Source: Catenuloplanes indicus (lineage in GTDB: Bacteria > Actinomycetota > Actinomycetes > Mycobacteriales > Micromonosporaceae). Taken from it: a stretch of 64,000 nucleotides of DNA. The stretch lies in the NCBI RefSeq assembly GCF_030813715.1, contig NZ_JAUSUZ010000001.1:1984001-2048000 (forward strand), in the 5' to 3' direction. Under the pieces are notes generated by a model. The model worked only from the letters and a program-made list of their open reading frames with translations, had not been told where the DNA came from and did no database searches. Below are positions 1 to 64,000 of this stretch, piece after piece; positions within the stretch are counted from its first letter, which is position 1, and each line of letters starts with the position of its first letter. The translations under genes were made by a program, and so were the position numbers.

Positions 1-25
1 CGATCCCTTGATCGAGGGAACCGCA

Positions 26-1519
26 TCACTCCGCTGGAAACGGCTCCCCGGTCTCCGCGTCCCAGCGACGCACTGTCGCAGCGCGCTCGCGCGAGGCGTG
101 GATATCCAGGGAGAACAGCACCGGCCTGCCGTCCACAACCCCCGCCGCGATATCACGCAACTGCGGGCGGTGGCCGTGTAGTGGTGGTCCGAGCGGCTCG
201 CCGGTCTCCGCGTCGAAGCGCAGCACCTGCCGATACGCGGCGACGGCCAGGCGGTCCCGCCCCTGCCACTGGTAGATACACAATGCCGCGGGCCGTTCCG
301 CCACGATCGGCGAGCCCACCTCCTCGCCGGTCGCCACATCGTACCTGCGGATCTCGCTCCGGCCGTTCACGCCGGTGATCGCCGCGATCCGGGCGTGCCC
401 GTCGGCGGTATAGAACGCTGGCTTCTCCCAAACGTGCTCCTTAACGCGAAGCCCGGTCGTGACATCCGGGATCAAGCCGAGCCGCAGCACGGCAGCGACC
501 CGGCCAACGCCAGTACTCAGGTCCAGGCTGTGGACGGTCTTACCCAGGGTCAGCGGCGGGCCGACCGAAACCCCGGTGTGGCTGTCGAACCGGGCGATCA
601 TGCCGTCGCCGTATCCGATGACGCACTCTCCGCCGCCCGCAGCCATCGCGCGCACCCGCCGGGCGGACGGCCGCAGGCTCCGGCCAGGCCGGATAAGTCG
701 GATCGGTCGCCACCTGTCGCCGTCCAGGCGCCACAGCCAGGCGCGGGGACTGCGCTGTTCCGCGACGAGCACACCTGGTCCTTGGTCGTCGATGAATGCT
801 TCGGACCAGCGGACCGGGAGCCGCACCTCACCGCTCGGCGGCGACACCCGGACCCTTTGGTGGTGTGCCGGGTTCGGGAAGGTCAGCGCCGCCACTACCG
901 TGCCGTCAGCCGCCGAGTGGAAGACCACCTGGGTCTCCTCATTCACAGCCAAAAGGTCGCCGTGCGCGGTCAGCTGCGACGATACGGTACGCAGGAACGG
1001 CAGGGCGACGCCACGCCACCGGGGCTCATCCGCGCCGCCCGGCAGGATCCCCGCGTCGATACCCGCCAGCAGGCGCACGATCACCGGCGCGAGTTCCGAC
1101 GGGTGCCTGGCCGCCTCGGCGAGCGCCGGACGTGCCTCGATCAGCGCCGCACGAAGCCCGTCCACCCGCGCGTCCATCTCCGCGCCGGATCTCCCTGCGC
1201 GCTGCACCTCGCTGTGCGCGATCCGGTCGATCAGCTCGATCACGTCCTCGCGGACGATGGCGCCCGGCTGCGCGACGATCCGGGCAAGGAAGACGAGCGC
1301 GGGCACGGCCGCGTCCCGGTAACCGAATCCCTCGTCCACGGTCCCACACGGATAGCTGTAATCCTCGTCGTCGAGCAGGTCCGTGACCGTGTCCGCGTTT
1401 CCGCCTTTCGCGGCCAGACGGGTCAACGCATCAAGGAACGGCGCGGTGTCGTTGCCAAGCAATTCCATCCATGGCACCTCGTCAATCCCCGCCAGCGGGC
1501 GATCCCAATATGATTCCAT
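26..1519 (-). CDS. WD40-type beta-propeller protein with N-terminal helical domain
   Basis: I place the start at the ATG at 1519 (497 aa) because a GGAAAGGG Shine-Dalgarno lies 8 nt upstream; the open frame runs on to 1588 but that extension crosses a terminator hairpin. Residues ~1-170 are acidic and helical, HEAT-like in character. The rest is a series of propeller blades with the recurrent phrase D-x-x-T-G-E-x-x-G (for example DVATGEEVGSP and DAETGEPLGPPL near the C terminus), typical of WD40-like PQQ/YVTN propellers in actinomycetes. No signal peptide or membrane segment is visible, so a cytoplasmic scaffold or protein-binding role is inferred. The exact partner is unknown. It follows a truncated hydrophobic gene on the same strand but is separated from it by a strong hairpin. 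Confidence 0.75.
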   Translation of the reverse strand: MESYWDRPLAGIDEVPWMELLGNDTAPFLDALTRLAAKGGNADTVTDLLDDEDYSYPCGTVDEGFGYRDAAVPALVFLARIVAQPGAIVREDVIELIDRIAHSEVQRAGRSGAEMDARVDGLRAALIEARPALAEAARHPSELAPVIVRLLAGIDAGILPGGADEPRWRGVALPFLRTVSSQLTAHGDLLAVNEETQVVFHSAADGTVVAALTFPNPAHHQRVRVSPPSGEVRLPVRWSEAFIDDQGPGVLVAEQRSPRAWLWRLDGDRWRPIRLIRPGRSLRPSARRVRAMAAGGGECVIGYGDGMIARFDSHTGVSVGPPLTLGKTVHSLDLSTGVGRVAAVLRLGLIPDVTTGLRVKEHVWEKPAFYTADGHARIAAITGVNGRSEIRRYDVATGEEVGSPIVAERPAALCIYQWQGRDRLAVAAYRQVLRFDAETGEPLGPPLHGHRPQLRDIAAGVVDGRPVLFSLDIHASRERAATVRRWDAETGEPFPAE

Positions 1520-1543
1520 CGGCGTGGCCCTTTCCGGCACGAA

Positions 1544-1579
1544 ACTGGGTGGCGGGGCTCGGAAGCCCCGCCACCCAGT
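1544..1579 (-). terminator. Perfect 16-bp hairpin between two minus-strand genes
   Basis: 1544-1559 and 1564-1579 are exact inverted complements (ACTGGGTGGCGGGGCT and its complement) around a 4-nt CGGA loop. It sits just downstream of the stop codon of the 1597-1881 gene and just upstream of the WD40 start. On the minus strand it is followed only by a short T run (TTTCG), so a factor-assisted or I-shaped actinobacterial terminator is likely. Confidence 0.75.
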
Positions 1580-1596
1580 ACTACTCAACGGTATTA

Positions 1597-1881
1597 TCAG
1601 AACAGGTCCGCGATGAAGCCACCGGCCTTGCGTCCGGCCCAGTTGCCGACCGCGCCGAGCGCGACCGCACCGACCGCGCCGAACGCGGCGGCGCCAGCAA
1701 TACCGCCGACCGCTTCTGCCGCCACGTGCACACGTTTCGCCGGCGGCGCAGTGGCCACGTCGTATACGTCGAGTGCGGCGCCGGCTACGGTACCTGCCGG
1801 TCCAGCAGCGCGGAATGCGCGGCCTGCCAGAGCCTTGTTGCGGCCCAGGCCCTCCATGACACCATTCGCCTTGGAGAGCAC
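1597..1881 (-). CDS. Gly/Ala-rich hydrophobic C-terminal remnant, probably 5'-truncated
   Basis: Read from GTG 1881 this gives 94 aa, but the same frame stays open upstream to about 2000 and translates to sensible protein (T-R-A-G-T-S-A-L-E-R-V-L-E-G-N-K), with no start codon or ribosome site before IS-type debris begins. I therefore think the gene lost its 5' part. The C-terminal ~50 residues are a glycine-zipper-like run of small residues (GGIAGAAAFGAVGAVALGAVG) ending in IADLF, as seen in membrane-inserting tails of secreted toxins and in holin-like proteins. Function is not identifiable. The alternative is a complete small membrane protein starting at GTG 1881 or at an internal ATG. Confidence 0.45.
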   Translation of the reverse strand: MLSKANGVMEGLGRNKALAGRAFRAAGPAGTVAGAALDVYDVATAPPAKRVHVAAEAVGGIAGAAAFGAVGAVALGAVGNWAGRKAGGFIADLF

Positions 1882-2076
1882 CGCACCAGCTTTGTTTCCC
1901 TCCAGGACTCGCTCCAGGGCCGACGTGCCGGCTCGGGTATAAAGCGAGGTCCGTGTGTAGTCGTTGCTTCCGTCCTTAGTGCGTGTTTGAGATAGGTTGG
2001 TTAGCTCCAGTCGAAGGTGCGGCGGGCTTGCCGCTGCGCGGGTTTGCCGCGGGCTATGAGAGGGCGGTTCGTGAGG

Positions 2077-2325
2077 TTATGCCTGTTTCCCGGTAAGGGT
2101 GAAGAGGCCGGGTTGTGCTTCGGTCAGGATTTGTCGGTTGACCAGGCGTTTCAGCTTGGCTCGGATGCCTTCGACGTGGTTGGGCTCGGTGCCGATACTC
2201 AGCGCGAGGCAGACGTCTTTCGCGCACAGGGTGCTGCGGCCGGGGGTGAACACGGCAAGGATCTGCTGGTAGGGCTCGCTGATGACGGCCGGCTCTGCTG
2301 TGGTCACCTCGTCTTCGAGTGACGG
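2077..2325 (-). pseudogene. C-terminal half of an IS-associated winged-helix ORF
   Basis: The frame ending at 2077 reads PYQQILAVFTPGRSTLCAKDV, then a helix-turn-helix-like stretch and K-L-K-R-L-V-N-R-Q-I-L-T-E, ending in GLFTL. I recognise this as the C-terminal winged-helix half of the small companion protein encoded behind IS5-type transposases in actinomycetes. It has no start of its own; its upstream frame is fused to a broken acetyltransferase. The matching N-terminal coiled-coil half lies ~1.5 kb away at 3822-3985 next to a transposase 3' end. Function in the element is unknown. Confidence 0.6.
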
Positions 2326-2329
2326 ACTC

Positions 2330-2652
2330 CGGCGGTCCCGGCGGCGTCGAGCAGCGCGGCGATCAACCGTGAGCCGACGCCGCGACCGGTGCAGGCCGAG
2401 TCCAGGTAGATGATGTCCTCGGCCGTGTGCCGGTACACGGACCGGCACAGGCGTACCCGGCGATCCGGACGCCGTCGTCCGCGACAGGAACGGCAGGCCA
2501 CGGGCGGCCAGGTCGGCGCGGCGGGCCTGCCGGCCGGACGGGGACGGCACAGTCTCTTCGGACGTGGCCACGCTGTCCGTCACGTGCCCGGCGAAGATGG
2601 CCGCGACCGCCGGCAGATCACGTGCGGTCGCGGCCCCGATGATCGGAGTCAT
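2330..2652 (-). pseudogene. Broken GNAT acetyltransferase (phosphinothricin acetyltransferase-like)
   Basis: The start at ATG 2652 gives RDLPAVAAIFAGHV, the usual N terminus of bar/pat-type GNAT enzymes. The frame is then lost. ADDGVRIAGYACAGP is readable in a second frame and YRHTAEDIIYLD followed by the acetyl-CoA loop GRGVGSRLIAALLD in a third (2501-2333), so at least two frameshifts separate recognisable pieces. The gene also lacks its C-terminal ~50 residues: after AGVR it runs into the IS companion ORF remnant. It cannot make an active enzyme. Confidence 0.7.
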
Positions 2653-2973
2653 CCGGTCACCGTAGAAGGGTCAGGCAGCCGCGCCGCGCAGTGCCCGGAC
2701 GGACCGTTCCAGCGACGCCGTCGGCGCCTCGCCGCCGCCGGCCCGCGCGGTCCGGCACCGCCGCAGCTCCCGCTCCGCCTCGTTCAGGCGCTCCGCTCGG
2801 GCGGCACGGCCGGCCGCGGCCTCGTCGCGCAGCAGAGCGCACATAACCCGATAGTCCGGACGACTGCGCCCGTCCTCGCCGACCGGCGACCACCTAATGT
2901 GTCTGTCACCATCGGGCCGGGCTCGACGAGGACCGCTCCCCGCGGCCCATTCGGCCCGTGCAAAGGAGTCGAT

Positions 2974-3774
2974 GTGACCGCAGTTCTCGTGCACGGAATC
3001 CCGGAGACATCCGTCGTCTGGAACGGACTCCGCGCGCATCTCGGCGACGCCGTCGCCCTCCGCCTCCCCGGGTTCGGCACGCCTCGGCCCGCCGGTTTCG
3101 GCGCGACGAAGGAGGACTACACGGTCTGGCTGGCCGAACAGCTTCGCGACATCGAGGGCCCGATCGACCTGGTGGGGCACGATTGGGGTTCCGGCCTGGT
3201 GCTGCGGGCGGCTATCGCGTATGACATCCCGGTCCGCAGCTGGATGATCGACAGCGCCTCCACGGCCCACCCGGACTACGTCTGGCACGGCATGGCACAG
3301 GTGTGGCGGGCACCCGGCCGTGGCGAGGAATGGATGGCCGAGTTCGTCGCGGGCGCGCCCAGCGAGACCGCGGCCCCGGGCGAGCCCGCCTGGCTCAAGC
3401 ACTGGCTCCTGGCGTCCTGCTCGAACCCGGCCGATGCCGCCGAGCTGGAGGCGGCCATCGACACCACCATGACCGACTGCATCCTTGCTCTCTACCGCTC
3501 GGCCACACCCAATCTGTACGCCGACTGGGGCCCCGAACTGTCCCGGCCGGCTCCGATCCCGGGCGCCATCCTGCGCGCCACCGGGGACACCACCGATGAC
3601 CCGGCCGCCTCTGCCGAGGTCGCAGCCCGGCTCGGCGTGCCCGTCCTGCCGCTGGAAGGTCTCGACCACTGGTGGATGATGCAGGACCCCGCGGCTGCCG
3701 CGGCCGTGCTCCGCTCCTTCTGGGCGTCCCTCGACCAGCGCGAGTCCCACCAGCTACCGCAGGATCTGGGTTGA
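2974..3774 (+). CDS. Alpha/beta hydrolase with Asp nucleophile (epoxide hydrolase/haloalkane dehalogenase-like)
   Basis: The GTG start at 2974 follows AAGGAG with a 5-nt spacer; the frame is open further upstream but has no support there. The product is 266 aa. HGIPE (residues 7-11) is the oxyanion-hole HGxP motif. GHDWGSG at 68-74 puts Asp70 at the nucleophile position, as in epoxide hydrolases and haloalkane dehalogenases rather than the Ser of esterases. The C-terminal His232 lies in LDHWWMMQDP. The enzyme is cytosolic; its substrate is unknown. It is the only intact gene between two halves of an IS companion ORF and has its own terminator, so it is probably passenger DNA. Hydrolytic dehalogenation and epoxide opening cannot be separated without the halide-binding residues. 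Confidence 0.8.
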   Translation: MTAVLVHGIPETSVVWNGLRAHLGDAVALRLPGFGTPRPAGFGATKEDYTVWLAEQLRDIEGPIDLVGHDWGSGLVLRAAIAYDIPVRSWMIDSASTAHPDYVWHGMAQVWRAPGRGEEWMAEFVAGAPSETAAPGEPAWLKHWLLASCSNPADAAELEAAIDTTMTDCILALYRSATPNLYADWGPELSRPAPIPGAILRATGDTTDDPAASAEVAARLGVPVLPLEGLDHWWMMQDPAAAAAVLRSFWASLDQRESHQLPQDLG

Positions 3775-3778
3775 CCGG

Positions 3779-3819
3779 GATGCGGTGGCCCTGGCGGTGA
3801 GACACCGGGCCACCGCATC
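3779..3819 (+). terminator. Hairpin terminator of the alpha/beta hydrolase gene
   Basis: GATGCGGTGGCCC at 3779-3791 pairs perfectly with 3807-3819 across a 15-nt loop, beginning 5 nt after the hydrolase stop codon. No T tract follows. Confidence 0.65.
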
Positions 3820-3821
3820 GG

Positions 3822-3985
3822 GCGATCAGGATCCGGTGGCGGGTAGCGGCGAGGTCGGCCAGTTCGACCTCGACCGCGGCGATTTCGTCGGCGAGCTTGG
3901 CCTGTTGCTCGCGCAACTGGTCGCGGGCGGCGGATGCGGCGGCCTCGCGGGCGGCGATCAGGTCGAGAACGGTCGTGGTGTTCAC
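3822..3985 (-). pseudogene. N-terminal half of the IS companion ORF (coiled coil)
   Basis: GTG 3985 starts 7 nt after the transposase-fragment stop codon, the normal spacing for this bicistronic IS arrangement. The translation (TTTVLDLIAAREAAASAARD, then a heptad-patterned stretch ending ELADLAATRHRILI) is a coiled coil. Coding character ends at ~3822, where the hydrolase terminator begins. The missing winged-helix half is at 2077-2325. Together they indicate one ORF separated by about 1.5 kb. Confidence 0.6.
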
Positions 3986-3992
3986 GCGCGGG

Positions 3993-4376
3993 TCACCGCC
4001 AGGACGGTGTGCTGGTGCCGGTCAGCCGGCGCACCAGGTTGGCCGCCGAAGCCCACAGGGTGCGCGACACCGATGACTCGGGGCGGCTGTCGTACTCGCG
4101 GACCAGTCGGCGGTGCAGCATCAACGTGCCGTTGACCTGCTCGACCACCCACCGTTTCGCGACAGGCACGAACCCCGGCCCGGTGTCGGATCGCTTGACC
4201 ACCTCGACGTCCACTCCGAGCACAGCGCCGTGGATGCCCAGGTCGTGCTTGAACCCGGCGTCCACCCACGCCCGGGTAACGGTCGGGGTGTGCGCGATGA
4301 CCTTGTCCAGCAACCGGATGCCGATCGCGGTGTCGGTCACCGCGGTGGCCGCCGGGACATCGGCGCGGCTCGAAGA
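3993..4376 (-). pseudogene. IS5-family transposase, 3' fragment
   Basis: The last ~115-125 codons of an IS5-type DDE transposase: AWVDAGFKHDLGIHG, then GVDVEVVKRSD, KRWVVEQVNGTLMLHRRLVRE and the C-terminal RRLTGTSTPSW. The WVVEQ(V/T)NG...LHRRL block contains the terminal catalytic Glu region of the family. The 5' two-thirds, with the first Asp residues, is absent beyond ~4376, so the element is dead. Confidence 0.8.
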
Positions 4377-4647
4377 TCACGACATCAAGCAATGACGAAC
4401 TACGGAAACCCACAAAACGCCCTCTGAGGGTCTCGACGGCACGAGCTAGACGCGCAGGATCCGGAACAACTGCCCCAAGTCCATTGGCAGGGGCGGAGGG
4501 CATGTCTTGGCGACTCACATGGCCTCAAGGGCCGTTGCCTGACTGTTATGGCAGCACGGTCCGGTGCGGTGTAATGGGCCTGCGGTACCGCGGGTGCGGG
4601 CGCGACATCTCCTCGACGAGACCGTGGCGGCGAAGTAGCGTCATGCT
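4377..4647. other. Intergenic/scrambled stretch without a supported gene
   Basis: Only short, arginine-rich frames without ribosome sites are present. I see no recognisable protein or RNA; it is probably the residue of past IS insertion and deletion. Confidence 0.5.
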
Positions 4648-5085
4648 TCACCGGTTCTCCTCGTGCACGATGGCGAAGACGCGCGCGTCACGCGGCGGCA
4701 CCCGTCGTGCGACGTCGGTGAGCACGGCGGACATGAGCACGTCGCTGGCCCGTTCACCGGTGGTGAAGCTCCGGCCCTGCCACGCGGTGGCGATCGCGAC
4801 GACTTCGATCTTGGCCGCCGCGAAACCCGTTCCGCTGTCGCCCTGGAGGATGACCTTCTCGTGCGCGGCCACGCCGAACAAGTCACCGTCTGCGGTGAAG
4901 CCGAGCAGCAGGCGCGGATCATCATCAACGGCGCCGGGCGCCGACGCCTAGTCGAACAGCTGTTTCTGAATGAAGTTCTCGACCTCCGCCTGCCACGGAT
5001 GGGCGCGATCGGCGCAGCGGAAGCCTGCCAGAAGGGGGCCGTCGCTGTCGCGGCCGGGGCGGATGCGCCACTCCGGCAGCGTCAT
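4648..5085 (-). pseudogene. GNAT-like acetyltransferase gene with an in-frame amber codon
   Basis: ATG 5085 overlaps the stop of the upstream gene (ATGA). It reads MTLPEWRIRPGRDSDGP then LLAGFRCADRAHPWQAEVE, ending QLFD before a TAG at 4948-4950. The same frame continues with convincing protein (DDPRLLLGFTADGDLFGVAA, IEVVAIATAWQG, GERASDVLMSAVLTDV, FAIVHEEN) to TGA at 4648. The second part carries the acetyl-CoA-binding half of a GNAT fold; the expected C-terminal strand after HEEN is missing. The TAG sits where related proteins, as I recall them, have Trp, so TGG to TAG is the simplest reading. Codon choice after the stop shows no obvious decay, so the mutation may be recent, or the codon may be read through. 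Confidence 0.65.
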
Positions 5086-5879
5086 GACTCGATGGTCACC
5101 GGGACGAGCACACGCAGCGGCTCCGGATCCCCCGTGAGCAGCCGCTCATCGCCCGCGGTGATGGCAAGCGCACGTGTGTCGCCGCGGCCGAACGGGGTGA
5201 ACGGTGCGGGCTCGCCTTCGTCCCCGACGTCCAGTGCCGGGATGACGTCGATGACGGCGCTGGCTTCGCTGAGCTTGTCCGTGACAAGTGCCAGCAGCGA
5301 TCCGACGTGCGCCCGGTTGGCAGCACCGGCAGCCATCCAGCGCGGGAGCAGCGTTTCCGGGCCATTCATCGGCACGATGATGACGTAGCCATGATGCACC
5401 TCTTTGACCCGGCCGGTGAGGAAGACAACCGGTTCGGTGCCGGCGAGCTCACGTGCACGGATCTGCTCCGTCAGACGCGCGACGACCTTCAGCGCATCGA
5501 GGAGCTGCACGGGCGGGTCTTCGGGGATCACTCCGTCGATCACTGCTTGCGCGACCGCAGTCGGCAGGTCTGCGAGGATCGTGCCCAGATGTCCGAATTC
5601 CGGGCGGGACTCCAGTTCTGTGGCTGCGGCTGCGACACGGACGGCGGCGGTCTCGTTGCCGTGACGGGCCAACCGCGCGGCTTCCGTGTTCAGCGAGCTG
5701 AACACGGTGAACTGGCCGGCGAGGCGGGAGCCCTGCCGGGACGTGATCTGCACACCGCTGGTCGCCCAGGAATGCTTCCGCAACGTCCGGTACCGGGACT
5801 CGGACTTCGACCGCTCCCCCGGCTTGAACGCGTGCACGATCTGACTCCGTCGAGCTACAGGCCAGGCGGCGATCGTCAT
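5082..5879 (-). CDS. Hypothetical protein, 265 aa
   Basis: ATG 5879 is preceded by AGGATGA with a short spacer. The protein is not one I recognise. The N-terminal ~60 residues are basic (SKSESRYRTLRKHSW); residues ~60-160 look helical with Ala/Leu/Glu patterning, and the C-terminal third is beta-rich (FLTGRVKEVHHGYVIIVPMN; PLRVLVPVTIES). There is no signal peptide. The stop overlaps the start of the amber-containing GNAT gene by ATGA, so the two were probably translated as a coupled pair. The order, helical domain then small beta domain, would suit a DNA- or protein-binding accessory protein, but that is a guess. Confidence 0.65.
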   Translation of the reverse strand: MTIAAWPVARRSQIVHAFKPGERSKSESRYRTLRKHSWATSGVQITSRQGSRLAGQFTVFSSLNTEAARLARHGNETAAVRVAAAATELESRPEFGHLGTILADLPTAVAQAVIDGVIPEDPPVQLLDALKVVARLTEQIRARELAGTEPVVFLTGRVKEVHHGYVIIVPMNGPETLLPRWMAAGAANRAHVGSLLALVTDKLSEASAVIDVIPALDVGDEGEPAPFTPFGRGDTRALAITAGDERLLTGDPEPLRVLVPVTIES

Positions 5880-5888
5880 ACATTCATC

Positions 5889-6985
5889 CTAGCCAGCCCG
5901 AGACAGCATTTCAACGCCTCGACGCTGATGCCGCAGGCCGTAGCGGCCTCCGCGTGGTAGAGCACGACACGAGGTCAAGACATGCGAGGCGACGCCGGCC
6001 AGCGGCACGAGGGCGCCTGGACCGCGAGATCTGCAGCACCAAGCCGAGCACGGGCGGCCGGTGCCGGCCACGGCGAGCCTCTTGATCGTGGTGCGGGAGT
6101 CCCTGCCGCGACCCCTTCGCCAGGAACTTCTTGTAAGCGCCCCGGGGGGGCGTCGCTGGGGGTACGAATACATGATCACGCTCAAAAGACGTCCGGATCC
6201 GGTGCTCAGCTTCGGCGACTTCCAGGTCCCGATGGGCAGTCCGAGCAGGTCGCGGACGCGGACGCGTCCGGCTACCGTGCCGCCGTGCTGCTGGAGACGC
6301 GGCGGTGATGCGCCCATAGACTGCGGCATCCCTGACTGGGCCTTCAGCCTGTTCTGTGGCGCCCCGGCAGCCCGATCGGCGTTTACGTCGGCCGTTTTGG
6401 TTTTCTTGTACGCGCCCACGACCGTGCCGGCCCAGGCTTTCGTAGCCGAGGGCGGGCAGGATCTCGGTTTCGGTGCGAGCGGCGGTGGTGTCGTGTTCCC
6501 GGCCGGGGCGCACGTCGGAGGTCCAGATGGGCCAGCCGTCCGGCACGCCGATGACCTGGATGTTCCCGCCGCGGGTGTGGTGCTTTCCCGACCACCATAG
6601 ATCGACGCCTTCAGTCGTCCTGGGGTGCTGCAGCGGTCGGTGGCGATCAGGGTGCCGTCGATGGTGACGTAGTCGTGGCCGGCGGCTTTCGCCGCGAGCA
6701 GTGCACCGTGCAGGCTCGGAGAGCGGGCGGCGAGCACGTCGATGCCCTCGTGGAGGTAGTCGTAGCCGGTCGTGTTGCTGATCGCGTCGTCCCGGGCCAG
6801 CTGACTCATCGTGGTGCTGTCGCAAAACCAGCCCAACACCAGGATCGCCTGCCCACGGCAGGTCAAAGCCCTGACCCCGGCCCGGGTGCCCCGCCGCGCA
6901 CGTTTGGCGTCCATCAGGTCGGCCAGGAACGTCACGGTCTCCTCGCGCAGCGGCAGGACCGCGTGTATGACACTCTACTCCGTGT
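5889..6985 (-). pseudogene. IS5-family transposase pseudogene (frameshifted)
   Basis: Reading from ~6985 down, one frame gives AVLPLREETVTFLADLMDA, RALTCRGQAILVLGWFCDST, TTGYDYLHEGIDVLAA and HDYVTIDGTLIATDRC, the N half of an IS5-group transposase with its first catalytic Asp (IDGTL). It then shifts to a second frame (WWSGKHHTRGGNIQVIGVPD, PIWTSDVRPGREHD). Downstream of ~6450 no frame makes family-like sequence, and expected blocks such as the final LRHRTL/NLTRAA region are missing. The element interrupts the recombinase gene at 6975. I could not define its terminal repeats with certainty. Confidence 0.75.
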
Positions 6986-7580
6986 CCAAGTCCGCGAATC
7001 GCAGTGCCAGTGCACCACCGCGGCGGCACGCTGTCTCCGTGTGCAGCCGTAGCAGCAGGCTATCGAGAACGGGATCGTTGCCGGTCGTCGAGGCAACCTC
7101 GTAGATCTCTTCCAGACGTGAATCCGGCAGCGCCCGCCGCAGGCTCGGCAGGCGCCGAGGCTTCGGGACCTGCAACGCTGGGTTATCCGCGGCGGATATG
7201 TGCCCGTCGCGGATAGCGTGCTTGTAGAGGCATCGCAGCGCGCCGATCAGGTGCTCAGCGGCGCTCTGCCCGCCCCTGGAATTGCGTCGCAGCACGAGGT
7301 GCTTCTTGATGTACTCCACCAGCGTAGAGATTTCCGAGGGTGTAGGTTCGTCGATTCGGCGCGATCCCCACTGCTCGACGATCCGGTTCCAGTATGAGCC
7401 GTACACTCTCCGAGACCCGACCGAGACCGCCGCCGACACGACCGGCACGTACTCAGCGAACGTCGGCACCGGCGCGTGCTCCACAGACTGTCCCGCAAGA
7501 TCTTCCAGTGACACGCCCATGCTCTTCAGCAACAGTCGGGCCGCCGCCAACTCCGCCTCACCCGGATGTGACACGCTCAC
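6975..7580 (-). pseudogene. Tyrosine recombinase, 3'-truncated by an IS5-type insertion
   Basis: GTG 7580 opens a 201-codon frame. Residues ~40-130 form the SAM-like core-binding domain (YGSYWNRIVEQWG; IGALRCLYKHAIRDGHI). The catalytic domain begins at ~150, and the box-I arginine region is visible as LHTETACRRGGALALRFADL. The frame ends at DLDTE where IS sequence begins, so the H-x-x-R and nucleophile Tyr are missing. It must be inactive. It lies next to the DUF3732 remnant on the opposite strand, consistent with an integrating element that carried a defence-type gene. Confidence 0.8.
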
Positions 7581-7741
7581 GAGCCATCACCGCCCAGCGC
7601 AGCACGATGGGCCGCAATGACCATCGCGTCCATCCCGGCCGGCGGGTGCACGAACAAGCAGCCGGCCTCCGAATCCGCGACAAAGCAGGACCCCGGTCAC
7701 CGGTAAGGAGCCGGCACCATTGCCGCGCGGCATACGGCAGC

Positions 7742-8212
7742 AGAAGCATCATCGCGGACACCGACGCCCGGCCCGTACGCCTCAACGAAATGGGCGGCGG
7801 AGGGAACTGGCTGGGCTACCACCTCGCCACGCTCCTGAGCCTGCACGAATGGTTCGCCGAACACGACCTACCCGTCCCCCGACTCCTCATCCTCGACCAG
7901 CCCTCACCGGTCTACTTCCCGTCCGACTACGAGAACGCCGGCCCGGAACCTGAACGTGAAGCTGACCGCACCTCGCTGAGACGAGCTTTTGAAGTGATCA
8001 CCGAGGTCATCACGAACCTGGCTCCCGGACTGCAAGTAATCGTGATGGAACACGCCGACCTGCAGGCCCCTGTCTTCAGTACGGCCGTTGTCGAGCGGTG
8101 GCGCCGCGGCCAGGGTGCCCTGGTCCCGCGCGAGTGGATTGACGGCGGCACTGCCGCTGTCGATCCGACGCCTGATGACGGCGACGCATTCAGCGACGGC
8201 AGGCTGTTCTGA
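7742..8212 (+). pseudogene. DUF3732-type C-terminal fragment
   Basis: The frame to 8212 reads IIADTDARPVRLNEMGGGGN, then WLGYHLATLLSLHEWFAE, PRLLILDQPSPVYFPSD and NLAPGLQVIVMEHADLQAP. This is the C-terminal part of the large SMC/ABC-ATPase-like DUF3732 proteins: a signature-like G-GGNW motif, a Walker-B-like LLILDQPS and a switch His in EHAD. Full-length members have several hundred more N-terminal residues with the Walker A; upstream of ~7740 the frame is arginine-rich noise. The body is therefore lost. After TGA 8210 the same frame stays open to TAA 8326 with plausible protein (TYVFDSRPAWPSQL), possibly another gene's end. Confidence 0.65.
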
Positions 8213-8326
8213 CATGGCCTCACCTACGTCTTCGACAGCCGACCGGCCTGGCCGTCGCAATTGAGCGCTGACTGGTGGGAAGCGCACACGCCAGCCTTCC
8301 GTCCGCTGCTGGCTCAGGGCACCTAA

Positions 8327-8626
8327 CTGCGCGATGGGCTCGGCCTCGCCAGCGCGCTGACCGGCGTGGATGCAGGCGCACGCATATCGATTCAGTAAGT
8401 GGCTTTCTTGGTCGACGGCAGCACGGCTGCATGACCCGGATCGCCATCGGTACGCCGCCTCGGCGACATCGGTGACGATCCGAGCCCTGCGGCAACGTTC
8501 GCCGTGAGTGACCGGGCTAGACGGGAAAGCCAGGTCCAGGCAGCTCCTCTGCTCGCGAATAGGTCGGTGGCGGGATGCCCGAAAGGCCGATCTCGGCATC
8601 GTTTACGCGACGTTTACACTAGGCTG
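8327..8626. other. Gene-free stretch ahead of the toxin-antitoxin pair
   Basis: No coding frame with a start and ribosome site is convincing here. The only signal is the likely promoter of the next gene at its right end. Confidence 0.4.
8614..8620 (+). promoter_or_regulatory. Candidate -10 element for a leaderless transcript
   Basis: TTACACT (TACACT resembles the TAnnnT -10 consensus) ends about 6 nt before the GTG at 8627. That GTG has no usable Shine-Dalgarno, so transcription starting at or near the GTG, giving a leaderless mRNA, is the simplest explanation. Confidence 0.4.
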
Positions 8627-8908
8627 GTGGAGGAGAGCTACGAGTTCAGCGATGACAGCTACACCGCACTGGGTGCCGCCGGGGTGGCCTGGCAGGACGC
8701 GGTGTTCGTGCTTCGTCAGAGCAGGCCCGTGGTTCGCCGGCACATCGGGGCGGTTCTCCAGGTCGCGGGCGCGGACCGGCAAGGGCGCTGGCTCGCCGTG
8801 GCGCTGATCGAGATCACCCCGGAGCACGACGACCAGTACACGGTCGTCGGAGGACGGTACCTCGACGACCTCGAGGTCGCATCGATCATGCGGATGCTGA
8901 AGGGGTAG
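8627..8908 (+). CDS. BrnT-like toxin of a type II toxin-antitoxin pair
   Basis: About 93 aa from GTG 8627. The frame is open further upstream but lacks coding character. The layout resembles BrnT: an N-terminal YEFSDDSYTALGAAGVAWQDAV helix region, a strand pair around VVRRHIGAVLQVAGAD, then GRWLAVALIEI and a final helix (DDLEVASIMRML). BrnT is a RelE-like ribonuclease that inhibits translation and is neutralised by an adjacent DNA-binding antitoxin; here the next gene encodes a ribbon-helix-helix-type protein and overlaps or abuts it, in the toxin-first order of brnTA. The assignment rests on topology and context, not on catalytic residues. The alternative is an unrelated small partner of the RHH protein. 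Confidence 0.5.
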   Translation: MEESYEFSDDSYTALGAAGVAWQDAVFVLRQSRPVVRRHIGAVLQVAGADRQGRWLAVALIEITPEHDDQYTVVGGRYLDDLEVASIMRMLKG

Positions 8909-8910
8909 TG

Positions 8911-9204
8911 ATGAGCGCTAACAGTGACATCCAAGCGGCACTCGACAACCACGACTGGAGCGACGCTGAGGTCGCCTCCGAGCGGCCCCGCGCCAAGATC
9001 GTGCACTCCGTCCGGCTGCCTGCGGAATGGTCCGAGGCGCTCGAAGCCGAAGCCGACCGGCGTGGAACGACACCGTCCCGGCTCATGCAGGACTTCATCC
9101 TCACCGGCCTGCAGCAAAGCTCCGCCGCACCCGAAGGAACCGTCGTCACCACTAGGGCAGCCCTGCACCGGGCTCTCGACGCCGCCTTGTCCAACGCCGC
9201 CTGA
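8911..9204 (+). CDS. Ribbon-helix-helix antitoxin-like protein
   Basis: ATG 8911 has AAGGGG 5 nt upstream; a GTG at 8908 that overlaps the previous TAG is the alternative. The protein is ~97 aa. Residues ~27-62 (KIVHSVRLPAEWSEALEAEA, then RRGTTPSRLMQDFIL) fit a MetJ/Arc/CopG strand-helix-helix, with the strand entering the DNA major groove. The acidic N-terminal tail could wrap the toxin. Typically such proteins both neutralise the toxin and repress the operon. It is translationally coupled to the gene upstream. Confidence 0.7.
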   Translation: MSANSDIQAALDNHDWSDAEVASERPRAKIVHSVRLPAEWSEALEAEADRRGTTPSRLMQDFILTGLQQSSAAPEGTVVTTRAALHRALDAALSNAA

Positions 9205-9360
9205 CGCGACACTCGGCGAGTGGCCGCGTGAACGCCCGCAGCACCTCAGGCATGAGACATCAGCGATCCGTAGCCGCTGGCGTTGCAGCAGCCGAGCGAG
9301 GTTTTCTTGTTCGGCTGCCGCTCCGTCCTTCGTGCGCTATACGCGGCGCCTCAGCAGCCG

Positions 9361-9486
9361 TTACGCGTTCTCGTCAGGCTTAGGCCGACGAGGGCGGCGG
9401 GGTCGGCTGGCAAGCCAGGAGCCGATCGCGGCGACGGCGGCGATGACGCTCGCGATGTCTGCTGCGGCGTTGAGGATGTGTCCCAT
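9361..9486 (-). CDS. Small single-span membrane peptide, 41 aa
   Basis: ATG 9486 has GGAG 8 nt upstream. MGHILNAAADIASVIAAVAA, then IGSWLA, is a hydrophobic helix of about 20 residues, followed by a strongly basic tail (RPRRPRRPKP). This is the make-up of small membrane-active peptides such as type I toxins, holin-like peptides and regulatory micro-proteins. No homologue is recognised and no antisense RNA gene is evident by eye. Confidence 0.4.
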   Translation of the reverse strand: MGHILNAAADIASVIAAVAAIGSWLASRPRRPRRPKPDENA

Positions 9487-9765
9487 AGCTGGTGCTCCAG
9501 GAGGTCCACGCGGATCGTTCCCTGGGTACCACCAGTGAGCTGGCGAGGATATGGCGCCGCAGGCGCCAGAGATACCTCCGCGAAACTCACCGGCCGTACG
9601 CATAGGCACGATCGGCTGTTCGACGGAGGTCTCCCTCGCCGCCTATACGGCGGTGGCCATCCGGGAGCCGCGTCGGCGGCCCGTACTGACCGGAGTAGCG
9701 CTTGGTGAGGTACTCCCCTCCTGGCTACCTGTCACCGTAACGCCAGCGCATGACGGCTGAAAAGA
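9487..9765. other. Non-coding stretch left of the IS3 element
   Basis: I see no supported gene. It should contain the sequence displaced when the IS3 element inserted, but I find neither a target duplication nor the missing integrase 3' end here. Confidence 0.4.
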
Positions 9766-9796
9766 GGGTCTGCTGCACCGATAGGTGACAGGCAAG

Positions 9797-10660
9797 TCAC
9801 GCGGCCTGACTGGCCGGTGGGGTCATGATGGTCTCGTACTCGATAGGGGTCAACCGGGACAGGCCTCGTTGGCGTCGGCGGCGATGGTAGGTCCGCTCGA
9901 TCCAGGTCACGATCGCAGTCCTCAGCTGCTGCCGGGTGGGCCAGGTCCGGCGGTCGAGGACGTTGTTCTGCAGCAGGCCGAAGAACGATTCCATCGCGGC
10001 GTTGTCGCCGGCAGCGCCAACACGACCCATCGACCCGAGCATCCGGTGCTGATGCAGAGCACGAACGAATTTCCGGCTGCGGAACTGCGATCCGCGGTCG
10101 GTGTGCAGCACGCAGCCTGCGACGTCACCACGCCGGACGACGGCATTGTGCAGGGCGTTGACGGCCAGCCGCGACTTCATACGCGAGTCGATGGAGTAGC
10201 CGACGATCCGGTTCGACCACACGTCCTTGATCGCGCACAGATACAGCTTGCCCTCACCAGTGCGGTGCTCGGTGATGTCGGCCAGCCACAACCGGTTCGG
10301 GCCACCGGCGGTGAAGTCGCGCTTGACGCGGTCGTCGTGCACCGGCGGACCCGGCCTGGTGCCCTTGCCGCGGCGCCGCTTGCGGCTGACCACACTCCAC
10401 CAGCCCATACCGGAGCAGATCCTCCAGGCGGTGCGCTCGACCATCGGCTGTCCGGCGGCACGTGCCTCGTCGGTCAGGAACCGGTAGCCGAACTCCGGGT
10501 CGTCGCGATGGGCGTCGTACAACGCGTTCGCCCGGTAGGCCGCAGCCAGGTCGGCGTCGGTGACCGGACGGGCAAGCCACCGGTAGTAGGGCTGTCGAGC
10601 AAGGTTCAGCACCCGGCACGTCACCGCGACGGGGATCCCGTCCGCGGCGAGCTCGTTCAC
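9797..10660 (-). CDS. IS3-family transposase OrfB (DDE integrase domain)
   Basis: 287 aa as an independent frame, normally made as an OrfAB fusion. An HTH_21-like N-terminal segment (RQPYYRWLARPVTDAD) is followed by the rve-type catalytic core: Asp in LWLADITEH, Asp in VLHTDRGSQFRS and Glu in DNAAMESFFGLLQ, with the terminal YHRRRRQRGLSRLTP block. All three catalytic acids are present. The frame lies -1 relative to orfA, and sense can be followed upstream of the ATG (RLYPLVNELAADGIPV), which supports frameshifted synthesis. Confidence 0.92.
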   Translation of the reverse strand: MNELAADGIPVAVTCRVLNLARQPYYRWLARPVTDADLAAAYRANALYDAHRDDPEFGYRFLTDEARAAGQPMVERTAWRICSGMGWWSVVSRKRRRGKGTRPGPPVHDDRVKRDFTAGGPNRLWLADITEHRTGEGKLYLCAIKDVWSNRIVGYSIDSRMKSRLAVNALHNAVVRRGDVAGCVLHTDRGSQFRSRKFVRALHQHRMLGSMGRVGAAGDNAAMESFFGLLQNNVLDRRTWPTRQQLRTAIVTWIERTYHRRRRQRGLSRLTPIEYETIMTPPASQAA

Positions 10661-10964
10661 GAGCGGGTAGAGCCTTTTCCCGGCAGGTTCGCCTGCGACA
10701 GATACGCCGCCGCCCGGCGCAAAACCTCGTTCTCCTGCTCCAGCAGCCTGATCCGCTTACGGGCCTCACGCAGCTCGGCCGCCTCAGTGCGGCTCACCCC
10801 GGGCTCGGCGCCGGCGTCGATGTCGGCCTGGCGCAGCCACTTGAACAACGTCATCGGGTGAACCCCGAATCCTTCGCGATCTGCTCGACCGTCACGCCGG
10901 GGTCCCTGTCACGGGCGACCCGCACGACGTCATCACGGAACTCACGAGGGTAGGGCTTGGGCAC
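10657..10964 (-). pseudogene. IS3-family OrfA, broken by a one-base deletion
   Basis: GTG 10964 starts PKPYPREFRDDVVRVARDRD, a standard IS3 OrfA helix-turn-helix protein, but the frame hits TGA after AKDSGFTR. The expected AKDFGVHPMTLFKWL is restored if one T is added in the GATTCGGGG stretch (~10878). The second half (MTLFKWLRQADIDAG and the leucine zipper ELREARKRIRLLEQENEVLR) follows in the shifted frame from 10854. OrfA, and therefore OrfAB, cannot be made normally. A GGGAAAAGG slippery run near 10675, just before orfB, is the candidate programmed -1 site. Confidence 0.8.
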
Positions 10965-11002
10965 AGCAACATCCTCCCAGCTCACCGTCATGGCAAGCCA
11001 TC

Positions 11003-12067
11003 TCAGATGTCACCTATCGGTGCAGCAGACCCCCCGTACATCGTCATCCGCTTCTTCAGCCCTTTGCGCTCCGCCATATCACGAATCTTGACCCAGCGGT
11101 CCTCGTAGAACGTCTCATACACCCACGGGCCACCCCGCGGCGCCGTGAAGACGAACGCGTCCGGAGCCCTTCCCTCACACCGGGCCCTGAGCATCTCGAG
11201 GACGGGTGCCGGCACTGGAATCTCCCGGTAGCCGTCCTCAGTCTTCGGCTTCAGCACGAGAACCCACCGGAAGTGCTCGCGGCGCATCACCTGCTGGATG
11301 CTGACAGTCCCGCGGTCGAAGTTCACCGATCGCACCGGCACAGCGGTCGCTTCCCCCCACCGCATCCCCGTGGACAACAGCATCACCATCAGGTCGGCCG
11401 CCTCCGGATCGACCTCATAGGCAGCCTCAATCACTACCCGCGCCTCCGAACGATCCTCCACAATCTCCCTCGGTGCACGCACCTTCTCCGGCAACTGAAG
11501 GCCCTTCAGAGGGTTGTAGGACCGCAGCGGCGGCTCATCATCCTCACCAGCGAGGCACGCCGCATCGAAAATCGGCGAAACCGACTCTCCTCGAATGTTC
11601 TGAATCGTCTTCGGGGACAGCTTGCCGATCAGCCCGTTCTGCCAGCGCCGCATCTCGCCGCGGGTTATCGCGGCGATGGGCCGATCACCTATCACCGGGA
11701 ACACGTGCGTGACGAGACGTTCCAGATACTTCCGCTTCGTCTCACGATTGGGCCGCACAAGCCTGTCGATGTAGCCGCGCGCGTACTCCTCGAAGGTGAT
11801 CGCCGGCGGCGCCTCCTCCACGGCATCGTCCGCATGCAACACCTGCACAGTCGCCGCGAGGTAGCCGAAGCCGCGCGCGACGAGCACCTCATCGGGAGGC
11901 ATTGTCTGCCCGTAAGCATCTACCAGGGCTTTGAACGTCTTGGCCTCGGCATGGGAGTCGAAGGTCCTTCCGTCCCATTCACCGGCCCGGGTTCCACCCG
12001 TGCGCCACTTCACCCGATACCGGGTGACCTTTCCGTTTCGTGTCTTCCGGGGTTCGATCGTCGCCAT
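11003..12067 (-). pseudogene. Phage-type tyrosine integrase, 3'-truncated by the IS3 element
   Basis: ATG 12067; about 349 codons remain before the IS3 repeat. The N-terminal Arm-binding domain (ATIEPRKTRNGKVTRYRVKW) is followed by a SAM-like domain (FEEYARGYIDRLVRPNRETK, RGEMRRWQNGLIGKLS) and the catalytic domain with box-I Arg in LLSTGMRWGEATAVPV and the box-II-like Lys in LKPKTEDGYREIPVP. The H-x-x-R box and Tyr, expected right after KKRMTMYG, are gone. The gene ends ~200 bp from the 3' end of tRNA-Leu, the usual position of an integrase that uses that tRNA as its attachment site. No excisionase gene is visible between them. Confidence 0.85.
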
Positions 12068-12261
12068 GCCAGCTTCCCTGGACTCATGGCGGCAACCCGG
12101 CTCAGAACGCAGTCACGCACCCTCCAGCACTGCCACGTGTGACACCGCCGGAAGGCCCGTGTTCCCACCGTGTTCCCACGGGGAGAACCGAAGCCCTGAA
12201 CGAGAAAGCCGCCGACCATAAACTGCCTGGTCAGCGGCTTGATAAGTTCGATTAGAACAAG

Positions 12262-12345
12262 TGTCCGAGGGGGGACTTGAACCCCCACGCCCTATACGGG
12301 CACTAGCACCTCAAGCTAGCGCGTCTGCCATTCCGCCACCCGGAC
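12262..12345 (-). tRNA. tRNA-Leu (anticodon GAG)
   Basis: On the minus strand the acceptor GTCCGGG pairs with CTCGGAC (one G-U pair), the anticodon stem CTAGC/GCTAG encloses the loop TTGAGGT with anticodon GAG, and the T arm GGGGGTTCAAGTCCCCC is canonical. A long variable arm (GCCC GTATA GGGC) gives the class II shape of leucine tRNAs. CCA is not encoded. The 3' end faces the truncated integrase, so it is the likely attB. Confidence 0.95.
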
Positions 12346-12479
12346 TTGCACTGCGACCCCGCCACTGCGGTCCGGCTTCCCGTTCCGCGCCCTTCAGCGC
12401 CGCACAGGAGAGAACTTTACACGGCCCCCACCCCTGCCTTCACCGGGGGCCACCCCCTCCGCCTCATCACTCCAGGTAA

Positions 12480-12497
12480 CCACCGATCGGTCGGTGG
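12480..12497. promoter_or_regulatory. 7-bp inverted repeat upstream of femX-like gene
   Basis: CCACCGA-TCGG-TCGGTGG (12480-12497) is a symmetric site ~110 bp before the femX-like start. It could be an operator; the evidence is only its symmetry and position. Confidence 0.25.
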
Positions 12498-12608
12498 CGG
12501 GGAGGGTATGGCGGTGCTCTGATAGCACGGTAGGGAATGCTTGGGCGTCGACACCGCCGAAACGTGTGGGCGGCTCGTCTTCGACACAGGGACCGGACGG
12601 CAGGGTTT

Positions 12609-13580
12609 ATGTCACAGACAACATCGGGAACGTGGCAGAGCGTTACTGACGAGGAGGCGTGGGACCGGGAGCTGTTCGCGCAGCCGCGGGACGGGCACTT
12701 CCTGCAGAGCAGTCACTGGGCAGCGTTCCAGCGTGCGAACGGGCGTGAGGTGTATTTCGGCCGGGGTGACGGCTGGCAGTGTTTGGCGATCGTGGAGCGG
12801 GCCGGGGACGCCTGCCGGCTGTACTGCCCGTACGGGCCGGTCGCCGACGACCTGACGGCGCTCGAGCGGGCGGTCGAGGCGCTTCAGGAGCTGGGCAAGC
12901 AGGAAGGTGCCGGGTTCATCCGGGTCGAGCCGTGGGCGCCGGTCACCCGGGACGATCTGGTCAAGCTCGGGCATTTCCCGTCGAAGCGGAACATGCAGCC
13001 GGGTCTGACCTGGGTGCAGGACCTGCCGGGTAAGACGAAGGACCAGCTGGTTCTGGAGTTCGCGCCGAACGTACGCAATCGGTGGCGTAACGCCTACAAG
13101 AAGGACATCTCCGTCGTTTCCAGCACGAACCCGGACGACGTCGAGATTCTTCTTCAGATGATCCACGACGTGTCGAATCACACGGGCATGATCCCGCACG
13201 ACGACGACTACTACCGGCGGCAGACGAAGACGCTGCTGGAGCGCGGTGCGGGCACGATCTACATCACGAAGCACGGCGAGCAGCCGATCGCGGCCGCGAT
13301 CGTCTACGAGAGCCCGACGACCCGCTACTACGCGCATTCCGGCAGCCTGCTGGAAGCGCGGAAACTCCACTCCGGAACCGTCATGCTGGCGACAATGGTG
13401 CTGGAGGCGCAGGAGCGCGGGCAGCAGGTCTTCGACTTCGTCGGCGCGGCGCCCAAGGACGAGCCGGATCACCCGTGGGCCGGGTTCACCGAGTTCAAGC
13501 AGTCGTTCGGCGGCCGTTACCGGCAGTATCTCGGCACCTGGGAGATGCCCTGCCTCGGCCTGGCCCCGGCTCAGCAGTGA
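12609..13580 (+). CDS. FemX-like lipid II amino-acid transferase (FemAB family)
   Basis: ATG 12609 is chosen as the first start giving family-like sequence; the 323-aa length is normal for FemX-type proteins. FemABX enzymes use aminoacyl-tRNA to add the first residue(s) of the interpeptide bridge to the lipid II stem peptide at the inner membrane face. Family signs are FLQSSHWAAFQRANGREVYF at the start, the conserved GFIRVEPW block, NVRNRWRNAYKKDISV, and the C-terminal GNAT half (YYAHSGSLLEARKLHSG, VFDFVGAAP, FTEFKQSFGGRYRQYLGTW). The next gene, a Mur ligase, starts within about 20-30 nt, so the two are almost certainly co-transcribed and act on the same peptide. Bridge formation in Micromonosporaceae is poorly defined, so the added residue is not predicted. 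Confidence 0.85.
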   Translation: MSQTTSGTWQSVTDEEAWDRELFAQPRDGHFLQSSHWAAFQRANGREVYFGRGDGWQCLAIVERAGDACRLYCPYGPVADDLTALERAVEALQELGKQEGAGFIRVEPWAPVTRDDLVKLGHFPSKRNMQPGLTWVQDLPGKTKDQLVLEFAPNVRNRWRNAYKKDISVVSSTNPDDVEILLQMIHDVSNHTGMIPHDDDYYRRQTKTLLERGAGTIYITKHGEQPIAAAIVYESPTTRYYAHSGSLLEARKLHSGTVMLATMVLEAQERGQQVFDFVGAAPKDEPDHPWAGFTEFKQSFGGRYRQYLGTWEMPCLGLAPAQQ

Positions 13581-13612
13581 CCGGCAGGGCAGCAACAGTG
13601 AGGACAACGACG

Positions 13613-15103
13613 GTGCACCTGGAAGAGGTTCTCGCGGAAGTCCCCGCCGCCACGCTCGTGCAGGGCGACGCCACCCGCGAGGTGTCGGGCATAACGCACG
13701 ACTCGCGGCGAGTGTCACCCGGTGACCTGTTCGTGGCGATCCCGGGCGCGAACCACGACGCCCGCGGGTTCGTCGCACAGGCACTGGAGCGCGGCGCGGC
13801 TGCCGTGGTCACCGAGGGCCCGGTCGAGCTCGACGGCGACGCCGCCGTGGTGCGGGTGCCGTCCGCGCGCGCGGCGCTGGCCGATCTCGCGGTCGCGGTC
13901 TACCGGCACCCGGGCGAGCACATGAAGATGGTCGGCGTCACCGGCACGGACGGCAAGACGACCACGTCGCACCTGATACACGCGGCGCTGGAGCAGGCCG
14001 GCATGCGTACCGGCCGGCTCACCACCGTGGGCATGACCACCGGCGGCGGCAACCCACCGGTCTACTACGGGTTCACCACGCCGGAAGCCGGCGAGCTGCA
14101 GCGCATGCTCGCCCAGATGGTCTCCGACGGCTGCCAGGCCGCGGTGACCGAGGTCAGCTCGCACGCGCTGCAGCTGGACCGGGTCCGCGGCGTGCCGTTC
14201 TCGGCCGCGGTGTTCACCAACCTGACGCCGGAGCACCTGGACTTCCACGGCACGATGGAGAACTACGCCAAGGCCAAGGCACACCTGTTCGCGATGGCGG
14301 CGATGCGCGGCCCGGACTCGTTCGGCGTGGTCAACGCGGACGACCAGTGGTGGAAGCTGATCGCCAGTGGCGGGCCGGAGACGCTGTACACGTACGGTCT
14401 GGAATCCAAAGATCTTGATCTGTGGGCCGAGAACCTGCGCGTGGACGCTGACCGCTCCCGGTTCACCATGTTCACCCCGTGGGGCCGCCGCGAGATGATC
14501 TCGGCGATGCCCGGGAAGATGAACGTGATGAACTGGCTGGCCGCGACCGCCACCACGGTCGGTCTCGGCGGCGACCTCGACGCGGTCGTGGCCGCGGCCG
14601 AGTACGCGACCGTCGAGGGCCGCATGCAGACCGTCGCCGCCGGGCAGCCGTTCGAGGTGTTCGTCGACTTCGCGCACACGCCGCACGCGCTGGAGACCGT
14701 GCTGCGCACGCTGCGCGCCCAGACCAAGGGCCGGCTGATGGTGCTGTTCGGTCACGCCGGCGGCCGCGACTCCGGCAACCGCCGCCCGATGGGCCGGATC
14801 GCCGCGAGCATCGCCGACGTCGTCATGGTCACCTCGGACAACCCCGCCCACGAGGACCCGGCCGCGATCTCCGCCGAGATCGTCGCCGGCACCCGTGAGG
14901 CCGAGTCCGGCACGTCCGACGTCCGCGTGGTCATCGACCGCGGCGACGCCCTCCGCGAGCTGCTCGCCGACGCCACCCCCGGCGACACCGTGCTGCTCGC
15001 CGGCAAGGGCCACGAGGAGTACCAGGCCCTCGCCACCGGCAACATCGACTGGAACGACGCCCGCGAGGCCCGCACCGCCCTCGCCGGCCTCGGCTGGTCC
15101 TGA
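13613..15103 (+). CDS. murE: Mur ligase, MurE-like (UDP-MurNAc-tripeptide synthetase family)
   Basis: 496 aa from GTG 13613 (AGGA 8 nt upstream); GTG 13598 (AGGG 7 nt upstream) is an equal alternative adding five residues. Mur ligases join an amino acid to the UDP-MurNAc-peptide with ATP. The order is the N-terminal UDP-binding domain (THDSRRVSPGDLFVAIPG), the ATP-binding loop VTGTDGKTTTSHL (~residue 115), the catalytic-domain blocks VTEVSSHALQLDRV and NLTPEHLDFHGTMENYAKAK (Mg/carbamylated-Lys region), and a C-terminal domain with LFGHAGGRDSGNRRPMG and GKGHEEYQ. At the specificity loop it has DNPA (residues 409-412) where meso-DAP-adding enzymes have DNPR. It is outside a dcw cluster and paired with femX, so I regard it as a second MurE rather than the housekeeping one. 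Confidence 0.8.
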   Translation: MHLEEVLAEVPAATLVQGDATREVSGITHDSRRVSPGDLFVAIPGANHDARGFVAQALERGAAAVVTEGPVELDGDAAVVRVPSARAALADLAVAVYRHPGEHMKMVGVTGTDGKTTTSHLIHAALEQAGMRTGRLTTVGMTTGGGNPPVYYGFTTPEAGELQRMLAQMVSDGCQAAVTEVSSHALQLDRVRGVPFSAAVFTNLTPEHLDFHGTMENYAKAKAHLFAMAAMRGPDSFGVVNADDQWWKLIASGGPETLYTYGLESKDLDLWAENLRVDADRSRFTMFTPWGRREMISAMPGKMNVMNWLAATATTVGLGGDLDAVVAAAEYATVEGRMQTVAAGQPFEVFVDFAHTPHALETVLRTLRAQTKGRLMVLFGHAGGRDSGNRRPMGRIAASIADVVMVTSDNPAHEDPAAISAEIVAGTREAESGTSDVRVVIDRGDALRELLADATPGDTVLLAGKGHEEYQALATGNIDWNDAREARTALAGLGWS

Positions 15104-15110
15104 CCCACGC

Positions 15111-15142
15111 CCTGGCGGCGGGCATCCGATCCCGCCGCCAGG
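15111..15142 (+). terminator. 12-bp hairpin after the murE-like gene
   Basis: CCTGGCGGCGGG (15111-15122) pairs exactly with 15131-15142 over an 8-nt loop, starting 7 nt after the stop codon. This marks the end of the femX-murE unit. Confidence 0.75.
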
Positions 15143-15351
15143 AACGGAATACCGTTCAAGAAGCGGATTTTCCCGCTCCCGGCGGCACCGGCCGGCGTGC
15201 TCCCGCGGGCAAACCGCGCGGAGGCCTCCGGCTCCGCTGGCGCTCCGCTCCGGCCGCCGCGACGCAGCCGGTCCCGCGTCACCCGGACACCCGGCTCCCG
15301 CCGCACCGAATCCCGCTGGCCCCGATCCGGGCGATGGGCCAGGATCGGCGG

Positions 15352-15942
15352 GTGAGCAGCTTTCCCGCGCAGTCGCGCCGCGCCCGCGACGACACCCTCG
15401 CACCGGTACGCCGGCTGCGCGCGCTGCGGGAATGCGCGCTGCACTTCGCGCCGTACGGATTCCATGCCACCTGGCACCACCTGATCGTCTCCGCACGCAT
15501 CCCGGAGCACCTCGACGACGACCCGCGCTCGCTCACCCGCGCGATCGACGAGCTGCAGGCGGCCCGCGAGCTGGTGCTGCCGCTGCGCGCCGCCTACGCC
15601 GAGACCCGCCGCCGGGAGAAAGCGGCCGGGCACCGATCCCCGCGCCGGCCGGTGCCACCCTGGGACACGCCGCCGATGATCGGCTTCGCGCACTGCCCGG
15701 ATCCGTGGCGCCACCCGGCCGAGCCGCTCCCGATGGTGGTGCGGAGAATCATCACCCATCATGCCGCCGGGTACGACCCGGCGGTGCGCTGCCTCGCCTG
15801 CGGCACCGAACGCCCGAGCCCGCACGGCGCCTGCCGCACCTGCGGCGTCGGGCCGTTCACGCCGCGCCGGGACCCGTTCGCCGACGACCCGGGACGCGAG
15901 CGGTGGAAGCGGATCTGGCGGCGGGCGTTCCCCCGCTGCTGA
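15352..15942 (+). CDS. Hypothetical protein with C-terminal zinc ribbon
   Basis: I choose GTG 15352, which has AGGA 8 nt upstream (196 aa); the frame also has an ATG at 15334. The N-terminal two-thirds is basic and helical (LRALRECALHFAPYGFHATW; SLTRAIDELQAARELVLPLR). Near the end CLACGTERPSPHGACRTCG supplies a C-x2-C...C-x2-C zinc ribbon, followed by a basic tail ending FPRC. A nucleic-acid or protein-binding role is possible, but the family is not one I recognise. It stands alone between two unrelated units, with ~210 bp of untranslated sequence upstream. Confidence 0.6.
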   Translation: MSSFPAQSRRARDDTLAPVRRLRALRECALHFAPYGFHATWHHLIVSARIPEHLDDDPRSLTRAIDELQAARELVLPLRAAYAETRRREKAAGHRSPRRPVPPWDTPPMIGFAHCPDPWRHPAEPLPMVVRRIITHHAAGYDPAVRCLACGTERPSPHGACRTCGVGPFTPRRDPFADDPGRERWKRIWRRAFPRC

Positions 15943-15987
15943 CCGCCCCGGATGCGATGCCGACGGCGAGGGCCCCACGTGTCGGTG

Positions 15988-16452
15988 TCAGCCTCGTGGT
16001 CCGTTATTGATGCAGTTCAGCCAGTCGTCGTCGATACCGAGATACACCGAAACCTCCTGCGTCCGGGAGCCCGAGGTGACGCGCACCGTCAGCACGAACT
16101 CGGACTTCACCGGGATCGGAGGCATCCAGGCCGACGCCGCACCCACCGAGCCGGGCCCGTCCGAATGGCCGGGCGGGACGTTCGGGCCCGGCGTGGGCTC
16201 GAACCCGGGCGGAGTGTCCGCGAGCCTGACCCGGAGTTCCTGCGACCAGGTGCCGTCGATGAAGACGGGGAAGTAGATGATCCGCCCGAGATCGGTGGGC
16301 GTACAGAAGCGCTGATGCAGGTCGATCAGCCGCCACGTGGCCGGCGACGCACCCGCCGCCACCGCGGCGGTGGGCGGGCCGATGGTCACGGCCAGTGCCA
16401 GCCCGGCCGCGACGCCGATGACCGAACGGGCGAGGTTTCGACGTCCTGTCAC
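15988..16452 (-). CDS. Small secreted protein (DUF5980-like)
   Basis: The frame extends to 16488, but GTG 16452 has a perfect GGAGG 5 nt upstream, so I start there (154 aa). The leader TGRRNLARSVIGVAAGLALA with a hydrophobic core and AAVAAGA cleavage region is a Sec-type signal peptide. The mature part is a ~120-residue beta-rich domain (TWRLIDLHQRFCTPTDLG, GTWSQELRVRLADTPPG, EVSVYLGIDDDWLNC) with two cysteines (CTP near the start, NCINN at the end) that could form a disulfide. It resembles the secreted DUF5980 proteins as I remember them; function unknown. It lies just downstream of the giant gene but has its own ribosome site and ~190 bp separation. Confidence 0.65.
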   Translation of the reverse strand: MTGRRNLARSVIGVAAGLALAVTIGPPTAAVAAGASPATWRLIDLHQRFCTPTDLGRIIYFPVFIDGTWSQELRVRLADTPPGFEPTPGPNVPPGHSDGPGSVGAASAWMPPIPVKSEFVLTVRVTSGSRTQEVSVYLGIDDDWLNCINNGPRG

Positions 16453-16610
16453 GGTTACCTCCAGATAGGACCGAACGGGGTGCGGCACCGCACCCCGGGA
16501 ACGTAACCGGAAATTCTCAGCCCGGATTCAGAGCACGACCCGGTGCATCGGTCGCCACCGAGGTGCGTGGGCCGGTCGGGTGCGGCCGTCGCGCGCGCTG
16601 GTGTGACCGT

Positions 16611-16629
16611 GCCGGCAGCGATAGCCGGC
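16611..16629 (-). terminator. Weak hairpin downstream of the giant gene
   Basis: GCCGGC at 16611-16616 and 16624-16629 with a 7-nt loop, 11 nt past the giant gene's stop codon. It is short and there is no T tract, so it is only a candidate end of the 28.8-kb transcript. Confidence 0.3.
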
Positions 16630-16639
16630 CCGAGGCGCG

Positions 16640-19600
16640 TCAGCAGTTGGACGCCGCGTAGATGATCGTGTCGATCAGCTTCGCCCGCATCTGCGCGAGC
16701 TCGTCCCCCTCGGCCAGGCCGTCCTTGAAAGCGGTGAGCCGGGTGGTCCAGGACACCCGGTCGTACGGATCCAGACAGTCCTGGTAGGAGCCGTTGACGC
16801 CCTTGGTGATCTCGCCGATCCGGTCGAAGATCGGCTTCAGCCGCGGGTGGGTCAGCGGATCCGCGTCCAGCACGGCCTTGTCGTCGGGAAGGGCCAGCAG
16901 CTCGATGACCGCCTCGGTCATCGTCGCGCTCGCGCGATCCTTGCTCGTGACGGCGGTGATGCGCAGCATGGACAGGACCTGCGGACCGGTCAGGGCCCCG
17001 GCCACCAGCATCTGGAACAACAGACCGTCCCACGGGAACCGAGCCTGCCGGTCACCGGTCACCCGCACGAAGTCGTAGACGAACGTGGCCGGCACCCGGC
17101 CACGTTCCGCGCTCCACGCCGGCTCCACGCCCAGAGTCGTGACCGTCACCGGCTTCGGGCCGTCCTGCGGACCCACGCCACCGAACTCGCGTGCCACCTC
17201 CAACACGGTCCGGAAGACAGCCAGGCGTGCATCGCCCGGGCTCGCCTCGGCCAGCCGGGTCAGCGCCGCGACGGTGGCCGGCTCGTGCAACCGCTGCCAG
17301 TTCTTCCGGTGATATGCCTCCGCCGGGCCCGGATCCCGGGTTCGCAGCCACTCCGCCAACGCCGTCGGAAGCCCGCCGACCGCACCGCGGGACACGGTCC
17401 GGGCCCGGTCGAACACCGCGACGGACGGCTCGCTCTCCAGATCACCGACGGTCTCACCGTCCGCATTACGCAACCGCCACGCACTACCGGAACCGGCCAA
17501 CTCGACGGCCAGAGTGACGGGCTGCAACTGCCCACGCACCTCGTCGAGGAGCCGCTGACCATAACCGGTCGCCCGGGCAACGACCACCAGCGGCGCTGGA
17601 CCGATGCGCTGGTACCAGCTCAGCATCTCGGTCAGCTCCTCGACCACCGCCTCGGTCGCCTCCGGCGCACCGGCCAGGTCCACCGCGATCACCGGCCGGT
17701 CGGCGTGCCGGGCGTTCGCACGTACCGCATCGAGGATCTGCCGCGGCTGCGACGTCCACGCGCCGAGCGTGAGCACCGGCATCGGCGCCGGCCACCAGGC
17801 ACCCGGGAAGACACCCGTCCGTACTGCCGCGTCCAGCGCCAGCAGCGGCCGCACCACCGGATGGGTCTCGTCCGGGACCAACCGGGCCACCTGCCGGATC
17901 GCATCGCTGATCCGGAACTGCGCGTCCGGCCCGGCCGGGTCCTCGATCGCCCGCATCGCCTCCGACCAGGCCCGTCGCGCGGCGGGTTCGGTCCGGGTCA
18001 GCTCGTCGACGCCCGGCCGGGCCAGCGCGGCAGCGACTCGGACATCGTCCGGCTCCGCCGGGGCCGGAGCCAGGATCGAGTCCAGCGACGGCCGGGGGAC
18101 CGCCAGCACCGGGAAGGCCATCGGAGCGTCGAACGAGGCGGCCACCCGGCGGACCGTCTCCGCGACGGCGTCGACCGCATCGGCCACCTGGCCGGACAGA
18201 GGCCTGCCGCGCAGCGCGTACAGCACCGCGTCGGCGTCGGCGAGCTGTGCCCGGTGTTCGACCAGCATCCCGGTGTACTCATGGAGTTGATCGATCGGGA
18301 TGCCGGTCGACACCGCCAGTACCGCACGCAACGTGTGCTGGACGATGACGTCCCGCGGTCCACCGCCGGCAGCGGGCCGGGTGAGCAACCAGAGATTTCG
18401 CACGGTCCGGGCATCCAGCACCGGAAGGTCGTACATCTCCGAGTCGGAGTCAGAGCCGGGGTCGATCAGTTGCAGCAGCCGATCCAGGCGAACGCCGGGA
18501 TCGCTCGCGCCGAGGTAGTCGTACGCCCTGGTGTCGATGTCCAAGGCGGTCAGCTCGAAGGCGGCGGCGTAGGCACGGGCTCGCGGGCCGGCGCCGGAGT
18601 CCTGCAGGATCGCGTTCACCCGGGCTCGGGTCAGCGTCTTGACCATCGGCCCGGTGAGGACCGCCAGCTCCTGCAGGCGCCGCTGCGCCTCGTAGGCGAG
18701 ATGCAGGTCCGATGTCGCAAGCCAGGCTCGGATCGCGCCGTCGATCAGCGCCTCTGACGGCGCGGGCACCGCGGCGGCCTCCGCCAGCCGATGCATGGCC
18801 GTCACCCACAGTCCGGCCTGGTCCGCGTCCATGGCCGCGACCGCCGCTCCAGCCATCTCACCCGCCCGGGCAGTGTCCCGGACGAGCATCAGGCCGATGG
18901 CATCCGCCATGCGCCGCTCGGACACCGGCAGGCCGGGTGTGCTGAGGAGCACCGCGTGCGCCACGCCGAAGCCCTCCGGCGTGACGGCGCCCACCAGTGT
19001 TCGCAGGGCATTCGTCCACTCTGCGGGCCGCGTCTTCCGCAGCAGAGCGACGGCCTGGTCCGCTCTCAGTCCGTGGGAGTCACGTTCCAGCGCCGTCACC
19101 AGCCCGCCGAGTTCGCGGATTCGCCGGCTGGCGACGAGTGCGTCGCCGACTGCGGCCCAGTCTTTCCACCGGCCGGATCGGTCCTCGGTCAACCAGCGGC
19201 GCGCCACCGGCTGTGCGATCGCCGCGGCGATCCGCCACATCCTGCCGCCGAGCTCGCGATTACCGGCCGCAGCCTCCATCGGCGCACGAAGCACCAGCAT
19301 CGAGGACCACTGGTCGCGCTCCGCATCGGTGATGCCCGCCGCGACGGCGGCGGACAGCTGCTGAGCGGCCTCGGTGATCTCCCCCGCGGCAAGATGCGCG
19401 ACCGCGCGGAACATCGCGCGGTGGACCGGGGAACCGGTCACCTCGCCGCCGGTCTCCGTCAGCGGTACGGTGCGCAGCGGCTCCAGGTCCTCGATCTGCG
19501 CGTACCTCGACCGGATTCCGTCAGCCAGGTGCCGGTACAGATCCCGTGCCTGCCGCATCGTCATCCAGGGCTCGCCCGCGGAGCGGACCTCCTGCACCGC

Positions 19601-22600
19601 GAGTCGGTGCTTCACCCGGCCACCGTTCGTATCCAGCGCCGGCAACGTGGTGGTGCTGCCCCACACCAGTTCTGGCGGCATCACACCGCCGGTGAGCGCG
19701 GCATGCAGGTATTCACCGACGGCCGGCCCCGTCCTGGCACCGAACTGTGCCCAGTTTCCGCCGGTGATCCCGGCCAGCTCCGGATGGTTCTCGCCGGCCC
19801 GCCGCATCCGGCCCAGGAACTCACCGTTGTGCTGCAGGTACGTCCGGCCGAACTCGTCGTGGATCTCGTCGGCTTGCAGTGACATACCGAACGCCGTCCA
19901 CCAGGGCAGATCGCCCCACAACTGCCGGTGGTCGTGCCGGGACAGCGTCGCGACGTGTGCCTTCACGACCTCGGTGCCGGGCGTCCAGGAGTCCATGTAT
20001 CCGGCACTGTGCGAATAGAACTGCGCCACAACGCCCTCGACCGCGGTCCCCACCCGCTCCGGCGTGGCGAAGCCCAGCGCGCGGAGGAAGCCTGCGAGAC
20101 CAGCGGCCGTCCGCGTGCCGAACTCGGCGCCCTCCTGCTGTCCCAGCTTGGTCCGGTACGGCACCGGCCCCAGCTCCGTATCGTAGGTGAGGGTGGAATC
20201 CCGCCACGTCACCTCGGTGACGTCGGCCAGGAAGTCCTTGAGCTGCTCGGTCGGCGAGCCCAGCGACAGGTGGACACGGTTACCGCTGGTGGCGCCCTCG
20301 GGTGGTGATCCGACGATGACGTCCCCGACGCCGGGCACCATGACGAGGGCGGTGCCGTCGATGACGTGGGCGAGGTTCTCGCCGGGCCGGCCCGGCTCGG
20401 TGTCGACGTCCCCGAATCTCCGATCGAGGACATCGAGCTGATCCCAGAAGTCATCGGTGTCCGGTATCCGGTTCTCCTCGCCGGGCAGGATACCGAGGAC
20501 GCCGGCACGCTGCTCGACGATGTCGGTGCTGGCCGTCCACTCGTCCGCGTCCGCCGGGGTGAGGTGATACGTGCCGTCCCGCTTGTAGAGTTCCGTCGTG
20601 TCCGAGATCAACTCGATGCTCTGGTCCGCCGTGGCGGCGAACACCGTGCCGCTGTGGGCGTCCCGGGGCAGCACCATCGGCATGGTCCGCTCGGCCTCCA
20701 GGCCACCACCGAAGTAGCCCCTGCTGGCCTTCGGGTCCAGCACGGGCGCTGTGCGGGACTGCGACTCCAGCGGTGCCGCGGCCGCGGCCCGGACCGCACC
20801 GTTCGGATCGATCACGATCGCCCGGGTATACGTACCCGCCTCGTCCGGCACCTCGTCCGGCTCCCCGGCTCGGGGCGGTGACCCGGGGTCGGTCAGGTTG
20901 AGCCAGATCACTCCCGCATCGGCGGTGTGGTACGCCGCGTACACATGGCCGTACGCCGTGCCCACACGCTCGGTCAGCACCACGGCCGTCGATCCCTTGC
21001 CCAGCCCCTGGCCGGCGGCCAACCGGGTGCTCAGGTCCGTCCAGCTGCCGAAGCGCTGCCAGTCCTCGCGGTCGCCCAGCCAGGTCTCCGCGTCCCGGCC
21101 GGGTATCGGCTCCTCACGGGTGCGCGGAACCCGCACACCGTGGCCCAGCCGGCCGCCCGGATGCAGCCGGCGCACCAGGTCCTGCACCAGCGCAAGGCAC
21201 TCGGGGATCGTCCGGTCACCGGCGGCCCCGACCGCCTCCTGCCACAGCACCCGCAACTCATCGGCGGTCATGCCCCGCCCGGCGTCTCCGGCCCCGTCCG
21301 GGGCCGCGTCCGCGGGAGACCCGGCCGTCCGCCCGGCGACGGCCGTCCATGCCCGGCCGATCACGGTCGCGGCGTCGTCCTGCGGCCCGTTCACCACGGT
21401 GGCGTCGTGCAGCAGCGGCGCCCACACGCGCGCGAACACCGACGACAGTTCGGTGGCACGCACGGCCGTCACCTCGGCCAGTGCCGCGCCCGCCGTCTCC
21501 CGTACCGACGGCGGCAGCGCGGCCCGGCCGGTCAGCACCGCGCGCAGTACGTCGCCACGTGTCCAACCGGCGAACGCGGCGAACACGGACGCCGGTTCGA
21601 CCAGGCTCAGCAGCAACTCAGGGGCGGTAAGGCCCGCGGCAGTACCCAGCTCCGCGGCCCGCAGGTACAGCTGATCACCGTCCGGCACGATCTCCGGCAA
21701 CCGCAGCGCCGGATCGGTGCGGACCGGGCCGGGCCCGACCGGCACCGACGCGCCGGTCAGGCCGGCCGGCGCCGGCTCCTCGCCCGCACGGTGGAACAGC
21801 ATCGCCAGCTGGGCCCGCGCCGAAGCGTCGCCGACCAGCGAGAACAGTCGCCGTGCGGCCAGATCCTCAGCGGGTTCGCCGGTACTGACGAACAGCAGCT
21901 CGTCCAGGCCGGGAAGCCGGTCCGGGTCACGGGCCGCGTCCACCATCGCGTCGAACAGCAGCACCGCGGCTTGGAGCTGGCCGGTGCCGACCGCGTTGAG
22001 GTCGAAGACGACCGCATCCGTGTCCCGCCAGGCGAGGTCCAGCCGCATCACCCGGCTCGGCGTCCGGTGGTCGGCGACCAGCTCGGCGAAGGACGCCCAG
22101 CCCGGCCGGGCGCCGTGTGCCGCTTCGGTCCCGGTGACCGGTGGGACGAGACCGAGACGATGCAGCACCGGAAGATGCGTGTAGAAGAGCTGGGCCAGCC
22201 GGAGGTACGCGGCGGCGTCACCGCGGTAACCGGTACGGATCCGGATCGCGGCGAGACCCGGCTGTGGCACCTGCGCGTGCTTCGCACCGAACACGCTCTC
22301 GGTCAGCGCACCGAGTGATCGCCAGCCGTTGCTGAGCGCCGCGACGGACGCGGTGACCGTGCCGGCCGTCAGGTCTCCGCGGGCGGAGCGCGCCGCGAGA
22401 CGAACCCCGTCGCGAATGGTGTCGGGGTGCGCGCCCGGCGGGATCGACAGCACGATCTCGGTGTTGCCGGGCAGCGGAACGTCCAGCAGGACCGGTACCT
22501 GATCGGCCGTGAACGTGCCCGTCTGCCGCCTGTCCCGGTTCGGCGCGGCGGCCGCAGCCGCGGCGGCGCGAATCAGGTCGTACGCGTCCTCCGGGTGATC

Positions 22601-25600
22601 GCGGGCGAGATCGCCGATCGCGGCCAGGGTGATCCGGCCGGTGCGCATGCGATGGCCGAGGACGAACTCGCGGGCCGCACGTGGCGTCATCGTGGTCAGC
22701 CGCTGCAGTCCGACGTAGTTGCGCACCTGGCGGATCAGTTCATTGGCCCAGACCAGCTCGTTCTCACCGACGTGGGCGTGCCGGCTCAACCGGTCGACCC
22801 AGGGCCGGTAGCCGTCGAGCAGCCGTTGACGCGGATCGGAGGACTTGCTGTCGGTGGTGAGGTATTGCGCGGCGAACACCACCCGGTCCAGCGTCAGGCC
22901 CAGCTGCGCACCGATGTGTGCCAGGTCCCGCATGTCCATCCCGGACCTGTCGGCCAGGTCGGCCAGGTTGCGGGGCAGCGCGCTCGACCGGAATCCGTGG
23001 GAGCGGAAGATCGACCAGAGGGATTCCGTGATCGGGGTGAGCACGGTGCCCTGCGGCTGCCAGACATGGTGCGGCACTGCGCCCGGCCGCCGCCGGATCT
23101 GGGCGATGCCGGTGCTGCCGAGCCGCTCGATCATGCGGTCGACCGGACCGAACCGGCGCTCATCGACGACTTCCGTCCTGAGCGTGCGAAGTCCATCGGC
23201 GTCGGTGAAAGCTGAGGGACGCACGCCGATCCGCTGCGCGAGCGCGAGCAGCCAGCCGGCGTCTCGGACACCCAGGTTCCGTGCTTGTTCCGGCAGATCC
23301 GTCGGAACCCGGCCGAGCTGGATGCTGACCGTCCGCACCCACGACGGCGGAACGAGCAAGTCGGCCGCCAGCACGGCGATCTCGTGCTCGTCGAGACGGA
23401 GCACCGCGGCCAGCTCGGTCAGCATGGTGTACCAGCGGGTGACCAGGGGTTCGATGTTGCCCCGGCCGAGGGCGAACGCGCGGATCTCGTCGACGCCGAC
23501 GCCCATCAGGGCGGACAGCACCTCGGGCCGCTTCCACAGTGACTCGTAACTGTCCTGCCGCTGAGAGAAGCTGTACCCGGCCGTCGCCAGTGCGTCGATG
23601 TACTTCTCGACGCTCGCCTCCTCGGCCGTCGCCCGCTGTTTCACCTCCCGTTCGATGGCCGCGACGGCATCGTTCATGCCGACCGTGTTCACGTCGAGGA
23701 CGCTCAGCCGGGTCGGGTCGATCCGCCAGCGGAGGGCCAGGTCGAGCACCGTACCCGGCCGCTGCCGGGCCAGCCGCGCCACGTCCGATACGCCGGTGGG
23801 CAGCCGGTTCGCCCGCGCCGCCACCGCCCGGATCTGGGTCGGTGTGCGATTGAGCTGTGCGGAGAGGTCCAGCACGCGTCGTGGCTCGAGCCAGGGCCGG
23901 TGCAGGAAGTCGTAGATCAGCAGGGATGACTGGATGTCCAGCTCCGCGGGCCACGCCGCACGCACCCACAGCTCGCCCGCCCGGTCGATCTCATCGCTGG
24001 TCAGCCGTGCCGCGTTGTCGTCGTCGAGACCCGTCAGGTACTGGCCGATCTCGGCATCGGTGAGGGTGTCCGCGGCGCGCTGCACCGGATAGAGCCGGAC
24101 TCCGCGCGCGTATACCTCTACGAGCTCGTCCAGCCGGTCGGCCAGCGTGCGCAGCGGGCCCGGGCCGGCCGGGCCCGGCTCGGTGCCCGGCCGCCGGTCC
24201 CCCGTGGGATCGCCGGTTCCCTGCGATGTTCCGGCCACCTGCGGGCCGGCTGCACGGAGCACGGCACCGGTGGAGGCGCCGAGCGCCCGTACGTACGCCA
24301 GATGCTGGTTGAGCGCGGTCGAGAACGCCTGATTCCCCGCGCTCAGTGGCAGCCCGCCGGGGCGTCCGGCCACCCTGCCGGCGGCATCGAGCGCCTGATC
24401 GAAGGCGGCATCGAGTGCCTGATCGAAACGCGACTTCGCCTCATCGAGCGCCGTAGCCAGGTGTTCGGGGACGGCCGCGTTCCCGGCGACGGCCTCGTGC
24501 AGGCCGGCCGTCTGCGTTCCCAGCGACCGCAGGCGTTCGAGCGGCTCTTTCAGCGGCCATTGCATCGGGATCTCGGCCTCCCGGACCGACTCCAGATCCT
24601 CACCGATCGTGTATCGCAGCGCCCCGGCCCACCGGGTCACCGTGCGGAGCAGCTCACGCGCCGGGTCCCGCCCCAGCCCTTCCCGCGCGCTGCTCGCCGC
24701 GGACTCGAACAGCATGAGAGCGTCGTCCAGGTCCAGTCCGTACTGCCCGAACTCCTGCAACGGCGCGAAGGGCAGCTGACTGAGCCGGGTAGCCAGCCGA
24801 AGCACGTCGATCCGGCCACCCGACCTGGGGGCACTCCACCGTGCGGCCTGCCGGAACAGCCAGGCCTCGCGGAGCCACGGGTCGCGTACCGGCGAGTACT
24901 CCCGCGCGGTCTCGATCAGCTGCCGGGCCAGGCTGCCCGCTTCGATCCGCGGCCGGCCGGCGGCGGCTTCACCGACGACGGCGTTCGCGACGGATCGGCC
25001 GAATGCGGCCAGGTGGAACGGGTCGATGGCGAGCGGGTCCCCGGTGGCCACCTGGAACAGCTGCCGGCCGGTGACGTTCAGCCGGAACGCGATGCTGCCG
25101 AGTTCGACGCGGACCCAGCCGATCTGGGCCGACAGCCGCACCAGGCCGGGAAGGTCGGTCTCGTCGAGCCCGGCCCGCCTCATCATCTCGATCAGCTGTT
25201 CCGGATCGGCCGTCGGCAACGCGAGGAAGTCCGCGAACAGGTCACTCTCAACGTTGAGCCGCAGGCGCCACCGCTCGGCCTCCTCGGCAGTCCAGTCCCG
25301 CCTGGGCAAGCCCCGTAGCAGGTCGAAGCTGGGCGTGGGCGCCTCGGGCAGCAGCAGGCCCCACTGATCGCGCATCAGTTCCAGCGGCACATCGCCGAAG
25401 AACTCGTGCGACAGCAGCTCGACGTGCCGGGACGGCAGCAGGAACTGCAGGTCGGTGACCGGGATGCCGAGCCGGGCGGAGAGCGTGACGTACCGGCCGA
25501 CGGTCTCGTCGCTCGTGCGGCCCGCGGCGTTCAGCAGCCGCTGAACCTCGGCGGCCACCCTCCGGCCCCGCGCTTCCCACTGGGCGGCGAACCCGGCCTG

Positions 25601-28600
25601 CAACGACTGTGCCTGCTCGCGGTCCTGCGGCAGGGCTCGCCATGGTCCCCATTCACCGGCGGCGCCACGCTCCCGGTACTCACCCGGCCGCGACTCCAGG
25701 CGGTCGCCGGCCGGGCCGGCGTAGGGATCGCCGAGCCCGGCGAGCGCGCTGCGGATCTCCGGGACGACCGCGGCCAGGTGCCGCTCTCCCACGCCGAGTG
25801 CCGCGGCGATCGCGCTCACCTCGGCGCGGTCGCGCAAGCCGAGCGTGGCCGCCCCGCGATCCGCACCCGTGGAGATCTGAACCCGCTGCCGAGCGGTGTC
25901 GACGGCGACCGTCAGCGACGATTCCGGCAGCGCCAGCAGCAGCTCCAGCGGCACGCCCTCCTCGATGAAGGACGTCAGGGCGGGCAGATCGGCCTCGTCC
26001 AGCCCGAGCCGCGCACCGATCTGGCCGAGCTGCACGATCTCGTCCAGGCTCCGGACGTTGTACCGGGTCAGCCGGCTCAGCAGCCGGCCACCGTCCGCGG
26101 GGCCCACCCCCGCCATCTCGCGCACCTGCGCGCCGAAGACGACCAGCGCCTTCGGGTCCATACCGAGGCTGACCGCCAGGTCGAGCAGCGGGCCCGGCAT
26201 ACGCAGACCGATCCGGGCCGCGGTACCGGCGATGTCGTGCGGAGTCTCGCCGAGCGTTTCGATCCAGTGCAGCAGCCGTTCGCTCGGCACCCCGGCCGAG
26301 CCCGGCAACGCGCGCAGCATCTCCAGCTGGGTGCGCGTTATCCGGGGCGATCCGGCGCCGGTCATCCGCTGCCAGCGGTCCGCATCCACGTCGCCCGGTC
26401 CCGGCGCATGACGTGTCCAGGCGGGTGGTGCCGCGACCACCGTCCACTGATCCCGTGCCGCGGCCGCAGCCGGCAGATCCAGCAGCACCTCGGCCGTACC
26501 GCGGATCGGCTGCGAGGCACGCTGACCACGCTGGTCGACGGTGTCGACCGTCATCGAGACATGGACCGCGAACCTCAGCTGATCACCGATACGGACCAGT
26601 CCCGCCGGGACCGGATCGTGCAGGGAAACCCGGGGATAGGCGTTGTCAGTGGCGGCCACCCGGCTGGTGAGCAGGTAGCGGTTCGCCAACATGGGTGGCA
26701 ACCCGACCGCGCTGACCCCACCGAGGATGGCATGCTCCTCGCTCCAGACGCCCGCGGGCAGCGTGAAGGGACGATCCGCAGCGCCCGTCCGGTCCGGGCC
26801 GGTGATCAGCAACCCCGGGTCGGGCGGCGCAACGGTGTCCGCGAACAGGACCGGCCCGGCCGCACCGGTGAAGCCAAGCGGCTGCTGAGCCAGGCCGGTG
26901 ACGCTGACGGTGACCGGCAACGGCCCGGTGAACTCGACGCCGTCGGTGGAGATCCCGGACGGCCGGTACGGACCCGCTCGCCGGGCCCGCACCTCGAGCG
27001 TGACGTCACGTAGCGTTGCGGGGATCTCCGTCTCGCCGTCGCGCGGCGCCGCGACCAGGTTGATGTCGTCGCCCAGCAGGGCCACCCGGTTCGTGTCGAG
27101 CGACCGGGCCGACAACAGATCGGACAGCGGCCTGCCCGGTCCGGTCCCGCCCGCCAACCGCCAGCGGTCCCAGGAGCCCTCCGGGCCGCCGAGTTTCTGC
27201 AGCTCCGCTACGACGGCCCGGGTGAGCGTCCCGTCCGGGTCCCGACCCGGCTCACCGGCAGCCACGGCGAGTCCCCGCGACGGCAGATCGTCGTCGAGAT
27301 CGGCGCCCTTGAGCACGGTACGGCTGGTGCGCGCGGCGGCCGGCACGAGCGGTTGATACCCGGTCTCGCCGGCCGGACCGGTGCGCCGCACCAGGAAGAC
27401 CTCCGGGGCACCCTGGCGTCCGTACCGCCGCACCGTGCCGTCCGTACCCCAGACGTGCAGCCGCAGGTCGTGCTGCTGCGCGAACGCGCCGGGATCGTCC
27501 TGCGCCGCACCGGCGCCGGCGAGTCCGGGACGGGTGACGGCCACGGCCGAGGTCAGGTCGGTGACCTCGGAACCCGCCGCGAGCCCGACCACCGCGACGT
27601 CCGGGACCGCCGATTCGTCCGGTGCCACCGGCGCGGGACGTGGGGCGAAGCCTGGCTCGCGAGACCGGGCGAGGTGCGGGTCGAGCAGCGCCGCGACCGT
27701 GCGCGAGCCAGCCGCCGTACCCTCGGCGCCGGCGACCGGGACGCCGGACGCGGCGTCCAGCTGCAGCAGCCGTCCCTCCCCGTCCGTGACCAGGTGCACG
27801 GTGCCGGCCAGCCGCTGCAGCAGCTCCCGCAGGCTGTACTCGATGATCGTCTTGTGCTGCGTGTCCAGCAGCCGGTAACGGTCCGCACCGACGCGGTCGA
27901 CCGCGACCATGTGCGCCGCCGCGTTGTCCGGCGTCCGCGCGCCCTCGGGCGGCGGCTCGATCCAGACCGGCGTGAGGCTGCCGATGTCCATCCGGGACAG
28001 ACCGAACGCGTCGGCGGCCGGACCGAACGCGCCGCCCAGCAGCTCCGCGACCCGGTCCCGCGGCCGGCGAACACCGTCGAACTCGGAGAAGACGGCCAGA
28101 CCCGGCGCTGCGATGGCGACCAGCAGGGATTCGATCCGGTCCGCACAGTCCGGTGCCGTGGCGTCCCAGGGCGGGAGCGCGTTCATCGCGGCCCGCAGTC
28201 GCTCGTCCGCGCCGTCCGGCGGCTCCGGCGGCTCCGGAGTGACGACGATCCGTGGCAGGCCGATGGCAGACGGCGTGCGGACACCCCCGGACACGTCGTC
28301 GGCCGACAGGCCGGAGTCGGTACGTTCCAGCGACCACGGGCGGCCCGCGGCTTCGCCGAGCGCCACGGCCGGCTCGGCTTCGGCGGTCTGCAGCGGACGG
28401 AGGTCACCGGACGGATCGCGCTCGAGGTGCAGCGTGCGCCCGGCCTGGGGCCCGTACGCCGTCTGAAGCCCCTCCTCGGACAGCACGATCCGGATCTCCA
28501 GCGCGATGGCGATCGCCCCGAGCAGCTCCGGCTGGGCGACGCTGTTTCCGGTGAAGAAGTGCGCCAGCACGTCGGCCAGCAGCTCCGGGAGGTTGGGCAG

Positions 28601-31600
28601 GGTGGCCGGCTCGTCCTTCAGCCGGTCGGAGAGGGCGCTGAGCACCGCGTCGATGTCGTCGTCCTCAACGCGTTCGGCGACCGCCCGGCCCACAATGTCG
28701 ATCATGAGCCGGTCACCCCGATCGAGTCGCGCGGCGACGTCCCGGCGCAGCCGGACCCGCTGTTCCTCCGCCCACCGCTGCTCCGCCGCGGCGTCTCCGG
28801 CCACAGCGGCCCATTGCGCACGCTCGGCCCGGTCCGGCTCCGCCGGCCGGAAGCCGGGGCGCAGAGCCAGCAGCGCGCCGATCGGCAACGCCTGGGCGAC
28901 CAGCTCGCCGATGGTGCGCCCGGGCATCGCGGCGAACCGCTCGGGCTTCGTCCGCATGACGCGCAGAACGTAATCGACGGACGCGGACATGGACGCCCGC
29001 TCCCCGTCCGTCATCGCCGCCGGCAGCACGCCCTGGGCGCGGGCGAACCGCAGCACGGATTCAAGCTGCTCCTCCGGCAGCGGATCACCGGCGATCAGAT
29101 CCGGCCGCGGTACGGCCGACGGCACCAGCGTCCCGGCGGCCTCGGCGATCCGGCGCCGCAGCTCCGTCCGCTGCTCTCGCCCGGGCCCGTCCGGATCGAG
29201 TGCGGCGAGCTGCCGCTCCAGGTCACGCAACACGTCGAGGCCGGGGTCGGTGGCCAGCACCTCCGAGACCCACCCGGCGACGTCCGCGGGCCCGTCACCG
29301 GGAACCGGCAGCACGCTGCTGTCGGCGTTCGGCGTCTCGCCGCGCTCCGCGTACCACGCCTTCCACCACCCGGGTGACCGGAGGCTCCGCGCCGGTTCCG
29401 CCCAGGTGTGTTTCGCCATCCAGTCGCGGTATGCCAGCTCCTGCCGGCCGCCGCCGGGGTAGGCGAGCCGATGGGCGAGTCGCGCCCGTGCCACGAGGCC
29501 GTGCAGGTAGCGCGCCGGCAGTAACGTCGCGGCGTCGGCGACCGGTCCGTCGCCCAGGACGGCCGTCGCGAACGCCGGATGCTCCCGCATGATCAACTCT
29601 TGCGGGCTGTCCGGCCAGGGCGCCGGCCAGCCCAGTGCCTCCGCCTCGGCGGCGGAGACACCGGACGGCAGCCCCGCGTGATCGTCACCCGGATGCCACG
29701 GCGTGGTGACGAACAGCGCGTGCGCCTGCCAGCGATCGTCGGCATCCGGGAACAACAGGTCCAGGAACCGCTTCGTCCGATCGTCCGGCGGCGCGAAGGT
29801 CCACCACCGGTCGCCGAGTGGCGTGCCGCCGCCGGGCTCGTGCGCGGCGGCCGGTTCACCGGTGAAGCCCTGCTCGGCCGCCCGAACCAGCCCGAGCACC
29901 GTCTTGAGCTGTGTCTGCACCACCGGTAGGTCACGGGCCAGGTCGAGGCCATCGAACACCAGCTCGCCGTCCGGCCGCCGGTCGACGGTACGGCCGGCCC
30001 GCGACCGTACCCGGTCATCGGCGGGATCGGTGGTCAGCCGGTGCAGGACGTCCTCGTAGCGGGTCATCAGTTCCCGTAGGGCGCCGAAGGTCCGCTCGCC
30101 GACCGGGCCGACGCGGACGGACAGCGAGCCGCGCACCGGCTCCGCACCGGCGTGCGTCAGCGCGTCCAGTACCGCGGCGACCTTCTGCCAGTACCGTTCC
30201 GGACCGTTCAGGTCCTGCACGGTCAGCCACCAGCGTCCCCCGGACTCGTGCAGCAGACCGGGGAACGGCGCACCGGCCAGCTCGACAATGCGACCGGCCC
30301 GTTTCCCGGCCGGCACCGCCGTCCACGGGTTGGCCGTCCGGCGAACCGGGAACGTCAGCTCCGCCGACACGGTCAGTGCCCGGTCCGGGCGTGCCGTCCC
30401 GTCGCCGGTGTGCGGCACCGGGTGCAGGCCGCTCTCGACGCGTTCGCGGAGCCAGCGCTCGACAGTGCCACCCGCGGGCCGGTTCCGCACCGGTGGCTGC
30501 CATCCAGTGCCGGTCACGGTGCCCTGTCCGAGGACCGGCCCCATACCGACCGGCGGCCGGACGGCCGGCGCCCGCTCACCGGATGCCCAGCCGACGACCT
30601 GGAAGACAGTGAACGCCTGCAGGCGCGCCGCCGGATCGGTGATCAGCTCGAACAGCCGCCGGCCGGTGTCCTCGTGCCGGCGATGCAGCGCGACCGAGTC
30701 GTCAGCATACGAGCCGGCCTCCGGGAACTCCCATGAATCGAGGTCTTCGACCCGGCCGGGTCGCCGGGCCGCCTCGACGAGTGCGGCGAAGACCGCGACG
30801 GCGGCCTGCAGCTGAGCGCGGGTCACCGGGCCCAGGTGGAAGACCACCGCGCCGTTACGCCGTTCGGGGTTCTCCACCAGCATGCCCCGGCCCGGATTCG
30901 CGTGGTCCGCGGCGAAGTCGGCGAAGTCCGTCCAGCCGGCCCGGACGGACCCCGTGCCGGGGCCGGCCGTTGCCAGCAGGCCCATCCGGTGCAGCACCGG
31001 CAGACCGGCGTAGAAGAGCTGGGCGAGCCGCAGGTACGCACCGTCTTCCCGGCCGAAGCGGGTGTGCACCCGGATCGCGGCCCGGGGGACGGTTCTGGTC
31101 GTCTCGTCGACCATCGGCTGCATGATGCGCTTGAACGACGCCCAGCCATGGCGGAGCGTCTCCAGCGGAAGCACCACGCGGTCCACGTCGAAGAGAGCCC
31201 GCGGTGCCTCCACCGCGATCCGGTCCCGCACACGCCGTCCTGGGCGAGGCAGGATCACTTCGGTACCGGCCGGCAGCGGCAGGCCGGACGCCATCGGCGG
31301 CGCGATCCGGTGGGTGAAGCTCCGGTCGCCGACGGCGGTCCGGATCATCTCCGTCGCCTCGCCGGGGTGGTCACGGAGCAACGCCTCGAGTGCGCTCCCG
31401 GTGAGCCGGGCGAACTCCAGACGCAGCTGAAGCATGAGTTGCCGGGCGTCCCGCGGCTCCGTCGTGCCGAGCGTCCTCAGGTTGCCCTGATCCCGGTGGG
31501 CGCGCAGCGCCTCGTTGGCCCAGACGAGTTCGTCCTCGGTGAGGTGCGCGTGGGCCCGTATCCGGTCGGCCCACGGCTGGTATCCGGCGAGCAGCCGGGC

Positions 31601-34600
31601 TCGGGCGTCACCGCTCGATTCGACGTCGGCGGTGGACATGAACCGTTCGGCCAGGGCCACCACCCCGACCGGCCTGCGCAGCTGCTCCGCGATCAGGATC
31701 AGATCCCGCGGATCGGTCCTGCTGAACTCGAAAAGGGCGTGCAGGCGCACCGGTACGTTGCCGGTGGCCAGGGCGATCCGCCACAGTGACTCGGTGACCG
31801 GCGGCAGCGATCGCGGGCTCGCCGGCTCGGCTCCACCGGCCGGAACCGGCTTGTCCCAGCCCACCCGCCCGCCCGGCGAGACGCGCCGGCGGAGTGCTTC
31901 GAGACGTGCCTCGGAAAGAGCCTCGATCGCCCTGGTCGCCGAGGCGAACCGGGGCCCGGGGACCGGCTGCCGGAGCAGGGCGGTTCCGTCGGCCGGCGTC
32001 AGGACGGCCGGGTCGGCGGGAATGCCGGCGGCGAAGGCGAACAGCAGGTCGGGCCTCACGCCCAGACGACCGGCTATCGCGGGCAGATCCGCGGGGACAC
32101 CGAACCGGACGCTGAACGACAGAACCCACGACGGTGGGATCCCGAGGCGGGCGGCGAGCACGGACATGGCGTGCCGGTCCAGCTGGCGTAGCGTCGCCAG
32201 CTCGTCGAGCACGCTCCGCCAGTCCTTGCGCAGCTTCGGGGAGTGGCCCCCGTCGGCCAGAGTCGTCCGTGCGACGCCAGTCCAGGCGGACAGCACCTCC
32301 GCCGAATCCCAGTGTGGCGCTCGGTCGCGGGTGCTCCAGGTGTACCCGGACACCGCGAGGCTCTCCAGGTACGTCGCCACGTCGGTACCGGCGGCGCCGG
32401 CCGCTTCGCCGACCATGCGCTCGACCGCGTCCACGTCCACGGTGTTGCCCGTTCCGGGAACGACGTCGAGCACCCTGATCAGCAGCGGGTCGACCGTCAG
32501 CCGCACCGCGAGTTCGACGACCGTGGCCGCCGGCACGCCGGCACGCTCGGCGTTCCCCGGCGCTGCCCCGTCGATCCGGATCGTGCGGGCGATGTTCGGC
32601 AGCTCGTCGGCGGGGATCCGGTGGTGCCGGATCGCCAGCTCACGCATCTCACCGGCCGGCCGGCCGGTCAGCCGGGACAGTCTCGACAGGGACGTCGGGT
32701 TCAGCCACGGCCGCTCCTGCACGTCACTCATGATGTTCGCGACCGTGATGTCCGTCAGGTCCGCCGACCATGAATCGGCCACCCAGGAGTCCGCGATCAG
32801 GCCGACCTCGTGATCGGCGAGCGAATCCCGGCCGGGACCCGGCGGGGCGCTTGCCAGCATCTGGCCTATCTCGCCGTCGGTGAGCTTCTCCACGGTCCGG
32901 TTCACCGGATGGAACGCCTTCGCCGACCGATACGTCGACACCGCCTCGGACAGCGAGTCCGCGACCGCCTCCACCTCAGGCGATGCGGAGACCGACCGGA
33001 GGACCACGCCGGTGTACGCGGCAAGCGCCTCGGTGAACTCCAGGTCCCACTGGATCATCGCCGTCTGGAGCGCCCAGGTGTGACGGCTGTGGGTGGCTTC
33101 GGGCGCCCGGTGGACCGTGCTGAACGTGCCGATCGCCCGCTGCCGTTCCGCTCCCGCGGTGCGCAGTCGCTCGGTAACCGCCTCCGGCACCTCCGCTGCG
33201 GCCAGCAGGGCCAGGTGGGCCACCCTCTCCTCGATGCGCACCCGGCCCTGCTGGCGGTCGATCTCGTCGCTCCGGTCGTACTCCAGCGGACCCCTCCCGG
33301 CCGTGGCGATGACCAGTGTTCCGAGGTCGGACTCGAAGTCGGCACGGATGCGGGCGAACCAGGTGCCGATCTCGGTGAGCAGGGCCCGAAGCTCCCCCGG
33401 CACGCCCGGGGACTCCAGTGCGGTCTGCACGGCCGCCTTCAGACGGCTCTCCCGGTCCCTCAGATCGGATCCGAGAATCGTGTACCGCTCGACGGGCAGT
33501 CTGGGAATGTCTCGCAACCGGGCGGGTAAGACCCCGGTGTCGATCCATCCGCTGCCCTGGTCGTGCATCCACCGGAACATCTGCCGGAACAGCCACGGCA
33601 GCTGCATCCGTTCATCGAGGACGGGTGCGTGGAATCGCATCACTCCCGTCATCTTCCCGGCCAGCAGGCTCGCGCTCTCGTTCTTCCTGGCCGGCGCCAC
33701 GAAGCGGTTCAGCAGCGCCTGGAACGGCATCAGGCCGGCCGGGTGTACTCCACCCTCGATCCGGGCCGCAACCAGCAGCACCACCTCCGGCTCGACCCCC
33801 CGCCAGACGGACATCCACCCCAGTTCGAACGGGATGGTGCCGATCTGCAGTGACAGCCGGGTCAGCATCGCCCGGCCGGCCCGGTCCAGGCCTGCCCGGT
33901 TCGCGACCGCCAGCACCCGCTCCGGATCGCCCCACGGGAAGCGCAGCAGCTCCTCGATCGTCCCGCCGGGCACACCCAGCTCGTCGCTCCATCGGGCGCG
34001 TTCCGCGTCGCTGACCGGGCGGCGGTAGGGCGGCGGGGCCGAGTCGGTCAGCTTCCGCAGATAGCCGGGGACCCCCGCCAGCGGGACGTCCGCGAAGAAC
34101 TCGTGCAACAGCAGCTCCGCGTGCCGGGAAGGCAGGAGCGCGGCCAGCGCGCCGGGATACACGCCGAGCCGGCCGGTCAGCCCCATCACGTCGCGCACGG
34201 CGCGCACCCTGGTCCGGCGGGCATCATCGGAGCCCGCCGCGACGCCCGATCCGTCCTCGCCCGGTGAGGTGGTGACCTCGGAATACGCCGGGACGGCCAG
34301 TCCGTCCTCGACCAGCGACGCGGCGACCTCGTCCGCGATCCGCTGGATTACGTCCGGTGCCGTGCCCGACTCTGCGCTGCGGACCCTCGTGGCCGCCAGC
34401 AGAACACGGGACGAGATCCCGGCCAGGTACACCGGCCGTACGCCCAACTCGGCGGCGAGTGCGATCACCTCACCCCGATCCCGCAGTCCCAGCCGCTCAG
34501 CACCGAGATCGGGGCTGGACGTCATGACCACCCGCATCCGCGCGGTAGCCATCGCCGCGGTGAGGTCGTCGTCCCTCAGCATGGCCAGCAGCTCCGGCGC

Positions 34601-37600
34601 CACCTGCTCACCGGGGAAGGTGAGCAGCGCCGGCAGATCCGTCTCGTCGAGGTCCAGCCGACCGGCCACCTCGGCCAGCCAGACGATGTCCGGCACGGTA
34701 CGGACACCGAAGTCGCGCAGGCGATCCAGCAGGTCGGTCGCCCGAACCGTACCGGCGGAGGCGAGTGCCCGCAGGTGCGGCCCGAAGACCACCAGCCACC
34801 GCGGATCGACGACGAGTTCAGCCGCGAGCCGGAGCAGCGGTTCGGCGACGGTGAGCCCGGCCCGGGCCGCGATGCCGGACGCGTCGTCCGGAACCCGGCG
34901 GATCACCTCGATCCAGCGGACGAGTCGCTCCGGGCTGACCACGCCACTGCCGAGCAGGCGGATGAGCGATTCCAGGCGATCCGGGGTGAACGCGACCGCG
35001 TCGTCGGCCTGCAGCCGGCGCCGACGGGCCTCGTCCGCGACGACGGGCGCTCGGTCGGGCACCGACCAGCCCGGCATCTGCCGCGCCACGTCCGGGTCGA
35101 GCAGCACCTCCACCGCGTTCCGGTACACCGTGACGGCATCGTCCGGCCGGCGCTGGATCACGAGGTCGCCGCGGAACACCACCCGGGACAGATCGCCGAG
35201 GCGGACGATGTCGACCGGTGCCACGCCGCTGAGACCGATCCCCGACCGCGCGCTGTCCGTGAGCCCGCGCGTGATGAACTCCCGGGCATGCGGCATCCCC
35301 TGCCCGGCGAACCACTGCCGGGCTTCGGTCGTCACCTCGCCGATGAGTGCGCGGCCGTCAGCCCACATCTCGGCGTCGATCGGCTGCGCGGGGCCCGGCC
35401 GCCCGGGCAGGGCGGGTATGCCGGGGAGCATCGCGGACGGGGCCGGCGCGATCGCCCGTTCCCACAGCGCAACCGGCCCGATTCGCACGGGCCTGTCGAG
35501 GCCGTCGAGGCCGGCCGCTCCCACGACGAGCTGGAGTCGTCCGTCGTAGTGGAGCTGCCGGCCGGAGACCGACTCGGGCCGGTACTCGCCTTCGCGCCTG
35601 GCGAACACGGTGAGGGAGGCATCGCGGAGCATCGGCGGCACCGGCCGGGACGCGTCCCCGGCCGGCACGATCCGCAGGCCGGGTCCGAGGAGCGCGGTCG
35701 CGTACCCGGGCAGCATGTCCGTGCTGAGCAGCTCGGCGATCGGGGCACCGGCGCCGGCCCGGCCCTCGATGCGCCAGCCGTCCCAGGAGGCCGCGTCGGC
35801 ATCCGGCAGCGTCGTGCGCCACGCGGTCACCGCGTCGGACACCGCGTGGCGGCCGTCCCGCCCCGGTTCGATCGCGATCGGGCGCACCGTCACCATCATC
35901 GCGCCGGGGCCGGCCAGCCGCGCGGCCGGGAGCCGGCCCGTGGACGTTCGGCCGCGCCGGGGCGTCAGATCGGCGGCGGCCTGCTGTCGAATGGGCGCGG
36001 GCCGCCGCATCATGCCCGGCCGGCCGCCACCGTCGAGCAGCGCCTCCACCGTGCGGTCCGCGGGCGGCGCGGCCGAGCCGGAGGGCCCGGCGATGATCCG
36101 CTTGTCGACGAAGTCCACGCCCAGCACGGCCGCGTCCTCGTTGCCGAGGAGCCGGACGGTGCCGGCCAGCGCGGCCGGCAGTCCGTCACCGCGCCTGCTG
36201 AGCGTGAACGGCTGCACCCGGTCAGCGCCGTTCGCCTGCGTCTCGATCAGTGTGAAGTTCTCATCGTCGTGGCGATAGACCAGCACCATGTGCGCGCGCT
36301 CGACGATCCACACCGGAGTCACCGTGCCGATCGGCAAAGCGATCAACGCGGCCCCTCTGGTCGGCTTCTGGAACCGTCCGCCCAGGCGCGCGCCCAGCAG
36401 GTCGAGGCTGATCGTGTCCGTCGTGGCCACGTGCAACAGCGGAACGTCCAACAGGATGAGCAGCAGCTCGACCCGATCGACGCAGTCCGTGGCCGTCCCG
36501 TCCCACAGCGCCGGGACGGCGGCCGCCTCGGCCAGAAGCCGGCGCGGATCGGCCAGCATACGGAAGCCGTCCACCGGGTCACGCTCGACGTGCAGCGTCG
36601 ATCCGCCGCCCGGCCCGTACGCCGTCCGCAGGCCGTCCTCGGCGACCACAACGGTAGTGTTCAGCGCCAGACTCACCGTCCACAGCAGCTCCGGTACGGC
36701 GACGCTGCCGTCCGGGCTGTAGTGGTCGATCAATGTGGTCAGCACCGCAGTACGGGTGGGCAACCTGGCGGGCTCACCGTCGAGCAGCTCCTTCACCGCT
36801 CTGATCAGCCCGTCGGTGAGCAACTCGTCGTCGTCACCGAGCACCCGGTGCAGCAGATCGATCAACACCGGATTACCCCGGTCGAAAGCGGCTGCGACCT
36901 CACTGCGCAGCCGCAGGCGCTCGTTCGCCAGCGCGAGCTCCAGCGCCGCACCACCGTCATCGGCCCGTTCCGGGACGGACAGCCGGAACCCCGGGTCCAG
37001 GCCCGTCAGCACACCCACCGGCAGCGCCTCGGCGAGCAGCTCACCGAGGGTACGACCGGCCATCCGCTCGAACCGGCCAGGACTGCCTCGAAGAGCCTCG
37101 ATCACATAGCTCTTCACCACGTCGAACGTCTTCGCGCCGCTACGCCCCACGTCCGGGGGCAGAACACCCTGGGCGAGGCCGGACCGGAACACGGACACCA
37201 GCAGCGGATCGAGCCTGGTATCGACCCGGATCGGACGAAGGCCGGCAGGCGGGCCCGCGGGCTGCACCGCCGGTCTGAGCCGCTCGCGAACCTCGCGCCG
37301 CTGCTGCCGTGCGGCCTCGTCACCACCGTGCGCGGCCAGCCACCGATCAAGGTCACGCAGTACCTCGGCACCCGGATCCGCGTCCAGCAGGCGAGACACC
37401 CACCCGGCCACGGCCCGGTCCTGGGCCCGTACCACCGGAAGATGTCGTTCCTCGCCGGTCCCGGGGGACATGCCCAGCTCCGAGTACCACGCCTGCCACC
37501 AGCCAGCCGGCCGCCTGCTTCCCGTGACGTCGGCCCACGCGGCCCGCGCCACCGATGCCCGGTGGCTGACCGCCAGCTCGCCGTCGCCCGGATAAGCCAG

Positions 37601-40600
37601 CAGGTAGGTGGCACGTGCCCGCTCCACCACCTCACGCGGGAAGCGCGCCGGAAGCTCGCTGACCGGCAACCCGAACACTCCGGCGGGCAGCGCGGTCATC
37701 GCGAAAGCCGGGTGCTCCCAGCGCAGGACGCCGGCGGGCTCCTGCCCCCATCGGGACAGGCCCAGCAGCGTCGCCTCGGCGACGGACAGGCCGTACGGCA
37801 GGCCCACGTGGTCATCACCGGGGTGCCACGGCGCGAGGACCCACAGCGCGCCCGCCTGCCAGCGATCCTCCGGGGTCTTGAACAAGATGTTCAAGAGCCG
37901 GTTCTCCCGGTCGCCGGGAAAGGCATACCCTCGCCACCGGTTGTCGAGCGGCTGCCCGGCCTCGGACGGGTGCCGGACGGCCGTCGCCTCGGCAATTCCG
38001 GTGAAGTCACGCTCAGCCGCTGCGACCAGGCCCAGCAGCGTCTTGATCTGTACCTGCAGCACCGGCAGGTCGAGAACCGGGTCGAGGCCGGAGATTCCGA
38101 GACCGCGATGACTCAGGGCCGCCAGGCGGCCGGCCCGCGACCGTACCCAGCCATCGGCGGGGTCGGTCAGCAGGCGATCGATGACGTCTCGATGCATCTC
38201 CATCAGGGCCCGCACGGCGGGTTCGGTCCGCTCGCTCGCGACCCCGACGTGCACGGTCATCGAGCCGTCGACCGGCTGCGCGCCGAACCGTTTCAGGGTG
38301 TGCAGCAGCGCGCCGAGATCCCGCCAGGGCCGGGCCGAGCGGCTCAGATCGGCCGACGTCAGCCGCAACGCCTCGTCCCGCGGGCGCAGCGCGCCGGTCG
38401 CACCGAGCGCGGTGAGCCGCTTGGTGACCTCATGGGCTCTGGATCCGGACGAGACCGCGGTCCACGAGTTGGCCGTCCGGCGGACCGGGAACGTGACCTT
38501 CATGGACAGCCTGAGCGACCGGGCGAGACCGGCGTTTCCGTCATCGGTGTGCGGCACCGGGTGCAGGCCGGCCCGCACCCGGGCCGACAGCCACTCGACG
38601 AGCTGCTGCGGCGTCGAGCCGGCCGGCGCACCGAGCTCGGCGCGCGGCCACGCATAGGACGGCGGCGGGGTCCGGTCGAGGACCGGCCCCATCCCGGCCG
38701 GCGGCCGAACCTCGGTGGCCTCGGCCGGCCGGCCGTCGATCATTCGTTGCGACGGCTGATCAACGACGTGGAAGAGGGCTGCTACCTGCCAGCGCGCCAC
38801 CGGATCGGAGATCAACGGCAGGATCCACCGGATGTCCTCGTCGTTCCGGCGCCGCAGCGGGGCCGGCTCGTCCGGGTCGGCATGTGCCTCCAGGAGCGCC
38901 CACCGGCCGAGATCCGGGATCCGGTCGGGGGTCCGTGCCACCGTCAGGAAGACATCGAGGATCGTGACAGCCACCTGCATCTGGGCCACGGTCACCGCGT
39001 CCAGGTGCAGCAGCGCCACGCCGGCTTTCCGGTCCAGCTGCAGGACCCGTCCCGTGTCCCGGTGAAAGCGGAAGAACTCCTCGGGGGTGATCCAGCCCGT
39101 TCCGGGCCAGGTCAGGGACGGGCCGGACGGAGCGAGCAGGCCCATCCGGCGCAGCACCGGCAGGGTGGCGTAGAAGATCTGGGCAAGCCTGAAGTACGCC
39201 TGCTGGTCCTGGCCGAATCGGGTCTTCATCTCGATCGCGGCGGCATAGGGCCGGGGAACCGCGTCGTTCTCGTGCAGTCCCCGCACGATCCGGTCGAGCG
39301 ATTCCCAGCCGTGGGTGAGCGCGGCCAGTGGGATCGTGGCGTATCCCCCGGCCCGTTCCGCTGTCGGCGCCTCGGCATCGAACAGCACGTCCACCTCGTC
39401 GGCGTCATCGAGCGCCTGCATCAGCAACTGCGCATCGGCCGGTATCGGCACCGCGGCGGCCAGCGGCACAATCCCATGGGTGCGAGACTCGCCGCCGAGC
39501 GCGGTGCGCAGCATGTCCGACGCGTCGTCCGGGTGACTCCTCGCCAGCGCGGTCAGCGCGTCGCCGGCGAGGCTCCCGCTCGCCAGGCGCACCCGGAGCA
39601 TCAGCTCCCGGGCCGCCCGCGGCTCCATCGCGAGCAGCTTCCCCAGATCACTGCGGTTGCCATGCTTGTGAAGCGCCTCGTTCGCCGAACGCAGCTCCCG
39701 TTCAGCCACGTGCGCGTGCTCGGCCAGCCTGCGAACCCAATCCGGGTACCCGTCAGACAGCCGGCGGGCGAGGTCATCGTGTCCCTTCTCGGCGAACGGC
39801 ATGTACCGATCAGCCAGGATGATGCTGCTCATCCGCGTGTTGTGGGCGGCCGCGGCGGACAGCAGCAATCGGGGTGGAATCCTGGTCGCCGCGAAGTACT
39901 GCGTCAACGCCGCGGGGACGGCGCCGGATTTGATGGCGATCGTCATCAACGATTCGGTCACCACCGGCAGTGACATCGGATCGAACGGCCCCGTCGTCGC
40001 CCGGCCCGGCCTCGGTCGCCGTCGGATCGTCTCCGCGGCGCCGTCCGGCAGACTGGCGATGACGCGATCGACCGAACCGAAACGGGAAAGTCCGTCGCCG
40101 GCCTGAGGGGCGAGCGCAGCAAGGAAACGATCGTCCCGGGTCAGGACGGCGGTATCGACGGACAGCCTCGCGGCGAACGCGAAGAGCAGGTCAGCGCGCA
40201 CACCGAGCCGCTCGGCGTCCTCCCGCAGACCGGACGGGACGTCGCCGATGCGCACCGCGTAGGACAGCACCCAGATGGCGGGCACTCGCAGGCGGGCGGC
40301 AAGGTCGGCGATCCGATGGAGGTCCAGCTCGAACTGGTCCGCCAGCTCGTGCAGCGCCCGCCGCCAGTCTTCCGCCCACGACACCGGCATGTTGTCGGGG
40401 AGGGAGTCCGGATCGATACCCATCCACAGGGCCTGGACCTCGTCTGCATGCCACGCCGGTGCTGCGTCCCGGTGCCGCCAGCGGAATCCGGCCAGTGCGA
40501 GGCCTTCCAGGTAGGTGGTCACGTCGGTGCCGGCCGCCGCAGCCGCATCCCCGACCTCTTGCGCCAGCCGGTCCGCCGTCGGCACGTTCTCGTGCGATGC

Positions 40601-43600
40601 GAAACGGAACACGGTCGAGACGAGTGACGGATCGACGGACCAACGATTCGCCAACCCGGCGATCAGGCCGATCGGCATGCCGGATGCTGCGCCAAGGGCG
40701 GGCAGCTCGGTGGGGACGCGGTGAATCGCGATCGCGAGGGCACGCAGGTACGGGACCGGCTGATCGTTCTCGTCGAGCAACGCGGCCAGCAGGCGAGGGC
40801 TGAGCCAGGGGCGTTCGCGGAAGTCCGCCCGGAGGTCATCGGCCGAAACCGCGGGGAGCCGGCCGGCCCAGGAGCCGGCGAGCCAGGAGTCGGCGAGCCC
40901 CGCGATACCCGCGGGGCTGAGTGCGGCTCGGCCGAAGGCCGGGGGCGCGTCGCCGAGAGCGGTCAGAATGTCGCTGTCCGATAGGCGATCCGGCGTGCGG
41001 TTCGTCGGATGCTCGGCCATCGCCGCCCCGTATCCCGCGGCGAAGTCGGCGAGCCGATCCGCGGCCTCCCGGTACAGGCCGCGTACCGGCAGCGGAACCC
41101 GATCCGAGCGCAGGTACTCGTTGGCGTACCGGAAGACCTCTCGAACGTAGTCCACTGTGGCGCGGGTCAGGGTGGCCTGCTGCGCCCAGCCGGCATGAGC
41201 ACCGAGGGCATTTTCCGGCGCCGATGGCAACTGGAGCGCCAAGCCGGCCTCCAGATGCCGTTCCCCAGCGGCATCCACCCTCTCCCGGGACTCCTGCGGC
41301 TGCGGATGGGCCTCGTCCAACGCCCCCAGAATCCGGTAACTACGCCTCACCAGCAGGTTCCGGTTTCTCCACTCGCCGATCGAGTCGTAGAGCAGGGGAG
41401 GGTTGCTTGACGGCCGGCTCAGCGGATACAGCTCTGCCACGAAACCGAGGCGGAATACCTCTTTCGACCAGTCCGACAGCTCTTTGAGCATCCTCAGGTC
41501 CGGTCCGGACGACGACTGCGCGGCTGCTGACCCGAGGGCCAGTTCCAGGCGGTCCGCCTGCTGATCCAGGCCGTCGAGAAGTTCTGCGTACCGGTTCTCG
41601 GACAGGCGCGGTATCCGGTTCAGCAGCTCGGTCATGTGCGCGGTGTCGATCCAGGCGCCACCATGGCCGTGCATCCACCGGAACACCTGCCGGAACGTCC
41701 AGGGCAGCCGCATCCGGTCGTCGAGCACGAGCGAGATGCGCGTCGCCGTCTCGGTCAGCGCCGCGGCCAGCGCGTCCGGATCGCCCTGCACGTCGCCGAG
41801 CAGGGCGGCGAACGGCAACAGGTGAACGGGGTCCACCCCGCCCCTGATCCGCGTCGCCACCCGGAGCATCTTCGCCGGGTCGAGTCCCCGCAACAGGGCC
41901 GCCCAGGGCAGGTGGACCGGCACGCAGCCGATCCGCAGCGACAGCTCGGTCAGCGTCCGAAGGTCGGACCGGTGCAGCCCGGCCCGGATCGCGGTACTCC
42001 GGATCGCGAACGGGTCACCCCATGGCGTGTCCAGCAGCCGGTCGAACGTCGCCTCGTCGACCCCCAGCTCGGCCAGCCACCATGCGCGGTCCGCGGCGCT
42101 GATCACGCGGTCCGACGGCGCCGGCGGGGAAAAGCCGGCCAGCTTCCGCGTGTGGTCAGCGGTCATCATCAGCGCGACGTCGCCGAAGAACTCGTGCAGC
42201 AGCAGTTCGGCGTGCCGGGACGGCAGCAGCCCGGCCAGCGCGCCCGGCTCGACGCCGAGCCGCCCGGCCAGCCGCACGATGCGGCGGGCGGCTCCCACGT
42301 CCCGTCGCGACTGCTCGGCAGCGTCCGGGCCGGCCAACGCCGGAGCGAGGACACCGGCCCTGCGCATTATCGTGACGAGCCGGTCCACGATCCTCGTGGA
42401 CCAGCGCCGATACTGTGCGGCCAGCTCGTCGCTGAGCAGCTGCGCCGCGGCGCGCATCTGCTCGGCCTCCGTCTCCGTGGCCCCTTCGGCGGGCTCGGGC
42501 CATGCCTGCCACGGTCCAGGAACGCCGGCCACGTACCGGCGCCACCGATGTTCCTGACCGATCCGTTCCTCGTACTCGTCCGCCTCGGCGCCCTCGTACG
42601 GGCTGCCGAGTTCCCCGACGGCAAGCCGCACCCATGCCGCGACGCCGGCCAGGTATGCCGGAGCCACACCCAGGCCGTTGGCGAGCGCGGTCACCTCCGC
42701 CGCGCTCCGCAACCCCAGCTCCGACGCGCCGAGATCCGCGCTGGACGACATGCGCACCCGCAGCCGCGCGGCGTCCATCGCGGCCCTCAGGTCGGCGTCA
42801 CGCAGCGTGGCCAACAGCTCCGGTGCCACCTGCTCGGCGGTGAACGTCAGCAGCGCCGCCAGATCCGTCTCGGTCAGGCGCAGCCGGCCGGCCACCTCGG
42901 CCAGCCAGGCGATGTCCGAATAGGTCCGCACGCCGGACGGTCGCAGACGCTCCAGCAGATCGGCCGCCCGCAACGTGCCCGAGACAGCGAGCGCCCGCAG
43001 GTGCGGGCCGAAGACCACGAGTAAGCCGGGATCGAGCTTCAGGTCAAAGGCGATCCGCAGGAGCGGACCGGACACGGCCAACCCGATCCGGCCCGCGGCG
43101 ACCGCGACGTCGTCCGGCACCCGGTCGATGACCTGGATCCAGTCGACCAGAGCCGCCGCACTCAAATCTTCGGCTCCGGGCTGATGCTGCAACGCGGACA
43201 GCCGGGCCGGGGTAAGCGCGATCTCCGCATCGTCCCGCAACCGCTGCCAGCGACCCGGGTCGACGCCGTCCGGTGCGGGCGCGGACTCGCGGTGGTCGTA
43301 GCCGGGCGGGGCGGTCGGGACGGACCGGAGCGGGACGAGCACACGCACCGCCGTGGCCACGTCGAGCAGCACCTCGACCGCGCCGTCCGTCTTCATCACC
43401 GTACCGTCGGTCAGCGTGACCTCAAGGTCACCACGGACCACCGCCCGATACTGCCCACCGATCCGGACCATGACGAACGCAGACCCGACGCGCAGCCGGA
43501 ACACCGAACCGGCACCTGAATCCATACCGGACAGTCGTTCGGTCAAGAAGCGCTGGGCTTCCTGACGCTGCCGCACATTCATCAGAGCCAGCGTCTGTGG

Positions 43601-45481
43601 CGCGACGGCCCCGACGACAGCCTGTCCGCCCGCCCACACCTCCGGGTCGAGCACGACGGTGTCGTCGACCGGGAAAGCCGGCGGTTCCGGGCCGGTCAGC
43701 AGCGTGGGCGGGTTCTGGACCGTCACCTGCTCCCACACACCGAGCGGGCCGATCTCCACCGGCTCGCCAAGGCCCTCGATCCGCACGCCGAGCTCGAGCC
43801 GGCCGCCGTAGCTGACGTTGCGCGCGGTGACCGATTCGGGCCGGTAGGTACCGACACGCCGGGCCGACAGCACGATCGAGGCGCCACGCAGGGCTTCGGG
43901 TACCCCCGTTCCGGCACCTCCGTCGGGCAGCAGCCGCAGTCCGCCGTCGAGCAGCGTCCCCGCGAACCCGGCCAGTTCGTCCGTGGCGAGCCAGGCGGTG
44001 AGCGCATCGCCGGCCGCGTGGCCCGCGGGCCGCCAGCCCGGCCACGCCACTTCGGCCGGGCTCAGCAGTGCTTCGAGCCGCTCGATCACGGCATCGGCCA
44101 GCAAGTCCCGGCCGTCCGTACCGGGTGCGACCGCGATCGGGCGCGTCACCAGGGTCTCCGCACCGGCGGCATCCAGCCGGCCGGCCCGGATGCCGGTGGT
44201 AGGCGGCCGGCCCGCCGGGGTCAACGGCTGATACCGGTTCGCCGTGCCCGTCTCCGTCCGCACCATCGAGACCCCGACGAAGACGTCAGGGGCGTCGATC
44301 CGCCCGAACTGCTCTACCGAGCCGTCCTGGTGCACGAGGTGCAGGTGCACGTCCAGCATGCCACCCGCATCCGGCGCACCGGCGGCGACGGCAACGGCCG
44401 CACCGGCGGCGATGGCCCGGTCCCGGGAGTCCTGCGGAGCGCCGACCGGTTGCAGGCCGACCAGGAGCTCGGGCGAGACGCGTGGGTCGCGGCCGGCCGC
44501 CGGCCTGGTCTGCTGGACGCCGCCCCGGTAGCCGCGGCTGACCGGCCTGTCCAACAGCGCGGCCACCATCGATGCGGACTCCGGCGGCACGCCTGCCGGG
44601 CGCAGCACCACGCCGTTCGGGTCGATCACGACAGCTCGCGCGTACGTTGCCGGGTCGTGCCCGAACGGCGCGGCTCCGGTCCGGACCGTCCCGTCCGGAT
44701 CGACCAGGTTGGTCCAGGCGATCTGTCCACCCAGGGTGTGGTAGGCCAGATAGACGTGGCCGAACGCGGTGTGCGGCCGGTCGACCAGCACCACCGCGGC
44801 GGACTTCGGGCCGGCCGCGGACAGCCGGTCGTGCAGGTCCTGCCAGCCGCCGATCCGGGTGAAGTCCTCCCGGTCGCCGAGCCAGCGTTCCGCCGCCGAG
44901 CCCAGAGCCCCTTCCTCACGGGTACGCGGCACCCGTACCCGGTGAGCGAACACGCTGTCCGGGAACAGGCGGCCGGTCAGGTCACGGACCAGGGCGAGGC
45001 ACTCGGCGAGCGTGCGGTCACCGGTGCTCTCCGCCCGGCGGGCGCCGTCCGACAGCACCTCCCGGAACAGCGCATCCAGCTCGGTGACGGTGGCCGCGCG
45101 GCTTCGCGGATCGGTCCACGGATGCCCCGTCTCGGGCGACTCCGGCAGGACCGCCTCGATGCCGGACAGGCCGGCCAGGTCGTGCCAGTGCACCGGGTCG
45201 ATCCGGTCGCCGGGCACCGGCACGAACGCCAGCTCATCCGGCCGGTCCAGCAGGCCCAGCGTGCGGCCCAGCGCCTGCCGCGTGGTCGTGCTGTCCAGCG
45301 CGGCCCGCGGCACCACGACCGCGCTCCGGCCGTTCGGTACAGGTGCATCCCACGCCCGCAGGTACGCCGCCAGGTCAAGGCTTGCAGGTGTGTTACCGGG
45401 GTGGTAGTAGACCCGCGCCCCGGGCAGAGGCATGAGCATGCCGTCGCGGCAGACGATGTCGAACAGGGGCGCGATGGTCAA
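16640..45481 (-). CDS. Giant modular protein, 9,613 aa, with four papain-fold (Tox-PL-like) candidate domains
   Basis: The start is TTG 45481: AGGAG (45489-45493) lies 7 nt upstream and no ATG or GTG is better placed. The frame is open for 9,613 codons. Architecture by residue: N-terminal region 1-90; papain-like domain A1 ~95-300; module M1 ~447-2965; papain-like B1 ~2985-3110; module M2 ~3200-5690; B2 ~5765-5905; module M3 ~6068-7900; A2 ~8030-8240; unique tail to 9613 ending in Cys. Modules are almost wholly helical and Leu/Ala/Arg-rich, with recurring blocks such as PSRHAELLLHEFF, VVFGPHLRAL and RLAQLFYAxLPVLxRMGLL. There is no signal peptide, membrane segment, or adenylation, ketosynthase or carrier domain. 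Tox-PL domains in other proteins are glutamine deamidases or peptidases delivered as effectors; that role is inferred here. Location, target and partners are unknown. No immunity-like gene is evident next to it. Confidence 0.8.
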   Translation of the reverse strand: MTIAPLFDIVCRDGMLMPLPGARVYYHPGNTPASLDLAAYLRAWDAPVPNGRSAVVVPRAALDSTTTRQALGRTLGLLDRPDELAFVPVPGDRIDPVHWHDLAGLSGIEAVLPESPETGHPWTDPRSRAATVTELDALFREVLSDGARRAESTGDRTLAECLALVRDLTGRLFPDSVFAHRVRVPRTREEGALGSAAERWLGDREDFTRIGGWQDLHDRLSAAGPKSAAVVLVDRPHTAFGHVYLAYHTLGGQIAWTNLVDPDGTVRTGAAPFGHDPATYARAVVIDPNGVVLRPAGVPPESASMVAALLDRPVSRGYRGGVQQTRPAAGRDPRVSPELLVGLQPVGAPQDSRDRAIAAGAAVAVAAGAPDAGGMLDVHLHLVHQDGSVEQFGRIDAPDVFVGVSMVRTETGTANRYQPLTPAGRPPTTGIRAGRLDAAGAETLVTRPIAVAPGTDGRDLLADAVIERLEALLSPAEVAWPGWRPAGHAAGDALTAWLATDELAGFAGTLLDGGLRLLPDGGAGTGVPEALRGASIVLSARRVGTYRPESVTARNVSYGGRLELGVRIEGLGEPVEIGPLGVWEQVTVQNPPTLLTGPEPPAFPVDDTVVLDPEVWAGGQAVVGAVAPQTLALMNVRQRQEAQRFLTERLSGMDSGAGSVFRLRVGSAFVMVRIGGQYRAVVRGDLEVTLTDGTVMKTDGAVEVLLDVATAVRVLVPLRSVPTAPPGYDHRESAPAPDGVDPGRWQRLRDDAEIALTPARLSALQHQPGAEDLSAAALVDWIQVIDRVPDDVAVAAGRIGLAVSGPLLRIAFDLKLDPGLLVVFGPHLRALAVSGTLRAADLLERLRPSGVRTYSDIAWLAEVAGRLRLTETDLAALLTFTAEQVAPELLATLRDADLRAAMDAARLRVRMSSSADLGASELGLRSAAEVTALANGLGVAPAYLAGVAAWVRLAVGELGSPYEGAEADEYEERIGQEHRWRRYVAGVPGPWQAWPEPAEGATETEAEQMRAAAQLLSDELAAQYRRWSTRIVDRLVTIMRRAGVLAPALAGPDAAEQSRRDVGAARRIVRLAGRLGVEPGALAGLLPSRHAELLLHEFFGDVALMMTADHTRKLAGFSPPAPSDRVISAADRAWWLAELGVDEATFDRLLDTPWGDPFAIRSTAIRAGLHRSDLRTLTELSLRIGCVPVHLPWAALLRGLDPAKMLRVATRIRGGVDPVHLLPFAALLGDVQGDPDALAAALTETATRISLVLDDRMRLPWTFRQVFRWMHGHGGAWIDTAHMTELLNRIPRLSENRYAELLDGLDQQADRLELALGSAAAQSSSGPDLRMLKELSDWSKEVFRLGFVAELYPLSRPSSNPPLLYDSIGEWRNRNLLVRRSYRILGALDEAHPQPQESRERVDAAGERHLEAGLALQLPSAPENALGAHAGWAQQATLTRATVDYVREVFRYANEYLRSDRVPLPVRGLYREAADRLADFAAGYGAAMAEHPTNRTPDRLSDSDILTALGDAPPAFGRAALSPAGIAGLADSWLAGSWAGRLPAVSADDLRADFRERPWLSPRLLAALLDENDQPVPYLRALAIAIHRVPTELPALGAASGMPIGLIAGLANRWSVDPSLVSTVFRFASHENVPTADRLAQEVGDAAAAAGTDVTTYLEGLALAGFRWRHRDAAPAWHADEVQALWMGIDPDSLPDNMPVSWAEDWRRALHELADQFELDLHRIADLAARLRVPAIWVLSYAVRIGDVPSGLREDAERLGVRADLLFAFAARLSVDTAVLTRDDRFLAALAPQAGDGLSRFGSVDRVIASLPDGAAETIRRRPRPGRATTGPFDPMSLPVVTESLMTIAIKSGAVPAALTQYFAATRIPPRLLLSAAAAHNTRMSSIILADRYMPFAEKGHDDLARRLSDGYPDWVRRLAEHAHVAERELRSANEALHKHGNRSDLGKLLAMEPRAARELMLRVRLASGSLAGDALTALARSHPDDASDMLRTALGGESRTHGIVPLAAAVPIPADAQLLMQALDDADEVDVLFDAEAPTAERAGGYATIPLAALTHGWESLDRIVRGLHENDAVPRPYAAAIEMKTRFGQDQQAYFRLAQIFYATLPVLRRMGLLAPSGPSLTWPGTGWITPEEFFRFHRDTGRVLQLDRKAGVALLHLDAVTVAQMQVAVTILDVFLTVARTPDRIPDLGRWALLEAHADPDEPAPLRRRNDEDIRWILPLISDPVARWQVAALFHVVDQPSQRMIDGRPAEATEVRPPAGMGPVLDRTPPPSYAWPRAELGAPAGSTPQQLVEWLSARVRAGLHPVPHTDDGNAGLARSLRLSMKVTFPVRRTANSWTAVSSGSRAHEVTKRLTALGATGALRPRDEALRLTSADLSRSARPWRDLGALLHTLKRFGAQPVDGSMTVHVGVASERTEPAVRALMEMHRDVIDRLLTDPADGWVRSRAGRLAALSHRGLGISGLDPVLDLPVLQVQIKTLLGLVAAAERDFTGIAEATAVRHPSEAGQPLDNRWRGYAFPGDRENRLLNILFKTPEDRWQAGALWVLAPWHPGDDHVGLPYGLSVAEATLLGLSRWGQEPAGVLRWEHPAFAMTALPAGVFGLPVSELPARFPREVVERARATYLLAYPGDGELAVSHRASVARAAWADVTGSRRPAGWWQAWYSELGMSPGTGEERHLPVVRAQDRAVAGWVSRLLDADPGAEVLRDLDRWLAAHGGDEAARQQRREVRERLRPAVQPAGPPAGLRPIRVDTRLDPLLVSVFRSGLAQGVLPPDVGRSGAKTFDVVKSYVIEALRGSPGRFERMAGRTLGELLAEALPVGVLTGLDPGFRLSVPERADDGGAALELALANERLRLRSEVAAAFDRGNPVLIDLLHRVLGDDDELLTDGLIRAVKELLDGEPARLPTRTAVLTTLIDHYSPDGSVAVPELLWTVSLALNTTVVVAEDGLRTAYGPGGGSTLHVERDPVDGFRMLADPRRLLAEAAAVPALWDGTATDCVDRVELLLILLDVPLLHVATTDTISLDLLGARLGGRFQKPTRGAALIALPIGTVTPVWIVERAHMVLVYRHDDENFTLIETQANGADRVQPFTLSRRGDGLPAALAGTVRLLGNEDAAVLGVDFVDKRIIAGPSGSAAPPADRTVEALLDGGGRPGMMRRPAPIRQQAAADLTPRRGRTSTGRLPAARLAGPGAMMVTVRPIAIEPGRDGRHAVSDAVTAWRTTLPDADAASWDGWRIEGRAGAGAPIAELLSTDMLPGYATALLGPGLRIVPAGDASRPVPPMLRDASLTVFARREGEYRPESVSGRQLHYDGRLQLVVGAAGLDGLDRPVRIGPVALWERAIAPAPSAMLPGIPALPGRPGPAQPIDAEMWADGRALIGEVTTEARQWFAGQGMPHAREFITRGLTDSARSGIGLSGVAPVDIVRLGDLSRVVFRGDLVIQRRPDDAVTVYRNAVEVLLDPDVARQMPGWSVPDRAPVVADEARRRRLQADDAVAFTPDRLESLIRLLGSGVVSPERLVRWIEVIRRVPDDASGIAARAGLTVAEPLLRLAAELVVDPRWLVVFGPHLRALASAGTVRATDLLDRLRDFGVRTVPDIVWLAEVAGRLDLDETDLPALLTFPGEQVAPELLAMLRDDDLTAAMATARMRVVMTSSPDLGAERLGLRDRGEVIALAAELGVRPVYLAGISSRVLLAATRVRSAESGTAPDVIQRIADEVAASLVEDGLAVPAYSEVTTSPGEDGSGVAAGSDDARRTRVRAVRDVMGLTGRLGVYPGALAALLPSRHAELLLHEFFADVPLAGVPGYLRKLTDSAPPPYRRPVSDAERARWSDELGVPGGTIEELLRFPWGDPERVLAVANRAGLDRAGRAMLTRLSLQIGTIPFELGWMSVWRGVEPEVVLLVAARIEGGVHPAGLMPFQALLNRFVAPARKNESASLLAGKMTGVMRFHAPVLDERMQLPWLFRQMFRWMHDQGSGWIDTGVLPARLRDIPRLPVERYTILGSDLRDRESRLKAAVQTALESPGVPGELRALLTEIGTWFARIRADFESDLGTLVIATAGRGPLEYDRSDEIDRQQGRVRIEERVAHLALLAAAEVPEAVTERLRTAGAERQRAIGTFSTVHRAPEATHSRHTWALQTAMIQWDLEFTEALAAYTGVVLRSVSASPEVEAVADSLSEAVSTYRSAKAFHPVNRTVEKLTDGEIGQMLASAPPGPGRDSLADHEVGLIADSWVADSWSADLTDITVANIMSDVQERPWLNPTSLSRLSRLTGRPAGEMRELAIRHHRIPADELPNIARTIRIDGAAPGNAERAGVPAATVVELAVRLTVDPLLIRVLDVVPGTGNTVDVDAVERMVGEAAGAAGTDVATYLESLAVSGYTWSTRDRAPHWDSAEVLSAWTGVARTTLADGGHSPKLRKDWRSVLDELATLRQLDRHAMSVLAARLGIPPSWVLSFSVRFGVPADLPAIAGRLGVRPDLLFAFAAGIPADPAVLTPADGTALLRQPVPGPRFASATRAIEALSEARLEALRRRVSPGGRVGWDKPVPAGGAEPASPRSLPPVTESLWRIALATGNVPVRLHALFEFSRTDPRDLILIAEQLRRPVGVVALAERFMSTADVESSGDARARLLAGYQPWADRIRAHAHLTEDELVWANEALRAHRDQGNLRTLGTTEPRDARQLMLQLRLEFARLTGSALEALLRDHPGEATEMIRTAVGDRSFTHRIAPPMASGLPLPAGTEVILPRPGRRVRDRIAVEAPRALFDVDRVVLPLETLRHGWASFKRIMQPMVDETTRTVPRAAIRVHTRFGREDGAYLRLAQLFYAGLPVLHRMGLLATAGPGTGSVRAGWTDFADFAADHANPGRGMLVENPERRNGAVVFHLGPVTRAQLQAAVAVFAALVEAARRPGRVEDLDSWEFPEAGSYADDSVALHRRHEDTGRRLFELITDPAARLQAFTVFQVVGWASGERAPAVRPPVGMGPVLGQGTVTGTGWQPPVRNRPAGGTVERWLRERVESGLHPVPHTGDGTARPDRALTVSAELTFPVRRTANPWTAVPAGKRAGRIVELAGAPFPGLLHESGGRWWLTVQDLNGPERYWQKVAAVLDALTHAGAEPVRGSLSVRVGPVGERTFGALRELMTRYEDVLHRLTTDPADDRVRSRAGRTVDRRPDGELVFDGLDLARDLPVVQTQLKTVLGLVRAAEQGFTGEPAAAHEPGGGTPLGDRWWTFAPPDDRTKRFLDLLFPDADDRWQAHALFVTTPWHPGDDHAGLPSGVSAAEAEALGWPAPWPDSPQELIMREHPAFATAVLGDGPVADAATLLPARYLHGLVARARLAHRLAYPGGGRQELAYRDWMAKHTWAEPARSLRSPGWWKAWYAERGETPNADSSVLPVPGDGPADVAGWVSEVLATDPGLDVLRDLERQLAALDPDGPGREQRTELRRRIAEAAGTLVPSAVPRPDLIAGDPLPEEQLESVLRFARAQGVLPAAMTDGERASMSASVDYVLRVMRTKPERFAAMPGRTIGELVAQALPIGALLALRPGFRPAEPDRAERAQWAAVAGDAAAEQRWAEEQRVRLRRDVAARLDRGDRLMIDIVGRAVAERVEDDDIDAVLSALSDRLKDEPATLPNLPELLADVLAHFFTGNSVAQPELLGAIAIALEIRIVLSEEGLQTAYGPQAGRTLHLERDPSGDLRPLQTAEAEPAVALGEAAGRPWSLERTDSGLSADDVSGGVRTPSAIGLPRIVVTPEPPEPPDGADERLRAAMNALPPWDATAPDCADRIESLLVAIAAPGLAVFSEFDGVRRPRDRVAELLGGAFGPAADAFGLSRMDIGSLTPVWIEPPPEGARTPDNAAAHMVAVDRVGADRYRLLDTQHKTIIEYSLRELLQRLAGTVHLVTDGEGRLLQLDAASGVPVAGAEGTAAGSRTVAALLDPHLARSREPGFAPRPAPVAPDESAVPDVAVVGLAAGSEVTDLTSAVAVTRPGLAGAGAAQDDPGAFAQQHDLRLHVWGTDGTVRRYGRQGAPEVFLVRRTGPAGETGYQPLVPAAARTSRTVLKGADLDDDLPSRGLAVAAGEPGRDPDGTLTRAVVAELQKLGGPEGSWDRWRLAGGTGPGRPLSDLLSARSLDTNRVALLGDDINLVAAPRDGETEIPATLRDVTLEVRARRAGPYRPSGISTDGVEFTGPLPVTVSVTGLAQQPLGFTGAAGPVLFADTVAPPDPGLLITGPDRTGAADRPFTLPAGVWSEEHAILGGVSAVGLPPMLANRYLLTSRVAATDNAYPRVSLHDPVPAGLVRIGDQLRFAVHVSMTVDTVDQRGQRASQPIRGTAEVLLDLPAAAAARDQWTVVAAPPAWTRHAPGPGDVDADRWQRMTGAGSPRITRTQLEMLRALPGSAGVPSERLLHWIETLGETPHDIAGTAARIGLRMPGPLLDLAVSLGMDPKALVVFGAQVREMAGVGPADGGRLLSRLTRYNVRSLDEIVQLGQIGARLGLDEADLPALTSFIEEGVPLELLLALPESSLTVAVDTARQRVQISTGADRGAATLGLRDRAEVSAIAAALGVGERHLAAVVPEIRSALAGLGDPYAGPAGDRLESRPGEYRERGAAGEWGPWRALPQDREQAQSLQAGFAAQWEARGRRVAAEVQRLLNAAGRTSDETVGRYVTLSARLGIPVTDLQFLLPSRHVELLSHEFFGDVPLELMRDQWGLLLPEAPTPSFDLLRGLPRRDWTAEEAERWRLRLNVESDLFADFLALPTADPEQLIEMMRRAGLDETDLPGLVRLSAQIGWVRVELGSIAFRLNVTGRQLFQVATGDPLAIDPFHLAAFGRSVANAVVGEAAAGRPRIEAGSLARQLIETAREYSPVRDPWLREAWLFRQAARWSAPRSGGRIDVLRLATRLSQLPFAPLQEFGQYGLDLDDALMLFESAASSAREGLGRDPARELLRTVTRWAGALRYTIGEDLESVREAEIPMQWPLKEPLERLRSLGTQTAGLHEAVAGNAAVPEHLATALDEAKSRFDQALDAAFDQALDAAGRVAGRPGGLPLSAGNQAFSTALNQHLAYVRALGASTGAVLRAAGPQVAGTSQGTGDPTGDRRPGTEPGPAGPGPLRTLADRLDELVEVYARGVRLYPVQRAADTLTDAEIGQYLTGLDDDNAARLTSDEIDRAGELWVRAAWPAELDIQSSLLIYDFLHRPWLEPRRVLDLSAQLNRTPTQIRAVAARANRLPTGVSDVARLARQRPGTVLDLALRWRIDPTRLSVLDVNTVGMNDAVAAIEREVKQRATAEEASVEKYIDALATAGYSFSQRQDSYESLWKRPEVLSALMGVGVDEIRAFALGRGNIEPLVTRWYTMLTELAAVLRLDEHEIAVLAADLLVPPSWVRTVSIQLGRVPTDLPEQARNLGVRDAGWLLALAQRIGVRPSAFTDADGLRTLRTEVVDERRFGPVDRMIERLGSTGIAQIRRRPGAVPHHVWQPQGTVLTPITESLWSIFRSHGFRSSALPRNLADLADRSGMDMRDLAHIGAQLGLTLDRVVFAAQYLTTDSKSSDPRQRLLDGYRPWVDRLSRHAHVGENELVWANELIRQVRNYVGLQRLTTMTPRAAREFVLGHRMRTGRITLAAIGDLARDHPEDAYDLIRAAAAAAAAPNRDRRQTGTFTADQVPVLLDVPLPGNTEIVLSIPPGAHPDTIRDGVRLAARSARGDLTAGTVTASVAALSNGWRSLGALTESVFGAKHAQVPQPGLAAIRIRTGYRGDAAAYLRLAQLFYTHLPVLHRLGLVPPVTGTEAAHGARPGWASFAELVADHRTPSRVMRLDLAWRDTDAVVFDLNAVGTGQLQAAVLLFDAMVDAARDPDRLPGLDELLFVSTGEPAEDLAARRLFSLVGDASARAQLAMLFHRAGEEPAPAGLTGASVPVGPGPVRTDPALRLPEIVPDGDQLYLRAAELGTAAGLTAPELLLSLVEPASVFAAFAGWTRGDVLRAVLTGRAALPPSVRETAGAALAEVTAVRATELSSVFARVWAPLLHDATVVNGPQDDAATVIGRAWTAVAGRTAGSPADAAPDGAGDAGRGMTADELRVLWQEAVGAAGDRTIPECLALVQDLVRRLHPGGRLGHGVRVPRTREEPIPGRDAETWLGDREDWQRFGSWTDLSTRLAAGQGLGKGSTAVVLTERVGTAYGHVYAAYHTADAGVIWLNLTDPGSPPRAGEPDEVPDEAGTYTRAIVIDPNGAVRAAAAAPLESQSRTAPVLDPKASRGYFGGGLEAERTMPMVLPRDAHSGTVFAATADQSIELISDTTELYKRDGTYHLTPADADEWTASTDIVEQRAGVLGILPGEENRIPDTDDFWDQLDVLDRRFGDVDTEPGRPGENLAHVIDGTALVMVPGVGDVIVGSPPEGATSGNRVHLSLGSPTEQLKDFLADVTEVTWRDSTLTYDTELGPVPYRTKLGQQEGAEFGTRTAAGLAGFLRALGFATPERVGTAVEGVVAQFYSHSAGYMDSWTPGTEVVKAHVATLSRHDHRQLWGDLPWWTAFGMSLQADEIHDEFGRTYLQHNGEFLGRMRRAGENHPELAGITGGNWAQFGARTGPAVGEYLHAALTGGVMPPELVWGSTTTLPALDTNGGRVKHRLAVQEVRSAGEPWMTMRQARDLYRHLADGIRSRYAQIEDLEPLRTVPLTETGGEVTGSPVHRAMFRAVAHLAAGEITEAAQQLSAAVAAGITDAERDQWSSMLVLRAPMEAAAGNRELGGRMWRIAAAIAQPVARRWLTEDRSGRWKDWAAVGDALVASRRIRELGGLVTALERDSHGLRADQAVALLRKTRPAEWTNALRTLVGAVTPEGFGVAHAVLLSTPGLPVSERRMADAIGLMLVRDTARAGEMAGAAVAAMDADQAGLWVTAMHRLAEAAAVPAPSEALIDGAIRAWLATSDLHLAYEAQRRLQELAVLTGPMVKTLTRARVNAILQDSGAGPRARAYAAAFELTALDIDTRAYDYLGASDPGVRLDRLLQLIDPGSDSDSEMYDLPVLDARTVRNLWLLTRPAAGGGPRDVIVQHTLRAVLAVSTGIPIDQLHEYTGMLVEHRAQLADADAVLYALRGRPLSGQVADAVDAVAETVRRVAASFDAPMAFPVLAVPRPSLDSILAPAPAEPDDVRVAAALARPGVDELTRTEPAARRAWSEAMRAIEDPAGPDAQFRISDAIRQVARLVPDETHPVVRPLLALDAAVRTGVFPGAWWPAPMPVLTLGAWTSQPRQILDAVRANARHADRPVIAVDLAGAPEATEAVVEELTEMLSWYQRIGPAPLVVVARATGYGQRLLDEVRGQLQPVTLAVELAGSGSAWRLRNADGETVGDLESEPSVAVFDRARTVSRGAVGGLPTALAEWLRTRDPGPAEAYHRKNWQRLHEPATVAALTRLAEASPGDARLAVFRTVLEVAREFGGVGPQDGPKPVTVTTLGVEPAWSAERGRVPATFVYDFVRVTGDRQARFPWDGLLFQMLVAGALTGPQVLSMLRITAVTSKDRASATMTEAVIELLALPDDKAVLDADPLTHPRLKPIFDRIGEITKGVNGSYQDCLDPYDRVSWTTRLTAFKDGLAEGDELAQMRAKLIDTIIYAASNC
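20762..21394 (-). other. Papain-fold domain A2 of the giant protein (residues ~8030-8240)
   Basis: Cys8095 in IPECLALVQDL, His8179 in GHVYAAYHT and Asp8198 in NLTDPGS; shares VRVPRTREE, WLGDREDW and a following AIVIDPNGAV with A1. Confidence 0.6.
21785..27289 (-). repeat. Module M3 of the giant protein (residues ~6065-7899), shortened
   Basis: Begins SRGLAVAAGEPGRD and keeps the beta-rich start (GPYRPSGISTDGVEFTG), LLPSRHVELLSHEFFGDV (~6680) and RLAQLFYTHLPVLHRLGLV (~7770), but lacks the amidoligase-like and OTU-like ends present in M1 and M2. Confidence 0.6.
27767..28189 (-). other. Papain-fold domain B2 of the giant protein (residues ~5765-5905)
   Basis: Cys5779 in APDCADRIESLL, His5857 in AAAHMVAVDR and Asp5873 in RLLDTQHK; same layout as B1, preceded by a TPVWI strand in both. 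Confidence 0.6.
28412..35899 (-). repeat. Module M2 of the giant protein (residues ~3195-5690)
   Basis: Same order as M1: RPIAIEPGRDGRHAV, beta-rich GEYRPESVSGRQLHYDGR, helical repeats with PSRHAELLLHEFFADV (~3781), RLAQLFYAGLPVLHRMGLL (~4820), FPVRRTANPWTAV (~5042) and a final GLQTAYGPQAGRTLHLERD. Identity to M1 is high only in these blocks, indicating an old duplication. Confidence 0.6.
36152..36529 (-). other. Papain-fold domain B1 of the giant protein (residues ~2985-3110)
   Basis: Candidate residues Cys3000 in ATDCVDRVELLL, His3064 in VERAHMVLVYR and Glu3080 in LIETQ. Here the acid is Glu where B2 has Asp; the following Gln3082 matches the D-P-Q of Tox-PL domains. Confidence 0.55.
36587..44164 (-). 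repeat. Module M1 of the giant protein (residues ~440-2965)
   Basis: Begins RPIAVAPGTDGRDLL, then a beta-rich region (GTYRPESVTARNVSYGG), then over 1,500 residues of helical repeats, an amidoligase-like block (~2326-2480: VTFPVRRTANSWTAV ... GSMTVHVGVASERT) and an OTU-like block (~2867-2963: VPELLWTVSLALNTTVVVAE, then GLRTAYGPGGGSTLHVERD). The latter two assignments are pattern-level only. Confidence 0.6.
44584..45199 (-). other. Papain-fold domain A1 of the giant protein (residues ~95-300)
   Basis: Candidate triad: Cys161 in LAECLALVRDL, His242 in GHVYLAYHT and Asp261 in NLVDPDG. The spacing and surroundings (Cys at a helix N terminus, His on a strand, Asp followed by a turn) fit the Tox-PL/papain-fold glutamine deamidase pattern. 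The intervening VRVPRTREE and WLGDREDF blocks recur in A2, about 7,930 residues later. Confidence 0.6.
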
Positions 45482-45488
45482 TGGATGA

Positions 45489-45496
45489 CTCCTAGG
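45489..45496 (-). promoter_or_regulatory. Ribosome binding site fixing the TTG start of the giant gene
   Basis: CCTAGGAG on the minus strand, AGGAG ending 7 nt before TTG. It is the only good Shine-Dalgarno near the start of the frame. Confidence 0.7.
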
Positions 45497-45550
45497 CGGA
45501 CGACCGGTATACAGCTGACGTCACAGCCGTCCGCCGGGTTCATTTTCTGA

Positions 45551-45685
45551 TCAGGGACATGTGGTGACGTCAAGCGCGGCCTGACCGAGCACGTCGCGGT
45601 GCCCCTCCAGCTGCTGCGCCCAGCCCTGCGGCACCCGGACGTAATCGGTGCGGCTGCCCTTGCCCGGCAGGTAGTCCTCCGTTCA
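45551..45685 (-). pseudogene. 3' remnant of an unidentified gene
   Basis: Minus-strand frame reading DYLPGKGSRTDYVRVPQGW, AQQLEGHRDVLGQAALDVTT, CP and then TGA at 45551. It looks like genuine protein sequence, but the same frame has a stop at ~45688 and no start, so only the last ~44 codons survive. I do not recognise the family. Confidence 0.45.
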
Positions 45686-46159
45686 ATGCCGGTGCGGCAA
45701 AACAACCCGGCCTCCTCATGATCGATCGCGCTCGACCGACCTTCGCCGGGTCCTCGGCGATCGCGTCCGCGGCAGCCGCACCAGGTCGATGGCCGCTTCG
45801 AAGACCGCCCGGCGCCCCGGCCGACCGGCGTGACCGTCCTCGCCGGCCCGCTGCCGGCCGCCGCCGGCTTCGTGCTCCGGTCCTCGCCGGCGCCCTTACC
45901 CACGTCGCCCACCGGCAGCCGGTCCGGCGCCGGTGGCGGAGCGCGTTCGCGCTCCCCCGTGCGACCTGCGACCGAGACGCGACCGCGGTCCGGCCCGACG
46001 CGTCGGGCACGGTGACTGTAACGCCGCGCCCGACGCGCTGCCGCAGGGGGGACGACCGCACATCCGGCGGTCCCGGCACCGCAGGCTGAGCCGGTCAGCA
46101 CCGGCCCACACCCACGACACCGCGTACGCCGGTGCCTCCTACCCGGCACCGGCAGTGCG
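45686..46159. other. Gene-free stretch upstream of the giant gene
   Basis: Only low-complexity arginine/proline frames are present on either strand. It should contain the giant gene's promoter, but no convincing -35/-10 pair can be picked by eye. Confidence 0.4.
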
Positions 46160-46687
46160 TCAGGCGGCCGGGGTCTCGGCGGTGGCGACGACGGTGGCGC
46201 GGGCCAGGGTGTGCCCGCCCATGGTGAAGCTCAAGTAGGCCGGGGTGCTCTCGGCGGGCACGCCGAGGTCCTCGACGTCCAGGGCGTGCACGGTGATGAA
46301 GTAGCGGTGCTCGCCGTCCCCGGCGGGCGGGGCGGCGCCGATGTACTGCGGCAGCCGGGCGTCGTTGGGCAGCTGGACCGCGCCCTGCGGCAGCCCGTCG
46401 CCGGAGCCGGCCCCGGCGGGCAGCGCGGTCACGGCGGCGGGGATGTCGAAGACGGCCCAGTGCCAGAAGCCCGACATCGTCGGTGCGTCGGCGTCGAAGA
46501 CGGTCACCGCGTAGCTCCTGGTGCCCGCCGGTGCGCCGGACCAGGTCAGGTCGGGCGAGACGTCCTGGCCGCCGGGGACGCCGAAGGCGCCGGACCGCTG
46601 GGCCAGGGGCAGGGGCTTGCCGTCGACGGCCACGGCGCTGGTGACGTCGAAGGCCGGCACCGGGGGAAGACGGTCGAACGGGTTCAT
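46160..46687 (-). CDS. YbhB/YbcL-type PEBP family protein
   Basis: ATG 46687 with GGGAGAG 7 nt upstream; 175 aa, the normal length of bacterial PEBP (Raf kinase inhibitor-like) proteins. Signature stretches are DVSPDLTWSGAPAGTRSYAV (the phosphate-pocket D-x-S-P), TVFDADAPT, FWHWAVFDIP, YIGAAPPAGDGEHRYF (P-P-x-G-x-x-H-x-Y) and FTVHAL-type strands. There is no signal peptide, so it is cytosolic. The biochemical role of bacterial members is unsettled. It is divergent from an XRE-type regulator with a palindrome in the shared promoter, so that regulator probably controls it. Confidence 0.88.
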   Translation of the reverse strand: MNPFDRLPPVPAFDVTSAVAVDGKPLPLAQRSGAFGVPGGQDVSPDLTWSGAPAGTRSYAVTVFDADAPTMSGFWHWAVFDIPAAVTALPAGAGSGDGLPQGAVQLPNDARLPQYIGAAPPAGDGEHRYFITVHALDVEDLGVPAESTPAYLSFTMGGHTLARATVVATAETPAA

Positions 46688-46777
46688 GGTGTGGCTCTCC
46701 CGAGGGAAGTGGTGTGCCTTGCGAACACCGGTAAGCCTGCGACCCGCGGCGCCGGGCAGGGAGGTCCTCGGCAAACT

Positions 46778-46792
46778 GGTACTCGGAGTACC
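46778..46792. promoter_or_regulatory. Palindromic operator candidate in a divergent promoter
   Basis: GGTACTC-G-GAGTACC, 7-bp perfect arms, 91 bp from the PEBP start and 37 bp from the regulator start. Position and symmetry suit autoregulation by the XRE protein. Confidence 0.55.
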
Positions 46793-46828
46793 CCCGTGCA
46801 GGCGCACCGATCGCGCAGACTGAAAGGC

Positions 46829-47674
46829 GTGCCCTCGCCCCGCTCCGCCAGCCGGCCTGAACTGTCCGCCTTCCTGCGGGCCATGCGCTCGCGCGTACGG
46901 CCCGCCGACGTGGGACTGCGCGAGTTCGGCCGGCGTCGCACGCCGGGTTTGCGGCGTCAGGAGGTCGCGGAGCTCGCCGCGGTGAGCATCGACTGGTACA
47001 TCCGGCTCGAGCAGGGCCGGGTCGGCGTGCCGGGCGCCGCCGTGCTGGACGCGGTGGCGCAGGCCCTGAAGCTGTCCGAGACCGAGCGGCATCACCTGCA
47101 CCTGATCGCCCGCGGCGAGGCCCCGCCGGGCCGGCACGTGCCCGCCCCGGCGAGCGAGTCGTTGCGCACGATGCTGCACAGCATGCCGATGACCCCCGCC
47201 TGGATCGTCGACCTCCGCTTCGACATCCTGGCTCACAACGCCGCCGCGGCGGCCTTCTTCGGCCCCGGCTTCGGCGTCGGGAAGAACGCGACGTTGCCGC
47301 TTTTCCTCGACCCGGGCGCCCGGGAGTTTCAGCTGGACTGGTCCCGGATCGCCCGCGAGCACGTCGGCAACCTGCGCGCCAACCTGGCGCGGCACCCCGG
47401 CGACCCGCGTCTGCTGGAGCTGGTCACCGAGCTGCGCCGGCAGAGCGGCGACTTCGCCGCCTGGTGGGACGACCAGACCGTGCAGGAACGCACGAACGGC
47501 ACCAAACGCATCCTGCACCCGACCGGCGGGGTCGTGCACGTACGTTATGACGTGCTGGCCGTGCAGGACGGCTCCGAACAGCGTCTCTCGGTCATCACCC
47601 CGGCCGACGCGCAGGCGGAGAACGCGTTGCGGGCCATCGTCTTCGCGCAGAGCGGGCTGCGCGCCGTGCCCTGA
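46829..47674 (+). CDS. XRE-family regulator with MmyB-like ligand domain
   Basis: GTG 46829 is the first start yielding family sequence; the purine run AAAGG is too close to serve as a ribosome site and CAGACT lies 9 nt upstream, so it may be leaderless. 281 aa. The helix-turn-helix spans ~30-75 (RRTPGLRRQEVAELAAVSID, WYIRLEQG). The C-terminal ~180 residues are the MmyB-like PAS-fold domain (WIVDLRFDILAHNAAAAAFF; FLDPGAREFQLDWSRIAREH; GGVVHVRYDVLAVQDG) thought to bind a fatty acid-like ligand. It faces the PEBP gene across a palindromic site. Confidence 0.85.
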   Translation: MPSPRSASRPELSAFLRAMRSRVRPADVGLREFGRRRTPGLRRQEVAELAAVSIDWYIRLEQGRVGVPGAAVLDAVAQALKLSETERHHLHLIARGEAPPGRHVPAPASESLRTMLHSMPMTPAWIVDLRFDILAHNAAAAAFFGPGFGVGKNATLPLFLDPGAREFQLDWSRIAREHVGNLRANLARHPGDPRLLELVTELRRQSGDFAAWWDDQTVQERTNGTKRILHPTGGVVHVRYDVLAVQDGSEQRLSVITPADAQAENALRAIVFAQSGLRAVP

Positions 47675-47815
47675 CGCGGCGGCTGACGGCCGGTCCCCGT
47701 CCGAGCGCTACGCCTGCCCGGTACGCGGGGCGGCCTCGAAACCGGAACACTCCGCACAAACAATGCGCTTCCGACTGTATCGATGATCAAACATTTGCAC
47801 CGTCAAAGGCCTTCC

Positions 47816-48655
47816 GTGACGCACCCCATGCGCTTCAGTGTGAACGTGAGCGGCTCGATCCCCGAGTTGCGGAAGAACGCCCGCCGCGCCGAGCAGATCG
47901 GGTTCGACGTCGTCGTCACACCCGACCACCTCGGCATGGCCGCCCCGCTGCCCTCGCTGGTCGCGATGGCCGAGGCCGCGCCGACGCTCCGGGTCTCGAC
48001 CCATGTCCTCAACACGTCGTTCTATCGGCCCGCACTGCTCGCACGCGACCTCGCCGCCGTCGACTCGGCCACTGACGGGCGGCTCATCATCGGTCTGGGC
48101 GCCGGCTACAGCGGAGCCGAGATCCGGGCCGCCGGTCTGCCGTTCCCGGCAGTGGGCGCTCGCATCGACCACCTCGTCGAGCACGTCGACGAGATCCGCC
48201 GCTGCCTGTCCGACCCCGGCTACGTCCCCGCACCGGTGCAAACTCCGCCGCCGATCCTGATCGGCGGCAGCGGGGACCGCCTGCTGACGGCGGCCGCCCA
48301 GCACGCTGACATCGTGGACATCTCGTACGTGGGCGGACGCGACCAGCTCGCAGAACGTGCCGGCTTCGTCCGGGAGCAGGCCGGTGCACGCGCCAAGGAC
48401 GTCGAACTGGCGTACACCTTCGTACAGATCGGTCTTGACGACCCCGATGATCTGTCCGTGCTACGCGCTGTCGCGCCGCACCTGCCGGACGAGGAGTTGT
48501 ACGCGACGCCGACGCACCTGGTGGGCCCGATCGACGCCGCTGCCGATCAGGTGCGGTCGCTTCACGAGGAACTCGGCTTCAGCTACTTCACCTTTCTCGT
48601 ACAGCCCACGGTGAACTGGCACAGTCTCGAGAAGCTGCTCGCGGCGCTCCGGTAG
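47816..48655 (+). CDS. LLM-class (probably F420-dependent) oxidoreductase
   Basis: GTG 47816 with AAAGG 6 nt upstream; ATG 47828 is a less supported alternative. 279 aa, a short luciferase-like TIM barrel: strand-1 MRFSVNVSG, FDVVVTPDHLG, LRVSTHVLNTSFYRPALLAR, the conserved DSATDGRLIIGLGAGYSG, TPPPILIGGSG and a C-terminal W-x-SLEKLL. The GAG (LGAGY) and GGSG motifs contact the flavin phosphate; the TIGR03621-like F420 subfamily in actinobacteria looks closest. Substrate unknown. It lies between two MmyB-type regulators, either of which could control it. Confidence 0.8.
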   Translation: MTHPMRFSVNVSGSIPELRKNARRAEQIGFDVVVTPDHLGMAAPLPSLVAMAEAAPTLRVSTHVLNTSFYRPALLARDLAAVDSATDGRLIIGLGAGYSGAEIRAAGLPFPAVGARIDHLVEHVDEIRRCLSDPGYVPAPVQTPPPILIGGSGDRLLTAAAQHADIVDISYVGGRDQLAERAGFVREQAGARAKDVELAYTFVQIGLDDPDDLSVLRAVAPHLPDEELYATPTHLVGPIDAAADQVRSLHEELGFSYFTFLVQPTVNWHSLEKLLAALR

Positions 48656-48761
48656 TGGCGGTACCGGTCACCGAGTGAGCTGCCGGCCTCCTGGCAGAGA
48701 CCCCGGCGGGTGACAGATCGTCCCGCCACGGCAGGCCGACCGGTCCGGCGGCGCTCGCGTC

Positions 48762-49676
48762 TCACCGACGCTGATCGGCCGGGGCACCGGCCCGCGGCGG
48801 GTGCGGTGCCGCCAGGCTGGCGAGCAGGGTCAGCTTGTCCTCGTCGGCCGAGCCCGGTTCGGCGGTGCAGACGCACATCTGCCGGGCCAGGCCGACGGAG
48901 ACCGGCAGGCCGAGCGAGTGGTAGCTCACGCTCAGGCGCCCGGCCTCCGGATGCCGGAAGATCTTGGTGCCGCGGGCGTGGAGGAGAATGTTGTGCGTGT
49001 TCCACCGGGCCCGGAAGCCGGCGCTGGCGGTGGTCAGCTCACCGACCAGCTCCCGCGTTTCGATGTCGTGCGGGCTGCGTCCGGCCTCCGTGCGCAGCGA
49101 GGCCACGAGCATGTCACCCGTGAGGTTCCAGTTGCCGTAGAAGTCACGAGCACCGGGATCGAGGAAGTGGTAGCGCACGAGGTTCGGACGGCCGCTCTCA
49201 CGCGTGGTGGCGCTGCTGAACATCGGTGCGTAGAGCGCGCGGGCCAGCGAGTTCGCCGCCAGGACGTCATGGCGCTCGTCGGTGACCAGCGCGGCGGACA
49301 ACGTCATGCTGTCCAGCAGCCATTGCACGGTCGACGGCAGAGGTGACGCCGCGGCCACGGTGCGGTTCGCCGGCCGGGCCGCGTGGGCCAGGTCGAACAG
49401 GTAGGACCGTTCCTCGTCGTCGAGTTGCAGGACGCGGGCCACGGCGTCGAGCACGGTCTGGGAGACACCGCGGATGTGGCCCTTCTCCAGGCGGGTGTAC
49501 CAGTCGACGCTGACCCCGGCGAGCATGGCGACCTCCTCCCGCCGAAGCCCCGGCACGCGTCGCTGTCCGCTGACCGGAAGCGCGACCTGGTCCGGGCTGA
49601 TCCGCGCGCGCCGGCTGACGAGGAACTCACGCACGTCAGCGCGATTACCGGACGGGGACAGGCGGTGGTCGCTCAC
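48762..49676 (-). CDS. XRE-family regulator with MmyB-like ligand domain (second copy)
   Basis: 304 aa from ATG 49676. HTH at ~35-80 (RRVPGLRREEVAMLAGVSVD, WYTRLEKG), then the MmyB-like domain (ALVTDERHDVLAANSLARAL, FLDPGARDFYGNWNLTGDM, HPEAGRLSVSYHSLGLPVS). It is a paralogue of the 46829 gene in fold, not a recent duplicate. It is divergent from the secreted beta-propeller gene with ~140 bp between starts, so that gene is its likely target. Confidence 0.85.
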   Translation of the reverse strand: MSDHRLSPSGNRADVREFLVSRRARISPDQVALPVSGQRRVPGLRREEVAMLAGVSVDWYTRLEKGHIRGVSQTVLDAVARVLQLDDEERSYLFDLAHAARPANRTVAAASPLPSTVQWLLDSMTLSAALVTDERHDVLAANSLARALYAPMFSSATTRESGRPNLVRYHFLDPGARDFYGNWNLTGDMLVASLRTEAGRSPHDIETRELVGELTTASAGFRARWNTHNILLHARGTKIFRHPEAGRLSVSYHSLGLPVSVGLARQMCVCTAEPGSADEDKLTLLASLAAPHPPRAGAPADQRR

Positions 49677-49818
49677 GTCGTCAGTCTAGGAACGCCATCC
49701 GGCTGGAAGGGGGTCGAGATTCTCCCCCCGATGAACCGGCCCTGCCGCCGTCCGGAACAAGGCACTTGTATGGCTTTCGTCCCCCCGTACGCTCGATCAT
49801 CGGTTTGGAGCGCGACCC

Positions 49819-50811
49819 ATGTTCACCACTCGTGCCCGTTGGCTGGCCGGCGGCATCGTCGCCGCGCTGGTCCTCTCGCCGTCCGTACCGGCCGGCGCTC
49901 ACTACCGCAGGCCCGTAGGCCGCTACGTGGTCCCCGGCGACCGGGCCTACCCGGAGGGCATCGTCCGCGAACCCGGCACGCCGTACTTCTACGTCGGCGG
50001 CATGACCGACGGAACGATCTGGCGGGGCCGGATCGACCAGCCGCGCCTGGAGGTCTTCCTGCCGGGCGGGCAGGACGGCCGTACCAGCGCGGTCGGCATG
50101 AAGATCACGCAAGGCCGGCTGGTGGTGGCGGGCGGTACCACCGGCAAGGTCTTCGTCTACCGCACCCGAGACCGGCAACTGCTGCACGTCTTCGACTCCG
50201 GCGCGCGCGACGGTCTGGTCAACGACGTGGCCGTCGCGCCGAACGGGGATGCCTACGTCACTGACTCGTTCCGCCCGGTCCTCTACCGGATCACCGCGGC
50301 CCAGCTGGCGAAGCGGGAGATCGATCAGCCGCTCAGAACCCATGTGGACTTCGCCGGTACGCCGGTCCGGTACGACACGGGCGTCAACGAGGAGGGCATC
50401 AACGGCAACGGACTCGTCGTGACCCCGGACGGGCGATTCGTGCTCATGGCCGACACCAACTCGCAGGCGTTCTACCGGATCAGCACCCGCACCGGGGCCG
50501 TCGATCCGATCGACCTCGGCGGAGTGACCGACATCGGCGCCGACGGGCTGCTGCTGCGCGACGGCACGCTGTACAGCGTCACCAGTGTCTTCCACCCCGA
50601 GGGCGAGATCAGTGTCCTGCGGTTGAGCAAGGACTACTCGCGGGCACAGGTGCAGCGCCGGATCAACGGCCGCGGCATGGACTTCCCGTCGACGGCGGCG
50701 TTCGACGGCGACGACCTCCTCGTGGTCAACTTCCAGTTCCAGAAGGCCGAGCCGGCCCTGCCGTTCACCGTCGTACGCGTGAGTCTCTGCACCACCGCAG
50801 GGCTCCGGTGA
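49819..50811 (+). CDS. Secreted SMP-30/gluconolactonase-like beta-propeller protein
   Basis: ATG 49819 with GGAG 9 nt upstream. Residues 1-27 are a signal peptide ([20 protein letters not shown], cleavage after AGA). The mature ~300 residues are propeller-like: [70 protein letters not shown]. The N-G-N-G-L and P-E-G-I elements sit where SMP-30/lactonase proteins hold a divalent metal. A lactonase or sugar-lactone binding role is possible; export makes it extracytoplasmic. Probably regulated by the divergent XRE protein. Confidence 0.75.
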
Positions 50812-50824
50812 GCAACGGTGGCGG

Positions 50825-50878
50825 GGCCGGCCCGCCGGGTGGTCCGGGTGATGTCCAGGACCACCCGGCGGGCCGGCC
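50825..50878. terminator. Bidirectional terminator, 21-bp perfect stem
   Basis: 50825-50845 and 50858-50878 are exact reverse complements with a 12-nt loop, placed between two convergent genes, 14 nt after one stop and immediately before the other. Confidence 0.8.
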
Positions 50879-50879
50879 G

Positions 50880-53901
<3,022 letters not shown>

Positions 53902-53904
53902 CAC

Positions 53905-54193
53905 TTCTCCCCTGCACAGGGACCCGCTCCGGCGGGCGGGTCCACGGCGATCCCGGCGGCCACCGGACGCCGAACATCTACATAGGACTTACGAGGGTCG
54001 ATCCGGCCGGCCGACCTCAGCATATGGACGACAGGCGGCCGAGGACCTTACGAAGCGCGGACGGGCTCCGTCGCCACTCAGGACCGCCGCGGTGACCCCG
54101 GCATCCGGCGCCCCGATCGGCACGGCGGGCAAGGCGCTGGAGAACGCTCATGTCCCGAAGGCACGGTGTGTATCCGGCGGTAGCGTGCCTGCC
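53905..54193. other. Promoter-containing gap between aquaporin and HAD remnant
   Basis: No gene is supported. The divergent promoters should lie here; GGTCG...CGACC around 53998-54020 is a weak inverted repeat. Confidence 0.35.
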
Positions 54194-54355
54194 GTGGCTG
54201 ACCGACCGCTGATCTTCCTTGACGTCGACGGACCGCTGATCCCGTTCCGCGCCCGTCCCGGCACCCCGCCGGGCCGGCGGCTGCTGGCTTCTCGGGCGCG
54301 AGTCCGGGAGGGTGGGGGGACGGCTGACCCCGCGACACGGAAGAAGACGAGATGA
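54194..54355 (+). pseudogene. N-terminal fragment of a HAD-type hydrolase
   Basis: GTG 54194 gives ADRPLIFLDVDGPLIPFRAR, the HAD motif I region with Pro in place of the usual Thr of DxDGT. After ~25 residues homology-like sequence ends and the frame continues to TGA 54353, overlapping the start of the GH3 gene (ATGA). Most of the enzyme is missing. Confidence 0.6.
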
Positions 54356-56580
54356 CGACGCTGCCCTACCGCGATCCCGAGCTGCCCGTGGCGGACCGGG
54401 TCGCCGACCTGCTGTCCCGTCTCACGCCGGAGGAGAAGGCGGGGCAGCTCACCCAGCACTTCTACTTCGGTGCCCCGCAGGTGCCGGACGGCGCCGATCT
54501 CGCGTCGCTGCCGCCGGAGCAGCAGGCGCTGGTGCTGGTGGAGGACGCGGTCCGGGACGGGCGGGCCGGCTCGCTACTGTTCGTCCGGGACGCCGCCACC
54601 GTGAACCGGATGCAGCGGACGGCGATGGAGAGCCGGCTCGGCGTACCGCTGCTGTTCGGTTTCGACGTGGTCCACGGGATGCGCACGATCCTGCCGGTGC
54701 CGGTCGCGCTGGCCGCGAGCTGGTGCCCGGAGACGATCGAGGTCGGACAGGCGGTGGCGGCGCGGGAGGCGCGGGCGCTGGGCATCCACTGGACGTTCGC
54801 CCCGATGATCGACATCGCCCGGGATCCGCGCTGGGGGCGCATCGTCGAGGGCGCCGGTGAGGACCCGTACCTGGGTGCGGCCGTCGCCGCGGCCCAGGTG
54901 CGTGGCTTCCAGGGCGATCTCGGGCCGGACCGGCTGGTCGCCGGGCCGAAACACTTCGCCGGGTACGGTGCGGCCCGCGGCGGCCGTGACTACGACGACG
55001 CGGACATCTCCGACTCCGAGCTGTGGAACGTCTACCTGCCGCCGTTCAAGGCCGCGGTGGAGGCGGGTGCGCTCAACGTGATGAGCGCCTACATGGACCT
55101 CAACGGCATCCCGGCGTCCGGCAACCGGTGGCTGCTCACCGACGTACTGCGGGAGGCTTTCGGTTTTACGGGTTTCGTCGTCTCGGACGCCAACGCGGTC
55201 CGGTCGCTGGAGGTGCAGCACTTCGCCCGCGACCTCACCGACGCCGGCGCCCGCGCGGTCGGCGCCGGGCTGGACATGGAGATGTGCATGGCCGACCCGG
55301 CGTTCGCGCGGCTGCCCGCGGCCGTCGCCGCCGGCCTGGTCACCGAGGAACAGATCGACACCGCGGTACGGCGGGTGCTGACCGTCAAGTTCCGGCTGGG
55401 CCTGTTCGAGAACCCGTACGCCGGCGACGGGCGCACGCTCGATCTGGCCGCGCACCGGGACACCGCGCGGGTCGCGGCCGAGCGCGGCATCGTGCTGCTC
55501 AGGAACGACCGTGGGCTGCTGCCGCTGGCCGCGCCGGGCCGGGTCGCGGTGATCGGTGAGCTCGCCGACGCGAAGCGGGACACGCTGGGCCCGTGGGTCT
55601 TCGGGCACGACACCGCCGAGACCGTCACGATCCTCGACGGGCTGCGCGCCCGGTTCGAGGTCACCCACGCGCCCGGGGCGCACATCCCCGGCCGGATCTT
55701 CCCGTCCATCTTCGACCGGATGGAGCCGCCGGTCACCGCGCCGGCGGACCAGGACGACGAGGCCGAGATCGACCGCGCGGTCGCGCTGGCCGCCGACGCG
55801 GACGTCGCGGTGGTCGTGGTCGGCCAGCGGCAGAACCAGATCGGCGAGAACGCGTCCTCGGCCACGCTGGACCTGCCCGGCCGGCAGCTGGAACAGCTCC
55901 AGCGGATCACCGCGACCGGTACGCCGGTGGTGCTGGTCGTGATGTCCGGCCGGCCGCTGGACCTGCGGTGGGCGGACGCGAACGTTCCCGCGATCGTGCA
56001 GGCGTGGTACCCCGGCACGTCCGGTGGGCACGCGGTGGCCGCGGTCCTGGCCGGTGACGTCTCCCCCGCCGGGCGGCTGCCGTTCACCTGGCCCCGGCAC
56101 GCCGGGCAAGTGCCGATGATCTACGCGCACCACCGTACGTTCGCCCCGCAGGACCAGGACAAGCGCTACTGGGAGGAGGAGAGCACGCCGCTCTACCCGT
56201 TCGGGCACGGGCTGTCCTACGCGTCCTTCGGCTACGCGAACCTGCGGACCGCGGCCGGCAGCGTCGCGGTCGGCGAGACGACGGAGGTGTCGGTGGACGT
56301 CACCAACACCGGGTCCCGCGCGGCCGACGAGGTCGTCCAGATCTACGTCCACCAGCGGTACGGCAGCGCCTCCCGGCCGGTCCGCGAGTTGAAGGGCTTC
56401 CGGCGGGTGACGCTCGCCCCCGGCGAGACCCGGACGGTCACGTTCCCGCTCGGCCCGGCCGAACTCTCCTACTGGAACGCGGCCACCCGCACCGTCGTCC
56501 AGGACCCCAGCACGATCGACATCTGGGCCGGCGGCTCCTCCACCGCGACCACGACGACGCGGCTGGAGGTAACGCCGTAG
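54352..56580 (+). CDS. bglX: Glycoside hydrolase family 3 beta-glucosidase
   Basis: ATG 54352; 742 aa. N-terminal (beta/alpha)8 domain (RVADLLSRLTPEEKAGQLTQ; LGIHWTFAPMIDIARDPRWG; AGPKHFAGYGAARGGRDYDD), nucleophile Asp279 in GFTGFVVSDANAV, then the alpha/beta sandwich (RGIVLLRNDRGLLPL; VAVVVVGQRQNQIGENASS, whose Glu is the likely acid/base region) and a fibronectin III-like C-terminal domain (YPFGHGLSYASF; VDVTNTGSRAADEVVQIYVH). There is no signal peptide, so it acts inside the cell on imported oligosaccharides. Beta-glucosidase is the commonest activity for this architecture; beta-xylosidase is possible. Confidence 0.9.
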   Translation: MTTLPYRDPELPVADRVADLLSRLTPEEKAGQLTQHFYFGAPQVPDGADLASLPPEQQALVLVEDAVRDGRAGSLLFVRDAATVNRMQRTAMESRLGVPLLFGFDVVHGMRTILPVPVALAASWCPETIEVGQAVAAREARALGIHWTFAPMIDIARDPRWGRIVEGAGEDPYLGAAVAAAQVRGFQGDLGPDRLVAGPKHFAGYGAARGGRDYDDADISDSELWNVYLPPFKAAVEAGALNVMSAYMDLNGIPASGNRWLLTDVLREAFGFTGFVVSDANAVRSLEVQHFARDLTDAGARAVGAGLDMEMCMADPAFARLPAAVAAGLVTEEQIDTAVRRVLTVKFRLGLFENPYAGDGRTLDLAAHRDTARVAAERGIVLLRNDRGLLPLAAPGRVAVIGELADAKRDTLGPWVFGHDTAETVTILDGLRARFEVTHAPGAHIPGRIFPSIFDRMEPPVTAPADQDDEAEIDRAVALAADADVAVVVVGQRQNQIGENASSATLDLPGRQLEQLQRITATGTPVVLVVMSGRPLDLRWADANVPAIVQAWYPGTSGGHAVAAVLAGDVSPAGRLPFTWPRHAGQVPMIYAHHRTFAPQDQDKRYWEEESTPLYPFGHGLSYASFGYANLRTAAGSVAVGETTEVSVDVTNTGSRAADEVVQIYVHQRYGSASRPVRELKGFRRVTLAPGETRTVTFPLGPAELSYWNAATRTVVQDPSTIDIWAGGSSTATTTTRLEVTP

Positions 56581-56750
56581 CCCCGATGCTCCCGGCCGCC
56601 CGTAGCCGCCGGCCCGGCGCGGTACGGAAGCGCGGCCGCCGTGTCCACCATGGACGGCCGTGCCGTTGATCACGGGCCGCACCACGTACCCCCGCCACGG
56701 TCTTGACGTTAGATTTAGATCTTCTGATGTCCCGACCGAAGTGAGTGGGC
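56581..56750. promoter_or_regulatory. Intergenic region with candidate -35 for the metalloprotease
   Basis: TTGACG at 56703-56708 lies 43 nt before the next start in an AT-richer island (TTAGATTTAGATCTTCTGATG). A matching -10 is not clear, so only the -35-like box is noted. Confidence 0.3.
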
Positions 56751-58565
56751 ATGTTCGTGCGACGAATCGCCACGCTGGGGCTGGCGATACTGGTGACGAT
56801 CGGTTCGGCGGCGAACACCGCCACGGCCGAGCCCGGCGGGGCGGCTGCGGTGGTGAACGAGGACGTCTTCCCCGGTGCGGTGCTCGGCGGTCCACGGACC
56901 GGGCCGCTGGCCACGTCGGTGCCGGCCGCGGGCGGTGACTCGCTGCGGGCTCTCGCGGCCGAACCGATCGCCGGCTTCACCTGCGACGGGACCGCCGGGC
57001 CCCGGGTCGAGGTGCTGTACGTGCGTGAGGCGTCGATGCCGGACCGGTACGCGGCGATACAGCCGCTCATGCAGGCCTGGCTGATCAACACGGATGCGGC
57101 GTGGAACGACGGCGCCGCCCGTCACGGCAACAGCCGGCACATCAGGTACCTCACCGAGACCGTGGACGGCACGTGCCGGGCCGTGATCCGCAATGTCGTG
57201 GTGCCGGCGGGCGCGCTGGCGACGTTCGACGCGTCGATAGCCGCGGTCAAGGCGCTCGGCTACAACGCCGCCTCGAACCGCAAGTACCTGATGATCACCG
57301 AGGCCACGGTCATCTGCGGGGTGGCCCAGGGCACGAACGACGACCAGCCGGGTACGGCGAACGTGGCAAACACGGCCGTACGGTACGCCCGGGTCGACGC
57401 CGCCCCGAACTGCCTCGGCGCGAACGCGATCGCGCACGAGTTCGGGCACACGATCGGCGCGATCCAGGACAGCGCGCCGCACTACAGCGAGCCGGGGCAC
57501 TGCAACCAGGGTTTCGACCTGATGTGTTACGCCGACACGTTCACGCTGGACTGCCCGCAGTACGACCACAAGCGGCTACCCGACTGTGGCTTCGACGACT
57601 TCTTCAGCACTCAGCCGGCGGCGGGGACCTACCTGGCCACGCACTGGAACACCGCCGACAGCGTGTACTTCCGGGCCGGCACCAGCGCGGACAATCAGAA
57701 CTACCCGCGCTCCGGCTGGACCTACTCGGTACGGAACGTGGCCTCCGGCGCGGCGCTCGACATCGACCCGGCCGGCGGCACCGTGCGGGATTCGCTGAAG
57801 TACCTGCACGCCACCACGGCGTCGAGCACGGCGCCCAGCCAGAAGTGGCTCGTCTCGTACGACACCGGGCTGCAGCTGCAGAACCGGGACAGCTTCTACT
57901 GCGTTGACACCGCCTACAGCGGCGTGACCGCGGGCACCCGCGTCCTCCAGTACCCGTGCAACGGGCAGGACGGCATGCGGTGGGCCTACCTGCCGCACGC
58001 CGACGGCTCGTTCACGATCCTGAACTGGCGCAACGGCCTGGCGCTGACCCAGCCGTCCACCGCCGGGGCCCTCGTCGACCAGCAGGTCTACACCGGTGAG
58101 GCGAACCAGCGGTGGTCCTTCACGAGGATCGCCGACCCGGCCGGGCCGGTCGACAACGCGGTCTACAACATCGCCGCGCTGAGCAACCGGGCAAGCCTGG
58201 TGGCGCCGGTGGGCGCCGAGGTGGGCGAGGTGATCAGCCACGCCGCGCGCAGTGCGAACACCACGCAGCAGTTCCGCCTGGACGCGATCGGGTCGTACTG
58301 GCAGCTGGTGCACGTGCGCAGTGGCCTGTGCGCCGCGAACACACAGGACGCGACGGAGGGTCTCGACCTGACGCTGCGGACCTGTAGCACCAATCCCCTG
58401 GGGCAGCAGTGGACGCTGCGGCGGGTGGCCGACTCGCGGTTCATCCTCGTCAACCGGCACAGCGGGAAGGTCGCGACGATGACCACAGGGCTCGGTTCCC
58501 CCATCGAGCAGCAGACCGGCACGCCGAACAACGAGGCCCAGATCTGGGCGTTCGAGCGGGTGTGA
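56751..58565 (+). CDS. Secreted metzincin-like metalloprotease with ricin-type lectin repeats
   Basis: ATG 56751 (GTG 56745 alternative); 604 aa. Signal peptide RRIATLGLAILVTIGSAANT, cleavage near TATA. The catalytic region holds HEFGHTIGAIQ (His229, Glu230, His233) and, further on, the Met-turn-like FDLMCYAD, as in metzincin-type zinc peptidases of actinomycetes; the third zinc ligand is probably the His of SAPH or GHC. From ~320 two beta-trefoil stretches follow with the Q-x-W signatures SQKWLV, GMRWAY, NQRWSF and GQQWTL, AQIWAF. The lectin part would hold it on glycans of host or fungal surfaces. Paired cysteines suit an extracellular location. It precedes a sialidase gene. Confidence 0.85.
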   Translation: MFVRRIATLGLAILVTIGSAANTATAEPGGAAAVVNEDVFPGAVLGGPRTGPLATSVPAAGGDSLRALAAEPIAGFTCDGTAGPRVEVLYVREASMPDRYAAIQPLMQAWLINTDAAWNDGAARHGNSRHIRYLTETVDGTCRAVIRNVVVPAGALATFDASIAAVKALGYNAASNRKYLMITEATVICGVAQGTNDDQPGTANVANTAVRYARVDAAPNCLGANAIAHEFGHTIGAIQDSAPHYSEPGHCNQGFDLMCYADTFTLDCPQYDHKRLPDCGFDDFFSTQPAAGTYLATHWNTADSVYFRAGTSADNQNYPRSGWTYSVRNVASGAALDIDPAGGTVRDSLKYLHATTASSTAPSQKWLVSYDTGLQLQNRDSFYCVDTAYSGVTAGTRVLQYPCNGQDGMRWAYLPHADGSFTILNWRNGLALTQPSTAGALVDQQVYTGEANQRWSFTRIADPAGPVDNAVYNIAALSNRASLVAPVGAEVGEVISHAARSANTTQQFRLDAIGSYWQLVHVRSGLCAANTQDATEGLDLTLRTCSTNPLGQQWTLRRVADSRFILVNRHSGKVATMTTGLGSPIEQQTGTPNNEAQIWAFERV

Positions 58566-58714
58566 CCACCGCCTGACGTGCGGCGCCCCGTCGCGTGAGC
58601 CCGGGGCGCCGCACGCGCGCACGGCAAGCGCGCGTGTGCGGAGAATATGCACGCTCTCTGATATCGACGCGACGTGACCTCGACGTCACTGATCACGCAT
58701 ACGGAAAGGGCCCC

Positions 58715-59932
58715 ATGCGACATCATTCCCGGCTGCTCGCCGCCGGCCTCAGCCTCCTGCTCGGCGCGGGGCTGCCGGCGCCCGCCACCGCCGCGTCGGC
58801 GGCGGATCCCAAGGCCAGCGCGCTGCTGCTCTTCGACGGCGGCGGCGAGACGTTCAATGACGTCAGGTACCACTCGTTCCGGATCCCGTCGCTGGTGCGC
58901 ACCTCGCGGGACACCCTGCTCGCCTTCGCCGAGGGCCGGGTCGCCTCCAACCGCGACTACGGCAACATCAACATGATGGTGAAGCGCTCCGAGGACAACG
59001 GGGCCACCTGGTCCGGGCTCGGCGAGGTGACCGGCCAGGGACCGGGCACCTGGGGCAACCCGACGAGCGTGGTCGGCGCCGACGGCACCATCTTCCTTTT
59101 CCTGTCCTGGAACGCGGCCGGCATGAGCCAGTTCGGCGACGAGGGCACCACCCGGATCAGCGCGTGGGGCGAACGCCGGGTCAAGCTCTTCACCAGCAGC
59201 AAGGCCGAGGACGGCACGGTGTGGCACGGCCCGGTCGACCTCACATCGGCGGTGACCCCGAGGACGCACGCGGACGGCTCCGTCTGGGACTGGGACGCGG
59301 TCGGGCCGGGCGCCGGGGTCCTGACGGCGTCGGGGCGGCTGATCGTGCCGGCCACGAACCGCAACATCTACAGTGACGACGGCGGCGTGACGTTCCAGAG
59401 TGCCCCGATGGCGGCCGGGCAGGAGGTCACCGGCGAGAGCACGCTCGTCGAGCTGACCGACGGACAGCTGATGCGCAACGACACCCCGAACCGGTCGGTC
59501 TGGTCGACGGACAAGACCAGGTGGGTCGCGCGGGGCACCATCGAGGGCGGTTTCGGCCCGTACGCCCCGGAACCGGCACTGCCGGACCCGCACGCGGAGG
59601 CGTCGATCCTGCGGTACAACCGCAACGCCCCCGCGCGTCTGATCTTCCTCAACTCCGCGAGCACCGGCACGCGCACGGCCATGCGCATCCGGGTCAGCCT
59701 CGATGAGGGAGAGACCTGGTCGGCCGGCCGCGCCCTCACGACCGCCCCGCTGCCGGCCTGGCCGCAGCTGGGTACCGGCCGGGTCGCGGAGGGCGGCTAC
59801 TCCAGCATGGCAAAGACCGCCGACTTCACGGTGGGCGCGCTCGTCGAGGTCAACGAGGACACCGCTGACAGCCTCACGTCACACCGGTCGATCGTCTTCC
59901 GCAAGATGAACCTGCCCTGGATCACCGGCTGA
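58715..59932 (+). CDS. Secreted exo-alpha-sialidase
   Basis: I start at ATG 58715, with GGAAAGGG 5 nt upstream, since the open frame upstream lacks support; 405 aa. Signal peptide RHHSRLLAAGLSLLLGAGLP, cleavage near ATAASA. The six-bladed sialidase propeller has the FRIP motif at 55-58 (SFRIPSLV; its Arg binds the sialate carboxylate), Asp-boxes SEDNGATW, SDDGGVTF and SLDEGETW, the acid Glu region LAFAEGRV, and a C-terminal GGYSSMAK holding the catalytic Tyr. GH33. It removes terminal sialic acid from extracellular glycans. Confidence 0.93.
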   Translation: MRHHSRLLAAGLSLLLGAGLPAPATAASAADPKASALLLFDGGGETFNDVRYHSFRIPSLVRTSRDTLLAFAEGRVASNRDYGNINMMVKRSEDNGATWSGLGEVTGQGPGTWGNPTSVVGADGTIFLFLSWNAAGMSQFGDEGTTRISAWGERRVKLFTSSKAEDGTVWHGPVDLTSAVTPRTHADGSVWDWDAVGPGAGVLTASGRLIVPATNRNIYSDDGGVTFQSAPMAAGQEVTGESTLVELTDGQLMRNDTPNRSVWSTDKTRWVARGTIEGGFGPYAPEPALPDPHAEASILRYNRNAPARLIFLNSASTGTRTAMRIRVSLDEGETWSAGRALTTAPLPAWPQLGTGRVAEGGYSSMAKTADFTVGALVEVNEDTADSLTSHRSIVFRKMNLPWITG

Positions 59933-60003
59933 GCGGCGTGGCCGGGAACGCGCCGGTGATCGTCCACGGGATCCTGGCGCCCCGGCCATGACGGCTCGAT
60001 GAC

Positions 60004-61020
60004 TCAGACCCGGCGGTGGTGGGACAGCTCGCGATGGTGGGCGGCGCCGGGGTGGGTGGCCGGGTCGGTGTGGACGGTGACGCGGTCGAGGCGAGGGACG
60101 GCGTGGGTGAGGCGGTGCTCGGCGTCGGCGGCGATCTCGTGGGCGGCCTGGAGGGTCAGGTCGGCGTCGAGAACGATGTCGGCCTCGGCGTGCATGCGGT
60201 GGCCGATCCAGCGCAGGCGCAGGCCGGTGACGTCGCGGACGCCGGGGACCTGGCGCAGCGTGTGTTCGGCCGTGTCGACCAGGGCCGGGTCGACGCGGTC
60301 CATCAGGCGGCGGTAGACCTCGCGGGCGGCGTCCTTGAGGACGAACACGATCGCCACCGCGATGATCAGGCCGACGACCGGGTCGGCCCAGCGCCAGCCG
60401 AGCGCGGCACCACCGGCGGCGGCGACCACGGCCAGGGAGGTGAAGCCGTCGGTGCGGGCGTGCAGGCCGTCGGCGACCAGCGCGGCCGAGCCGATCCGCC
60501 GGCCGATCGCGATCCGGTACCGGGCGACCAGTTCGTTGCCGAGGAAGCCGATGACGCCGGCGGCACCGACGAACGGCAGGTGGGTGATCGCGGCGGGGTG
60601 CAGCAGCCGGTCGATCGCGGTCCAGCCGGCCAGCGCGGCGGAGCCGGCGATGACCAGCACGATGACGATCCCGGCGAGGTCCTCGGCGCGGCCGAAGCCG
60701 TAGGTGTACGCCCGGGTGGCGGCGCGCCGGCCGATCAGGAACGCGATGCCGAGCGGTACGGCGGTGAGCGCGTCCGCGACGTTGTGCAGCGTGTCGCCGA
60801 GCAGCGCGACCGAGCCGGACGCCACGACCACGGCGGCCTGGGCGAGCGCGGTGGCGCCGAGCGCGGCCAGGGAGATCCACAGCGCGCGCATGCCCTCGCG
60901 GGACGCCTCCAGCGCGGCGTCGACCTTGTCCGCGGTGTCGTGCGAGTGCGGCGTCAGCCGGTGCCGCAGACCCGGATGACCGTGGCTCGGATGACCGTGG
61001 TCTGCATGGTGCCCGCTCAT
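60004..61020 (-). CDS. Cation diffusion facilitator (CDF) metal efflux protein
   Basis: 338 aa from ATG 61020. The His-rich N terminus (SGHHADHGHPSHGHPGLRHR) probably binds metal. Six membrane helices follow, with the transport-site pairs H-x3-D in GDTLHNVADALTAV (helix II) and ADGLHARTDGFTSL (helix V), then a cytoplasmic ferredoxin-like domain (VRDVTGLRLRWIGHRMHAEA). It exchanges cytosolic Zn2+/Co2+/Cd2+ for protons. The C-terminal tail is also His-rich (HPGAAHHRELSHHRR). Convergent with the sialidase gene, so unlikely to be co-regulated. Confidence 0.93.
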   Translation of the reverse strand: MSGHHADHGHPSHGHPGLRHRLTPHSHDTADKVDAALEASREGMRALWISLAALGATALAQAAVVVASGSVALLGDTLHNVADALTAVPLGIAFLIGRRAATRAYTYGFGRAEDLAGIVIVLVIAGSAALAGWTAIDRLLHPAAITHLPFVGAAGVIGFLGNELVARYRIAIGRRIGSAALVADGLHARTDGFTSLAVVAAAGGAALGWRWADPVVGLIIAVAIVFVLKDAAREVYRRLMDRVDPALVDTAEHTLRQVPGVRDVTGLRLRWIGHRMHAEADIVLDADLTLQAAHEIAADAEHRLTHAVPRLDRVTVHTDPATHPGAAHHRELSHHRRV

Positions 61021-61161
61021 GGCGCCGCCTCCGGAATCCGCCGTCGAAAGACCACGCCGATATTAGGTTCGCATGTACGCACGCGACAACGCGGCAGCAG
61101 CCAATCCGGTGCAACAGCGGAATCGCGGAGATCCGACGGTGGACGCATTTATCATCGGCCC

Positions 61162-62085
61162 ATGAGCCGCAGAACCGCGGAGGCCGTCGCGTGGCTGCAG
61201 ACCGATCCGGACCTGGATTCGCTCGTCGACGCGTATCCGGCGGAATGGCAGCGGGTGCGCCGCGATCTAGACGCGATGATCGCCCGGGACGACGCCGAGG
61301 AGCTGAAGGCGTACATCACCCAGGTGTCCCGGCCGGAAGCGGCCCGGCCCGGCCGGGCGCGCTCACAGCGCGACCGGCTGCTCGCCGAGGTACGCCGTCA
61401 GATGGCCATTCACCTGCTCAAACAGCAGATCCTGAGCGCGTCGACCGGCGTCACCGAGGGCCGGGTGCGGTTCGGGCTGGTCAACGGGTTCGTCGCGCAG
61501 CGGCTGCTGTTCCGGCGTGCGCTGGAGCGCAAACCCGTACCGTTGGGACGGTTTCGGTTGATCTGGCCGTTGCTGACCCAGCGGCGGCGGCTGATGCCGC
61601 TGGTGCAGAAGCGCGGCATCTGGTGTTTCTATTCGAAACCGCTCGTCCGGCGGCTGGCGCGGCTGATCGACGGCCGTTCCTGCCTGGAGATCGCGGCCGG
61701 TGACGGCACGCTGTCGCGTTTTCTCGCGGCCGAGGGCGTCGATGTCGTCGCCACCGACGACTACAGCTGGAGCGGCAGCGTCGACTTCCCGGCGGACGTC
61801 CTGGAGGAGGACGCGCGCACCGCGCTGAAACGCCATTCGCCGAAGGTGGTGATCTGTTCCTGGCCGCCGGCCGGAAACGCGTTCGAACGATTCGTGTTCA
61901 GCACGCCGAGCGTGGAGCTGTACGTCGTGATCGGGTCGCGGCACCGGGAGAGCACCGGCGACTGGGACGCCTACGAGCGGCAGACCGGCTTCACGATGAC
62001 CACGGACGCGCGGCTGTCCCGCTTGGTCCTGCCGCCGGAGGTGGACCACGCCGTGCACCTGTTCCACCGGCGGGAGCCGGGATAG
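61162..62085 (+). CDS. Class I SAM-dependent methyltransferase-like protein
   Basis: ATG 61162 is chosen from where family-like sequence begins; 307 aa. The first ~150 residues are charged and helical (SRRTAEAVAWLQTDPDLDSL; RRQMAIHLLKQQILSASTGV). CLEIAAGDGTLSRFLAAEGV (~174-193) is the glycine-rich SAM loop, followed by VVATDDYSW (acidic loop) and VVICSWPPAGNAFERF, where S-W-P-P is in motif IV position. No signal peptide. Substrate unknown; the N-terminal extension may recognise it. It is monocistronic. Confidence 0.7.
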   Translation: MSRRTAEAVAWLQTDPDLDSLVDAYPAEWQRVRRDLDAMIARDDAEELKAYITQVSRPEAARPGRARSQRDRLLAEVRRQMAIHLLKQQILSASTGVTEGRVRFGLVNGFVAQRLLFRRALERKPVPLGRFRLIWPLLTQRRRLMPLVQKRGIWCFYSKPLVRRLARLIDGRSCLEIAAGDGTLSRFLAAEGVDVVATDDYSWSGSVDFPADVLEEDARTALKRHSPKVVICSWPPAGNAFERFVFSTPSVELYVVIGSRHRESTGDWDAYERQTGFTMTTDARLSRLVLPPEVDHAVHLFHRREPG

Positions 62086-62200
62086 ACATGTTCGTCCATG
62101 TCCTTTTCTGATCGAGTCGGCACGGGCGATCGCGCGCCCGCCTGCCCGGATGAACACTGTGTTGCATCGGTGTTACGGGGTCATCAGGAAGGACACGACA

Positions 62201-63196
62201 GTGCCGAACCAGCTGCAACGCCTCCTCGCCGGCGCGCTCGCCGCGATGACGATGGTCCCGGCCGCCGCGGCGGCCAGCCAGTTCCGCGGCATGAACTGGG
62301 CTGTGCTCGGTGACAACTTCAGCACCGGGCCGCTGGTGCTGCACGGCCTCAGCCAGTCCGACAGCAACGCGACCGGGCGGGCCAAGGCGAACGCGCTCTA
62401 CGACGACATGGCCGCGATCGGTGTCAACACGGTCCGGCTGCCGATCAACACGCACACCGTCGGCACCACCTGGCGGAACGCCTACCGGGGCGCGATCGAC
62501 GCGGCCACCGCGCGCGGCTTCAAGGTCATCCTCGCCTACTGGGAGGACGGCGCCGCGTCCGGCGGCCGGATCACGAACCTGGCCGCGTGGAACACCATGT
62601 GGTCGAACGTGACCTACACCTACGGCGCTGACACCAACGTCTACTTCGAGCCGATGAACGAGCCGCACGGCTACACCTCGGCCGAGTGGCGCACGGTCGC
62701 GGCGAACTGGATGAGCTACCACTACTCCGCGGTCCCGGCCCGCACGCTGATCGGCGGCACCGGCTACAGCCAGGACCTGCGGGACGTGTGCAACGACAGC
62801 CGGTTCAGCGGCACGCTGCTGTCCTTCCACCACTACGCGTTCTTCTACAGCCCGATGACGTACGACGCGTTCCGCGGCCACGTGCAGACCCGGCTCGGCA
62901 CCTGTGCGTCCCGCGCGGTCGTCACCGAGTACGGCGTGCCGATGTCCACCGGCCTCGACGACGCGGACGCCAACAGCACGGACAACTTCGTCCGGCACAT
63001 CCGCGCGGTCACCCAGGTCATGCGGGACAACCGGATGGGCGGTGTCTACTGGCCCGCGCTGGGCGGCAAGCCCACCGGCACGTCCGGCTTCGACCACTAC
63101 TCGATGTTCTCGCTCACCGGCAGCGGCACCGCCCTGGACCTGACCGTCCGCAACGCCTCCGGCCGGGACCGCATCCGGTACGGCTGGGGCCTCTGA
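62201..63196 (+). CDS. Secreted glycoside hydrolase family 5 enzyme
   Basis: GTG 62201 with AGGAAGGA 7-8 nt upstream; an in-frame ATG at 62150 has no ribosome site. 331 aa. Signal peptide NQLQRLLAGALAAMTMVPAA, cleavage near AAAA. The (beta/alpha)8 fold has FRGMNWAVLG, VNTVRLPINTH, the acid/base Glu154 in YFEPMNEPHG, the substrate His region LSFHHYAFF and the nucleophile Glu243 in VVTEYGVP. Endo-beta-glucanase or mannanase is likely; no carbohydrate-binding module is attached. A single enzyme domain of this size usually acts on soluble polysaccharide. Confidence 0.9.
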   Translation: MPNQLQRLLAGALAAMTMVPAAAAASQFRGMNWAVLGDNFSTGPLVLHGLSQSDSNATGRAKANALYDDMAAIGVNTVRLPINTHTVGTTWRNAYRGAIDAATARGFKVILAYWEDGAASGGRITNLAAWNTMWSNVTYTYGADTNVYFEPMNEPHGYTSAEWRTVAANWMSYHYSAVPARTLIGGTGYSQDLRDVCNDSRFSGTLLSFHHYAFFYSPMTYDAFRGHVQTRLGTCASRAVVTEYGVPMSTGLDDADANSTDNFVRHIRAVTQVMRDNRMGGVYWPALGGKPTGTSGFDHYSMFSLTGSGTALDLTVRNASGRDRIRYGWGL

Positions 63197-63272
63197 CACC
63201 GCACGTCCAGGGCCGCCGCGATGCGTACGCGGACCCGCATGCCCACCTGCCTGCGGGGCGGGTCGCGCGCGT

Positions 63273-63312
63273 GGGCCCGGAGGCGGCGGGGACACCGACC
63301 GCCTCCGGGCCC
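63273..63312. terminator. Bidirectional terminator, 14-bp stem
   Basis: GGGCCCGGAGGCGG at 63273-63286 pairs exactly with 63299-63312 across a 12-nt loop, between the convergent GH5 and esterase genes. Confidence 0.75.
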
Positions 63313-63354
63313 GGCTTCGTCACGGCCCGGAAGACCAGCAAGGGTGCGAAGGGC

Positions 63355-64000
63355 TCATGGAGTGTCCGGGCGGAACAGTCGTGGGGCGAAATCGATGAGG
63401 TTCTTCTGCCAGGCGTCCCAGCCGTGCGGGCCCTGCGTGACCCCGGCGAACTCGTACCGGATGCCCAGGCGGTCGAACGCGGCCATCGTGGCCATCGTGA
63501 AGGGGTACACGAAGTCGGTCGCGTTGCCGACGTACACCCGGAGCAGTCGTGTGCCGTTGTTGATGGCCTCGGCGTCGTAGCCGGTGGGATCGACGCCGCC
63601 GCCCGGTGTGCCGATCGCCGAGGAGAAGGTGCCGATGTAGGCGAACTCGCCGGGGTGGTTCTTGAGAACGTCGTATGTCTGGAATCCGCCCATCGACAGA
63701 CCGGCGAGCGCCTGCCGTGCCGGATCGTCGGCGATGCGGTAAGCGGCGCGGGCCGCCGGAACGATGTTCTCCCGCAGCTCCCTCGTGAAGTCGGGAACGT
63801 TGCCGTTGCCCATCACGACCACCATCGGGACGATGTCGCCGTCCCGGAACTGGTTGTCGAGGATCTGCTTGGCACGGCCCATCTCGACCCAGTCGGTGTA
63901 GCTCTGGCCGCCGCCGTGCTGCAGATAGAGCACGGGGTACGCAGCCGGCCGGTGCGGATCGTAGCCCGGCGGCGTCCACACGTACGCCGAGCGTTGCTCT
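63355..64000 (-). CDS. Esterase, CE1/Fes-type (partial, 5' end outside window)
   Basis: The visible 208+ residues read on through the window edge (RSAYVWTPPGYDP) with no start. Alpha/beta hydrolase signs: PVLYLQHGGGQSYTDWVEMG (oxyanion HGGG), nucleophile Ser in ALAGLSMGGFQTYDV, and a terminal His in TQGPHGWDAWQKNL, the usual Ser/His arrangement of feruloyl/acetyl-xylan esterases (CE1, D-type). Such enzymes are commonly secreted with a lectin or carbohydrate-binding module at the missing N terminus. It converges on the GH5 gene and matches its plant-polymer context. Confidence 0.85.
   Translation of the reverse strand, partial: EQRSAYVWTPPGYDPHRPAAYPVLYLQHGGGQSYTDWVEMGRAKQILDNQFRDGDIVPMVVVMGNGNVPDFTRELRENIVPAARAAYRIADDPARQALAGLSMGGFQTYDVLKNHPGEFAYIGTFSSAIGTPGGGVDPTGYDAEAINNGTRLLRVYVGNATDFVYPFTMATMAAFDRLGIRYEFAGVTQGPHGWDAWQKNLIDFAPRLFRPDTP

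Follow-up and report, generated by a model that had tools for sequence, protein, structure and literature searches.

The window, a stretch of 64,000 nucleotides from the chromosome of Catenuloplanes (Micromonosporaceae), a soil bacterium, contains one unbroken gene of 9,613 codons on the minus strand (16640..45481; TTG start at 45481-45479, stop at 16640-16642), which was defined by its open frame, its codon GC and comparison with paralogues. The frame extends from stop to stop over 9,626 codons (16640-45520, minus strand), and a ribosome-binding site, AGGAG (45489..45493, minus strand), was read from the sequence 7 nt 5' of the TTG. Codon-position GC is even across ten blocks of at most 1,000 codons each (GC1 0.73-0.80, GC2 0.51-0.55, and GC3 0.86-0.90 in every block), and the probability of a random frame of the same base composition remaining open over 9,613 codons is approximately 10^-71. 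A preliminary description of this DNA had proposed one giant gene in an unbroken frame, with uniform high-GC codon use and a genuine ribosome site, and each of these points was confirmed. Strand, paralogues, partner gene and cysteine pattern were all missing from that description. The host genome comprises 9.25 Mb in 2 contigs. Fusion of several genes by sequencing error, which the preliminary description had itself raised, is unlikely, since the module order is repeated in paralogues and the chromosome forms a single 9.18-Mb contig.

The closest paralogue of the giant (G000:C1:7461529-7480350) could be aligned with it over 16,926 nt (5,642 codons; 5,679 in the first alignment). Altogether 2,657 differences separate the two, with 42 gap blocks, and a stop occurs in neither frame; unconstrained substitution of equal amount, simulated 200 times, yielded a mean of 48 stops and a minimum of 34. 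The dN/dS between the two was 0.27-0.84 and lay below 1 in 15 of 15 alignment windows.

Self-comparison, paralogue comparison and module HMMs gave the order N-domain, papain-like A1, cassette I, papain-like B1, cassette II, papain-like B2, a shortened cassette III, papain-like A2, linker and C-domain (all on the minus strand). The N-domain (aa 1-123; 45113..45481), with an invariant Cys11, was delimited by alignment A5 and HMM matches in paralogues. Papain-like A1 (aa 129-323; 44513..45097), assigned from PF15644 and aligned copies, carries C161, GHVY and W-NL-DP and is followed by LLDxPVSRGYRGG. Cassette I (aa 377-2985; 36527..44353), recognised like the other two by self- and paralogue comparison and HMMs, was divided by us into a beta-rich-looking segment (377-760), a helical part (780-2040) and alpha/beta-looking segments (2060-2985). 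Next come B1 (aa 2981-3160; 36002..36541), whose papain fold is suggested by its motif (C3000; AHMV; ETQ), cassette II (aa 3167-5710; 28352..35983), B2 (aa 5761-5948; 27638..28201), identified from aligned copies and bearing C5779, AHMV and DTQ, and cassette III (aa 6005-7908; 21758..27469), from which the final ~700 aa of the unit are missing. A2 (aa 8073-8260; 20702..21265), with C8095, was located by self-comparison and aligned copies. The linker (aa 8265-9120; 18122..20689) is common to a 1,919-aa paralogue at 1.78 Mb, with which aa 8081-9613 have 37.7% identity. The C-domain (aa 9143-9613, ~470 aa; 16643..18055), with Cys9569 and the terminal Cys9613, was recognised by its homology to the C-terminal part of the partner protein and modelled at pLDDT 67. 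The repeat unit is a cassette of ~2,600 aa followed by papain-like B; there are three copies, the third being shortened and without B.

Residues 780-1960 (1,181 residues) were modelled as 60 helices and 0 strands at a mean pLDDT of 47.5 (low confidence), and it is from the look of the sequence and this low-confidence all-helix model that the stretch appears helical. The earlier label of a helical repeat protein fits this long stretch, but the giant also has beta-rich-looking and alpha/beta-looking segments and a cassette build. A profile of the helical segment found no PDB chain at E<=1 except EsxS (E 0.52); a Tc-toxin-like helical shell, suggested by the look of the repeats, was rejected on this search and the pLDDT of 47.5. 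By their motifs, some alpha/beta-looking cassette segments may resemble degenerate amidoligase or OTU folds, a reading that we do not adopt, as Pfam finds neither in the giant. Scans of the giant gave PF15644 only with Pfam at E<=1, nothing with NCBIfam at E<=1 and nothing with PADLOC at E<=0.1, and on the PADLOC result a role in anti-phage defence was set aside. Pfam and NCBIfam found no anchor or surface domain, and both agree with the earlier statement that NRPS, PKS, Rhs and WXG signatures are absent from the giant. By Pfam there is no WXG domain in the window protein, and its N-domain is of another kind.

The papain-fold candidates noted earlier were upheld by PF15644, which matches aa 194-256 in A1 (E 7.6e-4) at 21 bits, and at 26.0 bits in a second scan, around a cut-off of 24.1; A1 is the only one of the giant's papain-like copies that Pfam recognises. 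The same family is matched more strongly in a 4,206-codon paralogue (E 2.3e-18, three stretches). C, GHVY and W-NL occur in order in 5 of 5 A copies, giving a Cys-His-Asp/Asn triad whose third residue was placed by our own motif reading. The B copies have a C-H-[E/D]xQ motif, which suggests their papain reading; Pfam gives no papain-fold match for B, a profile of B found nothing better than E 0.066 in the PDB, and hhalign gave no convincing alignment of A with B (probability 0.4). A profile of A matches ModA molybdate-binding proteins in the PDB (E 4.5e-5, columns 85-164), which we regard, with some reservation, as spurious. In PMC3482391, Tox-PL1 is described mostly from polymorphic toxins and, when internal, as a likely auto-processing peptidase. 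The giant resembles Tox-PL1/PF15644 in the C-H-D/N of A1 and A2 and the C-H-[E/D]xQ of B1 and B2, but its A1 lies at 21-26 bits around the cut-off and its B copies go unrecognised by Pfam.

Cysteine pattern and the partner gene

The giant has eight Cys, at residues 11, 161, 1186, 3000, 5779, 8095, 9569 and 9613. One belongs to the N-domain, four are predicted papain-like nucleophiles, two belong to the C-domain, and one is a stray (1186) that is common to the closest paralogue. Expected numbers were derived from 127 other gene calls (150-900 aa) of the fetched regions with family members left out, and from the 33 among them of at least 400 aa. Pooling all calls predicts 62 Cys (59 with partners included), pooling the longer calls predicts 54, and their median gives 48, with a Poisson P for 8 Cys of 5e-18 to 1e-12. 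Since 4 of the 33 gene calls of 400-900 aa are without Cys, a Cys-free ordinary protein is not unusual, whereas a Cys-poor chain of the giant's length is.

The N-domain Cys is invariant in 8 of 8 aligned sequences (alignment A5; starts chosen by us). About 39 C-domain places were seen, of which 30 were examined for Cys: 10 in alignment A1, all from the own genome, and 20 fetched loci from eight genomes, including one place from the own genome. Both C-domain Cys are invariant in alignment A1. All 20 fetched loci have exactly two Cys in the last 400 residues, the first 42-54 residues from the end and the second at the last (19) or second-last (1) position, and only 3 Cys were counted in the whole of an 11,805-codon frame from another genus. 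In the model of the C-domain (pLDDT 67, pTM 0.54), helices 383-399 and 405-422 make up the extreme C-terminus; C380 immediately precedes the former and C424 immediately follows the latter, and the two Cys may meet at an end hairpin. A Foldseek search of this model (moderate at pLDDT 67) against the PDB found nothing at E<=0.001, and profiles of C-domain and partner found nothing there better than E 0.066.

A partner gene lies beside 13 of the 20 fetched C-domain loci, in frames of 678-793 codons in 12 cases and in a short one in the other. Thirteen aligned partners (alignment A4; six from the own genome; starts chosen by us) have an invariant C14 and a Cys at the last or second-last residue. 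By hhalign, the C-domain of the giant is homologous to the C-terminal part of the partner (probability 96.9, E 1.9e-10, 298 columns, aligned to the last Cys); the N-domain and the N-terminus of the partner gave a probability of 1.7 and E 0.03, although Cys aligns with Cys. The C-domain occurs in 5 of 5 Catenuloplanes genomes examined, and its relatives in a scan of a species collection include two loci of one Catenuloplanes japonicus strain. Among 300 genomes of the family, C-domain matches reaching the model end were found in eight (16 with any match) and partner matches reaching the model end in the same eight (22 with any match), with neither in the other 292; absences are uncertain, as 3-5 candidates were scored per genome, and only G015 and G301 are independent in this co-occurrence, since six of the eight (G000-G004 and G290) gave rows to alignment A4. 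A wider sample of 396 genomes from the phylum gave the C-domain in 2, namely the own genome and a weak match (E 5.9e-4).

Upstream of the giant lies a 43-codon relic of the 3' end of a partner gene (45554..45682, minus strand; ending ...DVTTCP), recognised by its similarity to the partner at 7459410-7461512. At the relic, 197 bp have 85% identity to the end of that partner and the DNA following it, and the window giant probably arose as a copy of the one in the 7.46-Mb pair, with the partner left behind. The C-domain has no relative in viral contigs, and the last 1,000 aa of the giant have no match in plasmids while the first 1,000 aa match 2; on these searches an origin from phage or plasmid was rejected.

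Paralogues, location and a probable link to type VII secretion

The own genome holds 12 further C-domain places and one stub (1.63 Mb). Nine of the 12 lie in an island at 7.30-7.51 Mb, their frames being between 1,203 and 6,274 codons long; the remaining places are at 1.73, 1.78 and 7.63 Mb; the number of cassettes among paralogues ranges from 0 to 3. Identity between the giant and its closest paralogue is mosaic: aa 660-1339 (2,038 nt) agree at 98.4%, aa 2090-3161 (3,223 nt) at 93.4% and aa 5-324 at 89%, with mostly 81-84% in other long blocks, a pattern that we read as gene conversion between paralogues. The recombining of variable modules between paralogues that marks polymorphic toxins is seen here in this mosaic identity and the varying cassette number. 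Sister giants have 14,755 codons (G001) and 12,360 codons (G002, of the same genus as the window, in a frame cut by a contig end). They carry most of the cassette, the helical and alpha/beta-looking segments being present once in the former and twice in the latter, together with papain-A matches; by HMM they are without the beta-rich segment, papain-like B, N-domain and C-domain. The 14,755-codon giant has a strongly hydrophobic stretch near its N-terminus (maximum 2.69) and, by our reading, short WXG100-like frames on its 5' side. Within the family, the earlier remark that proteins this large are rare needs qualifying, given the 12 further C-domain places here and frames of up to 14,755 codons in sister species.

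Positions 12261-15283 and 54268 onward of the window are collinear with G003 and G004, which have about 7 and 9.3 kb of other DNA between these flanks; the giant therefore lies in a block of 39 kb whose content differs from one species to another. For G001, the match within the 40 kb compared was confined to 11033-15274. The left part of the window contains a tRNA-Leu with an adjacent integrase gene, and a search for an att repeat of the tRNA-Leu returned only short chance matches in 104 kb. The gene 3' of the giant encodes a DUF5980 protein. The partner is the only neighbour found in more than five of 20 related loci; no immunity gene was recognised among neighbours in an unsystematic survey. 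Among the 20 neighbouring ORFs of the window that were scanned, none has a megasynthase domain and none is a WXG100 gene.

Two giants on plasmids of Streptomyces coelicoflavus, WP_331727951.1 (10,045 aa) and WP_328565024.1 (11,009 aa), contain the papain-A block, where about 190-210 aa align to the window protein at 33-34% identity; their matches to two paralogues extend further (24-29% in about 400-810 alignment columns). For the paralogue of 1,919 aa at 1.78 Mb, the match to the Streptomyces plasmid giants covers about 400-630 aa, and WP_328565024.1 has PF15644 at E 1.6e-4, below cut-off. The S. coelicoflavus giants differ in having a WXG-like N-terminus (our reading) and another C-terminus (...DPCQRAGW), no C-domain and no cassette by HMM, and a T7SS-annotated locus with NF033532 genes. 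There they are flanked by annotated WXG100 target genes and by genes with a T7SS-associated annotation; NCBIfam NF033532 ('lone7para_assoc') matches two T7SS-associated genes beside one of them, one annotated WXG100 target near them falls below the NCBIfam WXG100 cut-off, and neither Pfam nor NCBIfam detected a WXG domain when given the first 1,000 aa of WP_328565024.1. The WXG100 gene that precedes an S. coelicoflavus giant has a homologue near five of the 20 fetched loci and a further one in the island of the own genome (E 2e-10 to 5e-5), and for these six WXG100-like neighbours Pfam WXG100 is below cut-off in two and unmatched in four. The two EccB-type T7SS genes of the own genome, at 4.50 and 5.89 Mb, are far from both the window and the paralogue island. 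NF033532 was not found in the own genome, and the same model scores above cut-off in NZ_CP108219.1 and G002. The giant has no signal peptide by our own reading (most hydrophobic 19-residue stretch 1.74). We take type VII-linked export of the giant family as likely on the evidence of the WXG100-like neighbours, the sister giants and the Streptomyces T7SS loci.

Interpretation and relation to known giants

We hypothesize, with a probability of roughly one half, that the giant is an exported polymorphic-toxin-type effector of a T7SS-linked actinobacterial family that is commonly made with a partner of ~700 aa. Export would possibly proceed via a type VII machine that depends on WXG100 proteins, the partner acting as an escort. 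The cassettes would be long helical arms giving reach or binding the target cell, and the papain-like domains would cut the chain at inter-cassette linkers or act as toxic enzymes. With few Cys outside predicted active sites and chain ends, wrong disulfides would be avoided outside the cell; Cys9569 and Cys9613 may clamp the C-terminal helical hairpin, which would dock on the homologous end of the partner. Recombination between paralogues may reshuffle and multiply the cassettes. This effector reading is supported by the Tox-PL1 match, the Cys depletion, the homology and co-occurrence of C-domain and partner, the mosaic identity, the WXG100-like genes near relatives, the hydrophobic N-terminus of the sister giant and the Streptomyces T7SS loci. 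It is weakened by the lack of a WXG domain and signal peptide, the distance to EccB, the missing NF033532, the failure to recognise an immunity gene, the loss of the partner in the window, the unrecognised papain B and its unconvincing alignment with A, the ModA match, the lack of demonstrable homology between the N-termini of giant and partner, the weak WXG100 scores and the existence of ordinary Cys-free proteins. More speculative, and on balance improbable, is an undescribed two-protein form of export, in which a Cys-poor giant and a partner of ~700 aa, both carrying a Cys close to the N-terminus and another at the extreme C-terminus, would bind via their homologous C-domains and be locked there through thiols, by a terminal disulfide or a similar lock, after which the papain-like domains would cut the giant into cassettes at the target.

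A rival reading is a giant surface or extracellular-matrix protein, serving in adhesion or as a hyphal or spore coat, in which the cassettes would be structural and the papain-like domains would cross-link or trim it. A ruler-like cassette number of 0 to 3 and a Cys-poor composition fitting an exported protein agree with this, and surface proteins are one of two main groups of huge bacterial proteins in the excerpted text of PMC11573180; however, Pfam and NCBIfam recognise no anchor or surface domain, and a homologous block lies inside T7SS loci of Streptomyces plasmids, so that we hold a surface role to be unlikely. An intracellular multi-enzyme or scaffold, such as an assembly line that modifies peptides or proteins through its papain-like and amide-forming domains, would account for the unrecognised secretion signal and the amidoligase- or OTU-like look of some cassette segments, neither of which Pfam finds. 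Cys depletion would be unexpected in the reducing cytoplasm, however, and with megasynthase domains in 0 of the 20 neighbouring ORFs scanned we consider such an assembly line very improbable. The giant could also be a decaying orphan, duplicated from the 7.46-Mb pair without its partner and open yet non-functional. The partner relic directly upstream, and the absence of the block with the giant from the same site in two sister species, speak for decay, but 0 stops are found where about 48 would be expected without constraint, dN/dS is 0.27-0.84, and all predicted nucleophiles and the terminal Cys are retained; we regard this, too, as very unlikely.

The closest known kind is that of the actinobacterial giants with several toxin domains described by Zhang et al. 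2012, such as SACTE_5178 with 13,652 aa (PMC3482391). Like these, the effector that we propose is actinobacterial, around or above 10,000 aa in size and furnished with internal papain-type peptidase domains, recognised here by PF15644 in papain-like A1 and of OTU type in theirs. It differs in having no ART, lethal-factor, caspase or MCF1-SHE domain at Pfam E<=1, and a paired partner and Cys-ended domains go unmentioned in the excerpted text; the comparison with SACTE_5178 is of described features. Since the window giant has no WXG domain and, in place of several different toxin domains, PF15644 only at Pfam E<=1, it is not a plain member of this group. NRPS and PKS megasynthases (for PKS genes, PMC10232511) are similar in gene length and modular repetition, but their A, C, PCP, KS and AT domains are absent from the giant by Pfam and NCBIfam.

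In the open-licence literature searched, no later mechanism was found for actinobacterial giants of more than 10,000 residues, and the material searched reports no toxic activity of any family member. The paired, Cys-ended variant of such giants is apparently not in print, judging from the same open-licence searches. The preliminary description pointed to giant RefSeq proteins under the name 'lonely Cys'; neither this name nor 'lone7para' occurs in the open-licence literature searched.

In 2012, actinobacterial giants exceeding 10,000 residues were put on record as presumed toxins. The present family offers three testable handles on them, namely Cys that nearly all mark predicted active sites or chain ends, a partner whose genome distribution coincides with that of the C-domain among the genomes searched, and size variants of 0-3 cassettes in one genome that amount to a natural internal deletion series. 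If true, the proposed effector reading would reveal a way in which a chain of ~1 MDa can be exported and processed by a cell.

The variable block and its left flank

The giant gene lies within a 39-kb block (window 15283-54268) that is missing at the same site in two sister species; different DNA takes its place there, ~7 kb in one and ~9.3 kb in the other. To the left, at 11003-12345, an integrase gene adjoins a tRNA-Leu, and the tRNA end at 12261 is the exact start of collinearity with two sister genomes (G003 and G004). Collinearity with the third (G001) begins earlier, at 11033, within the integrase gene. The DNA left of the integrase and tRNA-Leu has a lower GC content (0.68) and carries an IS-type integrase (9797-10660).

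Frames and domains of the giant gene, its paralogues and neighboring proteins

Inside the giant gene, an open frame of 1,732 codons (1,901 from stop to stop) runs antisense on the plus strand at 34775-39973; it is probably a by-product of high GC. Columns 85-164 of the papain-like A profile (A7) match periplasmic molybdate-binding proteins (ModA) in PDB (E 4.5e-5). At 868-1545 of sequence piece L032, in a 4,572-codon paralogue, tandem LLPEPLRG repeats form an insertion within a papain-like B domain. Two neighboring proteins, one of 3,223 aa (G000:C1:7376443-7386114, on the main contig of the C. indicus genome) and one of about 980 aa (4275-8162 of sequence piece L064), have C-terminal ends that are WXG100-like, below the cut-off. 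The latter contains RHS repeats (Pfam), and an RHS match was sought in the former, with none at E ≤ 0.05.

Longest, apparently broken and remnant relatives

The longest relative met is a 14,755-codon frame of 44 kb in G001 (G001:C1:1227517-1271781), which has most of the cassette, none of the window gene's end domains and an N-terminus that, as read by eye, is T7SS-like. Within the C. indicus genome, a relative at G000:C1:7433938-7449997 ends after 4,206 codons with its C-domain on an overlapping 1,162-codon frame; a change of frame seems to have disrupted this gene. The stub at G000:C1:1632157-1634073, in which separate short frames match N-terminal and C-terminal parts of the giant family, is a remnant of a giant.
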